Source: Ariolimax columbianus (taxonomy: Eukaryota > Mollusca > Gastropoda > Stylommatophora > Arionidae). From it: 64,000 nt of DNA. Of the stretch, positions 1 to 64,000 are shown piece by piece. The DNA lies in contig JAVGWX010000002.1 in the NCBI GenBank assembly GCA_036924085.1, positions 82,826,704-82,890,703 on the forward strand. Reading direction: 5' to 3'. Position numbers and translations under genes: made by a program. The notes below the pieces were generated by a model that worked only from the letters and a program-made list of their open reading frames with translations, did not search any database and was not told the DNA's origin. How positions within the stretch are numbered: the stretch's first letter is position 1; every line of letters begins with the position of its first letter.

Positions 1-1145
1 ACGGCAGCCCGTTTCTAAGTTAACTGAAGTGAAACTAATTCTTTGATTGAACAATTAAATGTTGTTTTAAAAAGCAAAATAATAATGTTCTTGTCTGTAG
101 AAAAAGTCGTTGTTCATCGAACTACTAAACGTAAGCTTGTTGTCTCGTGCAATACACGGGATAATACCCATGTCCAACAAGACACTTGCGCATGCTGAAC
201 GTGGCATGCTGACCCATTTTGTGTCAAAACTTCATCAGGATGAAATATGTTTAGTTTGAATGCTTACAAGTGGCAACTAATTTAGTTCAGTGAGACTGCA
301 CTCGAATGGATGGCATAGGGGTGTTAACTCCCGTCACCTGAAAGCTCGTCGATCTATTTGTAAATGAGTACCTAGATTACTATGAGGAAATGAAAGCCAG
401 CGAGAAAGAGAGCTGATAATTCAATTTCATAAACAAGCGATGACCTCGTACAATGTAGTCTCTAAGACTTCATATTCGACAGCAGTTTCTGCTATAACAC
501 CACATTTTATTTAAACTGACAATATAAAATAAATAAATAGAGTTCTTCCGTTCTATTAGCTGACTGATTTCCGCAAAGTGTGTATCGGTTTTCAAAATGC
601 ATTTTTCAGACCGTGTACTGAATGCTTGTGCATTGAGTAAAAGTGAAGATCAAATAAATGAACAATAAGTGCTCGTGCATGGATGAACGTTCGTTAATAT
701 CGTTGATCAAACAGACTATTCAAGCGCGAAATCGACGGCAGCTACAAGTATACTTTGTTGACTTATTTTATACTTTTGTGTTGATCAGCAGTATTGTGTC
801 GGAATTATCTACTTCTGTACTCGCAAATATGTGTGTTTGTTTGTTATTTAAGCCAAGTTCTTCATGTGTTGTGTCCCGTCCTTACCGCGTTCATCATACA
901 TTCTAATGTAGCCTATGTGTTCGACTTTGGTATGTATGAGTTTCTCATCCCTTAGCGTTGCCAGGCAACGCCTTATATACTAGTTCCTCCGGTCCACGTC
1001 TTATCTATATTTTCACTTTGTCTAATGTGCCGCAACTGGCTGTAATTTGACCAGTTAACGTACTGTATCGATCCAATGAGTTACACAGTTGTCAACCTTG
1101 TGAGAGTAAATGGTTCAATCAAGCCGATGAGAAGACATATCATAA
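1..1145. other. No recognisable feature
   Basis: AT-rich sequence with only short open frames rich in common residues and no domain that I recognise. No tandem structure or tRNA-like motif was seen. Confidence 0.5.
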
Positions 1146-1375
1146 GCGCTTTCTGGTCTTCTTCTTCTTCGGCGTTTGTTCTCAATCTCCTGCTTCGAAG
1201 TCCTGAACAGGGCTTTGCAAGTAGCAGGATGTATGTAGTCCGGAGAACGGAATGCGTTGTGTCGCTAGTTTACAGTTTGACTGCGATTTTTGCACCTTTC
1301 GGTCCGACACATCCGTCTTCGGCAGGGCTTTCTAAACCCAGAAAACAACAACATAAACAATTATTGTTGTTAGTC
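1146..1375 (+). repeat. SINE-like dispersed repeat, copy A
   Basis: Begins with a short TTC run. It is followed by about 200 bases that recur at 21705-21880 (same strand); both contain GGGCTTTGCAAGTAGCAGGATG-like and TTCGGTCCGACACATC-like blocks. Part of the second block (a TTTGCGCC-TTCGGCCC-CATCCGACTTC-like core) also occurs inside the tRNA-derived SINE at 47404-47656. This suggests a family of short retroelements sharing a central domain. The open frame through it has no recognisable protein. Class assignment is inferred from the shared core. Confidence 0.55.
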
Positions 1376-1830
1376 CGAATCTAATACATAAAGTATTAGT
1401 GTAGTTCGTTTATCGATGAGCACCCCTGCTGTTGCTATTATTATCTAAAGTAATATCATATAATATATTCCAAATGTCAATCAGAAAGATATGAGTCGTC
1501 TTTGTCTGTCAAAGAAAAGTTTCGCCCCTGTCTATGAGAGTATAGCATGGCGGTGTGACATTGGTGAGTTTGGATTAGCAAAAATATGTTGTCGTAGTTG
1601 CAAGACCTTTTTTTGAGCCCTTGCTCGTTACAATATGTATCCGGCAGCAGATTTTAGGGACTCCTCTTTTACCTTGAGGTACTGAAGAAGTTTAGTCTGG
1701 AACCATAAGATGTAGTGCAATGCTAGACTTGTCAGAACGCTAACTATTGTGGGTTTCGAAGTTACGATCGGCAAGGATGCAGCCTATTTCCAAGTGCACA
1801 ACCAGGACGACAGGAAAAGTCTTGGTCTCT
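1376..1830. other. Unrecognised spacer
   Basis: Nothing recognisable lies between the SINE-like repeat and the 50-bp minisatellite. Confidence 0.4.
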
Positions 1831-2575
1831 ATATTTTAGTTCAACCTGGTGCTAACAACTTTGACCCTAGCCTGGACCCTATATTTTAGTTCAACCTGGC
1901 GCTGACAACTTGGAACCTAACTTGGTCCCTATATTTTAGTTCAACCTGGTGCTAACAATTTGGAGCCTAACTCGGTCTCTATGTTTTAGTTCAACCTGGT
2001 GCTAACAATTTGGAACTCAACTTGGTCCCTATATTTTAGTTCAACCTGTTGCTAACAACTTGGAACCTAACTCGGTCCCTATATTTTAGTTCAACCTGGT
2101 GCTAACAATTTGGAGCCTAACTCGGTCTCTATGTTTTAGTTCAACCTAGTGCTAACAACTTGGAGCCTAACTTGGTCTGTATGTTTTAGTTCAACCTGGT
2201 GCTAACAACTTGGAGCCTAACCTGGACCCTATTATTTAGTTCAACCTAGTGCTAACAACTTGAGCCTAACTTTGTCTCTATGTTTTAGTTTAACTTGGTG
2301 CTAACAATTTAGAGCCTAACCTGGTCCCTGTATTGTAGTTCAACCTGGTGCTAACAACGGGGAGCCTAGCTCGGTTTGTATGTTTTAGTTTACTCTGGTG
2401 CTAACATCCTGGAGCCTAACTTTTTCTCTATGTTTTAGTTGACCCCGGTGCTAACAACTTAGAACTTAATTCGGTCAGTATGACTTAGTTGACCCTGGTG
2501 CTAACACCTTGGAGCCTAACTTGGTCCGTATGTTTTAGTTGACCCTGGTGCCAACAACTTGGCGCCTAGCTATAA
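1831..2575 (+). repeat. 50-bp minisatellite, about 15 units
   Basis: Tandem array with a period of about 50 bases. Each unit contains a TTTTAGTTCAACCTGGTGC-like block, then TAACAACTTGGAGCC, then TAACTTGGTC. Units diverge progressively towards the right end (GACCCTGGTG replaces CAACCTGGTG), giving a sequence gradient along the array. No open frame crosses it. Confidence 0.9.
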
Positions 2576-2674
2576 TTGTTTATGTATGTCTGTTCAGTTG
2601 ACGTTACATAGATGCGATATTCTTCAACCAGTTGGGCATTATGCATAGCCGTCTACCAAAGACGGGCTAATATA

Positions 2675-3585
2675 CGAGAGGTGCTCAAATCATACCGTTA
2701 CTTTTTGTTCTAGTTCTACCTGAATGGGTTATAGTGTGCCAGAACTACTACGATTAGTTATCGGCACTTGTGTCATATTACTGCTAGGTGGCCCACATTC
2801 CATTGGCTCGGGACAGACAAATAAAAATGACGGACAACACTGTTATTGCTTGCATGAAACAGCGTGTTGTAAGGAAGTTTCTTTCGAAAGAAAGCGTGAA
2901 ACCTAGGAAATTTACAGTAGACTGCAATCACAATGCGGTGATGAGACACTGAGCCACAGTTAAGACATTCAAATTGTGTAAACGTTCCAGATAAGGCCGT
3001 GCATCCGTTAGTGATGATTCTGGCCTTGTTTGCTTTAAACCCTCCAGTCATTCCCGTGAATATCCAGGTTGTGGAACGCCTAATCCAGGAAAATCGACGC
3101 ATAACTTGTCGTGAAATTAAAAAAGAGGCACGTCTTTCTCTGGGTACGGTGAACACTATTGTTCTTGGACATTTGCATTTTCGGTATAGACAAATTCAAG
3201 CTTGCACTGACTTGAAGGAACGTTTTGACATAGAAAGGCATTGCTTTTTGGATCGCTTCATTACATGTGAGCGAATCTGGGCGCATCATTATACTCCTTA
3301 ATCGAAACAAGCATCTAAGTAGTGGAAGCATACACAATCACTACCTGGAATGCCAGCATTTCAGCCCCGATGACGAAGTGAAACAGGCTGTCCTGAATTG
3401 GTTCAGACATACTGGCAAAGCTTTCTACGCTGAAGCTTATCTAGCATTACTTAAACGCTAGGATAAGGGAATAAACGTTGCAGGAGATTATATCGAAAAC
3501 TAAATAAATGACATTTTGACTAATTTCACGAATTTATTTGTTTCCTTGTAAAAATAAAGGCTCAGTTTGGCTTGAACGCCTCTCG
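2675..3585 (+). mobile_element. Internally deleted mariner-family transposon
   Basis: The ends are imperfect terminal inverted repeats: CGAGAGGTGCTCAA on the left, and CGAGAGGCGTTCAA on the right read from the other strand. Each is flanked by TA (2673-2674 and 3586-3587), the expected Tc1/mariner target duplication. At 911 bp it is shorter than the usual 1.2-1.3 kb. The interior holds the N-terminal and C-terminal parts of a mariner transposase on the plus strand, with the catalytic middle missing. The same family is present in nearly full length at 8517-9751, where the orthologous 5' UTR and N-terminal sequence can be followed. Confidence 0.85.
2895..3502 (+). pseudogene. Mariner transposase remnant
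   Basis: Plus-strand reading gives a helix-turn-helix-like segment (VERLIQENRRITCREIKKEA, about 3068-3127) followed by LGTVNTIVLGHLHF. After a frameshift come DRFITC and WAHHYTP, the region around the first catalytic Asp (here the D of the usual CDESW appears changed). The sequence then jumps to the C-terminal segment ECQHFSPDDEVKQAVLNWF (about 3346-3402) and ends in a stop near 3461. The HPPYSPDLAPSD block with the later catalytic residues is absent. Several frameshifts and stops make it non-functional. Confidence 0.75.
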
Positions 3586-3619
3586 TACTAACGTGGCAAT
3601 AACATTACACTAAACACAG

Positions 3620-3960
3620 TCATTCAAGAAAGAAGCACAACAATCACTCAGAACACACCAGATTGCATGAAGTAGACATCAGAAGCGTACATAACAGAAA
3701 ACAAAAACGTACACAACAGGCATCAGAACCGTGCATACTAGACAAGAGAAAACATAAACATTAGACGACAGAAAACCTTTCTACCAGACATCATAAAACC
3801 TACATACCAGACCAAAAAAACATCCAAACTAGACGGCAGGAAGCCCACATTCCAGACAAAAAGAGAACATCTAAACTAGACGGCAGAGAATGTACATATC
3901 GGACAACAGAAAGCATGCGTACCAAACAACTGTAAACGTACACACCAGACAACATAAAAT
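3620..3960 (+). repeat. Degenerate short tandem array
   Basis: Repeated but diverged units of roughly 25-30 bases built on ACCAGACAACAGAAAAC and GTACATA-like blocks. The A-rich, purine-biased strand composition is constant across the stretch. No coding potential was seen. Confidence 0.5.
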
Positions 3961-4920
3961 AATATGCATTAAGCACGGCGATCCGTCTTTGTGCGAATCT
4001 ACAATGTTAATTCAAACCACAGACCTCCAACTCAGTTGACGCTTGCGAGAGGCTACAGGAAAGTCACAACGCTGAATCCCATAATTCATGTCCTTCTTGT
4101 GACAAGCCGCCCTCCTTACTTGTAGTTATGTGTTTCTGATCCCAATTGCCTATTACAATTCACGTTGTTTTATCTTATCTTGTGACTATTTTCTGTTGCA
4201 TGGTGTATATGTTTTTCGTGTGCATAAAATCCCGACTTTGCGATTTTTGCTTCTTCCCATTTTTACATTGAAGTTTCAATTTGTTTCGCTACCTTTCCTA
4301 ACGCTTTGTTACATATCTGCCTTGCATAGTTTGTTGTTTTTTGTCCGAATACCAAAATGACGATAATACAATTGTCATGACATGCGCTTTTCGATAAAAA
4401 AAACTGACAGGAGAGAATGATTGGATGTTGAGAAGAAAGTGGGTACTTGCCCAAAAGACTCTGGTTTGATTAAAAACTTCTAACGGAAAACAGATTTAAA
4501 AGTTCAGTTCTGACGTAGACGAATTTTTTTATTTAATTACAAAAAACAAATGTCGACAAATATAACATTAATTTAAAGTGTTTAAAAACATTTCTTTTAT
4601 TTCGAAAGCTGATGATGTCCCCATAAGCCAAAACCCCACTGTTACTTGCACTTTTACATAGTGTTCAATTGGCCTACGAGTTTGATGACAGCTGTGTTTT
4701 AAACAGGGCGTGGTTCAATGATGTAGAAATCTTTGTCCTGATAATAAACCTTCGTATTACTACCTGGATTTACTTTTAATACCAGGATGTACGCAGTAAA
4801 TCTTGTGTCGATTGATGGATGTCGGCCGGAATGTAAACTATTCTCTCTAACTTCGTGACAGTTGTGATGACGCTATTCAGCTACTCGATTGTTGTCGACA
4901 TATCTCGGGTACGACTATTT
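3961..4920. other. No recognisable feature
   Basis: AT-rich DNA. Open frames of 60-76 codons here are hydrophobic by composition only and show no known motif. Confidence 0.45.
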
Positions 4921-4930
4921 ATAGAAGGCG

Positions 4931-4938
4931 TATAAAAG
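4931..4938 (+). promoter_or_regulatory. Candidate TATA box
   Basis: TATAAAAG lies in a locally GC-richer stretch about 230 bases upstream of an ATG followed directly by a consensus splice donor. A start site would be expected near 4960-4965. It is one of very few host-gene-like signals in the window. TATA-like strings are common by chance in AT-rich DNA, so confidence is low. Confidence 0.3.
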
Positions 4939-4959
4939 GCTTATGCCTCCCGGAACGGC

Positions 4960-5168
4960 TAGAAACTGTGCCCTTTGTTGCCGACGCACAGGTGAAACCG
5001 ATGTCGTGAAGTCACCCTTGAAGGACAGGGCCCAAATTACGAGTACCTTGCAGATATAAAGTGTCTTTCCCAAGCACAGCTCATTGATAAGTGTTGAATT
5101 TCGTGTTTGTGCAGTGCTTCCTGTGGAGTGTCAAATTTGGTTATAATAATCCACCTTGACGATATGCT
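4960..5168 (+). other. Candidate first exon of a host gene
   Basis: A non-repetitive stretch about 30 bases downstream of a good TATA box. It ends in ATGCT followed by GTAAGT (5169-5174), which would be a 5' UTR exon with the start codon and two more coding bases, then a splice donor. One very short upstream open frame (ATG TCG TGA) is present. I could not find a convincing downstream exon in this window, so the proposal rests on promoter and donor signals only. Confidence 0.2.
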
Positions 5169-5464
5169 GTAAGTTTTTGTTTCTCTGTGTTGCTTCTGGA
5201 AACAGCATGATTTTTTATTTCATGATTTGCTTTTTGTCCATTTCCAACAATTCATTTATTATGAATTCAGTAATTCTGCCGTATTACATCATTTCTTCCA
5301 TAAGTTAAGTTAGTTCATTAGTTACATATTGTTTGCAGACAATTATATCTGTCTGTAGCAATGCTGACATAATCGCAAAATAACTTGTGTATTTGGAATA
5401 AAGATCAAAATGGTAATTCTTGTTAGTAGCAGCTAATGATGCAAAACTGATCGGTGGATTCCAG

Positions 5465-5875
5465 AATTATAATTTTGAGGTAGGACTCGGGAAAACTGGT
5501 CTACAGTATCAAGAAAAGAGAAGATTTCGAGGTGACAATACAAATTTCTAAATCAATCATTGGTAAGGATAAATTAGACTGCCAAGTTTGTAAAAGTAAA
5601 ACCGGCTACAAGAACAATAGATCAAAGCTTCAAATTGTTTAAAACAGGTCCAGATTAGATATTAGGAAATGTGTTTGTGGTCAGAGAGTGATGAGTGCTT
5701 GGAATGTATTGCCACAGGATGTGTGGGAGGCAGAGCCAGTTAATGTATTCAAAATAGATTGGTTGCTGACAGTTAATTTTAATATCGGTGGAGTGGAATA
5801 AACTGGTTGTATCCAGACTCTGCAGAACCTTCTAAACCAGTGTAATGAAGTTAAGTTAAGTTAAATAAGTTAATA
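5465..5875 (+). mobile_element. CR1-like LINE, 3' end fragment
   Basis: Translation gives a decayed LINE C-terminus. It includes YKFKLVKTRSRLDIRKC and SAWNVLPQDVWEA, characteristic of the last residues of CR1/L2-like ORF2. This is followed by a GACTCTGCAGA-type 3' UTR and a short tandem tail of AAGTT units (about 5850-5872). The same 3' UTR is seen next to the LINE at 30202-30740 on the other strand. It is 5'-truncated, as is typical of LINEs. Confidence 0.7.
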
Positions 5876-6560
5876 TTTGATTTTTCTTATATCCCCGTTA
5901 TGAAGGTCCTTCATATGCAGGTGTTGTATAATGGCAGTTCCACTTCTATGGTAATAGTAGCTTTAATTGTAGTTAATTTGGTGTTAAGAGAGGTAACAGT
6001 AGTGTGGTATTATTAAAATATCAGTATAAACGTAATGCTGCCAGTGACATGTGATGCAGCCACAATGAAGTAGGAGTAACGGCAGCAAGGAGCAGCATCA
6101 AATATGAGTACGGAGCACACCGTATGATTAATATACACGTTCTAGGGGAACATTCAAGTATGAAATATATATTTCCTTAAATTCAATCAGAAAATGTTAG
6201 CAACAGATCTGGAATGATTGTTTTCTGAGTTTTGATTGCCCTTTCTTGTGTATCACAACCGTTCTTGTCTGCAATCCCATCCGCAGCTTGTACAAAGGAA
6301 ACTAAAATGCCATTATATGCTGTTGGCGTGTTAATGTGCTTTTCATGTGATTACGTTGCCGCGTATTCTAATCTAAACACCCTAATTCTCGTCACTTGTA
6401 CGCCGGCCATTATACCAATGTTACACCCTAAACTATCGAGCAAATCCAGAAACATCTGTATGACTTCCGATTGCTCATTTGAAAAAGCGGAGAACTTTAT
6501 TGGGAAAATTAGAATCCTTAAACCACTGGTTCGATTTCGGATCGCCGAAATTTTTTCTTT
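5876..6560. other. No recognisable feature
   Basis: AT-rich. The 131-codon open frame starting at 6232 overlaps the SINE downstream and matches nothing that I know. Confidence 0.4.
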
Positions 6561-6567
6561 CTATCAA

Positions 6568-6860
6568 TGGGGCTCAGTGGTCTCGAGATATGCTGTCCTT
6601 CTCGCGTGCTGGAAATCGCGGGTTTGAATCACGGTGGAAACCAGATTTTTTTAACGTGGATCTTCTGGATTTTTAAGGAGTGAGATCGGACTCCCGTGTT
6701 CAACGTCGAACACGTTAAAAATGCCTTGGCAGTTAGAAATCAAATGGGCTTCTCGGACAAAAATTCTTGTTAAAAATCTGTGTATATTTGTGTACCTTCC
6801 CCCACGCCTAGAAAGCCGCAGGAAGTTTTAAATACTACTACGTATAACCGAAGCCTTCGG
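6568..6860 (+). mobile_element. tRNA-derived SINE
   Basis: The head resembles a tRNA gene: GGGGCTCAGTGGTCTCGAG near 6570 as the A-box region and GGGTTTGAATC at 6620-6630 as the B box, spaced about 45 bases apart. A tRNA-unrelated body follows with GTGTACCTTCCCCCACGCC and an AAATACTACTACG segment, ending near a CCGAAGCCTTCGG inverted motif. Target duplications were not identified. It differs from the SINE at 47404-47656. Possible membership in the cephalopod/mollusc SINE superfamilies is inference. Confidence 0.6.
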
Positions 6861-7690
6861 TTACCTGGCAACAGACATTAACATGCCTGTTTGAATACCA
6901 GGATTCCATGCATTCCAAGTATCAAAGTAGAGTGTTAATATTTTTAATTTGAGAAGATTCAACTATTTTTTACTCATTTCATACTGTTCATATGTAAATA
7001 AATTGACATGGTTGATAATAGTGTATATAACATTTTATGTCAATAAAATATATACTATGTTCTGAGTTTCGTTTTATTCAAATTCTGCAATTACAAATAC
7101 AGTTTTAAAGAGTTTTTAAAACACTTATTATAAATGAACATTCTGTGATTAAAATCCTCGCACTAACACATAAATTTTTGTCGTGAACGAGCTTTGAAAT
7201 TGACTTAAAATATCTTTTTCAAAATACTGTTATGTTATTTTGTATTTATCTCCGGCAATTATTGACTGGTTATTGCTAGTACATGTTTCACATGACCAGT
7301 TTACTATTAACGATTGCGGGAAATCTATGATTGTACTTTTCATGTTTTCAGTAAATCTATGTATTTTTCATTATTTCAGCTATTCTGGGGTTATTCGTGA
7401 TGTCAGTACAAATATAATTGCATATGTCGATGCATATGTCGTTTTATTGTTCAGAAATTCAGCAAATCTATCACTGAATTCTTGATGATTTCAACAACTC
7501 TTCATGGTTCCTGCTAATCTATTGTCATATCCATGATTTTGTCATAAATGTCGATATTTATTATGTTCGGTTACGTTCTTGCCATGATTGTAATCACAAA
7601 GGCAAATGTAGAGGACTAGCCATTTATCCCACTTTCTCCTACCAGGCATTTCATAAGGGGCAGAGTGGAATCTTTATCCTGTATGACAAA
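6861..7690. other. AT-rich, no recognisable feature
   Basis: Very AT-rich sequence without tandem or coding structure that I can recognise. Confidence 0.45.
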
Positions 7691-8022
7691 TGGCTAAATG
7701 AACAATCACATGCAATAGAGTACATAAAATACTCCCAGAAGCTCTTTTTGAATGAAGACACACAATACTTTCAAATAAAGAGATACATAAAGTACTTTCA
7801 AAGAGGGTTTCTGTAAGGGTACATAGAATGCTCTCACAAAGAGCTTCATGTAAGGGCACATACATTACTTTCATAAAGTGTTTACTTCAAAGTTACGTAA
7901 AGTGCTCTCCCAAAGAGCTTCCTGTAAGGGCACATACATTACTTTCATAAAGTGTTTGCTTCAAAGTTACGTAAAGTGTTCTCACAAAGAGCTTCCTATA
8001 AAAGTACATAAAGTTCAACATC
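7690..8022 (+). repeat. 74-bp tandem repeat with shorter subunits
   Basis: Two almost identical 74-base units (7830-7903 and 7904-7977), plus a partial third, contain CACAAAGAGCTTCCTGTAAG, GGCACATACATTACTTTC and ATAAAGTGTTTGCTTC blocks. Upstream (7700-7830) there are more diverged half-length units with the same ACATAAAGTACTTTCAAA theme. Open frames on both strands are by-products of the repeat. Confidence 0.8.
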
Positions 8023-8144
8023 TCCGAAACAAAGCCTGGTACAAGCGGAAACCTTCTTCGGGTACCTAAACAAGTGGCTGACGAGAAATCAGTCCCCACT
8101 TTATACTGTAGAAGATAGACGTGCCTTCCTATGAGATACAGTTC

Positions 8145-8512
8145 ACATCTCTGTAATGGAGTGTTTGGATGATGTTATTCACACGAAAATTGACTGGTTC
8201 GACGAAAACGATACAAATATCAAAATCTTGCTGGAAGAAATGCACCGCGTGTTCGAACTTCACAAAATCGACCCTTCCTCATCATCGAAGAAAGAATACA
8301 CTAAAAAAAATACGCACGGTTGTTCACCGAAGGCTTAGGTTCATGCAGGATGTCTAGTTCTGCGACGAAAAGGCCGTTGAGATTCAACGGTATGTGGATT
8401 CCAATTACTCGAAGTGGTTTTATAATGCCTTGAAGGCAGTCTACAGCCCTCCGACACGTCACTCATCACCTGTTTTAGGTTTTCATTTGAAGCACCCGCG
8501 CGAATGTGTATA
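8145..8512 (+). pseudogene. LINE ORF2 linker fragment
   Basis: Translation reads IDWFDENDTNIKILLEEMHR followed, after one frameshift, by RRLRFMQD and by KWFYNALKAVYSP-like sequence. This order (DWFDEND, then RLREMQD, then FYEALKAVYGP) matches the segment between endonuclease and reverse transcriptase in the LINE at 55085-58866. It is a decayed internal fragment, cut at its right end by the mariner at 8517. Confidence 0.75.
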
Positions 8513-8516
8513 TATA

Positions 8517-9751
8517 TGAGGGCATTTAAGTCAAAAAGGGACTTTTTTTTGTAACGAACATTTTTCAAGTAGTCAAAATGTCATACATTTTTTGATTATA
8601 ATCTCCTGCAACGTTAATGCACTTATCCCGGTGTTTAAGAAATGCCTGAAAAGCTTCAACGTAGAAAGATTTGTGAGTAAACCTAAACCAATCCAGGGCG
8701 GCCTGTTTCACTTCTGCACCAGTGCTGAAATGCTGAACTCCCATGAATTGTTTTATGGATTCAAACATGTGAAAATCGCTTCGAGCGAGGTCTGGACTGT
8801 AATGTGGATGTGGCAATACCTCTTAGTCGAGTTGCTGCACATAGTGCAGTGAGACGTATGATGTAGAGCGAAATCTTGCAGAAAGTGGACGCCCTTTGTG
8901 ATCCAACCAGGTCATTTTTCCGCAGACAACCGTCTCAAGGTGCATATGTACTGTTCACTGTTTATATTGGCGCCAGGGAAAAGAAAATCAACATCAATGT
9001 TGCCAAGCTTGTCTCAGAAAACTCATGCCATCACTTTACCTGCAGACGCAATTGTCCGAAATTGTGTAGGTGGCTGCTGCTTGAATGTTCGTTTCGATTC
9101 ACGACTGAATTGATGCGCCCAGCTTTTGTCACATGTAATAAAGAGATGCAAAAAGTCATGCCATTCCATGTTAAAACGTTTCACTAATTCAATGCAGGCT
9201 TGAACTCTATTCTGTTGGTCAAAAGCGGAACGCTGCCTTGGCACCCAACATGCAAACTAACCTACCGAAAATACAAATGTTCATGAATAATAGTGTTCAC
9301 CTAACTCAAAGGAAGACTTACCTCTTGTGCAATGTTGCGACAGTTTGTACGTCGACGTTCTATGCATTCCACAATATGTACATTCACAAGAATGGATTGA
9401 GAGCTTCAACGGCCGAAACCACCACTAACGTATGTACGGTCTTCTCTAAAACGTTTACGCCATTCAAATGTCTTATTGCAGTAGAGTACTGTATTTGCAG
9501 TATTGTGTAAACTTTCGAAAGGTTTCACGCTTTCTTTAACAAGAAACTTCATTACAACACGCTGTTTCATGTACGCACTAACAGAGTTGTCCTCCCTATT
9601 TATTTAGATGTCATGTTACTGGCCCATGGCAAGTGAATCACCTAGCAGTAACAAGACACAAGTGCACCTAACTAATGATAGTAGTTCCAGCACGCTTTAA
9701 CTAATTCAGGTAGTACTACAAAAAGTTCCGGTGTGATTTGAACACCCCTCG
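8517..9751 (-). mobile_element. Near full-length mariner-family transposon
   Basis: 1235 bp, the size expected for mariner. Right-end repeat, read inward: CGAGGGGTGTTCAAATCAC. Left-end repeat: TGAGGGCATTTAAGTCAA. TA precedes the left end (8515-8516); the right flank is CA, so one side of the target duplication has mutated. The transposase lies on the minus strand. It inserted next to or into the LINE fragment at 8145-8512. The family is the same as the deleted element at 2675-3585. Confidence 0.87.
8568..9560 (-). pseudogene. Mariner transposase, disrupted
   Basis: Minus-strand segments in order: a decayed N-terminus (9560 to about 9290); WVPRQRSAFDQQNRVQACIE with VKRFNMEWHDFLHLFITCDK and SWAHQF (9244-9080), containing the first catalytic Asp in CDKSW; a decayed middle; then HPHYSPDLARSDFHMFESIK (about 8813-8754) with the second and third catalytic region; and FSTGAEVKQAALDWF to the C-terminus near 8568. 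The HPxYSPDL block is diagnostic of mariner (DD34D) transposases. Frameshifts and stops separate the pieces, so no active protein is expected. Confidence 0.85.
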
Positions 9752-9758
9752 CAAAAAT

Positions 9759-9759
<1 letters not shown>

Positions 9760-9808
<49 letters not shown>
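9760..9808. repeat. (TA)n microsatellite
   Basis: Uninterrupted alternating T and A for about 50 bases, directly beside the right end of the mariner element. Confidence 0.95.
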
Positions 9809-9811
<3 letters not shown>

Positions 9812-10272
9812 TACAAACACACACTATAAGAAAGAAAGTACATGTCCGTTTAGCTTTCTTGCAAAAAATCAGTAGCAGTAAACTCTAGCAACGTGAAATT
9901 TACACATTTGTTCATTTTGTCTTAATTTTCTAGGTCAACTCAACAATTTTCAGCTCACAGCTTTAGTCGCTTCCTGAGTTATTTAACCCTCCAACGGTGA
10001 GATATAATGACGTGAAAATTGTACATCTCATTCTGTCTGTAATTTGAAAGTAAATGCACAATTTTCTGCTCGCTGCGTCAAGATCTACCCGTCTGTGGCG
10101 CCAGAATAAGCATTAATGCTATCACAAAGAAAAATTGGAGTAAAAGTGCTCCAACGTTGTGTTTCCTCATCGTGCATGCAGGGGTTAGTCTACTTTTTCA
10201 TTACATTTTTTAAATATTGTTAACGCCAGTGGAGAACATTTAAAAACCGTGCGAAACAGGTTATTAAAGTTT
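9809..10272. other. No recognisable feature
   Basis: AT-rich spacer between two microsatellites. No coding or repeat structure was seen. Confidence 0.45.
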
Positions 10273-10392
<120 letters not shown>

Positions 10393-10419
10393 CAGGATTC
10401 ATGAAATCTTTGTTATTGA

Positions 10420-11640
10420 TTCTCCCAGAGTGCCCGTTGAGTTTAAAGGTTTTTCAGTCGTTGTTTTCTTACGTGCTCATAAAATATAGGCGATCCCGTT
10501 ATGACATTAATAAGTGCAGTAGGATTAAACGTATCTCTTAATGGAATTGCTTTGAAACATTTGTAAAATTCTCTCGTGTTTCTTTTGTATACGGATAATA
10601 GTTGGTCATCACATTTCTTCCAAAATTGTTTGTTCGCGATTGCGATTAATGTTCTAGTCTGTTTTGTCGTCTCATTATTTTATGAGTCATATATAATCGT
10701 TCTGCGTCTTAGACGTTGGCCATGTTTTGAGAGCTTATTAATAATCTGAACTGATTCTTTAACGTCCGTATTCCACTAAACCGTTGGTTTTCTTCTTTTT
10801 TTTTTTTTACTTCGCAGTCAGTTTTTTTGCAACATTTCTTATTTAATTCTTGTCGATGTTTTAAAGTTAGTCCATTCACTGTTTGTTTTCAGCTTTCTAT
10901 TTCGTGTCTCAAAGATCACTGTCATTTCGTGGCACATATCGTTTCTAATAACTCTTCAATTTTTATTGGATTTGAAACGATTATTGGCTTTTCTCTTTTA
11001 TAATTTTTTTCCAAGATGAAGTTTATCTTATTACCACTGGTTGGTGATCAGTATCTATACATAATTTTGAAATACTCTAGAGCCTTTTATATTTATTCTC
11101 TGTCTTTTCTTTGTTTGTGTGTAATAAATGTATGTCATATCTGGTTTGTTCCATATGTACCATATGACGTTTTGGGTGTTGGAATATCGTATTGTTTTTA
11201 ATTATTAGAACATGGTCAGTTCATAAATTGCTCCATTGCTGTTCCGTTTTAATAGTTGTCACCGAATCTTCATAAGCAGCATTCGTATGATGATCATGTT
11301 TCGCCGTTAAATTCGTCCATTTCCATCATGTCGTTCTTGTCATTGATCATGTTGATAACGAATGAAAGACACTCAAATAATTATCTTATGTCTTTTCAGT
11401 TGTGGCTCTATTGCATGGGATGCATACCAGGATTATTGTTGTTTTTCTTCTGTCAGCTGTGAATATCCATATTGACGCTTCACTTTTGTATTCTGTTTCT
11501 ACACTGAACATTGCTTTCTCTATATGTACACGAAAACCTACACCACGTTTTGGCTTTCTTTTGTGTCTACGGGTCGATATCAGTACATAGTTTTCATGGG
11601 AAACGATCATCCCAACAAAATGAAAAGCATAAATTAAATG
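10420..11640 (-). pseudogene. Possible heavily decayed LINE endonuclease/linker region
   Basis: On the minus strand a few blocks resemble LINE endonuclease order: IEKAMFSVETEYKSEASIWI and ILVCIPCNRATTE near 11590-11390, then YGTYGTNQI near 11150, then an IDTDHQPVV-like block near 11050 resembling the SDHxxV motif. Stops and frameshifts interrupt everything and T-runs dominate the plus strand. It could also be chance resemblance in biased DNA. Confidence 0.3.
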
Positions 11641-11689
11641 TGAGATTAAGATAGAAAGAACAATAGCAAGGCAAGTGTTCAAATGCAGA

Positions 11690-13780
11690 TGCTATTGAAC
11701 AGTCAAAATAAAGGAAGTGAGGTGGACAACAGTGTGCGAAAGAAGGTTTTTATTAAAATAATTTCAAACATTCTAACAAATAGCTCAATAGCTCCATGCC
11801 AACGAAACTGACTAAAAGAGAAACAAATTATGCTGGCAGTGGTATGTAGAAAAATTGATTATTTGATGTTAGTTTTGCACAATAAATAAAGGGAACTTAC
11901 TTGCAGCATCAGAAATGTAGTTCCCTAAAAGAATGCTGTGCGTGCAATGGACAACTAAGAATACTTTTTCAACCTTACACACAAAAACTGCTTTATAAAT
12001 TAACACTAACTAAAACAGTAAAAACTAAAAGAGGTTTTGCGCAAGATTAATTTCAATACATTCAGAACTGGTTGCAAAAAAATCTGATCAGAAATAGGTG
12101 AAATCGATAAGGTGCAAAAATCTTTGACAAAATGGTTTGGAAAAAAAAATAATCAAAAATCGAATGTGGTGTAGTTCTCAAAGGATAAATGATTGTGAAC
12201 AATTATATCAAGATGACACTATATAGCTCCACACGTCTACACATAATTATAATGTCTGGCCATATATTTAAAAATCATTAAAACATTTTCCAAGAAACTT
12301 AATGACGGTGTTTATGATATATGCGCATATTGGTATGACATCCGGCTTGAGAGCAATGTCTCAACGATAGATCCTCAATACAAGGATGTGTAGGTACGAT
12401 ACGCACTCCTTCCTGTCATGTGCCAACACAAATACTTTATCTATGTCTTGCTTATTTTGACAGCAGCTTTCACGAGCGGTATTCAAAACATGGGTGGGTG
12501 CAGCATATCCTGTTACATTCTAAAATATGGCATTGCCTATAAGCACGAAGACGGTGAAGGTGTACTTTTGATTAAAGGGAAATATACGTCTTGTAACTAC
12601 AGGAAGCACATCTAGAAATGTAAGATTGTATTCAGAATTAAATCTACTGTTCTGTTTTTGTTGTGGCTGACTGCCTGATTTATTGATGTTTTCGCCGATT
12701 GCCGTGTCGATGAACGTAGACAATCACGACTACGCATGATGATTCATTTTTGTTCTCTGACAGTTCTGAATTGGAAGTAAAAAAAATGACACCCATTCTA
12801 CATGTAACTTATAAGTTCTCCAAACACATCTTACGAAAATAGATCGCTCTGCCAAAGTTTTCACCGTTATTTTCTTTTCATGACTTCTTGATTATCGCTC
12901 TTAACTATTCATATGATTCTTAGAATTCCTTTGCTATATCCATCACTGCGGCATTTTTTGATCTTCCTCGATTTATTCTTCTTCTTGATCTCTTCTTTTA
13001 TTTGAGTAAATTAAACCCAAGCCAACTTCTTCTGTACTATCAGGATACATTATTGTTACAAAGTTACATTGTCTGTCAAGTTTACTCATAATATTTTTCT
13101 TGGACGTTTCTGTTGTATATTTCTCAATTGTGTTCCATTTGTTTGTGTTAGAAGACCGCCTTGTAATTCAATCTTTGAACGTGTATCAGGTATCTTCAAA
13201 TATTGACTGTATTTGCCAGTTAGGATAACCAGACTAATTGACGATCGTGCAAGCATCGATTATCTAGAGTCACTAACCAACTAATTTGATTCGTTAGCAG
13301 CAGACAGAACCCCCATGCTCGATCATTAATTATTTGATGTACAGTGTGTACTGCTAGTCTTTTCTCCCACCTGCCCCATACATAATATTATAGCTAAAAA
13401 CATTCACACAGCATTATTTGTTACCTTCTGTGTCTCAATATCGCCAGTGTTGATACTTCGCTCCCAGAAATCAGTTATTTCTCTCATTATGTGAGTGGTT
13501 GAAAATTTGCTATTGTTTTTCAATGTCTCCTGCTGTTAGGAATGTCTGACTGGTTTAGTGTTTACATAAAGCAGACAAATACTTTCTGCCACATCACTAA
13601 TAGAACCAATACTAGCATTGACTGTTGTAGTGATGCTCACATTAGCAGCCTAGAAATATTACTCGCAGTAGAATAAGCTGCTATAGTGACATTTGGTTCA
13701 ATTAAAAGTAATTGCAGTTGTGAGTACATCTGGTGTGCTTGTGTTTGTTTAGTGTAGTCTTACATAAGTGAGACAACATT
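11690..13780. other. AT-rich, no recognisable feature
   Basis: About 2.1 kb without tandem, tRNA-like or recognisable coding structure. A 65-codon frame at 12418-12615 begins with a hydrophobic run but has no further support. Confidence 0.4.
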
Positions 13781-13784
13781 CAAA

Positions 13785-14757
13785 TCATCTCAAAAATAGG
13801 ATGCCCCAACAAACTGCTGCAGCTGATAGTGTCATTTCATGAGGATATGAAAGGAACAGTCCAATGCGACGGTAACACATCACCATCTAATATTCAATGT
13901 GGTGTTAAACAAGGCTGTGTCCTGGTCCTAACACTATTCGGAATCTTCTTTGCGCTGTATATTGAAGCACACATTTAGTAATGCAACAGAAGAGATTTGA
14001 CTTCACACTAGATTAGATGGCCGTCTGTTTAACCTTGCGAGACTCAAAGCTAAACCAAGATCAGGGAAGTTACAGTCAGGGACTTGTTATTTGCTGATGG
14101 CGATTCAATTGTCACTCACAGTGTGCATGAGCTCCAGAGATTAATAGATCGCTTCACCCAGGCGTGCAAAGATTCCCTGAATAAAACAAATGTGCTGGAA
14201 CAAGTCATCCCCAACAATCACTGTCGATAACTATGAACTGGCAACTGTGGACCAGCTCATTTACTTCGGGTCTCTAATCAATGAAAGCCTCTCCCTAGAC
14301 CCCGAATTGGGTAATCGCATTGGCAGAGCTGCTACCATTTTTTCTTCTCTCACGCGACGTGTCTGGGATAACCCCAGATTTACAGCAAGAGGACCAGGGC
14401 CATGGTCTACAGTGCCTGTGTCTACTCTTCTGTGTGGCGGTGGGTCGTGGACAACATATGCAAAACGAGAGCATAAGCTCAACACCTTTCACCTACGGCT
14501 CGTGGGATTCATCCTTGGCGTCTCATTAGGGGAAAGAGTGACCGGTGCGGAGGTGCACTGTCGCACTGGTCTTCCAAGCATGTATACCCTCCTTCGCAAA
14601 GGAAGACTGATGGCTTGCTCCTGTTCGTCGCATGGAGGGTGGTCGCATACCCGGGGATGTTTTCTATGGACAGCTGGCATGTGGTGATGGAAAAGCTGAC
14701 TGACACGGCTGGATTTTGGAGATGCATGTGGGCGAGATATGAGGGCTCTGGATGTGG
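13785..14757 (+). pseudogene. LINE RT C-terminal half, left part of an interrupted element
   Basis: A LINE reverse transcriptase fragment. It reads IGCPNKLLQLIVSFHEDMKG, then NIQCGVKQGCVL (RT motif before the catalytic box, 13900-13922), a damaged region where the YADD box should be, then VDQLIYFGSLINES, IGRAATIFSSLTRRVWDN and LRLVGFILGV up to 14740. The last codons before the insertion encode RDMRALDV. The reading frame resumes at 20921 as DLTSSDDVAADQSVW, so a 6.2-kb insertion splits this element. It belongs to the same broad family as the LINE at 55085-58866. Confidence 0.85.
14749..14757. repeat. Target-site duplication, chimera copy 1 (left)
   Basis: TGGATGTGG, repeated exactly at 20921-20929. 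Removing the intervening DNA and one copy restores the host LINE frame (RDMRALDVDLTS). Confidence 0.9.
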
Positions 14758-14790
14758 TTCTTCTTCTTCTTCTTCTTATTCTTCTTCTTA
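14758..14790 (-). repeat. (GAA)n 3' tail of chimera copy 1
   Basis: On the plus strand this is TTC repeats with one TTA interruption. It lies exactly between the target duplication and the conserved 3' UTR, so it is the 3' terminal repeat typical of I/R1-like LINEs that lack poly(A). Confidence 0.85.
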
Positions 14791-14869
14791 CGCTGTCAGG
14801 CGTCGACCTTTATTTTTTCGAAAAAAGCAGCGGTCATCCTGAGGCTGTCGACACTGCCATAGAGCTTGT

Positions 14870-17800
14870 CTAGTGTTGCCACTGGTGATGCAACATCTGC
14901 TCTCTCTGAACCTCGTATGTCGGGCAGTTTTGCAGCAAATGTTCAGCGGTCATTTTCCCGGTACCACACGTGTATTCGTCAATGCCACCTATCTGCAATT
15001 TGTTGAATAGGTGGTACCTCAGTCTATTGTGGCCAGTGCGAAATCTGAAAATCACGACCTGCTTTCTTCTGTTCAACTGGTTATATGCATCGTTTTTTGT
15101 GTAGCCAGTATGTTCTGTTTCCAATTTGGCCATGTATCTAGCTCTAATAAGCCGTTTTGACTCTTCGTATGTCACACTAGTGTCTGGTTGTGGCAGTCTT
15201 GCACCTTCTTTTGCCAGTCTGTCTGCCTCCTCGTTGCCGTGGATGTTGCAGTGAGATGGAACCCACTGCACCACTACCCTATTTGGTGCGGACTGCTGGC
15301 ATAGTTGACAGAGTACTGCTCTTAAATCATTAAGTTCAGTATTTTTCTGGCTTTTCAGTGCTGTGACTACGGCCAGAGCATCTGTAAGCAGGACTACGTG
15401 GCTTCCATTCCTTTTACCTGTCACAATTTGTCCCACTGCCGCCATCAGTGCCTCTGCCTCCGCTCTGAAATTGCTTGTGTATTTTCTAGTAGCGAATGAC
15501 AGTGTTATTTTTCTGCCATTTGGTAGGTTCAGTAATGCTCCTGCCCCTCCGTTCTGTATTGTATTTGTTACGGAACCGTCGGTGTATGCATGGGTCCAGT
15601 CCATGCTTCGGTAGTTTTCCGTTATGTAACTCGGGGTAGTATCTCTTCTTTCTTTTTCAGACTGGCAGTTTTTGTTTCCAATACCTGGTCAATTTTCTAC
15701 CACCTCTGGAAATATATGCTGCCTCCAGGTAGGTTTTCGTACAGTAGGGATGGGTTTTAGTGTTGTTAGTGCGTTCTTTGGGTCTTCGTGCATCTTAGCT
15801 TTGGCTATTTCTGCAATGTTTCTCCGCTTTAGTTTCCCATTTCCGAAATTGTTTAGTCTCTTGTGCATTGGATGAGTTTCTCTGATTGCTGCTGGGCTCT
15901 GCAGTTTTTTTCTGTCGGTCATGGATTGCAGTTTTGTAATCTTTTCAAGCTCTACAATTAGCGTTTACTTCATGCTAACTTTATCGAAGTTCGCCTTTGC
16001 TGCTGTTGTCCATGCCGCAATGCCATACTCGAGAACTGGTCTCACTCTTCCAGTGTACAGATTTTTTAGTATACTTTCGTCTGCTCCTCAGCTTGTGCCA
16101 ACAAGTTTCCTCATGATTGCCATTCTTTCTCTGGCTCTCATTCGGTTTCTCTCGATCTGACTTTTCCATGTCATGCGCCGATCAAATGTGACTCACAGGT
16201 AGTTTTGGTTGTCGTTTGGCTACAGGCATTTGCCGTTCAGACTTATTTTGGTGTTTTGGGGTTTCATTGATAGAGTAAATATTGTACATGTCGTTTTTTC
16301 CTCGTTTTTTTCGCCCACTCTTCCAGCGATGTTAGGGCCTGCTGCATCTGATTTCTTGCTATGGTGAGATTCTTTTCAGAGGTCCACATAACCAGATCGT
16401 CTGCAAACATTCAGCTATGGACTCTTCTTGGTATATTCTGTGTAATGTCATTTATATACACCAGGACGAGTGTGGGTGCCAGTACGCCCCCTTGGGGTAC
16501 TCCCTGCTCAAGTGTCACCTTTTTGCTCCTCTGCCCTTGTACTTGGACTCTGGCCGTTCTGTTTTTGAGGTAGTGATTGTACCTCTTGTACATTTTCCCA
16601 CAAACTTCACTTCTTCTTAGCTTGACTCTAAGTCCCTCTTTCCAGACTTTGTCAAATGCCTTTTCATGTCCACCCAAACCGCTACTGTGTATTTCTGTTC
16701 CTGGTAGGCATCCTCTATTTCCTGGGCTATGAGGATGACCTGATCCTTAGTGAATCTGTGCTGTCTAAAGCCTGCTTGCTGTTGAATTAGTATGCGTTTT
16801 TCTTTCAGATGCCACATCAGTCTGGTATTTATCATACGTTCCGTCAGTTTGCCGACACAGCTCAGTAGGCTGATAGGCCTGTATCCATTTGGATCTGTTT
16901 TGTCTTTTCCTTTCTTTGGTACTGGTACAAGTACTGCGTCTTTCCATGCCTGGAGTACAATACCCCTTTTCCAGCTTTGATTCAGGATTGATAGCAGTTT
17001 CCTCTTTGCTGTTTGGCCCAGCCCCATCAGCATTTCGTTAGTTTTCCCGTCTTTCCGGGAGATTTCCTTTTCTTTAAAGTTCTCATGGCTCTTCCATTTC
17101 ATTCATTGTTAATTTTGCAATCATATGCTCTTCTGGTGCCATATTGATGTTGTCGTGCCCCTTTTGCTCTTCACTAATGTATGTATGCCTATCTGCAGGG
17201 ACATCAATGTGGTTTGCTCTGGCATAGTGTTCAACAAAGGCGTTTGCGACTTTTTTTCCAGTGTGTTTTCGCCCTGTATGATGGTAATTTGTTTGTTTGA
17301 TGGAGTTTCGTCATTTATGGCTCTGACTAGCTTCCATAGTGTGTTCTCTTCTTTGTCTAGATTGAGGCTTTCTGTTTTGTTTTTCCAGCTTTCTCTTGCT
17401 GTTTGGTTTAGAGTGTATTTGTATTTCGCCGTGGCGGCTTTGAGGGCGATATTTGCCTCCATAGATTGTTCTCGCTCTGCCATGTTCCTAGCATATGTGA
17501 CTGCGTCTTCCGCTTTCTTCAAATCATCATTCCAATAGCGCTTATAATTTGTCCTTGCCTTTCTTGGGATGGTTTCAGTGGCAGCTTGCATTATTGCTTT
17601 GCTTAGGCTTTCCACCATGAGCTTCATATTGTTTTTCCGTGTGTTGATGGTTTCACACAGCCCATCTGTCAGGCTTGCAAACCTGTCCCAGTCGGCTCGT
17701 TTGTAATTCCAACGTGGGAGCGGTTTTATTTCCTGTGGGCCTACTTCCATATCAACTTCTAGCCTAATTGGCATGTGGTCGCTACCTGCCAATTGGTTTA

Positions 17801-18700
17801 GCACCTGACGGTCTATTTTGTGGTGAATGTCCACCGTGGAAAAGGCCAAGTGTCGAGTAGAGGTAGTATGCCATGTTCTAGAATAGAAGCTAGGGATATC
17901 CTCCGGCCTATTGATTAGACAGAGATTTGTGTCTATCTCCCAATCTTTCACTTCGTCACCTCTGCTGTCTGTGTCCGAGTATCCCCGTCTCTCCGAGTGG
18001 ATGTTGAAATCTCCAACTAATATGCAGTTGGAGTCTTTGACTTCCATACTCGAGAGCGACAGGTCTTTGTTTGTTGGTCCGTACAGGTTGAAGATGCGGA
18101 TCTTCGTCTCTTGAGCCATTATGTCATCTCGTACAATGTCTGCTTGTCCGGTGTGATTGACAGCTACCGCGCTACTCTGTATGCAGTTACGTATGAATAT
18201 CAGAACCCCTCCTTTGTGACCTTCTTTATCCAGACGGAAGGTCTGGTATCCTCTGATTGAGAATTTATGTTTGTTGTTGAGGTGCGTTTCTTGGATACAT
18301 GCCACATCAATCTTACCTTCATGCAACTGATGCGTTAGGGAAAACTTTTTGTTAATGAATCCCTCCGCATTTCACTGTAGTATTCTGAGGGTCTTGTATT
18401 TTTGGTTAATAGTTTTTGCTCATCACCATGTGCCTCGACTCCACAGCACATGGGTGGGTTACCAACAGTAGCAATGGTTGGGCCCCTTCGAGGCGCGAGA
18501 CCCGGCACTTTCACCGCCTGGCGGGACTCCACAGGATGAGCGCACGCTTTTTTCTATTAAGTCGTACTATCATCAGACAGCGATATACGTTGCACTGTGT
18601 TACATGTTCAGCCTGTGGCCCATTGCATCCGATTTCAATAGGCGTTTCTGTAGGGATGCCCTTCTTAGCTTTCGGCTGTCCCCAGCCTATCTGCAAGGCA
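14870..18700 (-). pseudogene. LINE ORF2 (endonuclease-RT-RNase H), decayed, copy 1
   Basis: Minus-strand protein in several frames. The endonuclease segment (18326-17121) contains ACIQETHLNNKH, VGDFNIHSER and AGSDHMPIRLE. The linker and RT palm (17102-16411) contain GYRPISLLSCVGKL, QAGFRQHRFTKDQ, EQGVPQGG and the residues leading to the catalytic box. The RNase H segment (15604-14870) contains HAYTDGSV, FRAEAEAL, LLTDAL and GNEEADRLAKEGA. It ends in CGTGKMTAEHLLQNCP. Frameshifts near 17110, 16640 and 15900-16400 and missing sections mean it cannot be translated through. Copy 2 shows the unbroken arrangement. Confidence 0.9.
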
Positions 18701-19535
18701 GCAGTTGTTTGTGATCAGAGTTGTCTCTCTTATGGAAGTTGTCTTACAGGACTATCGAGTCTTCACCACTCGTGTCTATAGGGTGCGGTGATGATATATG
18801 AGATATGATATATGATATGGACTTTGTACTATCCCGGAAGAGAGGCAGTCCAGTGTGTCTGTATCCCAAGATCGTCACGTCCTGCCAGAAACGTAGCATG
18901 TGCATGTGAGTGGTGTATCTCTTTGCTCCCTTTATTTTCTCGGCTTCTCTGCAGTGATGGTACGCCTAGCATTCCCCGCCACTAGAGTGATTGTCACAAT
19001 AGGGCAGATGTGCAATGTCCGCTGGCCTGCATCTCTTCTGCGTCCATTGGGATGACTGATAGCAGACAGAGGTAGAGAGCGAGGCAGGAGTGCATTTGAC
19101 CAGGGGACAAGCCTGGTAATGGCACGAAGATGTTGGTCGCCTGGTGTGCGGACATATCTCATGGTCAAGGGTTGCGTCTCAACAGTTCACAGTGAAGTGG
19201 CTGCTCTACTGCTTACGACACCCCGACCGAGAACTAAGTCTTCTACTAGTGGTTTCACACCTCATCGCCGTATACAGTGAATATCGGGCAGCTTCCCGCT
19301 CGCTTTGATCAGCGGACGGCACAGACCTCTTTATGTGGCTCGACTGTGTGGGGCTGGGGAGCGAGCTCCAGGTCCCGACCATATCGTAACCTCCCATCGC
19401 AGTGGTGCTGAGATTTTGGGCGGGATTCCGGCTTAGAGGCTTTTGTTGCCGTATTCCCTCAGATGGTAGCCTCGCCCTGTTAGCTTATCAGCCTAGCACG
19501 TTGACAAAATGTCTGCGACTAGCGATTTTTTTTAT
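18701..19535 (-). other. LINE 5' UTR, copy 1
   Basis: Aligns throughout with 34683-35580 of copy 2. Both copies share a minus-strand frame with blocks CRPADIAHLP and FWQDVTILGYRHTG, which could be the end of an ORF1, but I see no CCHC knuckle. The junction to 18S is abrupt near 19530-19536. The tandem repeat region of copy 2 is missing here. Confidence 0.65.
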
Positions 19536-20379
19536 CTCTAACGCCGCAATACGAATGCCCCCGTTTGTCCCTGTTAATCATTACCTCCAGTTCCGAAAAC
19601 CAACAAAATAGAACCGATGTCCTATTCCATTATTCCATGCACCATTATTCAGGCAGCAGAGACCTGCTTTGAACACTCTAATTTTTTTCAAAGTAAACGC
19701 GCCGGCCACCCGGGACGCTCAGCGAAGAGCACCCGCGGGAAAGAGCCGGCAGACGGTAGGGCAGGAGACAACGGGCAGTGAACCGGCGTGAGACGGACCG
19801 CCCGCCTGCGCCTGAGATCCAACTACGAGCTTCTTAACTGCAACAATTTTAATATACGCTATTGGAGCTGGAATTACCGCGGCTGCTGGCACCAGACTTG
19901 CCCTCCAATAGATCCTCGTTAAAGGGTTTAAAGTGTACTCATTCCAATTACGAGGCCTCGAATTTGTTACTTTTCGTCACTACCTCCCCGTGCCGGGAGT
20001 GGGTAAGTTCCGCGCCTGCTGCCTTCCTTGGATGTGGTAGCCATGGGGCAGACATTTGAAAGATGCGTCACCGGCACATGAGGCCATGCGATCAGCACAA
20101 AGTTATCCAGAGTCAGCAGTGGGGACGCCGCAACCCCGCGAGGGAAAACGACGATTGGTTTTGAACTAATAAAAGCGCTCTTTTCGCGATGGTCGGAGTT
20201 TGGTAAGCATGTATTAGCTCTAGAATTGCCATAGTTATCCAAGTAGGATCGTGTCATCTAAGGAACCTAGACTGATTTAATGAGCCATTCACGGTTTCAC
20301 TGTGAGACAGTGTGAACTTAGACATGCATGGCTTAATCTTTGAGACAAGCATATGACTACTGGCAGGATCAACCAGATA
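19536..20379 (-). pseudogene. 18S rRNA pseudogene, 5' part, copy 1
   Basis: The minus strand starts with the universal TATCTGGTTGATCCTGCCAG-type 18S 5' end near 20379. It runs through conserved blocks such as GCTAATACATGCTTACC, the CCGCGGTAATTCCAGCTCC region (about 19870-19890) and TGATTAACAGGGACAAACG (about 19560-19580), ending at GCGGCGTTAGAG. It is broken: about 15 bases are missing near 19966, where GAAAGAGTCCCGTATT is expected, and about 80-90 bases are missing near 20045. Only about 45 percent of 18S is present, so it is not a functional rRNA gene. Confidence 0.93.
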
Positions 20380-20920
20380 TCTGCCGGAGACGTACGAACC
20401 ACACATTGGTCGGCGGAGGACGGATGTGTAAAAAGCCTCACTAGGACGGCCGCAGGGACCGACTGACGGACGGACGGTTGTTCCATCCCTCACTCCGTCG
20501 ACCTAGGACCGCCTGACAGAGGCGATAAATTTCACTGTGACTGGAGTCGATTTTTGCCTGCCGGCCTGCCCTTCTCCAAATGGTTGGTCGGGCAAGGACA
20601 GGGCCTTTAGGCATGATTCCTGCTTTCCATTTGCCGGTCACCAGCTCTTTGCGAGAGAATGACCACGAGCGAGACGAACTGTCGAGGTCGACTATAAGCC
20701 TTCGAATAACCACCACTGACTGACAAAGTTCTCGATACGGTCCACAGTAACGCACCGTTGTCAGCGGTACGACGCCACAAATTTTGTCCCGCTAGATGGC
20801 CGGGGAAAGGCAGGCGAGCGTGTTAGGCAAGCCCGAGCTATCGCTCCGTCTGGTGGGACTGAGATCGTTGTACGAATACTGGATGAGAGTCAATCGCGGC
20901 GGCGAGAGACCAGCCCCAGA
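20380..20920 (-). other. Ribosomal 5' ETS-like leader, copy 1
   Basis: 541 GC-rich bases directly upstream of the 18S 5' end, colinear with 37487-38116 of copy 2 but with about 90 bases fewer near 20525. The 5'-most base is the T of TCTGGGG, identical to copy 2. Identification as ETS rests on position upstream of 18S and on conservation between the two copies. Confidence 0.75.
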
Positions 20921-20929
20921 TGGATGTGG
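20921..20929. repeat. Target-site duplication, chimera copy 1 (right)
   Basis: TGGATGTGG, identical to 14749-14757, directly beside the 5' end of copy 1. Confidence 0.9.
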
Positions 20930-21120
20930 ATCTGACATCTTCGGATGACGTGGCTGCAGATCAATCTGTATGGAGATGTGGCCTGAAGAGCAGCTTCAGG
21001 CTAGGCAAAAGTTGGCTCATGCAGCACAGGGAAGAGAAGAGACATCGCCGAGGGGAAAGGGAAGGCCAAAGACTCAGTAGAGAGCTGCTACTCCCAGGTC
21101 GCGTCAACCAGACATGATTC
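20921..21120 (+). pseudogene. LINE C-terminus, right part of interrupted element
   Basis: Continues the LINE at 13785-14757 after the 9-bp target duplication (20921-20929). It encodes DLTSSDDVAADQSVWRCGLK and MQHREEKRHRRGEREG, typical of the tail of this LINE family (SWEDLAADRxxWR), and stops at about 21117. The join proves that chimera copy 1 is a later insertion. Confidence 0.85.
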
Positions 21121-21704
21121 AAAAGGGGCTACTACATAAGTGATGTAAAAAGTAAATGTGGCAGAAGCTGCTGTAGTCAAAGTTGATATGGTAGCTAGGC
21201 AAATTTAATAGATGTGGTATTAATCAATGCGATGTTATGACATTTACACCCTTAAATTTTTTTAAACCAAACGAAGATAATTCAAGAATATTTTATAAAC
21301 CATATAAGACTAACAATGCACGATAGTTATCATTTGTGAAACGTTATGACGAAGCGTGTGACATGCCTCTGTATGTGTTTCATGTATATGCAAAAACAAT
21401 ATAAAACCTACCACCTAACACAACTTAGAACTTTCGAGGAGAAGAAGCAAAATACAAAAGGACAAATACATACAAGACTAATTGATGTTTTTCTGACATT
21501 GTTATGTTCTTCGTAAGAGTAACTGTATTATTATCCCATGTCTTTGGCTAAGTGTAAAAATACTGATTACTATAGTATTTTGTTGTGTAAACGTACATGC
21601 AATCAATCTTTAAAGAAGGAATGCCCATTTACAAATAACATAATCACTCTTACAAAAGTATATATAAATGTACAAACGCCTAATTGGTCTTACAAAATTC
21701 AAAT
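21121..21704. other. No recognisable feature
   Basis: AT-rich DNA with no repeat or coding structure that I recognise. Confidence 0.4.
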
Positions 21705-21880
21705 TTTCTTGTTCTTCCTGGTTAATTCTCAAACTCTCGCTACTAAGCCCTGAAAAAAGCTTTGCAAGTAGCAGGATGTTTTCCGGAGAACAGATGCGTT
21801 GTGTCGTAGTTCACAGCTTGACTGCGATATTTGCACCATTCGGTCCGACACATCTGACTTCAGCAGGCATTTGTTAGTAT
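21705..21880 (+). repeat. SINE-like dispersed repeat, copy B
   Basis: Shares with 1146-1375 the blocks GCTTTGCAAGTAGCAGGATG, GTTGTGTCGTAGTTCACAG and TTCGGTCCGACACATC, in the same order and spacing, at roughly 75-80 percent by eye. It has no coding capacity. Confidence 0.6.
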
Positions 21881-22164
21881 CGGGTTAGTCTTTCCTCTTC
21901 TATTTCTTCTTCTTAACCAGTCTGTCCTGTTGCAGCCTGTTATCTAGGATCACCGCGTGGAGGTGTAGAAGGGTCTTGGCAGCTCTGGTTCGCTGGTCCT
22001 GACGCTAGCAATCATCTATGGGTCGCTGACAGCTGCAGCTCATGCACTGCTTATCATCTTATAAATATACGAATGTCTAATCATTCGTTATCATCATCGT
22101 CATCAAGTGCAGTCTTTACATCGGAGGTTCATGGTAGTGGATGTCCAATTGTCTCTGTTCCGTG

Positions 22165-22490
22165 CCAGGTTGATACACACAAACTGTGTTCCGACCACAT
22201 CTTGACAATGTCTGTCTATCTGTACACTCAGTTAAACTGTGTCCCGACCACATATTGACAGTGTCTGTCTATCTGTACACTCAGTCAAACTGTGTCCCGA
22301 CCACATCTTGACAATGTCTGTCTATCTGTACACTCAGTCAAATGGTGTCCCGACCACATCTTGACAATGTCTGTCTATCTGTACACTCAGTCAAACTGTG
22401 TCCCGACCACATCTTGACTATGTCTATCTGTACACTCAGTCAAACTGTGTCCCGACCACATCATCTTGACTATGTCTGTCTATCTGTACA
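22165..22490 (+). repeat. 53-bp minisatellite, about 6 units
   Basis: Units contain TCTGTCTATCTGTACACTC, AGTCAAACTGTG and TCCCGACCACATCTTGACAA. Individual units are nearly identical. The last two are shortened or contain a small duplicated CATCAT, indicating recent unequal exchange or slippage. Confidence 0.92.
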
Positions 22491-22494
22491 TCTG

Positions 22495-24090
22495 CCGCCC
22501 TTTGGCTCTCTTGCCCTCTAATTTTCCAATTTCAAGATTCTATATTAAAAGACAAATAATTGACTACCTTATCTTTCAGTTGAATTGCAATCGTCGAAAA
22601 CATTAAAGGATATCAGTCAATCAACAACAAGACAGCTTCGTGATTACAGCTCCGTTTCGTATATCTTGCCACCAAAAATTGGGCAGCTCGTATTTCATCG
22701 CCATTGGACGCTTCATAAAGATCGACTAATTTGTTGCTGACTTTCGTGTTGATCTGACATTTATACAGTTTACTGACAAGCCTACACAGAGAGTATGTCT
22801 TGGAGAGCAAGATTCCACGGCAAGGTCAGTAGGACAGTCTAACAATCTACACCAGCTGTTTCATTCATACAATTCCAAAGTGTTATAAACTGTTAACTCT
22901 TTTTTGTTTCACTTCACCACTCTGCCTGTGTGTGTTGTTATTTCTGTTAGTTAGTAGTTAGTTAGTTAGTTAGCTGGCTAGTTAGCTACACAGTTAGTTT
23001 CCTTTGCACTTATGCCGTTGAGCGGCGCGGGTAGCTTAAGTTATCTGTCGTGCGCATCATCAATCATTGTGAGTCCGTGTCGTTTCACTAAAAACTCTGG
23101 CATCTATTCACCTGCCTTACGGACGCCCAACTGCCATGTAGCCATATCTACCAGTGTTGACAGTTGATGAGGTTTTATTCTCACGAAATGATCGAATCAG
23201 AATATTTTGTGCCTGGAAATGACGGATAAACACAAGACGTAATGCCGACTATACTACGAATGTCTTCGTTTCGCATTCTGTCTGTCCTGGTAATGCCCTT
23301 ATTTCACATGTCTAACCCTGTTGTCACACGTCTTGGGCAGGGACCATTTTTGGAACTGGTAACACAGAGTCGCCATAAAAATGCTGTTTTTATACTACTG
23401 CTTTGTTGCCAAACTAATGTGCTGGTGCCTACGCAGTGACGAGACCTGCTAAGTCATCGCAGAGACTTTGTGACACCTAGTCTCAATTTCTCTATTGAAA
23501 AAAATACTGTAAAAATACTTGGAATTCATGGTCTTGCTGAAGAGCAATATCATTTAAGCTTATGCTAAGTAGGCCAGGTTCTCTGCTATTGATATCGTTT
23601 TAATAAAATATTCAATGTTTTGTCCTTTTTGTTGCAAGACGATAAATTGCATTCACTTTATCTCAGAACACTTGCGACATCTTGTCCAGATAACCAAGTT
23701 ATACATAATAATATATAAGGCTCCATACAGACCGCAAAACGGCATCGGCTGCTTATATAAAGCCATGTGCTCCTCCTAACCCCAAAGCGGCATGAGGATC
23801 CTCATGACTTTGACATTGACCCCGCCCCGCGTCTTCCCCAGATACGTTATTTTTAACTTCGCTCCGCGTAGTTATCGATTTTATAATTAATAGGGGTAGC
23901 TTCGCTGAAGTTATTGGTTACATATTTTAAAAATTGTGTGAGTATTGTTTGTTTTAGGTGTGCGTAACCTGACTCAGTTTGATGTTTCATTGTCAAATAT
24001 AGGTGTGACGCAATATGTTTCATTCAAACAAGATTGGTTGACTTGTTTCATACCCCAGTCAAAGGAGTTTTTGTAATGGTGGATACGACA
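22495..24090. other. No recognisable feature
   Basis: About 1.6 kb with a short GTTAGTTAGTTAG run near 22950-22990 and otherwise no repeat or gene that I recognise. Confidence 0.4.
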
Positions 24091-24096
24091 AAACAC

Positions 24097-24938
24097 AGAC
24101 ATCAACAAAAACAACAGAATATTTTCTTTATGTAATAAAAATGTTTATTAATAACATCAAATTAATTTCAAATGGCTTGTTGTTCGTAACGGGGATAAGG
24201 GCAGCCCTGTGTTACCGATCTAGTTATTTGTATTGTGTCTGTAAGTGTGTGATTTATTATGAGTCTACTCTCTGGTTTGCTATTTATTACTTTGACCCAA
24301 TTTGTAAAATATTCTCCCACGTTGTTTTCTTTTAGTGTTTTGGGAAGGTATTCGTGTGATACCCTGTTAAAGTCTTTCTCGTGGTCTTTCCATAGTATTG
24401 CTGACTGTGTGTCTTTTTCATGTGTTTATTGGATATTGTCCCTTAAAAAATGTGCATGTTTACTGATACTTCTATTCTGTACAGTACATTGCTGGTCTTC
24501 ATGGACTTGGTGTTTCATAAGGGGTTTTGGTTTGAATGTTAACGCTTTTGTTAGTATTTTGTAGTCTGTATTTACTAAGGGGATAGGCCTATAATTTAAT
24601 TATTTACTTTAAGTTTTTTCTGTATCAGGTTTAGGTATTAATGTTATATAGGATTGATTCAAACTGTCTGGTAATTTCCCTATCTCGGACGCCTTTTGTA
24701 AGACGCTTAGTAGATGTGGACTCAACACGTGGAAAAAATGGAGTAGAATTCAGAGGTCAGGCCATCAGGGCCCGGAGTCTTGCCTTTTTTGGAGAGAATT
24801 TAGAGCGTTGGTAAGATTCTCTAATGTTAACTGTTCACTAAGGGTCCGACTGTCTTGCTCGTTCAAACATTTGGTGAAAGTCTCGTAGACAAATAAGACG
24901 AAACAAAAGATGATGGATATATACGGCTTTTATTTTTG
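24097..24938 (-). repeat. Long inverted repeat, outer left arm (carries LINE RT fragment)
   Basis: Reverse complement of 29347-30201 over about 850 bases with scattered differences. On the minus strand it encodes parts of a LINE reverse transcriptase like that at 29770-30138 (DHEKAFDRVS and SVRQGCP equivalents, here more decayed). Both arms end at the same outer base (AGACATCAAC). Confidence 0.85.
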
Positions 24939-25094
24939 GATCAATATCACAATGACTCGCAGGTAATTTCAAGCATCACTTATAACAATCGTCAACAGCG
25001 ACAACAGTATACACATGTATATATGTAACATTCAAGTATTAATATGAAGATGCCAAAATAAGACATCTCGAAGGTCATTATTCGTGTTGCCTTA

Positions 25095-25345
25095 TATGTT
25101 GCAACAGTTTTCCGCTAGTCTGAACGATTGGTGGTGGTTCTTCCCCAGTCATCGGGGTTAAAACCGCACTGGATCAGTGATCACTTAAGTGTGTCCTTGT
25201 ATTTTTTTCCACGACACTTGCTCTTTTGGAGTTCAACATAAAGCAGTTTCGTAGGTAGGCGACATGCGGTCCACATAACCAAGCCATCCCAACTGTACAG
25301 CACATCAGCTATTTCGTATGCATCTTCCGCAATTGACGAATAAAG
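25095..25345 (-). pseudogene. LINE ORF2 C-terminal fragment
   Basis: The minus strand reads GYVDRMSPTYETALC and then SKCRGKKYKDT-like sequence, the decayed equivalent of GHVVRMPxxRLPKxLLYGEL and KRSRGRPKKRFKD. A second diverged copy of this stretch lies at 26755-26965 in the same orientation. Confidence 0.55.
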
Positions 25346-26080
25346 AAATAATATTACTGCGCCGACCTCCCGATAATTATATATGACACAGTTTTTGTCT
25401 TAGAGCGCCATGTCTAATAGTTTGCGGTTCCCAAAGGAATGTTTTTTTTACTTCTAGCCACCTAAATAAATATCTCAATATGAAACAGTTGTACTTACAC
25501 ATTACCGTAAATCTATAATTTTGAGAATGCTTCTTTCTTAAGCTAATATGACCCATTTCGCGTAAACGTTATTCACCATATCACGCAGCTGAGTGACCGA
25601 TAAAGTGCAAGTCTTCATGTTTGCTACCTATCCACAGACAAGTTATAGCAATTAGATATAAGTCTCTAATGTTTATAACTCCAGTCTCTCCGCTTACACA
25701 TCTATCAAATATGCCTACGGTTAAATGAAAGGTCAATTTCTAGAAAGGGAATGCTCGACATATCAGCAATATAATATATAACAATAGCCCCAGTGCGCTG
25801 TGTGATAACACGTGAATGCCTCAATTCACCAGTAACGTGTCACGCGATTCGCTTTCAGTAACACTGTAATCCGTCATTCTCACAACCCGACAACTGATAA
25901 ATGATGATTGGCAGTCGAGTTAACAGGAGCGTTCGGTAGTTCTGACAAAGGTTGTCGGGTGTCTAGTTAGAAAATGCGTAATTTCTGACTAATACAGCAT
26001 ACAATATTTGATATCTGTATCCCCAATTAATGAATACAGAACCAAAAATTAAATGTATTATCAGCGCAAATTAAACCAGC
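25346..26080. other. No recognisable feature
   Basis: AT-rich spacer inside the block that splits the left inverted-repeat arm. Confidence 0.4.
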
Positions 26081-26084
26081 TTTT

Positions 26085-26555
26085 TCCTTAACAAAAAGGT
26101 TTCCCTAACAAATCGCCTGTACGAAGGTAAGATAGACGTGGCATGCATCGAAGAAACGCACCTCAACGAAAACCACAGATTCTCAATCAGAGGAAACCAG
26201 ACCTTCCGTCTTGATAGAGAAGGTCCCAAAGGAGGGGTTCTGATACTGACACGTAACAGCATATCAAGTAGCGCAGTATGTGTAAATCACACCGGACAAG
26301 CAGAATGTGTAGGAGTCGATATAATGATACAAGAAACGAAAACCCGTACATTCAACCTGTATGGCCCACCCAACAAAGACCTGTCGCTTTCGAGTATGCA
26401 AATCAAGGACTCCAGCTGCGTAGTGGTTGGAGACTTCAACACTCACTCGGAGAGATGGGGATATTCATATACAGACAGCAGAGGGGATGAAGTTGAAAAC
26501 TGGGAGATAGACACAAATCTCTATCTTATCAATAGGCCGGACGACAGCATTTATA
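26085..26555 (+). pseudogene. LINE endonuclease fragment, same family as the chimera ORF2
   Basis: Encodes GKIDVACIEETHLNENHRFS, YQTFRLDREGHKGGVLIL-like sequence, VVGDFNTHSERWGYS and INRPDDS. It is colinear with residues 104-245 of the ORF2 at 30774-34682 and very similar to it. Both ends are abrupt (the catalytic SDH motif is not reached), so it is a truncated copy of that LINE without rDNA sequence attached. Confidence 0.9.
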
Positions 26556-26754
26556 TTGTTGGCTTAATGTAGTTTGAAGGTTTTCGTAAAATTTATTTCG
26601 TTCTTATTTTAGTTGAGGGGGCATGTATGTTTACTAGTGTGTGTGTATCTTCTGGGTTGTCTTTGCTTTTTTTTTTGTATTATTTGTATTCTACCTTGGT
26701 TATCTCTATGTGCGTGCGTTACTTCCCACTTATCTAATATTTGTAGTATATGCT

Positions 26755-26965
26755 GAAACAGTTATGCCCTAGTCTGAACGATTGTCGGTGGTTCTATCCC
26801 AGTCATCAGAATTAACACAGTTATTAGAATTAATGTGCCCTGGTATCTTTTTCCACACCGCTTGCTCTTTTGCAGTTCAAATAAAATAGTTTCATAGGTA
26901 AACGACGAGTCGAAATGCGGACTACATCGCCAGTCCATCTCAGCTGTACAGCACATATCATGTAA
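26755..26965 (-). pseudogene. LINE ORF2 C-terminal fragment
   Basis: The minus strand gives RWTGDVVRISTRRLPMKLFY and KRASGVEKDTRAH, matching the LINE C-terminal HVVRMxxxRLPKxLLYGELxxGKR region. It is related to 25095-25345. It ends where the inner inverted-repeat arm begins. Confidence 0.6.
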
Positions 26966-26969
26966 CGGG

Positions 26970-26983
26970 GAGTAGGTAAAATG

Positions 26984-27024
<41 letters not shown>

Positions 27025-27170
27025 ATATCAATTTTTAAATTGGGGGATTAGTCGGGCTATTTTATGAATCTACTGAGTGCCTTACTCTTTTTTTTAGTAG
27101 TCTTCTTATTGTCTACTCCACTATTTGAATAAAGTAATAAAATACAAACATAACAATATTTCGACGCAAA
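26970..27170. repeat. Long inverted repeat, inner left arm
   Basis: Inverted copy of 29157-29346. Both contain GTAGGTAAAA, a (TA)n run (here 26986-27022), ATCAATTTTTAAA, GGGGGATTAGTCGGGC and TTCGACGCAAA, in mirrored order. In the right half of the structure this arm is directly contiguous with the outer arm, so here it has been separated from it by about 2 kb of inserted LINE debris. Confidence 0.85.
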
Positions 27171-27540
27171 ACAAAATGTTAGTTTTTTTCGCAATATAGT
27201 AACATTTCAAGTGTTGAATACTCGGAATGTCAACGGGTCTGGGTTCTAAAATCAAATGTCCAATCCTCGTGATTTTCTTGTTTGGTATAATAATAAGGAT
27301 GTCGTGCCATTCTTAGTCGCCTTAGAAAAACAAGTTAACTTTTACGCGAATCTAGGTGTCGATATGTTTATAGACGCCATTTCGGTTCCTGGTGTAACCT
27401 TAAAGTATTTAGCACCCTACCGTCAAATGTAACTTTTTCTTTATGTTCGAAGCGGGAGCACTCTTTACATAAAACTCTGAGAGAAAATATCGTCGGTGAG
27501 CCTCAATAATATTTCACAGGTTTCATGAAAAAGGTAAGAC
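27171..27540. other. Spacer inside the inverted-repeat loop
   Basis: No recognisable coding sequence. It leads into the polymerase fragment. Confidence 0.4.
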
Positions 27541-27544
27541 GGTT

Positions 27545-28740
27545 GTTAGAGGAAACCCATCCAAAGTTGTGCAGAGTGTTAAGGGGTATGATGCGAAAGC
27601 GTTTTATTTGTAGGCATTAATGCAGAAAATGCCCACAGGCTTCCCAATTACAAGAAACAAGGAGGGCGGTTTCCGAGCTCATAAACCACATAAATATACC
27701 ATACAGAACCGCGAGTGCTTGAATTGGATCGCTCACACAAATAATATTCATTTGAAGACCAGTTCAACGGTCGCAAGATGGTATTGGGGCGCAGGCGTAT
27801 TAGAGTCGATGGTTGGGACACACAATCTCGAACAGTCTACCAATTTCATGGTTGTCTTTTCCACGGTCATATTAACTATCCGCTAACCAAAGGGGGTGAC
27901 ACGAATCCAGTCAATAAGACCGCCTTGCTTGAGTTGTACGCCAAGACACGTGAAGTTAGTGAGTACTTAAAGAGCCAATGTCAGGTTACTTTGCTTGAGA
28001 TTTGGGAATGTGAATGGCAACAACTCAAAAGAACTAACAACTCAATCACTCGTTTTCTGAGCCAGACATTTCCCCAACCAAAGCCCTCGTATACCAAACA
28101 TAAATATCCACTAACGGAACAACACATCCTCGCTTCCGTCAACTATGAGAGTTCGTTGGCTTTAGTAGAATGCGATATTCACGTGCCCGACCATTTAAAA
28201 AACATTTCTCGGAAATGGCACCGATATTTAAAAACATTAACGTGAGTAGAGCTGATATTGACCCTTTTATGCGAGAAATTGCCGAAAAAAAACACAATCT
28301 CTTGACCACCCCTTGGCAAACACTAATTGGTAGCTATATGGGACACAAATTTCTATTGGCAACGCCTCTACTTCGTTGGTACCTGTCCGTTGGTTTAGAA
28401 GTTACAAACATATATCAGGTGATTGAGTACGCCAGTGAGTTGTTTCAAACAGTTTGGGGGCACGTCGACAACGTGATCGAGATGCGCTTTATTCCATTAC
28501 TAGTGAAACGATGAAATTGTTAGGTAACGCGGTTATTGTAAGACCTTATGTGACTTGTTTTAAAGAGTTTGGGAATATGGTTTCCGAATCAAGGCGACAA
28601 GCTGAAAGTGACCCCCTATATTCCATCAAGGCGGAAACCATGAAACTTTTAGGGAATTCTGCGTATGGGAAAACCATAACCGATTAGACAAAACACGGAG
28701 ATGTGTCGTACACCCCCTGGGAAGGGACTTCCATAAGAAA
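27545..28740 (+). pseudogene. Protein-primed type-B DNA polymerase fragment (Polinton/Maverick-like)
   Basis: Plus-strand frames give KGYDAKAFYL followed by ALMQKMPTGFP (polymerase motif A region), VDGWDTQSRTVYQFHGCLFH, VPDHLKKHFSEMAPIFKN, LIGSYMGHKFLLATPLLRWY, LEVTNIYQVIEY, and KAETMKLLGNSAYGKTITD (motif B, ending in a stop at 28685). These blocks and their order are typical of the protein-primed DNA polymerases of Polinton/Maverick elements and relatives. The N-terminal exonuclease domain and the later DTDS motif C are missing. Several frameshifts and a partial tandem duplication around motif B (about 28460-28670) show that it is dead. An adintovirus-like or other linear-element origin is also possible. 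Confidence 0.85.
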
Positions 28741-28874
28741 AATGAATTATTGCTCCAGGAAGCGCTCTGTAAAGAAATACGTTGTTCAAAATATTAATTT
28801 TTTAATTTCTTTTTAAATCACAGTAAAAATAGAAAATGAACTTACAAAAAAAAGCTAAAAAAAACGGATTTTCT

Positions 28875-28942
28875 TAAACCCGGGATTCAACCAGGGACCT
28901 TTAGATCTTCAGTCTAACGCTCTCTGAGCTATTTCGGACGCC
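28875..28942 (-). pseudogene. tRNA-Phe(GAA)-like sequence, degenerate
   Basis: The minus strand matches metazoan tRNA-Phe through the D stem (AATAGCTCAG), anticodon arm (GACTGAAGATCTAAAGG, anticodon GAA) and most of the T arm (CCCTGGTTGAATCCCGGG). The D loop lacks about five bases, the B box is altered and the 3' acceptor strand (TTTAAG) no longer pairs with the 5' strand (TCCGAAA). It is therefore a pseudogene or the head of a tRNA-derived repeat. It lies within the loop of the inverted repeat, downstream of the polymerase fragment. Confidence 0.8.
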
Positions 28943-29156
28943 GAAAGTTAAAACGAAAGATACAACCACTTTTTAAGTTATTTTTAGCCAATCTATAATA
29001 TTGTTACAGCTTTCATAGGTGTGGTATTTTATATATGCACAGATGGTAATGGTATCACACTAAAGTGAACAAGACATAGTTACAATACGTTGACCTTTAT
29101 CACGGTATTAGAGGATAACTTGCTAACAGCACTAACAGAAAGACAAATATGAAATC

Positions 29157-29346
29157 TTTGCGTCGAAATGCTTTTATTTTCGTATTTTATTACTTTATAC
29201 AAATAGTAAAGTAGAAAATAAGAAGACTAACTAAAATAAAGAGTAAGACACACAGTAGATTCATAAAATAGCCCGACTAATCCCCCACTTTAAAAATTGA
29301 TACCTTATATATATATATATATATATTATACATTTTTACCTACTAC
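29157..29346. repeat. Long inverted repeat, inner right arm
   Basis: Mirror of 26970-27170, including its own shorter (TA)n run at about 29306-29328. It is contiguous with the outer right arm starting at 29347. Confidence 0.85.
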
Positions 29347-30201
29347 AACAAAAATAAAAGCGTATATATCCACCATCATCTTTTGTTTTGTCTTATTTGT
29401 CCTCGAGACCTTCACCAAATGTTTGAACGAGCAAGACAGTCGGACCCTTAGTGAACAGTTAACATTAGAGAATCTTACCAACGCTCTAAATTCTCTCCAA
29501 AAAAAGCAAGAGACCGTGCCCTGATGACCTGACCTCTGAATTCTACTCCATTTTTTCCACGTGTTGAGTCCACATCTACTCAGCGTCTTACAAAAGGCGT
29601 CCGAGATAGGGAAATTACCAGACAGTTTGAATCAATTCTACATAACATTAATACCTAAACCTGATACATAAAAAACCCAAGTAAATAATTAAATTATAGG
29701 CCTATCCCCTTAGTAAATACAGACTACAAAATACTAACAAAAGCGTAAACATTCAAACCAAAACCCTTTATGAAACACCTAGTCCATGAAGACCAGCAAT
29801 GTAGTGTACAGAAGAGAAATATCAGTAAACATGCATATTTTTTAAGGGACACTATCCAATACACACATGAAAAAGACACACAGTCAGCGATACTATCGAT
29901 AGACCACGAGAAAGCCTTTGACAGGGTCTCACACGAATACCTGCACAAAACACTAAAAGAAAACAACATGGGAGAATATTTTACAAATTGGTTCAAAGTA
30001 ATACATAGCAAACCAGAGAGTAGACTCATAATAAATCACACACTTACAGACACAATACAAATAACTAGATCGGTAAGACAGGGCTGCCCTTATCCCCGTT
30101 ACTATATACGAACAACAAATCATTTGAAATTAATTTGATGTTGTTATTAATAAACATTTTTATTACAAAGAGAAAATATTCTGTTGTCTTTGTTGATGTC
30201 T
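29347..30201 (+). repeat. Long inverted repeat, outer right arm with LINE RT fragment
   Basis: Mirror of 24097-24938. On the plus strand it carries the better-preserved LINE reverse transcriptase fragment: LTNALNSLQKK, FYITLIPKPDT, then HEKAFDRVSHEYLHKTLKEN, WFKVIHSKPESRLIIN and RSVRQGCP (29770-30090). This resembles L1/Tx1-type LINEs (FDRVSHEYLFKTL, VRQGCPLSP). The catalytic FADD box is not reached because the repeat ends. The arm abuts a CR1-like LINE 3' end at 30202. Confidence 0.85.
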
Positions 30202-30740
30202 AGAAGACCCTGCAGAGTCTGTATACAACCAGTTACATTTACATCACCTTGCTCTAAAAGCTATGCTCTTCCAGTTTATTCTTAAATGCATTAACTGTCC
30301 CTGCCTCCACTACCTCCTGTGGCATTGCATTCCAAGCAGACACCACTCTCTGACTATAAAAATATTTCTAATATCTAATTAAATTCTTAAATCTCTCTTT
30401 AGTCAGCTTGTAGCTATGCCCTCTTGTTATTGTGGGTGGCTGCATTTTAAAAAACGTGTTATAGTCTAATCTATCTATTCCTCTGATCATCTTATCAACC
30501 TGTATTAAGTCACCACGGATTCTTCTCTCTTCGAGACACTGTAGGCCGGTTTTTATGAGTCTTTCCTCATAACTGTAATTCTGGAATCCCACTATCATCT
30601 TTGTCGCTTTTTGTTGTATTCTTTCCAGCATGTTTATATCCCCTCTATGATAAAGACTCCACATCTGTACACAGTACTCCAATCTAGGTCTAACTAAAGC
30701 CTTATACTGTTTGACTTATCACTTCTTTGCTCCTATGTTT
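30202..30740 (-). pseudogene. CR1-like LINE 3' part, left half of interrupted element
   Basis: The minus strand encodes the ORF2 C-terminus MEYCVQMWSLYHRGDINMLE, RIQQKATKMIVG, SYEERLIKTGLQCLEERRIR, GDLIQVDKMIRGIDRLDYN and RGHSYKLTKERF, followed by a 3' UTR with GACTCTGCAG. Going 5' on the minus strand, the coding sequence is cut at the target duplication 30728-30740 and resumes at 38117 (RNIKHRS then KEVI). It is thus the host into which chimera copy 2 inserted. Confidence 0.87.
30728..30740. repeat. Target-site duplication, chimera copy 2 (left)
   Basis: TGCTCCTATGTTT, repeated exactly at 38117-38129. The CR1-like LINE at 48300-48340 carries the uninterrupted version (CTCCTATGTTTAATATTTC). 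Confidence 0.92.
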
Positions 30741-30763
30741 CTTCTTCTTCTTCTTCTTCTTCT
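30741..30763 (-). repeat. (GAA)n 3' tail of chimera copy 2
   Basis: TTC repeats on the plus strand between the target duplication and the conserved 3' UTR, corresponding to 14758-14790 in copy 1. Confidence 0.9.
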
Positions 30764-30773
30764 GCGTACACAG

Positions 30774-33700
30774 TCAGACAGTAACCATTATTTTCTCGAA
30801 AAAAGCGGCGGTCATCCTGAGACTCTCGCCACTACCATAGAGCTTGTCTTGCAATTCCACTGGCAATGGCCACATCTGCTCTCTCTGATCCTCGTATTTC
30901 GGGCAGTTCTGCAGCAGATGTTCAGTGGTCATTTTACCAGTACCGCACGGGCATTCGTCGGTACACCCTATCTTCAATGTGTTGAATAGGTGGTACCTCA
31001 GTCTGTTGTGGCCATTGCGAAGTCTGAAGACAACGACCTGCTCTCTTCGGTTCAACTGGTAATAGGCATCGTTTTTGGTGTAACCAGTATGTTCGGTTTC
31101 CCATTTGGACATGTATCTGGCTTTGATAAGCCGTTTTGACTCTTCGTACGTCATACTGGTATCTGTTTGTGGTAGCCTTGCACCTTCTTTTGCCAGTCTG
31201 TCTGCCTCCTCGTTGCCTTGGATGTTGCAGTGTGACGGAACCCACTGTACCACTACCCTTTTTGGTGCGGACTGCTGGCACAGTTTGCAGAGTGCTGCTC
31301 TTAAGTCATTAAGCTCAGTGTTTTTCTGGCTTTTTAGCGCTGTGACTACTTCGAGAGCATCTGTCAGCAGGACTATATGGCTCTCATTTTCACTGTGTGT
31401 TACCATTTCTTCCACTGCCGCCCTCAGTGCCTCTGCCTCTGCTCTGAAATTACTTGTGTACTTACCAGTAGCGAATGACAGTGTTATTTTTCTGCCATTT
31501 GGTAGGTTCAGGAATGCTCCTGCCCCTCCGTTCTGTGTAGTGTTTGTTACAGAACCGTCGGTGTATGCATGGGTCCAGTCCATGCTTGGGTAGCTTTTCG
31601 TTATGAAGCTTAGGGTAATGTCTCTCCTTTCTTTTTCACTCTGGCAGTTTTTGTTTGCAATACCTGGTATATTTTCTACCACCTCTGGAAATATATCCTG
31701 CCTCCAAGTAGGTTTTCGTACAGTAGTGATGGGTTTTGGTGTTGTTAGTGCGTTTATGGGATCTTCGTGCATCTTTGCTTTGGCTATTTCTGCAAAGTTT
31801 CTCCGCTTTAGTTTCCCATTTCCCAAATTGTTTAGTCTCTGGTACATTGGATGGTCCGTCAGTCTTCTGAGTTTCTCTGACTGCAGCTGGGCTCTGCAGT
31901 CTCTTCTATCGGTCATGGATTGCAGTTTTGTAATCTTTTCAAGTTCTACAATTGGCGTTGACTTCATGCCACCTGTTATAATTCTCATGGCTTGGTTTTG
32001 AAGTTTGTTAACTTTATCGAAGTTCGCCTTCGCTGCGGTTGTCCATGCCGCAATGCCATACTCGAGAACTGGTCTCACTCTTCCAGTGTACAGTTTCTTT
32101 AGTATGCCTTCGTCTGCTCCCCAGCTTGTGCCAGCAAGTTTCCTCATGATCGCCATTCTTTCTCTGGCTTTCATTCGGTTTCTCTCAATCTGACTTTTCC
32201 ATGTCATGCGCCGATCAAATGTGACTCCCAGATAGGTTGGGTTGTCGTTTGGCTGCAGGATTTTGCCATTTAGCCTTAATTTGGTACTTTGGGGTTTTAA
32301 TGAGAGCGAGAATATTGTGCACGTGGTTTTCTCCTCGTTTATTTTGACCAGCCATGAGTTCGCCCATTCTTCCAGCGATGTTAGGGCCGTCTGCATCCGA
32401 TTTCTTGCTATGGTGAGATTCTTTTCAGAGGTCCACATAGCCAGATCGTCTGCAAACATTGAGCTATGGACTCTTCTTGGTATATTCTCTGTAATATCGT
32501 TTATATATACCAGGAAGAGTGTGGGTGACAATACTCCCCCTTGGGGTACTCCCTGCTCGAGTGTCACCTTTTTGCTCATCTGCCCTTATACTTGGACTCT
32601 GGCCGTTCTTTGTTTGAGGTAGTGGTTGATCCACTTGTACATCTTCCCACAGACATCACTTCTTCTTAGCTTGACTCTAAGTCCATCCTTCCAGACTTTG
32701 TCAAATGCCTTTTCCAGATCCACCCAAACAGCTACTGTGTGTTGCTGTGCCTGGTAGGCATCTTCTATCTCCTGGGCTATGAGGATGACCTGGTCCTCAG
32801 TGGATCTGTGCTGTCTAAAGCCGGCTTGCTGTGGAATTAGTATTCGTTTTTCTTCCAGATGCCACATCAGTCTGGTGTTTATCATCCGTTCCATCAGCTT
32901 GCCAACACAGCTCAGTAGGCTTATGGGCCTGTATCCATTTGGATCTGTTTTGTCCTTCCCTGTTTTTGGTACTGGTACCAGTATTGCATCTTTCCATGCC
33001 TGGGGTACAATACCCCTTTTCCAGCTTTGGTTCAGGACTGATAGTAGTTTCTTCTTCGCTGTTTGGCCCAGCCCCATCAGCATTTCGTTTGTTATCCCGT
33101 CTTTTCCGGGAGATTTCCTTTTCTTTAGTGTACTCATAGCCTCTTCCATTTCGCGCATTGTTAGTTTGGCCATCATGTGCTCTTCGGGAGCCGTATTTAT
33201 GTTTTCGTGTCCCTTTAGCTCTTCGCTAATGTCTGTATGCTTATCTGCAGGGACCTCGATGTGGTTTGCTCTGCCATAGTGATCGACAAAGGCGTTTGCG
33301 GCTTTCTTACCTGTGATCAAGTTCTCGCCCTGCTTGATAGTAATTTGTTTATTTGACGGGGTTTCGTCGTTCATGGCTCTGACTAGCTTCCATAGCTTGT
33401 TCCCGTCTTTGTCCAGGTTCAGACTTTCCGTTTTATTTTTCCAACTTTCTCTTGCTGTTTGCTTGAGAGTGTGTTTGTACTTCGCCGCGGCGGCTTTGAG
33501 GGCGATGTTTGCCTCCATGGATTTTTCTCGTTCTGTCATGTTCCTAGCATTTGTTACTGCATCTTCCACTTTCTGTAACTCATCATTCCAGTAGGGCTTA
33601 TAGTTTTTCCTAGCTCCTCTTGGGATGGTTTCAGTGGCGGCTTGCATTATTGCCTTGCTTAGGCTCTCCACCATGGGCTTCATTTTGGTGTTTCGTGTGT

Positions 33701-34682
33701 TGATGGTTTCACACAGCCCATCTGTCAGGATTGCAAATCTGTCCCAGTCGGCTCGTTTGTAATTCCAACGTGGGAGCGGTTTTGTTTCCTGTAGGCTTAC
33801 TTCCATGTCAATGGTTAGCCTGATCGGCCTGTGGTCGCTACCTGCCAGTTGGTTCAGCACCTGGCGGTCTATTTTATAGTGTATGTCCTGTGTGGAGAAG
33901 GCCAAATCTGGAGTCGAGGTGGTATGCCATGTTCTTGAATAGAAGCTAGGGCTATCCTCCGGCCTATTGATTAGGGAGAGATTTGCATCTATCTCCCAAT
34001 CTTCCACTTCGTCACCTCTACTGTCTGTGTCAGAGTATCCCCATCTCTCCGAGTGGCTGTTGAAATCTCCAACTACTATGCAGTTGGAGTCTCTGACCTC
34101 CATACTCGAGAGCGATAGGTCTCTGTTTGGTGGTCCGTACAGATTGAAAATGCGGAGTTTCGTCTCTTGAGCCATTATGTCAACTCCTACAATTTCTGCT
34201 TGTCCGGTGTGATTGACAGGTACCGCGCTACTCGGTATGCTATTTCTGGTCAGTATCAGGACCCCTCCTTTGTGGCCTTCTCTATCTAGACGGAAGGTCT
34301 GGTATCCTCTGATTGAGAATTTATGGTTATTGTTGAGGTGCGTTTCCTGGATACATGCCACGTCAATCTTACCTTCATGCAGGTGGTGTGTTAGGGAAAG
34401 TTTTTTGTTAATGACTCCCTCCGCATTCCACTGTAGTATTTTGAGGGTCTTGAGGTTTTGGCCAATAGACGTTACCCCATAGCCATGTGCCTTGACTCCA
34501 CGACACATGGGTGGGTGACCACCAGTAGTCAAGGGTGGGCCCCTTCGAGGCGTGAGGCCCGGCGCTATCGCTGCCTGGCGGGTCTCCTCAGGATGAGCGC
34601 CATACGTTTTTCGAATAGGTTGTGCTGCCATCATACTGTGATTTACGTTGCATTGTTTTGTTAGGCTTGCGGCCCCGTGCAT
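30774..34682 (-). pseudogene. LINE ORF2: APE endonuclease, reverse transcriptase, RNase H; one stop codon
   Basis: One continuous frame of about 1300 codons, broken only by TAA at 32586-32588; the related fragment at 52570 has CAA (Gln) there. Domains in order: APE-type endonuclease about residues 80-290 (LKILQWNAEGV, IQETHLN at 111-117, VVGDFNSHSE at 203-212, GSDHRPI at 281-287); linker; reverse transcriptase about 500-800 (SPGKDGITNEML, PNGYRPISLLSCVGKLMER, QAGFRQHRSTEDQ, VDLEKAFDKVW, QGVPQGGVLSPT, FADDLAMW near 743); RNase H about 1037-1169 with acidic residues in YTDGSV, FRAEAEAL, LLTDAL and NEEADRLAKEGA; C-terminal CPCGTGKMTTEHLLQNCP Cys/His motif. The architecture fits the I/Nimb/R1-like superfamily. 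A start upstream of 34682 cannot be excluded. The enzyme would nick target DNA, copy the RNA and degrade it. Confidence 0.95.
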
Positions 34683-35800
34683 CCGATTTCAACAGGCGTT
34701 TCTGTAGGGATGCCCTCCTTAGCCTTTGGCTGTCCCCAGCCTATCTGCAAGGCAGCAGTTGTTTACGATCAGAGTTTTCTCTCCTATGGAAGTTGTCTTA
34801 CCAGACTTTCGAGTCTTCACTACTCGTGTCTATAGGGTGCAATGATGATGATATATGAGATGGACTGGTTTACCCGGAAGAGAAGCAGTCCAGTGTGTCT
34901 GTATCCCAGGATCGTCACGTCCTGCCAGAAACGTAGCATTTGCATGTGAGTGGGGTATCTCTTTTTCCCTTTGTTTTCTTGGCTTCTATGCAGGGATGGT
35001 ACGCCTAGCATTCCCCGCCACCTGGGGTGTTGACACAGTGGGGCAGGTGTGCAATGTCCGCTGGTCTGCATCTCTTCTGCGTCCAGCATGATAGTTATGG
35101 CTGATAACGTACATAGGTAGATATCGTAGCCGGAGTGCATTTCGCCAGAGGACAAGCCTGGTAATGTCACAGAGATGTTGATCGCCTGGTGTGCGGACAA
35201 CTCTCATGGTCAGTGGTTGAGTCTTGACAGTTCACAGTGAGGTGGCTGCTCTACTGTTTTCGACACCCCGACCAGGTTCTAAGTCTTTGGTTGGTGTTTT
35301 TTCGCACCCCATCGCCGTATAGGGTGAGTATCAAGCAGTTGTCCGCCCGCTTTGATTGGCGGGCGGCAAGAACCTCTTACTGTGGCTCTACCTGATAGGG
35401 CTGGGGCGCAAGCCCCAGGTCCCGAGCATGTAGGAGCCTCCCATTGCAGTGGTGCTGAGATTTTGGGCGGGATTTCGGCTTACAAGGGTTCGGCCGTAAT
35501 CCCCCACATGGTAGCCTCGCGCCCTTGGCTTATCAGCCTGGTACGTGAACCAAAGTGTCTGCGGCTCCTCTCGATTTGAGCTGGTTTTCCGTAGCAACGC
35601 CCTGTCATTTGTAGGGTAAAACTGACCTGTCTTCAGATGATCTATTTCCAGCACCCGTTCACTATTTGGTCAGACGAATTTATTGAGGGCTTTTGTTTGT
35701 CAATGACCAGGTATTTGAGATCTGCGGTTTCTGCGGAGTTAAACACGATTTCCGTAGCGTTCTTTCATTTGAGTGTTTGAGAGCTGACTTGTCATCCGTG
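34683..35800 (-). other. LINE 5' UTR, copy 2
   Basis: Colinear with 18701-19535 of copy 1. A minus-strand frame conserved in both copies contains CRPADIAHLPHC and MLRFWQDVTILGYRHTG, but no CCHC knuckle or other ORF1 hallmark was recognised. So an ORF1 is either absent, very short or decayed. Confidence 0.6.
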
Positions 35801-36270
35801 AGTCTAATACCAGCGTACGTTCATTATTAGACCCAAACGGCAGTGCTCTCGATTTGTCAGTTGTTCTACAGTATTGGCGTGTTCAGTCAAATTAAGCCGC
35901 AGGTTCCACACCTGGTGGTGCCCTTCCGTCAATTCCCTTAGCGAGACAATCAAGAGGGTAGCCCCAAAATTTTCGAGGGTCTAATTCCAGCACATGTTCT
36001 CTATTAGACCCCACGAAGGTGTACTTTTTGATAGTCATTCTGCATTATTGGCGTGGTAAGTTAACTTAGGTCTCTGGCTCCACTCCTGATAGTGCTCTTC
36101 CGTCAATTCCTTTATCAAACACTGGATGCAGACAAAACCGAGCCACAGGGGGCATAACCCCAGATTTCTGGGGGTCTAAGTCCAGCACCAGTTCCATATT
36201 AGGCCCCAGAAGAGTGGTCTCGGCATGTCAATCATTTCAGTGTTGGCCGTGTTGAGTCAAATTTAGCCGC

Positions 36271-36319
<49 letters not shown>

Positions 36320-36340
36320 TTTGCAACCATACTTCCCCCG
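35800..36340 (-). repeat. 5'-UTR tandem repeats that include an 18S segment
   Basis: Units of about 174-196 bases. Each contains about 60 bases of 18S (minus strand GGAATTGACGGAAGGGCACC, GGAGTGGAGCCTGCGGC, AATTTGACTCAACACG). Each also has about 120 bases of non-ribosomal sequence with GGTCTAATxxxGAACxxGTGCTGG. The GGAATTGACGG block appears at about 36296-36306 (true 18S), 36100-36110 and 35926-35936; a further partial non-18S unit lies near 35643-35700. The 18S part of the middle unit is most diverged. Confidence 0.88.
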
Positions 36341-37486
36341 GAACCAAAACACTTTGGTTTCCCGGAAGCTGCCCGCAGAGTCATCGAAGCAACTCCTGCG
36401 GATCGCTAGTCGGCATCGTTTATGGTCAGAACTACGACGGTATCTGATCGTCTTCGCGCCTCTGACTTTCGTTCTTGATTAATGAAAACATTCTTGACAA
36501 ATGCTTTCGCAGTAGCTCGTCTTGCGGCGATCCAAGAATTTCACCTCTAACGCCGCAATACGAATGCCCCCGTTTGTCCCTGTTAATCATTACCTCCAGT
36601 TCCGAAAACCAACAAAATAGAACCGAGGTCCTATTCCATTATTCCATGCACCATTATTCAGGCAGCCGAGGCCTGCTTTGAACACTCTAATTTTTTCAAA
36701 GTAAACGCGCCGGCCACCCAGGACGCTCAGCGAAGAGCACCCGTGGGAGAGAGCCGGCAGACGGTAGGGCAGGAGACAACGAGCAGTGAACCGGCGCGAG
36801 CCGGACCGCCCGCCTGCGCCTGAGATCCAACTACGAGCTTTTTAACTGCAACAACTTTAATATACGCTATTGGAGCTGGAATTACCGCGGCTGCTGGCAC
36901 CAGACTTGCCCTCCAATAGATCCTCGTTAAAGGGTTTAAAGTGTACTCATTCCAATTACGGGGCCTCGAAAGAGTCCCGTATTGTTATTTTTCGTCACTA
37001 CCTCCCCGTGCCGGGAGTGGGTAAGTTGCGCGCCTGCTGCCTTCCTTGGATGTGGTAGCCGTTTCTCATGCTCCCTCTCCGGAATCGAACCCTGATTCCC
37101 CGTTACCCGTTACAAACATGGTAGGCATGTCACGTACCATCGACATTTGATAGGGCAGACATTTGAAAGATGCGTCGCCGGCACATGAGGCCATGCGATC
37201 AGCACAAAGTTATCCAGAGTCACCAGTGGGGACGCCGCAACCCCGCGAGGGGAAACGACGATTGGTTTTGAACTAATAAAAGCGCTCTTTCCGCGAGGGT
37301 CGGAGCTTGGTAAGCATGTATTAGCTCTAGAATTGCCACAGTTATCCAAGTAGGATCGTGTCATCTAAGGAACCTCGACTGATTTAATGAGCCATTCGCG
37401 GTTTCACCGTGAGACAGTGTGAACTTAGACATGCATGGCTTAATCTTTGAGACAAGCATATGACTACTGGCAGGATCAACCAGATA
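36247..37486 (-). pseudogene. 18S rRNA 5' two-thirds (truncated), copy 2
   Basis: About 1240 bases of minus-strand 18S from the 5' end (TATCTGGTTGATCCTGCCAG, near 37486) to ACTCAACACGG at 36247, where LINE 5'-UTR sequence begins. Conserved landmarks include TTTGAAAAAATTAGAGTG, CCGCGGTAATTCCAGCTCC, AATTTCTTGGATCGCCGC-like and CTTAAAGGAATTGACGG. No large internal deletion is seen, unlike copy 1. The 3' third is absent and the segment sits in a retroelement, so it is not a working rRNA gene. It may still report the host 18S sequence at the time of insertion. Confidence 0.95.
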
Positions 37487-38116
37487 TCTGTCGGAGACGT
37501 ACGTACAGCACACACCGGTCGGCGGAGGAAGGGTGTGTAAAAAGCCTCGCTGGGACGACGGCCGCAGGGACCGACTGACGGGACGGACGGTTTGTTCCAC
37601 CCGTCCCTCACTCCGTCGACCTAGGACCGCCTGACAGGGGCCTCCCACACGCACCAGACGACCGACCGACCGGGCTCGCTCGAGGAGGGATGGCAGCGCT
37701 CTGTGCAGAACGGATCCCAACGACCTCGGCGACGAATTTCACTGGGACTAGAGACACAATTTGGCCTGCCCTTCTTCTCCGTAGAGAGAACGCAGGGCCT
37801 CGAGGCAACGATTCCTGCTTTCCATTTGCCGGTCACAAGCTCTTTGCGAGAGTCGGACCACCAGCGAGACGTACTGTCGAGCTCTGCTATAAGCCTTAGA
37901 TAAATCACCACGGACGGACCACGTTTCCTGATACGGACCAGACTAGCGCACCTCGGTGGAGGAGCCACTACCACAAACCGCACCCAATTCGCACTACGGG
38001 GAAAGGCAGGCGAGCGTTTTCCGCAAGCCCGCGCTATCGCTCCGCCTGGCGGGACTGAGATCGCTTTACGAACACTGGTTGAAATTGAGTCGCCGCGGCG
38101 AGACAACTACCCCAGA
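37487..38116 (-). other. Ribosomal 5' ETS-like leader, copy 2
   Basis: 630 GC-rich bases upstream of the 18S 5' end, aligning to 20380-20920 of copy 1, with one extra block of about 90 bases (37635-37730). It ends at 38116 with the element's 5' nucleotide. Because two independent insertions share this end, the base may mark the RNA polymerase I start site; this is inference. Confidence 0.75.
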
Positions 38117-38129
38117 TGCTCCTATGTTT
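38117..38129. repeat. Target-site duplication, chimera copy 2 (right)
   Basis: TGCTCCTATGTTT, identical to 30728-30740, lying directly beside the 5' end (TCTGGGG on the minus strand) of the chimera. Confidence 0.92.
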
Positions 38130-38800
38130 AATATTTCTTTTTATCATACCTAACATTGCATTTGCCTTTTTCACTGCTACCTTAACTTGCTCACTCACCT
38201 TTCCTGAATGATCTATTATAACCCCTAGGTCCCTTTCCTTATCCATCTTTCTAATCTTGTTCTCTCCCATTCTGTAATGTTCCATATTGGATCTACCCAT
38301 GTGGATGACTGTACATCTATCTACATTAAACTCCATTTGCCATGTTACAGACCATTCTCGAATTTTATCTAAACCCGACCTCAATATATCCACTTCCGCT
38401 TTAGATGAGACACTACTGCATAGTTTTGTGTCATCAGCAAATTTTGCAATTATGGATCCTATATAAATGTCCAAATCATTTATATATATCAAGAACAAAA
38501 TTGGTCCCAAAACCGAGCCCTGTGGTACACCACTTTTCACTTCACACCACTCAGAGTACTCCTTATTTATGCCCACCCTCTGCCTTCTTCCCGTTAATCA
38601 ATTTTCAATCCATTTGGCAACGTCCCCACCTATTCCATGTGATTTTAACTTTCGAAATAATCTTTGATGACGAACTCTATCAAAGGCCTTTGCAAAATCT
38701 AGATAAATAACTCTATGTACATTGTTTATCGTCACGGCATTAGTCACGTGATAGCCAGAAATCGGTTTGAACCTGGCGGACCTGTCAAAAATCATCATAC
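38117..38800 (-). pseudogene. CR1-like LINE RT, right half of interrupted element
   Basis: The minus strand encodes IYLDFAKAFDRVRHQRLFRK, LKSHGIGGDVAKWIEN, GVPQGSVLGPILFLIYINDL, FADDTKLCS (catalytic box), KIREWSVTWQMEFNVDRCTV, HMGRSNMEHYRMGENK, ERDLGVIIDHSGKVSEQ and MLGMIKRNIKHRS. It is cut at the 13-bp duplication (38117-38129) and continues at 30727 downwards. The 5' part before the KAFD motif is missing. It is the same family as 47825-49640. Confidence 0.93.
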
Positions 38801-39385
38801 ATAAAAATCTAAAACAAACATAATCACAGTAGACGAGTTGGAAGGTTCCGTCATGACTCTGTTTATGACATGACTTCTACTTTTATATGGTCCGTTATAT
38901 CCAAGCATTTCTATTCATATATATATATATTCTTTGCTTTTTCAAAGTACATGGCTACCACTGCAATTTGAACTTGCAGTTGGTTTTTTAAAGAAAGTCG
39001 ACGCCAGTGCACTTTGTGTGCGACGTCAGCGCATTGTGCGTGTTCTTACAGTTATGGTTACTGTACGAAATGTGAGACCATGTACAGCTGCCTTTAACAA
39101 ATTTCTTGAAAGTTTGCAATGATCATATTCGTTCCTCCCCGTAATCTGATAGGCGAAAGGAACATTTCCTGAAATAGTTAACGCTTTAACGACTACACAT
39201 AATGTGACAATTTTTTCTTATACACGTGATAGTCATTAAGTAAACACAATTTTATTATAAAGTGCATGGAAGAGTTTGTGCAACGGAGAATCATATTTCA
39301 TAACACAAAATGGGTTTTCAGCAATACTCCGTTTAGTGATTGTGACGATTGAGTAGTATGCACATGCGTAATATAGCGTACAAGT
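38801..39385. other. No recognisable feature
   Basis: AT-rich, with a short TATATATA run near 38920. No coding or repeat family recognised. Confidence 0.4.
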
Positions 39386-39387
39386 CC

Positions 39388-39760
39388 GCCCCACTGTCAA
39401 CTTGCATCATGGATGACAAGCGAGGAGTTATTTGTTTGTTTGTTTTTTGGTCAGAGGGTGTTATTCCTCTGAAATTTACAGCAGAATGAAGGTTCAGTGT
39501 GAAGACAGTTGTTGAGTCGGGGGAAAGTGTATAAATAGGTAGAAAGCTTTCAAGACAAATCGATATTGATAAACTGTGGCTTAGAAGACCAGCAAGCATG
39601 ACAAATGACACAGTGAAACAGCAGATTGACCAGCTGGTCTGTAGCATCAGGTGAACCACTATTGATCAAATGACCGTAGATTTCAACACTAGTCACGGCG
39701 CTGCGCACACACAATTTAATGATGACCTGGATTATAGCAAATCGTGAAGCAGATGGGTCC
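39388..39760 (+). pseudogene. Mariner-like transposase N-terminal fragment
   Basis: Plus-strand translation gives SRQIDIDKLWLRRPASM, QQIDQLVCSI then a stop, TTIDQMTVDFNTSHGAAHT and QFNDDL. This resembles the second helix-turn-helix of mariner transposases (IDxLVRxDRRxTIxEIAxxLxISxGSVHTI). No ends were identified. It is a different subfamily from the elements at 2675 and 8517. Confidence 0.45.
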
Positions 39761-39827
39761 CAAGACAGCTGTCCTATGAAAACAAGCGTATATGGCAGGG
39801 AGCGTTACATGAAAAAGATATTGTGGT

Positions 39828-39935
39828 CTTGGTCAGTGTTTTCTGCCTGACACTGACGCGACGTCCTGGTTAGTGTATTCTGCCTGAACCTGCCCGACGT
39901 CCTAGTCAGTATATTGTGCCTGGTTGGACTAGGGT
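39828..39935 (+). repeat. Short tandem repeat, about 3 units
   Basis: Three units of roughly 35 bases with GGTCAGTGTxTTCTGCCTG and ACCTGCCCGACGTCC. Small and imperfect. Confidence 0.6.
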
Positions 39936-40520
39936 TTCTGGTAGACATGTTATTAATACAATTGTTGTTACTTAATGATTGTCCCTCGTTATAATTTATT
40001 TAAAATGGAAAGGGAAACAGATTAAACATGGACATTTTATTTATGTCATTATAAATGAACCCTTAAATAACACTTTTTAATAAGTCCAGCAAAGATGTTT
40101 GTTCACTTGACGAAATATGTGTCCTAGTAGCTATAATTGTTTTTTAAACCAGAGGTGTAAATGTGTGTAGTATTATATGCATTTTCCTTTTCGTAGAACT
40201 TCCTTAATATGTCAGTGCATTTAACATCTGTACTTATGACTGAGATTATATTGTCAATTTCTTCTTTTTCTCCAGCTCTTTTGCGTGTGACGTCTTCTTA
40301 AATAATGTCATCCAAACCATGGTACGTCTGAACTAAGAAACGTTAATTATGATCTGCACGACTTCTCGTCATCTCTGTCACTTATTTGATAGCATCTCCC
40401 CATCTCCCCAAGTCATATTCCATTAATATCTGCCTGGTTCTTTCCAAAAGTCTACTTTTAGTGAGCTTATCGTAACATTTCAATATATTATTGGTTGTGT
40501 ATATCCAACTACCTGCAGGA
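39936..40520. other. No recognisable feature
   Basis: AT-rich spacer. Confidence 0.4.
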
Positions 40521-40524
40521 ACCC

Positions 40525-40610
40525 TCAGTATCTACACACTTCGCCATTTACTTATAAAGACTGAGCACATATGGGTCTGCCAAGAGTCCTGTGAAGTCGA
40601 TGATTATGTG
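40525..40610 (+). repeat. Dispersed 95-bp repeat, copy 1
   Basis: Contains CGCCATTTACTTATAAAGAC, GAGCACATATGGGTCTGCC and AAGAGTCCTGTGAAGTCGAT. It is colinear with 59341-59437 (same strand) and 43178-43280 (opposite strand). The element class is unknown. Confidence 0.5.
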
Positions 40611-40959
40611 AGGAATCTCCACGCGAGTCGTATGCTTCTGGTAAGCTCAACCAAGCCGAGCTAGTCACACAAAGAAACACATCAGATTAATAGTACACAA
40701 CCATCCCCCGGGTATTGGTTAAGGCTAACAACCCAAACCTATTTGTTTTAAAAGACTTTGTTACAGAAACCGCAATAGAAAAATCAAAATAGCTGTAATT
40801 CTGACGGAATTATCGAGCATTCCACACAAACGAAGCAAATGACCCACCACGCTCTTATGAAAGCCGGTCTATGGAAGTCAGGTTGCTTAACAATTTTCTG
40901 ACCGTGAAGGTAATAACCAGGACGGGTTCCAGGAATTTCAGAATCATATACGAAACGGA

Positions 40960-43060
40960 AAAGGTGGTTCAAGTTGCAAAGAAAATGAAACGATACGGGT
41001 TTAAGTCTCCTGCATCTTGCAAAACTTAGAAAGGTAAGATCGAACTGTACAGAATCCATTACATGTAGGATACGAGGAGGAAACCCTCGTGGAATACAGA
41101 CAGGTCGCCATTAATAGAAGCAAGGAAGGCACGTATGTAATGAGAACCAATAACACCCATAATAATAACAGCAAAATTTTACTGAAATTGGAGAACAACT
41201 ATACTATAGTGCTTATCGCCAACAAACAGTGCTGATGAAAATACAAAACAAGAATTATTATATATGCTCCAAGGAACTCTGGACAATGCTCCATTGTCTT
41301 TTGAATATCTAAATGTAAAAGTTGAAACATATAACAGCAATTATACATTTGTTATTAGTAAAAATGGCATGGGAAATCAATGAAAATATGAAAAGATTCT
41401 AGAGCCTCTGTGACTGTATTGACCTACTTACAGGAGTTGTCATCTTCCCATACAGAAGGCCACTTGGTGTTCAGTACACGTATACACCAGCAATATTTCA
41501 CAATGGATCAGAATAAACATTGCTTACAGGATGGAATGATTAAGAGAGGAGCAAAAGAATGGTCAGACCATCACCTGCTTTTATCGAATGTGGCAATAGA
41601 ACTGAGCAACTAAAACAAGTCATAAATGCAATACGCTAAACCTACCAAATAAAAACATATAGGCCTAATAAAAATTAAATATCAAGAACAGATTTGAAAT
41701 TCTCCGAAACCTATCAGACAAAAAAGACAGCCACTGGTACAAGTTTCAGAAAACAATTCGGAACACAGTTGAAGAGATTCTTGGAAATATATGTCCACAG
41801 CATAAGGATGACTCACAGAACGGATATGAAACCTAAGATGACAAAGAAAGTGTATGAAAGAAAAAATAACCATACATGAAAGACAAGACGAAAATAATAT
41901 AACTGCGCACATTATATTTGAAGCTAAACAAGAAAGTGAAAAAAGAGTACCAAGCATGGTAAGAGATAACATAGTAAAAACGGCTAATGTGGCTGAAAAG
42001 GCCGCAAGACAAAGTGACGTATTGCAATATAATTAGAAAACTATAAAATGGAAAAAAACAGCACCAAAACACATCAGTGAAAGACAAATAAGGAAATCTG
42101 TAGCAAAGGGAAACACAAATTCAGATGATTGGAATAAAGAAACACTAAACGGAAATCCATTAATGGCCTAGACTAACATAGAATCAGCACAGGTAAATTT
42201 AAATCCATCAACTAAACAAGAAGTCATGCAAGCAACTCAAACTACAAAAAGATGGGAAAGCTGCAGTGTCCAGGTGGAATCTTAACAGAAGCCACGAAAG
42301 CGGATATTCCACCACCACATGAAGATATGGGAACAAGAAAACATTCCCAAAACAGTTGAACCTAATCAAATTTTCGAACAAATGCAATTTGACTTTTAGC
42401 AGTATCTAGCGAGGAATACCATACCTGAAAGTGAATGGGAGAAATCCTGACCAGGATAATCCTTGATCACATAAAATAGGTTTTAAATGGGAAACTGACG
42501 GAAGAACATGTAGCATTTCGAGCAGGAAGATCTTGTACAGATTAAAAGGCACCGCTCAAATTATCATATAGCAATCTAGGGAGTTCAGACACTATAAATG
42601 AACTTTAAAGATTTTGGAAAGGTATTTGATAGTATAGACCGAACCACATTTGGGTAAATACTGAATCATTATGAAAACCAAATATGAAGAGATAACATGT
42701 AAAATTATCCAGAGAGGAAAATTTTCAGATCAATTTACAGTTAAAACTGGAGACAAGACAGCGATGTCTATATCTCCAACAACTTTTCTCATGGTGATGG
42801 ACTTGGTGATGCAGCAAACAACAGAAGACAGAAAAACATAAATGCAATGGACATTTGATAAGCAGCTGGAGGTCCTCGATTTTGAAGACCATACATGTAT
42901 GCTGTCACATAAGCAACAAGGCATTCAAGAAAAGATAGGCAGACTAATACGTGAAGTAATAAAGGTAGAATTCCAGATTAGTGTGAACAAAACAAAGGAC
43001 ATGAGAATAAATATTAAACAAAGAAACCACTAAAGATCAATGCATGGGAAGTACTCGTAG
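40960..43060 (+). pseudogene. Decayed LINE ORF2 (endonuclease-RT type)
   Basis: A chain of short plus-strand matches in several frames: CSVHVYTSNI, DKKDSHWYKFQKTIRNTVEE, LKLQKDGKAAV, GRNPDQDNP, ISSRKILYRLKGTAQIII, FERYLIV-like then RTTFG, KIIQRGKFSDQFTVKTGDK, TFLMVMDLVMQQTTEDRK and WTFDKQLEVLDFEDHTCMLS, where the catalytic FADD has become FEDH. KIGRLIREVIKVEFQISVNK and TKDMRINIKQRN follow. The order matches a widespread invertebrate LINE family. A probable C-terminal continuation (DKQIRLFNLNVRTVSLYGSE) is at 43470-43545. It is very old: dozens of stops and indels. Confidence 0.75.
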
Positions 43061-43177
43061 CATTTGATCAAAACGGAGGAACAAATCAAAATTTTAGTAT
43101 CAGGATTGACAGGGTCATATTTTCTTTCAAGTCTCTTCGCTCAATGTCGAACTTGGCAGCATTCCCCATAGAGGAAA

Positions 43178-43280
43178 ACGATACTGTTTCTAAGAATCGA
43201 CGTGACTGCACTCCTGGCATTCCCATAGGTGATCAGTCTTTTTCAGCAAATGGCGCAGGGTCTGGATGCTGATGGTCCTT
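43178..43280 (-). repeat. Dispersed 95-bp repeat, copy 2
   Basis: The minus strand reads TCCAGACCCTGCGCCATTTG, CTGAAAAAGACTGATCACC, TATGGGAATGCCAGGAGTGC and CGATTCTTAGAA. It matches 59341-59437 block by block at roughly three-quarters identity by eye. It interrupts the decayed LINE (40960-43545). Confidence 0.65.
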
Positions 43281-43469
43281 GTAGCACTCTGATTGATCAC
43301 GCTCATGCTCTGTCCTCTCATGCGTCTCACTCCGCTCAAACTTCGCTGAATGTCGAAACTTTGCAGTCTGTGGACTGCCGCTTAATCCATTGTCGTGTCC
43401 TTATCTAACAGGCACTCATTGATTGATTTCAACATTTCATCACTAACATGATGGAAGCTTGCAAAGCCA

Positions 43470-43665
43470 AGATGTCAGCTCTTTCGTAGATAAACAGATT
43501 AGGCTGTTTAACTTGAATGTAAGGACGGTTTCGCTGTATGGTTCTGAGGCGTGGCAGGGGACTAAGGGTATCACATTCGGGGTCACGTGTGTGGATCACG
43601 AGGAGTCGGCACAGAATAAGGACAGATGGAGAGAATATGTTGCAACCCTATGTTCCAAGTGAATC
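43470..43665 (+). pseudogene. LINE C-terminal fragments
   Basis: DKQIRLFNLNVRTVSLYGSE (43479-43538) matches the region after the RT of the LINE family above (IRLFNTNVKxVLLYGxExW). Directly after it, NKDRWREYVATLCSK resembles the DRxxWRxxVAALC motif near a LINE C-terminus. Internal parts are missing. Confidence 0.55.
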
Positions 43666-43689
43666 AAGACAATGATTATTTGTTTTCTT

Positions 43690-43860
43690 AAGTATGTTAG
43701 TGATCTTCACTGTGCCTGAGCAACCTCCAGAGTGACTGTGTCTGAACTGTCAAATGCGTTTTCCTAGTCTACGAATCCGATATAAGGAGGTGCGTTCTAT
43801 TCCGCACAATTTTTGACTATTATCTGCAGTATAGCTATCGGATCGAAACATGCATGCCTA
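43690..43860 (-). pseudogene. LINE RT fragment
   Basis: The minus strand reads LQIIVKNCAE, NAPPYIGFVD, ENAFDSSDTVTLEVA: the RT motif around KAFDS(L)D of the same LINE family on the opposite strand. It is short and 5'/3' truncated. Confidence 0.6.
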
Positions 43861-43884
43861 TTCCTCTCTCAGTTGTTTGTCTTT

Positions 43885-44090
43885 GATTTATTCTAATCTT
43901 GCTAGTATAAATATATATGGCTTATTCTAATCTCTCTAGTATAATTGTCTATGGCTTATTCTAATCTCTCTAGTGTAATTATATATTGCTTATTTTAATC
44001 TCTCTAGTATAATTATATGTGGCTTATTCTAATCTATGTAGTATAATTGTCTATGGCTTATTATAATCTCTCTAGTATAATTGTTTTCCA
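43885..44090 (+). repeat. 34-bp tandem repeat, about 6 units
   Basis: Units read GGCTTATTCTAATCTCTCT then AGTATAATTGTCTAT, with few substitutions between units. Confidence 0.88.
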
Positions 44091-44189
44091 GACACTTATG
44101 ATAACATTATTACTCTATAATTTGTACACAGCTGCAGATTACCTAATCGTACATAATGTATAAATAAATATTGCATAAATTCCATTCCA

Positions 44190-44380
44190 TAATTTTCAAA
44201 ACCTACCCATTAATATAACCTATCCGTGCATACACAGACCTACCCATTAATAGAACCTATCCGTGCATACAAAAACCTACCCATTAATATAACTTATCTT
44301 TCCATACACAAACTTACCCATTAATAGAACATATCCGTGCATACAAAAACCTACCCATTAATATAACATATCCTTGTATA
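44190..44380 (+). repeat. 36-37-bp tandem repeat, about 5 units
   Basis: Units contain ACCTACCCATTAATAxAAC and CTATCCGTGCATACAxAAA. It merges to the right into the CTTACATA-type array. Confidence 0.85.
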
Positions 44381-45055
44381 CAAACTCTACACTTACTTTT
44401 ACGAGTGGATCTTATAAAAACACAAACGACCTGGACTTACATACATGACCTACTCTTACTTTTTTAACTATACATAGTAGATCATGTTCGTCCATCACAA
44501 GTGATGACGACCACTCTCTTTGTTCAGCTATGTGGACAGTTTTTTCTCTTGCTGTGTCCGCTAAAATGGGTGACTTGCGCGGTGATTTGCATTAAAGTGA
44601 GTAAGAAGCTGCACCTTTTTGCCAAATTCACTCTCTGGTCCTGAGCTACCTTTGGCCAGTGGCAAGAGATTTATCGAGACGACTGGAGATATCACAGGAG
44701 GCAGATTTCCCCTTAGGGTTTATTCCCGAAGTCTTTCCCGTAAACAGGTATCCCGTAAGGCAGCGAAAGGGGAGGGGGGGGGGGGTGGTGTGACATCCAA
44801 CGTTGTGTGTCGTGCCTTTCCCATAATCACAATAGGTCGTAGGGATATAACTCAGCGTGTGAGTGAGTTTGGCATCTCTCCCCGCCTGTGTTCAGTCCAT
44901 TATAGTTGTGTCTAAATTTCACATACCAAAATTGACTGTTTGCAGCTAGGGCGAAGGGCGCCAATCTAGTGAAGTTCAGCCGCGAGAATTAGACCGTGAA
45001 ATACGACAGTTTTAACCGTAGTGCTATTCATATAGTTGATGTCCAGACCAGGATA
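44381..45055. other. Mostly unrecognised; poly-G tract
   Basis: Contains a run of about 13 G (near 44774-44786) within GGGGAGGGGGG. A 98-codon frame (44619-44915) passes through it with no motif that I recognise. Confidence 0.4.
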
Positions 45056-45689
45056 TACATATTAGCTACCCTTTCACATAATACATACTATTACTTATAG
45101 GACCTTCCTTACTTACAGGTCCTACTTTACTAATAGGTCCTGTCTTATTTATAAGACTTCGCTATCTTAAAACGTATCTATATTTATAAAACCTGTCCTT
45201 TCATACGGGACTAGACTTACCTCTAGGACATAGCCTTACTTATAAGACTGATCCTAACATACATGTCCTAACCATACCTATGGAGCTTACCATTACTGAT
45301 AAGGGTCTACCCCTGGATACAGATTCTTAAATATGAAAGTTACCCTTTCACACGGAGACAATCTTTACCTACAAAACCTACCTTTACCTACCGGACTTTT
45401 CCTTACATGTACGAACTGCCCTTACAAACATGACCAAATGATAGATATAAGAGCTACCCTTGTATGTAAGAGTTATGATTACATAAGAAGACAAACTCTA
45501 TATACAGAACCTTCACTTACATTCATGACCTACTTTTACATACGTTACTCATACTTATATAGAAAACGTTTGCTTAAATATAGAAAGCAGTCTTATTTAT
45601 AAGAGCTACTCTTACATACAGAAGCCACCATGACATTCAGGACACACCTTGCATGTAATAACTGTTCCTACATACAGATCCCACACTTA
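45056..45689 (+). repeat. Degenerate CTTACATA-type tandem array, segment 1
   Basis: Many diverged units of about 20-25 bases built on CTACCCTTACATACAGGAC. The same array continues at 47264-47403, 47657-47815 and 49641-49985, separated by transposon insertions. Open frames in it are repeat artefacts. Confidence 0.75.
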
Positions 45690-46870
45690 CATAGTAACTC
45701 AGAACAGAATATGGAGGTGGGTATTGACCGGTTCTCGGCTGCTTGTGACAACATTTGCTTGACAATTAGCACAAAGAAAACTGTGATTATGTATCAACCA
45801 GCACCAAACACATCGTATAGACATTCCGTGGTTACAGTGAGGGCTCAGAAATTACAAGCGGTTGAAAGATGTCTCTACCTCGGAAGCACGCTGCTAATAT
45901 CAGGGACTATTGCTGATTAGCTGGCTAATAGGTTAGCAGAGGCAAGTACAGCTTTAGGTCGAATGTGCTCAACAGTGTGGTAACGTCGAGGAATCGGCAT
46001 AATGATTAAGCTGAAGGTCTACCGTGCTCCCATTGTCCCAACCCTGCTCTACTAGTGTGAGGAGGCTAAATCATTTTCACATGTACTGTCTGAGACATAT
46101 ACTACATATATGCTGGCAGGACCATATCACAAATATTGAAGTGCTGCCTAGAACCAACGTGCAAAATGTCCATGCACTCTTGCAAAGATCCCCATTGAGA
46201 TGGGCTTGCTACCTTATCCGTATGTCAAGCGAAAGGGTTTCAAAGAAGCTTCTGTCAACTGAGGGAAGGATAATGATCACAGGGGCGTCCAAAAAAACGT
46301 TTTAAGGACGGTCTGAATGGGTCTCTTAAGTGCTGTCAAATAAACATTAACATCTGGGAAAACCTGGCTCAAAATTGATCAACGTGGAAGAGTGTGGTCA
46401 CAAAAGGCGGTGAACTGCCCGAGGGAATTCATATCCAGGATGTCCAGGATAGAGGTGCAGCCAGGAAATCTAAGTAAAAGTAAAGTTGAAATTCAGCAGA
46501 ATTAACCACTGGTTGGAAACTGAGTTTTTGAAGACCCCATTACACTATGCCGCAGCCTGTGAGAGGTGGGGTGGCCAGTGTAACTCCTTGCTTTTTTTAC
46601 TTTCGGAAACTCATGCGACAGGTACCGATTGACTAGAGAAGCGGTCACCGATTAAAATCACGACCCGGATTTGTCTTAGCTACCGGGCGCGATTTGAACC
46701 GAGGCACACTGTTACCACAGAAAATAGCGAATAATTTTTTCAGCCTCAAATTAACTTGATCATCCATAAGCGCACTCATCCACTCAGCGATGCATCATCA
46801 CATGTAATGATGTTGGGGGTCCTCATCGACTCAACGACGATGGGCGAATTATTATTGATATTCTTATTTC
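45690..46870 (+). pseudogene. LINE ORF2 C-terminal part with 3' end
   Basis: Encodes GIDRFSAACDNICLTISTKK, TVIMYQPAPNTSYRHSVVTV, RCLYLGSTLL, RLAEASTALGRMCSTVW, RRGIG-IKLKVYRAPIVPTLLY, RLNHFHMYCLRHILHICWQD, LRWACYLIRMSSERVSKKLL. These are the same blocks as the LINE at 55085-58866 (ISTKKTxVMYQPAP, LGRMxSxVWxRRGIS, RWAGHLVRMSxERLPKKLL). The 3' end, GATGTTGGGGGTCCTC then TTATTATTGATATT (46805-46870), matches 58813-58866. A 250-base insert with tRNA-like features separates the coding part from this tail. It is 5'-truncated. Confidence 0.85.
46670..46797 (-). repeat. Possible tRNA-derived SINE head
   Basis: The minus strand shows GCTGAGTGGATGAGTGCGC (A-box-like, near 46785) and, about 80 bases on, CCTCGGTTCAAATCGCGCCC (B-box-like, near 46690). 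The A-B spacing is wider than in a normal tRNA, so it is diverged or carries a small insert. It lies inside the LINE 3' region. Confidence 0.45.
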
Positions 46871-46878
46871 TATTATTA

Positions 46879-46879
<1 letters not shown>

Positions 46880-46918
<39 letters not shown>
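46880..46918. repeat. (TA)n microsatellite
   Basis: Alternating A and T, directly following the LINE 3' tail. Confidence 0.95.
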
Positions 46919-46922
<4 letters not shown>

Positions 46923-46969
46923 CGATGAGGCTAAATTATGGTTAGCCAAAACACACTGATCAAACAATG

Positions 46970-47225
46970 TTAGCCAGGTCAAGAGAAATATTCTGGCCTA
47001 GATCCTCACCTGACCTTCTCGTTGGTCGTTCTGGAAACGGCTGTTGTCGAGGACAACAGTCTGGCTATCAAGGTGAAGTTCGATGTGATCGCCGTAGTAG
47101 TGAGTGACACGCAGTTGAAGTCATTAGCACGCTCGGGATGTCAGGAAAGCTACTACATTCTGCCACAAGTTCCGTCCTTTTCAAGGCGCATAAAAAGGTT
47201 ACCAACCCATTGTGGGCATTAGCAG
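46970..47225 (+). repeat. Dispersed 250-bp repeat, copy 1
   Basis: Shares with 60505-60795 (same strand) the blocks TCAGG/CCAGGTCAxGAxAAATAT, CxCxxGATCCCTA/CTCACCTxAC, CTGGAAACxGGCTGT, ATCGxCGTxxTCCCCGTAGT-like, GTAGTAxGTGACACGCAxxTG and TTTTCAxGGCGxATAAAAxxGT. The order is preserved. No coding potential or ends recognised; possibly a non-autonomous element. Confidence 0.65.
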
Positions 47226-47240
47226 CCAACCAGCAACCAA

Positions 47241-47263
47241 CTATATATATATATATATATATA
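47241..47263. repeat. (TA)n microsatellite
   Basis: Short alternating TA run. Confidence 0.9.
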
Positions 47264-47403
47264 GCTACCTTTGTTTATGAGAGCTGCGCTCACATACATA
47301 ACCTGCTCTTACTATAAGAGCTAACCGACCTTAACAGGACCAACAATTACTTATGAGCTACATACTGGAAACACCCTTATACACCCGACCTACCCTTGCA
47401 TAT
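47264..47403 (+). repeat. CTTACATA-type tandem array, segment 2
   Basis: Units such as CTCACATACATAACCTGCTC and CCTACCCTTGCATAT. It runs into the SINE at 47404. Confidence 0.65.
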
Positions 47404-47656
47404 TTTTTTTTTTTTTTTTTTTTTCGTTCATCTTATTTATCTATTCCCCAAGGCGTGTGTGCGTTACACTGTGGTTTTTATTTTGCGCCTGTCGGCCCAT
47501 CCGACTTCAGCATGCATTTTATGTAAGGGTCTGCTTCCTCCTGCATTTTCTAAGTGTTTGCTTCCCCGGGGTAACGGCCGGTGCTGTGATGGGGATCGAA
47601 CCCAGCACCTTCTGGTTGTGAGCCGTGTCACTTAACCACTAGGCCACGCCGTCCCC
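47404..47656 (-). mobile_element. tRNA-derived SINE with target-site duplication
   Basis: The minus-strand head at 47656 downward reads ACGGCGTGGCCTAGTGGTTA (A box) and, after about 35 bases, CTGGGTTCGATCCCCATC (B box). A tRNA-unrelated body follows, including the TTTGCGCC/CATCCGACTTC core shared with the repeats at 1146 and 21705. A poly(A) tail of about 21 A ends it (poly T at 47404-47424). The flanking duplication CTACCCTTGCATAT is perfect (47390-47403 and 47657-47670). It is clearly a retrotransposed SINE inserted in the tandem array, and recent, as both duplications are identical. Confidence 0.93.
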
Positions 47657-47820
47657 CTACCCTTGCATATAAGAACTGTTTTTCCATATAACAACTATTT
47701 TCTCTAACATACAGAGCTCACCTTTATGCAGAAGCCACCCTTACATACCCAACTAACCCTTACATACATAAACCACAAGTACATACAGAACCGATTCTTT
47801 CATACTTAACTTCAGGTTGT
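47657..47820 (+). repeat. CTTACATA-type tandem array, segment 3
   Basis: The array resumes after the SINE (CCTACCCTTGCATATAAGAA, then CCTTTATGCAGAAGCCACC, CCTTACATACATAAACCAC), ending at the CR1-like LINE. Confidence 0.7.
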
Positions 47821-47824
47821 TGTT

Positions 47825-49640
47825 TTTTTTACTGGCTTAGAAGAATCATCAGTTACATTTGCATTATCCTACTCTAAAAGCTATGTGCTTACAATCTATT
47901 CTTAGGTGCATTAACTGTGTCTGCCACCACTACCTCCTGGCGCAATGCATTCCAAGCATTCACTACTTTCTGACTAAAAATATTTCCTAATATCCAATCT
48001 GGACCTTCCTTTAGATAATTTGTATCTGTGCCCTCTTGTTCTCGTTAGTGGTTGCTTTTGGAAAAACTTGTTATAGTCTAATTTAACCTTTTCTGTGATT
48101 ATCTTATATACCTGTTTTAAGTCACCTCGAATTCACCTCGGTTTTTCTGAGTCTTTCCTCGTAACTGTAATTCTGGAATCCCACTATCAGTTTTGTCGCT
48201 CTTCTTTGTATCCTTTCCAGCATGTTTATATCTACTCTACGATAAGGATTCAACACCTGTACACAGTACTCCAATCTAGGTCTAACTAATGTTCTACATA
48301 GTTGACTATCACCTCCTTACTCCTATGTTTAATATTTCTTTATTATACTTTACATTGCATTTGCCTTATTCACTGCTACCTGTACTTGCTTACCCACTTT
48401 ACCTCTATGCTCTATTATAACCCCTAGGTCCCTTTTCTTATCTATCATTCTAATATTGTTCTCGCCCATTGTGTAATTATGTTCCATATTGGATCTACCC
48501 ATGTGGATGACTGTACATTTATCTTAATTAAACTCCATTTTCCATCTCACAGACCAGTCTCAAATTGAATCTAAATCCGACCTCAATATACCTACCGCTG
48601 CTAAAGATGAGACACTCCTACATAGTTTTGTGTCGTTCGCAAATTTTTCAATCATCCTATATCAATGTCCAAATCGTTCATATATATCAAGAACAATATT
48701 GGTCCCAAAACCGAGCACTGTGGCACACCACTTTTTACTTCACACCACTCAGAGTACTCCTTATTTATGCACAGTCTCTGCCTTCTTCCCGTTAACCAAT
48801 TTTCAATCCATTCGGCAACCTTCCCATCGATTCCATGTGATTTTAACTTTTTAAATAATCTTCGATGTGGTACTCTATCAAAAGCCTTTGCAAAATATAG
48901 ATAAATAACACCCACTGCGTCCCCCTTATCAATCATTTTAATAACCTCCTCCATGAATTCCAATAGATGTGTTAAGCAAGATCTCCCTCTATTAAAACCA
49001 TGCTGACTATTTCTGATTAGATTAAAGCTGTCTAGATGCATTACAATGTTTTCTTGTACTATTGATTCTAAAATTTTACAGACTATGCTCGTTAAACTCA
49101 CCGATCTATAATTTCATGGATCTGATTTCTTTCCTTTTTTGAATAAGGGGATCACTCCTGCACCTTTCCAATCTCTTGGAACAATCCATTTTGCAAGTGA
49201 TTGAGAACATAATATAGCCAATAGTTTTGCTAGTTGGTCTCTAATTTCAAATAGCATTTTTGGATTGATACCATCTTGACCTTGACATTTATCATCTTTT
49301 AATATCTCCAATGTTCTTAATACAATTTCCTTTGTAATACAGATCTATGTTATCCAACTATATCCATTTCACATTTTAAAATATCTATAGGCTATGAGAT
49401 CTTAGAGCAGTCTTCATTTGTGTACACTGTGCCAAAGTATCGATTTAGTATGTTGACTGTCTCCTTATTGTCTCTTATTGTTTTAGCTGTGCTTTCTATG
49501 AGAGGGCCTACCTTGTATTTCGTTCTTTGTTTATTTCTAACATAAGAAAAGAAGCTTTAACTATCAGTCTTGAGCAAGTTTTTTTTTGAAGTCTATTTTT
49601 GATTCTTTATTCACTTTCTTAGCTATGTTTTGCTTGTCCA
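47825..49640 (-). pseudogene. CR1-like LINE, 5'-truncated ORF2
   Basis: Minus-strand order from 49640: a linker (SFFSYVRNKQRTKYKVGPL), DDKCQGQDGINPKMLFEI, RDWKGAGVIPLFKKGKKSDP, SVSLTSIVCKILESIVQENI, NSQHGFNRGRSCLTHLLEF, FAKAFDRVPHRRLFKKLK, GVPQCSVLGPILFLIYMNDL, a damaged catalytic region near 48640, then C-terminal residues and 3' UTR to 47825. It is the same family as the element split by chimera copy 2 and supplies the uninterrupted reference for its target site. Frameshifts occur near 49110 and downstream of 48650. The 5' half, including the endonuclease, is absent. It sits within the CTTACATA array. Confidence 0.93.
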
Positions 49641-49985
49641 AATACGAAATCAACCCTTGCATATAAATACTATCCGTACATATAAATGCCACCTTTACAA
49701 GCAAGATCTGCCATTTCGAACAAGACCTACTCTTACATGCAGGACCAACCCTATAAATACAGGATCGACTCTTATGTACAAGATCTACTCTTGCATATAT
49801 GGCATAATCTTACATGTAATTTAAGAGCTTGTATTCTTCTCTTGTTCTACTGCTCATGCCATGAGCCGTCGCTGAGTGGCGGGACGTAAATTTCTTGTTA
49901 TCGCCAACTTACTTAAAACAGCTACTCTTACATATAGGACATATCCATACATAAAGGACCTACACTTCATTTATATCTTACTTAA
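49641..49985 (+). repeat. CTTACATA-type tandem array, segment 4
   Basis: Units such as CAACCCTTGCATATAAATAC, CTTACATGCAGGACCAACC and ACTCTTACATATAGGAC. A short non-array block around 49850-49900 interrupts it. Confidence 0.7.
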
Positions 49986-51334
49986 AAAATTGAACACTTT
50001 GTCTCACCTTGCATGTCCCCACCGACGACCTCAGCCTAGTTCGTCTATCGTGCACGCCAAACGGATCTGTGAAATCTCATTGTCAAGGTATATCAGTTAC
50101 CCACAACATGAATAATAGTAGCCTGCGTCTGTGTAAGCTTTACCAAGCTCATTTTATTGTAATTTATCCAGATAGCACTATCTCCACCCAGCATTCAAGG
50201 TTGTATATTAAAATAAAGCAACGTGCAAAGTCCATTTAGTGTCAATAGTAAGCACACAAGCAGCCACTCTAGTGTTCTTAGTTTGTTTTTTTAATGTTTT
50301 TTTCAGGGTGTGTGTTTTCAAAGTTTTTGGCCTTGGTGTTTGTGAGTGTTTTTGCTTTGACTGTGAGTGCAGCTGTGTGTGTGTGTGATTTTTAACTTTT
50401 GCGAACGTGTTTGTGGGGTTTTTGTGTGTTTGTATACACGTTTATGTTATTTCTTTTTGTGTACATGATAGTGTTTGCAGTGTGTGTACAGGAAAGTGCG
50501 TGTACAGTGTGTGTAAAGGAAAGTGGTTGCAGTGTGTATAGTTTATATTTTTGTCATACACGTTTGTGTGCGTTGTTTTTTGTATTTTTGACGAACATTA
50601 TGTGGCAGGACAGTTGACATTGGCTAATATTATCAGTTAACAATTGGATAAAAAAAAGGTTTTCCGGTTGAATAAAGCTTGAATGTAACTGTTGCTCGCC
50701 ATAATTTCATATTTGGACTGTCTTCTCTTCAGCACGGTGCACGAGACTGCGACTGTTTTTTTGTGTCTTTTCTTTGCTTGGGGTTTTCTTCTTCCGTTTT
50801 TGTTGTTTTTACCTCTCCACTTTTCACAACTTTGAGTTCTAATAAACTTGTATTTATCTCCAGCTTTCTCTTTAATCATCAGATGGAGATCATATCACCG
50901 GTTGTCCTTCATAAATCTACGTATGTTATTACTTCTAGCTAACATATATGTTGTTGTTGTTGCTGTTGTTTTTGTTGTTCGAAGTTATTCGTGCTGAATT
51001 ACCTCTTGAAGATGATTCTTCTAAAACGTGTTACGGTGAATGTTATTACTTCCCGAGGTATTTAATGAGTTGGACCGGATTCCTCCTAGCTGTACTGCAG
51101 TTGGAGGATCTTCAGTAGGTTTACAGCTGTAGGAATTACAGTGTCGATACCCACCACGTTGACAAGTCTGCAATGTCGCAGTCTCTTTCCATGAGCAGGA
51201 ACGAGAACGTGTTGCTGGCTCCTGATGGCAACTCCTTATCCATCAGCCTAGACCCCTTCAGCGCCAACATGACTGCGCTGGGAAGACTTCGAGAGACATG
51301 AACTTTCCAATCGTCCACTGGTCACTTTGTGACG
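49986..51334. other. No recognisable gene; TG-rich stretch
   Basis: 50290-50600 is rich in T and GT on the plus strand and gives spurious Phe/Val/Cys-rich frames. A short GTT-repeat lies near 50950-50980. Nothing else recognised. Confidence 0.45.
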
Positions 51335-52560
51335 ATACTAAGCGACTGGAATGTGCAGTTGGACAATTTGCTCCTAGACGCCAGTGATATGAATCTTGAT
51401 ATATTACGTGTGACAGAAGTCAGACAAATGGGTACCGACATTCAGGAGATGTAAGTCATGCACCAGCAGTAGGAATATTGATTATAATAAAGAAACAGAT
51501 AAACATATGTGCGTGCTTATTGAACATTCAGGGATTGAATGATGCTGCTGAAATTGAGGGGTTGACCATATAGTATTGTCATTCTACAAACTCCAGTACA
51601 CAGTAATGACAAAATGGTTGAATATTGTGAGAACTTACAACAGACCCGCAAAACCAATACATTCTGATGATCTTTTAATAGTAATAAGCTTGAAAATAGG
51701 GAATGTAATGTATAAGAATATAGTAGAGCAATTTAAACTGAAAAAGAAACAACAGAAATGACATTTTGGTGAAGAAAATCGATTCTTAATCTGCAACACA
51801 TTTTTTTTTTAAATCTCCGACAACAGTATACTTGCCGAAAAGGCCTCGACATAGAATAACAAATCACATTTACTTTATTATTAAAAAGGACCAATTCAAA
51901 AATAATGTTACATTGGTAAAAACGTATGCAGGTGTATACATCAATTCCAATCACAATCTTGTAGTGATTAAAATAGCAATCAGACTGAAAAATACACAAG
52001 GAAGAAATATATAGTCCCTAACAGGTAAATCAGCATTAAAAACAGTCGTACATTGAACATAATTTTCTTGTGATTGTCAAACACAAACATGATACATTAC
52101 TGTCAGACAGCATGGTACAATACAAAAGAGAATGACCAAAAGAGATTTAAGCCCTAAGTGGGAATGTCTATAAGCAAGCATGAAAGCAGAAAAATAGTTC
52201 TACCGCTAAACATTAGGTTTCCAAATAAAAAGTCGTATACACAATTAAAGAAACGAAAAGCAAAAAACCACGCCAGGATAAAGTATAACTAACAATGCGA
52301 TAAGAAGTATGCGTCAAAGTGCAAAACATAGTGGATAGAATCAAAATGCAAAGTAATAAAAGACATTAGAAATAAGGACATCTTGAGAGCTATCCGTGCA
52401 GAAATAAAGCATCTTTGAAACACGACAAGGCTGGCTCATGGAGAAGGCTACATTAAGAACAAGAATAGACATCTTGCTTGACCACAAAGATATTTCAAAC
52501 AAGTGGGCAGAATACATAAGTGTACTGTTCGACCACAAATGAGGTAATAAACCATCAACA
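51335..52560 (+). pseudogene. Decayed LINE endonuclease and linker
   Basis: Plus-strand pieces in order: WNVQLDNLLLDASDMNLDIL then RVTEVRQMGT (start of an APE endonuclease: WNVRxxxxGKL, NIDILGISEL, RWTGxG), YNKETD, a long decayed section, RPRHRITNHIYFIIKKDQFK, VKTYAGVYINSNHNLVVIKI (SDHN motif, here SNHN), then KNKKDILRAIRAEIKHL. It is the same family type as 40960-43060. The right end is a sudden switch to another LINE fragment near 52565. Confidence 0.65.
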
Positions 52561-52567
52561 TTGTATA

Positions 52568-53088
52568 GTGGCGGTCCCAAATGTACAGATGGATCAGCCA
52601 TTACCTCAAAAACAGAACAGCCAGAGTTCAAGTACAAGGGCGGATGAGCAAAAAGGTGACACTTGAGCAGGGAGTACCCCAAGGGGGAGTACTGGCACCC
52701 ACACTTTTCCTGGTGTATATAAACAACATCTCAGAGAATATACCAAGAAGAGTTCACAGATCCATGTTCGCAGACGATCTGGCTATGTGGTCCTCTGAAA
52801 AAAATATTACCATAGCAAGTAATCGGATGCAGCAGGCCCTAACATCGTTGGAGGAGTGGGCGAACTCATGGCTGGTCAAAATAAATGAGAAAAAAACAAC
52901 ATGTACGATATTCTTGCTTTCAAACAAACCCCAAAACACCAAAATAAGTCTTAACGGCAAATATCTGCTGCCAAACGACAACCCAAACTACCTGGGAGTC
53001 ACATTTGATCGGCGCTTGACATGGAAAAGTCAGATCGAGAGAAATCGAATGAGAGCCAGAGAAAGAATTGACATATTTGAGCAAGATG
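52568..53088 (+). pseudogene. LINE RT fragment, same family as the chimera ORF2
   Basis: Encodes YRWISHYLKNRTARVQVQGR, MSKKVTLEQGVPQGGVLAPT, INNISENIPRRVHRSMFADD (catalytic FADD), EEWANSWLVKINEKKTTCTI, NPNYLGVTFDRRLTWKSQIE and RNRMRARERI. It is an open frame of 177 codons, colinear with ORF2 of chimera copy 2. At the position of that copy's premature stop it has CAA. It has no 18S sequence, and both ends are abrupt. Confidence 0.93.
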
Positions 53089-53099
53089 AAAACAACAGG

Positions 53100-53590
53100 T
53101 ATGGATACAATTAGTACAACAATGTTGGAAGCTCTTGGCAATGGCTTGGACAGGAAGTTACCGCCTAACGTACTAGTATCACACAGGAGTCCTTACATTG
53201 CCGATCGAAATGTAGTCGTTTTGGCAAAGAGAAAGCGATCTGGCCAAAAGGTCAGAACGTACAACAAACCGCCTAAATCGTCTTTGTGGCACCACGTGCG
53301 GTAAAGCTTGTGCTAGGATAGGTCTTCCCATATGCGATCACATATTAATTACAAAACTAGTCTGATCCAGTGTTGCAAACTTAGTCATTTTTCGACCAGA
53401 TCTGGCCCATTTTTCCAACGTAGAGCCAACAAAGACTGAATAACCAAATATTGTCATTATTTGAAAACACGTCAGTTGATTTCATTTCGTGGTTAACTTC
53501 GGCTTTTAAATCATATTTAAAACGTTATTTCCTCCTTTTTTTATAAATACTTTGACACCAGGCAAATATAAATACAACATGTTTCACAAC
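53100..53590. other. No recognisable feature
   Basis: A 78-codon frame (53068-53304) overlaps the LINE end and has no recognisable motif. Confidence 0.4.
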
Positions 53591-53594
53591 CGAC

Positions 53595-54370
53595 GCTATC
53601 CTTGCTCTGCACCTCCTCGTCAAACTGCACAGGGTCTTCAATCGCCCCTTGTACGCTTTACTCTCTGACAGATTCCCCACAATTGCGGGTGTCAAACAAG
53701 TATGTCCTCTTGCCCCAGACCTATTCTACTATTCTACCAGGCAGTCGACTGGCTTTTTGACCGCTTGAGCGCGCATCAGGTTGGTATAGGAATTGATCCG
53801 TCAATCTTCACTTATACGTTTACGCAGAAGACATTTTCCTGTTCGGCACAGACGGATCTGCGCGGCAGCACTCTCTGGAAATGTTAGACAGTGAAACGCC
53901 CTCCCTTGGTCTGCCTATATCCTTGGGCAAGACCAAAGTTCAGAATCACATTTCCGATGCAGGACCCCAGGGTATTGCAACTCAAGGAGGGCACCAACGA
54001 ATGCATCTATCTCGGTAGCAGGATATCATCCGATGGGCGCAACGGCCCCGATATGTCATGACGATCGAACTAGCTACGTCCGCTATACACGACCTTCGAC
54101 GTGTGTGGAGTAATGGCAAGAACTCCCTTGGTACAAAAATTCGCATTTCTACCAGTCCTGTTGCTCCCAGTCCTGCTTTACGGCTCCGAAACCTTGACAT
54201 TGCTGGAACATGACATGTCTAGACTGGAAGCCTTTCACATGCGCCACTAGTGGCATAACTTGGGCATTCGATGGCATGACTACATCCGCAACATGGTTTT
54301 TCCTAAAATAGGCCTCCATCCAATCACAGAAACACATGACCTGTGCCGAGTTTCTTTGTTAGACCAAAGA
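53595..54370 (+). pseudogene. LINE RT C-terminal fragment, separate family
   Basis: Plus-strand pieces: LTDSPQLRVSNK or the equivalent GVKQVCPLAPDL block (about 53685-53720), AVDWLFDRL, GIGIDPSIFTYT (followed by a decayed YADD box), LGLPISLGKTKVQ, NECIYLGSRISSDGRN, LLPVLLYGSETLTLLEHDMS, RLEAFHMRH, LGIRWHDYIRNMVFPKIGL. This order is typical of a LINE C-terminal half. The family is close to but distinct from the LINE at 55085. Frameshifts and stops are present. Confidence 0.75.
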
Positions 54371-55080
54371 ACATAGCCAGTGAATAAAGAGATAGAATGG
54401 AGAAGTCACAGAAGAAGACTAGCACTGAGAGGGAACCAGAGACCGCGCACTTGTAAGCATCTGACTGTGCGTGTTGTCCTGTTTGAGTCGAGGATGACAC
54501 CTGTCACACGTGAATCCGACTTCCACGTCCCTGTGTGGCATTCGTCTGCATACTCGTCAGAAGAAGACGTGTTACCTCAACACGAAGCTGTAACCCCGAA
54601 CAACACGTCGTAACACAGGTGTTACTTTTGGTCTGACAACTATAGTAACAGAACGATTGTTGTCTGTCGTAGACACGAGAACCCCTGTCTTCAATGGCGT
54701 TTATTTCTGAGTTGGAGAACCACCACACTACAAGAACCGCTGCAGTCACAGAGTTCCAGCAGATCTAATCGATGTGATCATCTTCCTGACATGAAGGCGA
54801 AACAAGAGGCTCAGAAGACGCATATGTTGTAGTAGCTTAGAGGTGAAAAATAAGGGCACCAGACGACCGAGGACCGAAAGATAGGACAGAACAATTACAA
54901 TTGTATCAACTAAAAGTGATATAGAACTCTGAATGGACCATTAGCTAGAATTAATCACGCGATATAATCTAGGGTTAATCAAGAGGAAGAGAAATACCTG
55001 TGCTATTTGAACGAAACTCTTGAGAGACATTTAAGTCAGATAAACGTTGATGGACAATAGAAAACAATTCACTTGCCTAA
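54371..55080. other. No recognisable feature
   Basis: Spacer without repeats or motifs that I recognise. Confidence 0.4.
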
Positions 55081-55084
55081 TATT

Positions 55085-58000
55085 ATTATTATAATGTGTA
55101 TGAAGTGTGTGAAAAAGATGGCGCCGGACATGGTCGCAGTCGATTTCTTTCTTGATAAAACGGTGTTTTGTTTGTGTTTTCTATGATACCTCTCGGACTA
55201 TTAACGTGATTCCTGGATATAAATGTGCCGACTTGTGAATTAAGTATACTAATGTGAAAGAAGTGATGCAACGAAGTATATAACAGTGTATTTTTAGTCG
55301 TGAAAGGTAGACTAATGTGTACAGTTTCGATAGGACAAACCGTGGCCGAAACTTGACCCAGTCAAAAGCTAGTGTCGCTCGTGCTGTATCGTGACCCAGA
55401 TAATGAAGCATGAACACTGAAACCACGGAGGTCATCCTGCTCCATTCAAACATACGATACTTCAGAAAGGAGCTCATCGCGCTTCGATCAGCACACTACG
55501 TCCCTTTAAACTCAGATCCACATCTGTTGCGTGTGCTGGAAATACACTTAACCGAGGAGGCATCGGAACTCAAAAGTATACAATCGAGGCGAAAGACCAG
55601 AGGAACGAGAGGTGGAAGAAGAATACATAAACAAATGCACTCAGAAACAGATACCTCAAAGCTCCAACCCAGCGATAAAAGAGAAGGGAAGGGCTACCGA
55701 GAAAATGAGGCACACGCTGACACCATACTGTCTCCATCCGAACCCTTCACTAGAAGTCTTGACAATGTCTTGCCTCTAGAACATGTTCAGTCCGGACGAG
55801 AGAGTGAGGAAGATCCTGCGCACATCTCCCTCACTATAAGCACATTGCGCAACTCACGATATCACCCTACAGATAACACCCTGACTAGCAGCTCGCAACT
55901 GGCAGGGCCCCAAAACTGCAGCGGCGGAACCGGCAGAAAACGATCACGAAAACTACCCATCACGCTTGCAACAGGAATGTCCGCACGCTACTGGACTACA
56001 CCAAAGTAAACAGACCCGAACGACGGACAGCTCTGATCGCCAGGGAACTGGCTAGATACAACATTTGTATAGCTGCCATGAGCGAGACACGACTGGCAGA
56101 GGAAGGGCAGATCACAGAAGAAGGCGCTGGTTATACTTTCTTCTGGAGCGGCCGCAGCAAAAAAGAACGCCGTGAATCTGGAGTTGGCTTTGCCATCAAG
56201 ACCAACATGGTCGACAAGCTCACAAGCATGCCCAGAGGAATTAATAACCGCCTGATTACACTGCGTCTCCCCCTAATAGGAGGGCGCCATGCAACACTTA
56301 TCAGTGCATACGCACCAAGAATGACAAATCCTCAGGAAACAAAAGATACGTTTTATGAGGACCTTGAGCGCTCATCGCTGCAATCCCCAAATCTGACAAA
56401 CTGGTCATCCTCGGTGATTTTAACGCTAGGGTTGACACAGACCATACAGCCTGGGAGGGGGCCATTGGCAGACATGGTATCGGAAAATGCAAAAGTAACT
56501 GACTGCTCCTTCTGAAGACATGTACCGCAAATAAACTACTCATTACAAACACAGATTTCCGACTTCCTGTCCGAAATAGAACCACATGGACGCACCCAAG
56601 GTCCCGCCACTGGCACCTCCTTGACTACATTATCATCAGACGTAGGGATCGAGCGGATGCTATGCTAACTAAGAGCATGTGTGGTGCAGAATGTTGGACC
56701 GACCATCGACTTGTCATTGCCAAGCTAAACTTCAAGATCCAGCCCAAAATGCGCCCTCAGGAAAAGAAACCACAGAGGAGGCTAAATGTCTCTCAGCTGA
56801 AATATGAACCCACGAGAGGAGGCTTCCAGGAAGAGTTTGAGGGCAGGCTATCTGAGCTTCGTTTTGAAAAGAACGACATCGAAGAGAACTGGGCATCATT
56901 GAGAAACACATTCTACGATACAGCTGTTAAACACATTGGCCAATTCATGCGCAACCATAAAGGACTGGTTTGATGAGAACGATCTGGAAATACATGGCCT
57001 TCTCGATGCAAAACATGAAGCGCACAAGAAATACCAGAGGGACATATCATCTACGGCAGCAAAAGCTGCCTTCAATACTGCTCACAAAGCTGTCCAGACC
57101 AGGCTTAGAGAGATGCAAGACTCCTGGATCAGCAAAAGAGCTGACGAAATTGAGATGTTCGCCGACCGTCATGACACCAAACGGTTTTACGAGGCACTGA
57201 AAGCTCTCTACGGCCCGCAGCCCTCTAGTAATACTCCAGTTCGCAGTGCGGATGGGCTACTGCTAACAGATAAGGTTCAGATTCTAGACAGATGGGCAGA
57301 TAACTTCTGCAAAATACTAAACCACCCATCGTCCATAAATGAAGAGGCCATCCGGCGAATGCCGCAGGTGGAACTGAACCTGGCGTTGGATGAAGTCATT
57401 ACTGAGGAGGAAGTCGACAGGGCAATCAGTTCACTATCTATAGGAAAAGCTCCAGGAGCTGATGCAATACCAGCAGAGGTATATAAGACAGCTGGCCCAT
57501 CCCTCACCAGAAGGATCACTGAACTCTTCTGTCACATGTGGGCTGAAGGAAAAATTCCGAAGAAGCTAAAGGACCCCTCAATCATTCACCTGTACAAAAG
57601 AAAAGGCAACCGTCAGGAATGCGACAATCATCGTAGAATATCGCTACTCTCCGTAGCAGGCAAGATCCTAGCTCGCTTACTGCTAAACAGGCTCAACAAA
57701 CACCTTGAACAAAGCCACCATCTCCCAGAAAGCCAATGTGGATTCAGAGCCGGAAGAGGAACAGTGGACATGATTTTTTCCGCTCGTCAAGTACAAGAGA
57801 AGTGTCAGGAACAAAATCAGGCCTTGTACACCACATTTATTGATTTGACAAAGGCATTTGATACAGTTAAAAGATGAGGGCTGTGGATGATAATGTCTAA
57901 GTTTGGCTGCCCCAACAAGTTCATAACAATGGTAAAACAGCTACACGAAGGCCATAAATGCCATAAATGTCATGTACCAACCAGCACCAGGCATGCCGTA

Positions 58001-58866
58001 CACAAAACCAGAGACTACAGTCAGCGGGCAAACATTGAATGCCGTAGACAAATTCACATATCTGGGCAGCACGCTGTCGAGATCTGTCAGCATAGACGAT
58101 GAGGTGGCAAGCAGAATAGCAAAGGCCAGCACAGCCTTTGGTAGAATGCGCTCGATGGTCTGGGCACGTCGTGGCATCAGCGTCAAGACCAAACTCAAAG
58201 TCTACCGTGCAACCATCATTCCAACCCTACTATACGCTTGCAAAAGCTGGAGTGTATACTCTGGACATGCAAGGAGGTTAAACCACTTCCACGCAGGTTG
58301 CCTGAGGCGAATATTCCACATCCGATGGCAAGATCGTGTCACTGACATCGAGGTTCTCTCGACGGCTAACATGCCCAGCATCCATGCACTGCTAGAAAAA
58401 ACACGAATAGGATGGGCCGGACACCTCGTCCGTATGTCAGACGAGCGGCTCCCTAAAAAGCTTCTCTGCGGCGAGCTGAGAGAGGGATAGCGCGAGAGAG
58501 GGCGCCGAAAGAAACGTTTTAAAGACGGTCTGAAGGACTCACTAAAAAGTTGCCAGATAGACATCGACACCTGGGAATGTCTTGCGCAAAACAGATCTGA
58601 CTGGAGAAGCGCAGTCAAATCGGGTGTAGCTGCCGGTGAAGACGACCGTGTTGTGAAAGCCCAGAACAGACGCGAGACGCGGAAATCCCGAGCAGCGGGA
58701 ACGCCATCCCCTTCTACAAACCTCGTGTGCCCGATATGTAGCAGATGTTTTCGTGCTCGCATCGGCCTGTTCAGCCACATGCGCACCCACACCCAACAGG
58801 GAAATCTGTGACAAGGATGATGTCGGCGGTCCTCTTCGACAACGATGGACAGCTATTATTATTATG
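55085..58866 (+). mobile_element. Long LINE copy with RT-core deletion
   Basis: 3.8 kb on the plus strand. It comprises a 5' UTR (55085-55409), an N-terminal frame (55410-55980), an APE endonuclease (56010-56740), linker and RT N-part (56760-57876), a deletion removing the RT catalytic core near 57950, a C-terminal part (57970-58811) ending in a C2H2 zinc finger, and a 3' end with a short TAT/ATT tail (58850-58866). Fragments of the same broad family are scattered in the window (8145, 13785, 45690, 62110, 63155). Clade assignment (RTE-like or similar) is tentative. Confidence 0.88.
55410..58811 (+). pseudogene. LINE ORF2 with endonuclease, partial RT and C2H2 finger
   Basis: Endonuclease: NVRTLLDYTKVNRPERRTAL (about 55975-56035), [57 protein letters not shown] (after a frameshift near 56385), HWHLLDYIIIRR, CWTDHRLVIAKL. 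Linker: DWFDENDLEIHGLLDAKHEA and SKRADEIEMFADRHDTKRFY. RT: SIGKAPGADAIPAEVYKTAG, RKGNRQECDNHRRISLLSVA, SQCGFRAGRGTVDMIF, FIDLTKAFDTV. GVKQGC and YADD are deleted. The C-terminus has YQPAPGMPYTKPET, LGSTLSRSVSIDDEV, GWAGHLVRMSDERLPKKLLC and CPICSRCFRARIGLFSHMRT. Frame breaks lie near 56000, 56385, 56515, 56960 and 58488. It cannot make an active polymerase. Confidence 0.93.
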
Positions 58867-59079
58867 AAGTTTATGCAATAAACATTTATTTGTTGTTGCT
58901 GCTGTTAAAATAATTGTTTTTGTCTTAATTAGAATTGTCAGTTAAGGACTGACAGTTGGCAGGAAGAAAGTTAAATGATGATAGAGCGAGTCTGTAACAA
59001 AGATGGTTTTCATTTTATGGAATTTTAGTTGTCTTCTCTGTTGTTTATATTTGCGATGTCTCTTACCCAACACCTAGAC

Positions 59080-59080
<1 letters not shown>
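58867..59080. other. Short unrecognised spacer
   Basis: No feature seen between the LINE 3' end and the CT microsatellite. Confidence 0.4.
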
Positions 59081-59132
<52 letters not shown>

Positions 59133-59187
59133 GCCCTCTCTCTCTTTCGCCCTCTCTCTCTTTCTCTATATCTCTCTCTCTCTCTCT
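59081..59187 (+). repeat. (TC)n microsatellite
   Basis: About 107 bases of TC repeats with TTTCGCCC interruptions. The Leu-Ser and Arg-Glu frames on the two strands are artefacts of it. Confidence 0.95.
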
Positions 59188-59340
59188 TTGATATTATTAG
59201 AGAGGATATTGACTGATCCTTTAATTTACGCACTAGTACATCAGAGCACCAACAATAGTTTCGCAACGCACGATTTGTGAATTATCCGCGCACAACTGAT
59301 TATGTTCATATTTCTACAATATGTTACTTGGCTGCTATTG

Positions 59341-59437
59341 AATCGGTATCCAGACCCTGCACCATTTACTGACAGAGACTGAGTACCTATGGGTATGCCC
59401 GGACTGCAGTAACATAGATTCTTAGAATCGGAACAGA
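59341..59437 (+). repeat. Dispersed 95-bp repeat, copy 3
   Basis: TCCAGACCCTGCACCATTTA, CTGACAGAGACTGAGTACC, TATGGGTATGCCCGGACTGC, GATTCTTAGAAT. It matches 43178-43280 (opposite strand) and more weakly 40525-40610. Confidence 0.65.
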
Positions 59438-60504
59438 AACAGAAAGTTATGTGAACTTTTGGCCCTTTGCATAAAGCATACACGTTTGGTCACAGACAAT
59501 GTGTGCACCAGAAATTGAACATGCTACGTATATAGATATCGATGGTATCAATGTATTTAATTCCACAGTGACTTCCACACTTAGATGTTGCTTCACATTA
59601 AAGTGATGTATAAATGATTCGGCAATAAATAGTGCCTATTTTAGCAATAATCGTATCTTGATGTTTTCTTAAAAGACATTCACAATTATATTTGAGATGT
59701 CATGATATGCAAACATTATCAGCAGGATCTGTCGCTGCAAGGGGTTTCGTATTTCTGTATTGATTGTTCAAGATTAAGATCCACAAAGTGTTAATGATTA
59801 TATATAACATTGCAAAACTCATGCCCTAACTTCAGCAGCAACAGCCTTGTGTACTGAGATGCTATCTGGTAAGCATATGTTTAAGGCATCTAAACTACGC
59901 ATGAGCTTCATAGTTTAAAATATTTTGAAATATATCTGTCGTCTGGAAACCCCAAACCAAGTCAAGTAATTTTGACCTCTACTAGTCAACTACCAGCAAG
60001 CTCTGCCAAGTAGTCTCAAAAACTGAATCTCTTGCGTGTGGATCATATTGAAATCAGTACCCAATGTGAAAACTGTCTCTTATGATTTGTGAAAATGTGA
60101 CACTGATCTCGTATCCCATGCACATCTTCTATGATTATGACATTTAAGTTAGTTTCCACTCAGTTGTTGCACATTCAGGTAATGGACTTACGCAAATGTG
60201 TCAGTTTTACTTATTTCACAGCTGAGATTGTTTCGTAACCTATTTCTTCCTTTTTAATACACTTTCTATTTTGCCGAATTCGAATAGTGCATTAAATGAA
60301 CCATTTGTATTCACCCGAATAGTGCCCTGTAATCGACTACGAATAGTTAAAGCAGCGCCGTAATCATTTTTGACCTCACAAATTGGAATTATTCTCTTCT
60401 TCGTCGTTCGTCCTGCCAAGGATGCTGTGTTAGATTATGTCAAGGTTTATACCGAGCCAGAGGGTCTGGGAGACTTAACTTTCTCGTCAGTCAAACAGAC
60501 CGAT
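59438..60504. other. No recognisable feature
   Basis: AT-rich spacer without motifs that I recognise. Confidence 0.4.
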
Positions 60505-60795
60505 TAGACTAGTCAGGTCAGGAAAAATATACTCACCAAGATCCCTATCTAACTTTAACGTCTTTCTCCTGGAAACAGGCTGTTTCATGACATAATGGGC
60601 AGCGAGGTGGGGGATCGACGTTATCCCCGTAGTAGTAAGTGACACGCAAATGAAGAACACAACGGCCTGAAGGACCAAAGCCGACTTTTTGATGCACGCT
60701 GATGCACGCTCTAGAAATGAGGAAAGCTATTGCAACCCGCCAATTAACGCACTTTTCAGGGCGTACAAAAGAGTAAAGTTACTCATTGTGAGAAT
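60505..60795 (+). repeat. Dispersed 250-bp repeat, copy 2
   Basis: Colinear with 46970-47225 (blocks listed there). This copy is slightly longer because of an insertion with a doubled GATGCACGCT near 60690-60710. The 86-codon frame starting at 60689 is inside it and is not recognised. Confidence 0.65.
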
Positions 60796-61370
60796 TAAAC
60801 AACGACAACATCAAGTCATATCTGCTACTCGCGATGAGTACGTTATGGTTTCGCTAACTAAGCAGAAGATAGGCAGGGAACCGATTGAAACCATTCGTAA
60901 TTTCATCACCTGTGTTAGCATTCGCTTTGTGACTGTTGTTTTGGTTTAAATCGTTCCTTGTTGTTTTGCTATACTTTTTAACGACTATTCAAGTTTAAGA
61001 AAAACGCGCCGCTTTAATCGTTCCAATTGGTTGTTTAGCACTGCCAGCAACATGTTTTCAGACACGTTTATTTTGGCCAGATAATGTTCAGACACGTGTA
61101 TTTACGAAAGCCGTTGTATGTTTCATACAGCAACGATTTTTTTAATGAATTAAAGAAGCTGGTTAGTTAATAGCCAGTATCATGAAAGTTTTTATATTTG
61201 CACTATTTTTGTAACGAAGTAACATTTTGAAACATCATATTGTTTGTATTACTCTTTACTTACTTACAAATGTATAGTGCGTAAACGCAGCTGGGGAGAT
61301 TTGAATAATTCGATAGCTTTTTCATCGGAAAAACGGATCCAGCAAACCGATATGTAGTGGACCAAGAAGA
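60796..61370. other. No recognisable feature
   Basis: AT-rich. It leads into the hAT transposase remnant. Confidence 0.4.
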
Positions 61371-61379
61371 GAATTTCTT

Positions 61380-62091
61380 GTGGAAAATAATGACAATGCA
61401 GGAGTTGTCTGTCGTGTATGCAATGCTTTCTTATTTGGGTTCAGAAGAGCAAATTGTCAAAGACATTATGATATACAGCTTAATGCGTTTGACGAGGAGT
61501 ACCGCACATGGTCAGACGCAAGATTATGTACAATAGACGAGCTGCAATCGCATCTCGAGCTTCAACAGAAATATTTTTCGTTTAGCGACGCTGCTAACAA
61601 CATTTCAACCGAAGTGTCAATATCAGTGTCTCATAAACATGGCCTCTTCAAGTGGGGAAGTTGTTAAGGAGTGTATAGTTTCGGTATAGGCTACTCTAAC
61701 GGGTAGTTTACCTGAAAAGTATAGAAATGTTCTGATTAATGCTGCAATAAACTTGCATCTTAGTAATGACACGGTTGCTATGCGCGTTGACCTCATTTCT
61801 GCTGAAATTAATCAGAACACTTTGCTAAAACTATCTGAATGTAGTTACGAGTCTCTTGTCATTGATGAATCGTCGGACAGTGCATGTGTCGCACAATCGA
61901 TGTGTTTTCTGCGCTGCGTTAGCGATCACATAACTGTAGACAATTTATTTCTGACAGTGTTACTGTTCTCTTGTAAATCTACTGGTCAAGACATTTACAA
62001 TGGTGTTACAAACTCCCTGGTATCCAATTATATCTATATATCAAAACTCGTGTGTGTGGTTACAGATGGTGAACCATCAATAGTGGATTAA
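61380..62091 (+). pseudogene. hAT-type (ZBED5/GTF2IRD2-like) transposase N-terminal part, disrupted
   Basis: The first open frame (61380-61667) has VCRVCNAFLFGFRRANCQRH, matching the atypical zinc finger at the start of ZBED5/GTF2IRD2-type hAT proteins, then LELQQKYFSF. After a stop and frameshift (near 61690), a second frame (61753-62091) has VAMRVDLISAEINQNTLLKL, SYESLVIDESSDSACVAQSM (the position of the catalytic xxDESxD motif) and TGQDIYNGVTNSLVSN, VCVVTDGEPSIVD (second Asp region, TDGxPSM). It then breaks off; the C-terminal catalytic Glu and dimerisation domain are absent. LINE sequence follows immediately. It was probably a single gene of a DNA transposon. Confidence 0.8.
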
Positions 62092-62109
62092 AACAAAGGA
62101 CTGGTCAAT

Positions 62110-62535
62110 CTTTTCTATGCTTAGTCTTCGAATGCTCCGATGACTGGATCACACTCCAATGATGAATGTTGGCAGAATACCAAAAGATCTTCTCTATGGA
62201 GAATTACAATTCGGGAAGAGGTCTCGGGGCCGGCCACTAATTCATTACAAGGATGTATGCAAGCGGGATGTAAATGACGCGGGCATCGATCTAGAATCAT
62301 GGGAACAGGACGCCATGGATCGTGTTACATGGAGAGGCATGATTAAGTATGGAATACAGACAAAGGAGAACCTCATTGCTGATAGGCTTAAGACTCAACG
62401 TTTAAGAAGTCACGCAACAACGTGCGATGCCGCAAACGGTCCTGTTCTTCCTTGCACGCACCGTGGAAGCCGCTTTTCTGCGCGGATTGGTCTTACGAGT
62501 CCCGTTGAGTATCGTCATGGACAATAGTTACATCC
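62110..62535 (+). pseudogene. LINE ORF2 C-terminal fragment
   Basis: An open frame with VGRIPKDLLYGELQFGKRSR, GRPLIHYKDVCKRDVNDAGI, DLESWEQDAMDRVTWRGMIK and ends near RFSARIGLTS, the remnant of a C-terminal zinc finger (its Cys and His residues mostly lost). It is the same LINE type as the element split at 14757 (RYKDVCKRDMKALDVDL). It directly follows the hAT remnant, perhaps inserted in it. Confidence 0.85.
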
Positions 62536-62559
62536 CTTTTTTCAAATTACAATTACTTC

Positions 62560-63150
62560 GTCTGACCAGAGCGAAAGAGCCAATGATGAATGGAATGATA
62601 CTTACGATTCAATTCAAATGCTGTCTCCGCAATGAAGGTTGACTGCAATAAACCTCCAATATCCTGTGTCTCTTGTCTTGACGTAAACTCCGCGAAATTG
62701 ACATAGTCCATCTTTTGATGTTGCTCTCTCACTTGTAGCGCTGCCCGCCTTTTGTTCTCGTACCTTCAACCTTCCTCACCAGTATTGTTTTCAATAAAGT
62801 ATCGTGTAGTTTTATATGGTCAAAAAATTTGACTAGCCTAATTTCAATGGCTGTCAATAGATGACTAGTCTCGCCAGAACATCGTTTTTTGTTTGTTTAT
62901 CTTTCTTTGTTTCTGAATAATCACATTTCGGGGGCCTCTATTTTGATCTCAAACTGTTTGTTCGTAGTCCGTGTTTCTGCATCGTATAATAATGTTGTAA
63001 TATATATAAATATTTATAGCATTACTCCAAGCTCTACTCAAATGAAACCGGTGTCACTGACTAGGCCTTGTGCGGGTTACAGGTCCTGTCATTATAAAGA
63101 AACATGGCAGACCACCTACTCTTTAAGAGCTTGGCAATGATATCGGCTAC
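62560..63150. other. No recognisable feature
   Basis: AT-rich spacer. Confidence 0.4.
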
Positions 63151-63154
63151 CTCA

Positions 63155-64000
63155 AACAGCAAAGCATCAGGTTGAGATGGCATCCCACGCAAGGTCATCA
63201 AATGGGGGAAACCAGCACTAGCTCAGTTGATATTTTACCTCCTATGTCTCTGCTGTGAGGAAAGTGCAGTCCTCTAAGATATTCGTGACGCTATCATTGT
63301 GGCGATTTGCAAAAACAAGGGTGATCGTGGGACTGCAATAATTATAGAGGTATCTCGCTCCTGTGCGTTGTTGGCAAAGTTTATGCCCGCATGTTAGCCA
63401 ACAAGTTGAGATTGCTCGCGGACAGGGTGTATACAGAATCCCAGTGTTTGTTTTAGAGTGTAGATCGACAACGGAAATTATTTTCTCTCTTCACCATATA
63501 AAGGAGAAGTGCAGAGAACAGAACCAGACACGCTATATGATGTTTCTAGACCTCACCAAGGTCTACGACTACGAGTTGGTTAATAGAAAGGGTCTATTCG
63601 AACTTCCCGAGAAGATCGGCTGCCTCCAAAAATTGCGTAGCTTGATAAATTCTTTTCAGGCTGATTTTAAGGGCTCAATATTGTACAATGGATCTTCTTC
63701 AAACTCTTTTGCCATCAAGAGTGGATTAGAAGCAGGGTTGTATGGTTGCGATCTTCTTTTCCTGGTCTATCGTACGCTTATAGCACATCTGTGGATTGTG
63801 TTTATCTGTATAACAGGTCAAATGGGCGGCTGTTTAACCTGTCACGAATGCGTGCGAGGACTAAGGTGAGAACGGTGCTTATTAGGGAGATGTTATTTAT
63901 GGATGATGCAATTCTAGGGACCAATAGTGAGGAGTCTCTACAGAGACATAGAGACAGATTCGCCCATCAGTGCAAGCAGTTTGGGCTCACCATAATCCTG
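63155..64000 (+). pseudogene. LINE RT fragment running off the window
   Basis: Plus-strand pieces: GIPRKVIKWGKPALAQLI, VAICKNKGDRGT, CVVGKVYARMLANKLRLLAD, VYTESQC, LHHIKEKCREQNQTRYMMFL, DLTKVYDYELVNRKGLFE, KLRSLINSFQADFKGSILYN, then GVKQGC replaced by SGLEAGLYGC, and NGRLFNLSRMRARTKVRT then LIREMLFMDDAILGTNSEE. The catalytic box reads FMDD. Frameshifts lie near 63350, 63440, 63570 and 63730. It continues past 64000. Confidence 0.88.

Follow-up and report, generated by a model that had tools for sequence, protein, structure and literature searches.

The window analysed here is a 64,000-nt stretch of the Ariolimax columbianus genome that contains 2 units in which ribosomal sequence stands in front of a LINE. 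The question raised by this locus is how a retroelement comes to carry the 5' external transcribed spacer (ETS) and a large part of 18S rRNA at its head, and whether the 2 copies represent separate insertions of a chimeric RNA, as the original prediction held.

Structure of the two composite units

All features of both units lie on the minus strand. Copy 2 is a young unit of 7376 nt (30741..38116), delimited by its target-site duplications (TSDs) and ends. Its 5' ETS (37487..38116), aligned to the rDNA of L047, opens with [A]TCTGGGGTAG, where Pol I presumably initiates. This is followed by 18S from nt 1 to approximately nt 1240 (36247..37486; Rfam RF01960), terminating in ACTCAACACGG, where the alignment to rDNA stops. 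The following sequence had been described as LINE 5' UTR, but approximately 1.05 kb of it (35199..36246) proved, by Rfam and rDNA comparison, to be a diverged and largely rRNA-derived region. It contains 2 older tandem 18S pieces (35878-35940 and 36052-36114) together with 28S-like pieces recognized by eye, and after these the 28S 3' end (approximately 3005-3399 of the LSU model), for which a longer match is present in another unit, L009. The rest of the 5' UTR (34683..35198) is of unassigned origin, and the longest ATG frame between the 18S joint and ORF2 encodes 106 amino acids. ORF2 (30774..34682) comprises 2 open pieces and contains an APE-type endonuclease, a reverse transcriptase and RNase H in that order (Pfam PF14529/PF03372, PF00078, and PF00075), with 1 in-frame stop at 32586-32588. 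The best match that carries a species name is from Arion vulgaris. A (GAA)n tail occupies 30741..30763, and a 13-nt TSD (AAACATAGGAGCA) lies directly outside the tail (30728..30740) and the 5' end (38117..38129).

Copy 1 (14758..20920; 6163 nt) is an old unit. Its ETS (20380..20920, by alignment) is followed by 18S to approximately nt 940 (19535..20379, by Rfam), with internal deletions and then an abrupt switch to 28S-like sequence. Because the 18S runs into the 28S-like sequence at another position, the canonical ACTCAACACGG joint is absent from copy 1. Its ORF2 (14870..18371) is broken into open pieces at 17121-18371, 16617-17102, and 14870-15688, with endonuclease and RNase H pieces still matched by Pfam. 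The (GAA)n tail (14758..14789) and the 5' end are directly bordered by a 9-nt TSD (CCACATCCA on the minus strand) at 14749..14757 and 20921..20929. Both units are thus exact to the base at their predicted ends, and the order of ETS, 18S, ORF2, and (GAA)n stands, as does the domain assignment of ORF2, although the frame carries a stop in copy 2 and is more broken in copy 1.

The leaders of the 2 copies differ greatly in age. Substitutions relative to extant rDNA amount to 1.0% in the ETS and 0.2% in the 18S of copy 2 (99.0% and 99.8% identity), and to 13.9% and 3.1% in copy 1. The target of copy 2 is found uninterrupted in 2 paralogues, L025 (89% over 1144 bp) and a second within the window (48909-47850; 83% over 1098 bp); no paralogue spanning the target site of copy 1 was found. 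The 2-kb flanks of the 2 copies share no similarity, and segmental duplication of the pair is rejected, in agreement with the prediction.

A dispersed family of thousands of copies

A search for further copies placed the 2 units in a family of thousands. The joint between 18S and the element has 5,922 matches in the genome, spread evenly over both strands, and the ETS start has 5,081, both counts including rDNA, while reversed control patterns of each gave no match genome-wide. The combination of promoter and start was found at 127 sites. Dispersed copies begin at +1 and so lack the promoter, which suggests that they are mostly dead offspring.

Among 22 units examined, 20 contain the joint, some with 1 or 2 base variants; the exceptions are L015 and copy 1. 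TSDs of at least 9 nt (9-14 nt) adjoin 14 of the 22 beside a GAA-like tail, as compared with 6 of 462 pairings between different loci used as a control. Twelve of these 14 TSD-defined units open with [A]TCTGGGG, the sequence found right after GAATGTATATT in rDNA. The copies are dispersed on chromosomes with unrelated TSDs, and integration is not restricted to rDNA. Three units (L010, L011, and L012) have upstream flanks in common and are probably a single insertion that was later duplicated.

The spacing of ETS starts and joints was compared for exact matches listed from the first 47.4 Mb of C1. A downstream joint on the same strand was present for 51 of 85 starts, at a distance of 1,831-1,879 bp in 44 of these pairs (1,858 in rDNA), and none of the 85 had a joint on the wrong side or strand. 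Some observations count against the explanation that we favor below: 34 of the 85 starts have no listed exact joint, 6 of the 22 units have no qualifying TSD and 2 have only 7-8 nt, and in 3 (L013, L020, and L026) the alignment does not set in until 31-51 nt inside the start of copy 2.

Nine TSD-bounded units among the 22 belong to a short partner of 2.8-3.6 kb. This partner has the same leader and the 5' region to approximately the start of the ORF, followed by about 34 nt and (GAA)n, and by eye its 3' end resembles that of the LINE.

The source of the ribosomal leader

We give a probability of roughly 85% to the explanation that a LINE residing in rDNA depends on Pol I read-through transcripts that are left untrimmed, and that it integrates elsewhere with no site specificity, a reading built on sequence comparison. 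In some rDNA units, a LINE with APE endonuclease, reverse transcriptase, and RNase H would occupy the 18S gene, with the joint at approximately 18S nt 1240, and the ordinary rDNA promoter would drive its transcription by Pol I. The resulting transcript, untrimmed at its 5' end, would consist of the 5' ETS, the 5' two thirds of 18S, the older 28S/18S pieces, ORF2, and (GAA)n. The LINE machinery would then bind this RNA and carry out target-primed reverse transcription into many unrelated sites, creating duplications of 9-14 nt. Each generation would be made afresh from the resident source, in which concerted evolution keeps the ETS and 18S up to date, and the internally deleted partner, with the same leader and the same kind of tail, would spread likewise.

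The parental joint, predicted to lie in rDNA after ACTCAACACGG, was found once in an rDNA array. Its distance from the upstream edge of the promoter query is 2,038 bp, as it is in 3 normal units. The 291 bp read from this copy match each of the 40 dispersed sites that were scored, out of 1,405 candidates, at 100% identity; these 40 are all on C1-C9 and do not include the array place. Of 20 short stretches read across array units at the position of the joint, 19 are N and 1 is normal. Three features of the array count against the favored explanation. The 3' junction region of the joint-bearing unit is N, so that the array joint is represented by 291 bp of 1 copy; the simplest 3' junction pattern gave no matches; and the unit measures 18.55 kb from promoter to promoter, a poor fit to a 12.15-kb unit plus a 5.5-kb LINE. 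The C42 copy was also considered as an rDNA resident, on the ground of its small contig, and rejected; it is a dispersed insertion in satellite-like sequence, also starting at the rRNA start.

The substitutions within dispersed leaders provide a separate view of their source. In 19 old copies, changes private to single copies are similar in 18S (1.79%) and ETS (2.02%), while shared changes reach 0.16% in 18S and 9.8% in the ETS, approximately 60 times more, with the qualification that these copies were chosen with copy 1 as the query, so that part of the shared ETS change stems from their belonging to a single era. Equal private change combined with such unequal shared change indicates that the source of the leaders is functional, homogenized rDNA.

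Fresh leaders acquired by template switching would also explain this constraint on 18S. In this alternative, the LINE RNA has its start within the element, and the leader is acquired when the reverse transcriptase switches at the 18S-like 5' end to ordinary pre-rRNA and copies it to +1. Template switching does seem to occur here, since one unit has ITS2 joined exactly to ETS +1 (L034), another has ITS2 joined to the element (L030), and a third contains a jump within 28S (L031). In 103-nt bins, pooled 18S divergence also rises from 1.3-3.0% in the 5' half to 2.5-5.2% in the 3' half. However, the bin just before the joint, at 2.7%, is no worse than the 4 preceding bins (2.5-5.2%), and the resemblance to rDNA extends as far as ACACGG. 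Moreover, the joint does not shift by a base among thousands of copies, and it is present in the array downstream of a promoter. We therefore reject in situ switching as the main route and consider it improbable as the origin of the leader.

A still less probable alternative is that the ribosomal leader was fixed long ago and that the composite replicates itself, dispersing from promoterless chromosomal copies or from one orphan locus. The common joint in 5,922 matches and in 20 of 22 units would fit this, and the region 3' of the joint does indeed evolve as part of the element. A free leader should, however, gain shared changes in 18S as fast as in the ETS, and the shared 18S change is too low for such a frozen leader, which we reject. 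The excess of ETS starts over promoters and the near identity of the young leader to extant rDNA also argue against it. The last alternative, that segmental duplication or faulty assembly produced the junctions, draws on the common flanks of L010, L011, and L012 and on the difficulty of assembling rDNA arrays, but is very improbable given the dissimilar flanks of the window copies, the empty site of copy 2, the distinct TSDs, and thousands of joints spread evenly over both strands.

The original prediction, that a chimeric pre-rRNA-LINE RNA was inserted independently by target priming, is thus supported by the TSDs, by a 5' end that the copies have in common and that coincides with the presumed start of rRNA, by the joint in the array, and by the contrast between 18S and ETS. 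Its proposal that an element escaped from rDNA with a ribosomal leader is supported as to the rDNA source, but the leaders track contemporary rDNA and point to continuing output from rDNA rather than to a single escaped, self-dispersing element, and they also hold old 28S and 18S pieces.

A possible life cycle and wider implications

An interesting question is by what route the element would enter rDNA. We tentatively suggest a 2-phase life cycle, although we think it rather less likely than its absence, in which a few rDNA residents with Pol I as their sole promoter give rise to thousands of promoterless offspring. The ETS-18S leader (approximately 1.9 kb, and near-identical to rDNA when young) might then serve as a homology arm by which offspring or their cDNA recombine back into rDNA and regain a promoter. 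The older stacked 18S and 28S pieces would be fossils of earlier re-entries.

If the preferred reading of an rDNA-resident source is correct, Pol I read-through could be the principal driver of dispersed retrotransposition. Leaders at dispersed sites would be dated snapshots of rDNA that separate change after insertion from evolution of the rDNA spacer and allow concerted evolution to be tracked over time. In this lineage they would also be a source of contamination wherever mapping or barcoding relies on 18S or ETS, or rDNA copies are counted.

Comparison with known systems

R2 is the best studied of the LINEs resident in rDNA. It is site-specific, and it has a restriction-like endonuclease without an APE domain, which sets the R2 and R8 clade apart from the element described here, which combines an APE-type endonuclease with RNase H and has dispersed copies in the thousands. 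R7 and the R1 clade are APE-type LINEs in rRNA genes (R7 in 18S). They resemble this element in being APE-type and, as we propose here, resident in rDNA, but they are site-specific there, in contrast to the dispersed copies led by ETS and 18S. R8 of Hydra, an R2-lineage element, is inserted in 18S rRNA genes, as proposed for the element here, and the paper that describes this states that no R2 lineage with lost target specificity was known (PMC5035012).

The short partner is similar to the SIDEs (R2 and R1 SIDEs and Persaeus), described as short, internally deleted elements with LINE end sequences and without an ORF (PMC3414825, PMC6740152). It differs from those described in having the same 1.9-kb ribosomal leader as the LINE and in being dispersed with TSDs. 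SINE28 is reported to use the 28S 3' end (PMC8010984), which here is likewise retroelement sequence but internal to the LINE 5' region, behind ETS and 18S. SINE28 itself is a SINE, in which the 28S 3' end forms the head and a Pol III promoter is present. Template-jump chimeras such as R2-snU12 and L1-U6, in which the reverse transcriptase, on reaching the 5' end, is reported to jump onto another RNA (PMC3414825), look like L030, L031, and L034, while the main leader differs in its one fixed 18S base and in the presence of the joint in an rDNA array. Among the matches listed from the open-licence PMC literature, taken as titles and abstract openings, none describes a dispersed LINE headed by ETS and 18S.

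The closest parallel in transcription is R2, which according to PMC3414825 depends on co-transcription with rRNA and uses a 5' ribozyme to cut itself from the 28S co-transcript. The element described here retains its entire leader from +1, and Rfam gave no match to any ribozyme family in the window at gathering scores or in the 5' region at E values up to 0.01, thresholds that a diverged ribozyme could escape. Where R2 trims itself out, the rDNA-resident LINE proposed here appears to keep the whole leader, seeding approximately 5,000 rRNA-headed insertions.

Composite units in the window

Two composite units lie on the minus strand of the window, copy 2 at 30741-38116 between 13-nt target-site duplications (TSDs) and the older copy 1 at 14758-20920 with a 9-nt TSD. 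Both run from a 5' ETS and the 5' part of 18S (together, the leader) through a 5' region of rRNA-derived and other sequence to an ORF2 encoding endonuclease (EN), reverse transcriptase (RT) and RNase H, and a (GAA)n tail. These ends and TSDs are those of the original prediction, and its reading of the copies as separate insertions, not duplicated with their flanks, agrees with the lack of similarity between the 2-kb flanks of copy 1 and copy 2. Two paralogues of the copy 2 target lack an interruption and show its empty site; a search for an uninterrupted paralogue of the copy 1 target found none.

A large inverted repeat (24186-24916 and 29373-30102, arms 94-96% complementary and ~4.5-5 kb apart) adjoins copy 2, and its second arm falls within the 3' flank of that unit. 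Two more fragments, apparently of the same LINE family, occur on the plus strand at 26084-26544 and 52569-53114, the EN part assigned by DNA repeat and the RT part by eye from translation. The window also holds a minus-strand tRNA-Phe (GAA) gene at 28871-28938, called by ARAGORN and Rfam alike, and a 53-bp tandem repeat of ~6 copies at 22180-22490, upstream of copy 1.

A probable resident copy in the rDNA

In copy 2 the 18S ends ..ACTCAACACGG at ~nt 1240 (1239 in script numbering) and continues into CCAACACTG.., and similarity to rDNA stops at this joint. The original prediction expected a parental LINE joined within 18S in the rDNA, and the joint ACTCAACACGG|CCAACACTG.. is indeed present in one array, where the stretches read are a promoter (100% over 231 bp) and, 1.7 kb on from that match, 291 bp at the joint. 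The joint and the upstream edge of the promoter query are 2,038 bp apart, and three normal units on the same contig read ACTCAACACGG|GAAAACTCACC at an identical distance. The 291 bp are identical over their full length to 40 of 40 scored sites (of 1,405 candidates), all on contigs C1-C9. Uninterrupted 18S was found in six further array units, and since these were retrieved with an 18S 3' query, no interrupted fraction can be derived; many array stretches read N. The resident-bearing unit measures 18.55 kb, a length made uncertain by the N stretches, which is matched by 11.18 + 7.37 kb (a short unit plus a whole composite) and not by 12.15 + 5.5 kb. Spacing in this array, on C67, is usually ~12.15 kb, with 11.18, 16.3, 17.0 and 18.55 kb also seen; one unit is on the opposite strand, and other insertions are possible.

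Distribution across the assembly

We searched the whole assembly (2.29 Gb, 401 contigs). The joint pattern (24 nt, at most 1 mismatch) gave 2,946 + 2,976 = 5,922 matches and the ETS-start pattern (at most 1 mismatch; rDNA included) 2,549 + 2,532 = 5,081, while the reversed control of each gave 0. A promoter-plus-start pattern (22 nt, at most 2 mismatches) gave 89 + 38 = 127 matches; among the 100 listed, small contigs hold 98 and chromosomes the other 2. These two chromosomal sites, exact matches at C10:58993499 and C12:62836866, may be orphan rDNA units or assembly joins.

The exact matches listed within the first 47.4 Mb of C1 comprise 85 ETS starts and 100 joints, and 51 of each could be paired (joint at most 2.6 kb downstream, same strand), with 0 pairs on the wrong side or strand and a spacing of 1,831-1,879 bp in 44 of the 51 pairs (rDNA, 1,858). 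Taking three joints in list order, two have the start ATCTGGGGTAG at the predicted place and the third has other sequence there. All 40 scored matches to the last 1,062 bp of copy 2 (2,288 candidates) are 98-100% identical, which indicates that the LINE is young. Its named ORF2 relatives, among the matches listed, are gastropod, the best being Arion vulgaris at 60%.

Twenty loci among the highest-ranking matches to the ETS-18S of copy 1 were retrieved, a sample biased toward copy-1-like, older copies possessing a 5' end. In 19 of the 20 the 5' region of the element comes after the leader; in L015 the leader breaks off within 18S and inverted LINE sequence comes next. Together with the two window units, 19/22 give alignments that reach within 10 nt of the copy 2 5' end, and alignments of L013, L020 and L026 start 31-51 nt inside it. 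A TSD of 9-14 nt stands beside a GAA-like tail in 14/22 units, versus 6/462 when flanks from different loci were paired, and a TSD of 7-8 nt was seen in 2/22. Six have no TSD: L013, L017, L019 and L026, together with L010 and L015, which are interrupted or rearranged. L010, L011 and L012 have common upstream flanks (100% and 91% identical) and probably stem from a single composite insertion that was subsequently duplicated, flank included, within C2 and into C21.

Twelve of the 14 TSD-defined units start [A]TCTGGGG, the rDNA sequence directly after ..GAATGTATATT; the A is present in eight, in four it may be part of the TSD, and L009 and L012 deviate by a few bases. We take this A as the presumed Pol I +1 on two grounds: the shared 5' end, and L034, in which ITS2 is fused at precisely this base. 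TSD-bounded units are either long (6.2-7.4 kb, n=5: copy 1, copy 2, L011, L012, L028) or short (2.8-3.6 kb, n=9), the latter having in common with the long ones the leader and the 5' region up to roughly where the ORF begins, and finishing with ~34 nt and (GAA)n.

Origin of the leader and 5' region

Compared with a single extant rDNA unit (L047 + L043), the copy 2 leader carries substitutions at 1.0% of ETS and 0.2% of 18S positions as far as the joint, and in addition lacks seven rDNA positions. Across 19 older copies, a set that excludes copy 2, L034 and two duplicates (L010, L011), private change per copy is 1.79% in 18S and 2.02% in ETS, whereas change common to a copy and at least 3 others is 0.16% and 9.8%. 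A prior 20-copy count with CpG sites removed agrees (substitutions in at least 8 copies: 55 ETS, 2 18S). The near-equal private change looks, from these alignments, like neutral decay after insertion, and the unequal shared change implies that the source kept its 18S under constraint as the ETS changed. This inequality would not arise from a leader that replicated itself outside the rDNA.

The region previously described as a LINE 5' UTR is largely ribosomal in origin. Past the joint, copy 2 has a diverged 18S-like stretch and then 28S-like sequence reaching the extreme 28S 3' end (LSU model ~3005-3399 in copy 1 and copy 2, ~2940 to 3401 in L009), and the longest ATG frame from joint to ORF2 is 106 aa. 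The 63-nt 18S piece preceding the joint occurs two additional times in copy 2. Identity to extant 18S is ~90% and 83% in these two and 99% in the leader, which places the newest ribosomal layer outermost and older layers inside. Copy 1 has no canonical joint; its 18S stops near nt 940.

Proposed mechanism and known systems

We propose that Pol I would transcribe the resident from the rDNA promoter, that the 5' end of the transcript would stay untrimmed (no ribozyme family was matched in Rfam), and that ORF2 protein would bind the transcript, which would be inserted elsewhere by target priming. Template switching seems to occur too, judging by the junctions in L030 (ITS2 to element), L031 (28S 5' to 28S 3') and L034 (ITS2 to ETS +1; the locus ends within 18S, short of any LINE part). 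Dispersed ITS1-5.8S-ITS2-28S fragments joined to LINE or ETS +1 were seen in L031/L032, L030 and L034, and on C5, C12 and C14 an 18S 3' match and a 5.8S match lie ~0.6 kb apart in rRNA order.

R7 is among the nearest relatives in kind. So are R8 in Hydra 18S, R2 with its ribozyme-trimmed co-transcripts, short internally deleted elements (SIDEs), SINE28 and template-jump chimeras. Among the papers listed in the open-licence literature searched, none was seen to describe a dispersed LINE that retains its ETS-18S leader from +1. We therefore regard this element, probably a LINE that resides in rDNA and disperses non-specifically with its leader, as a new form within a known class.
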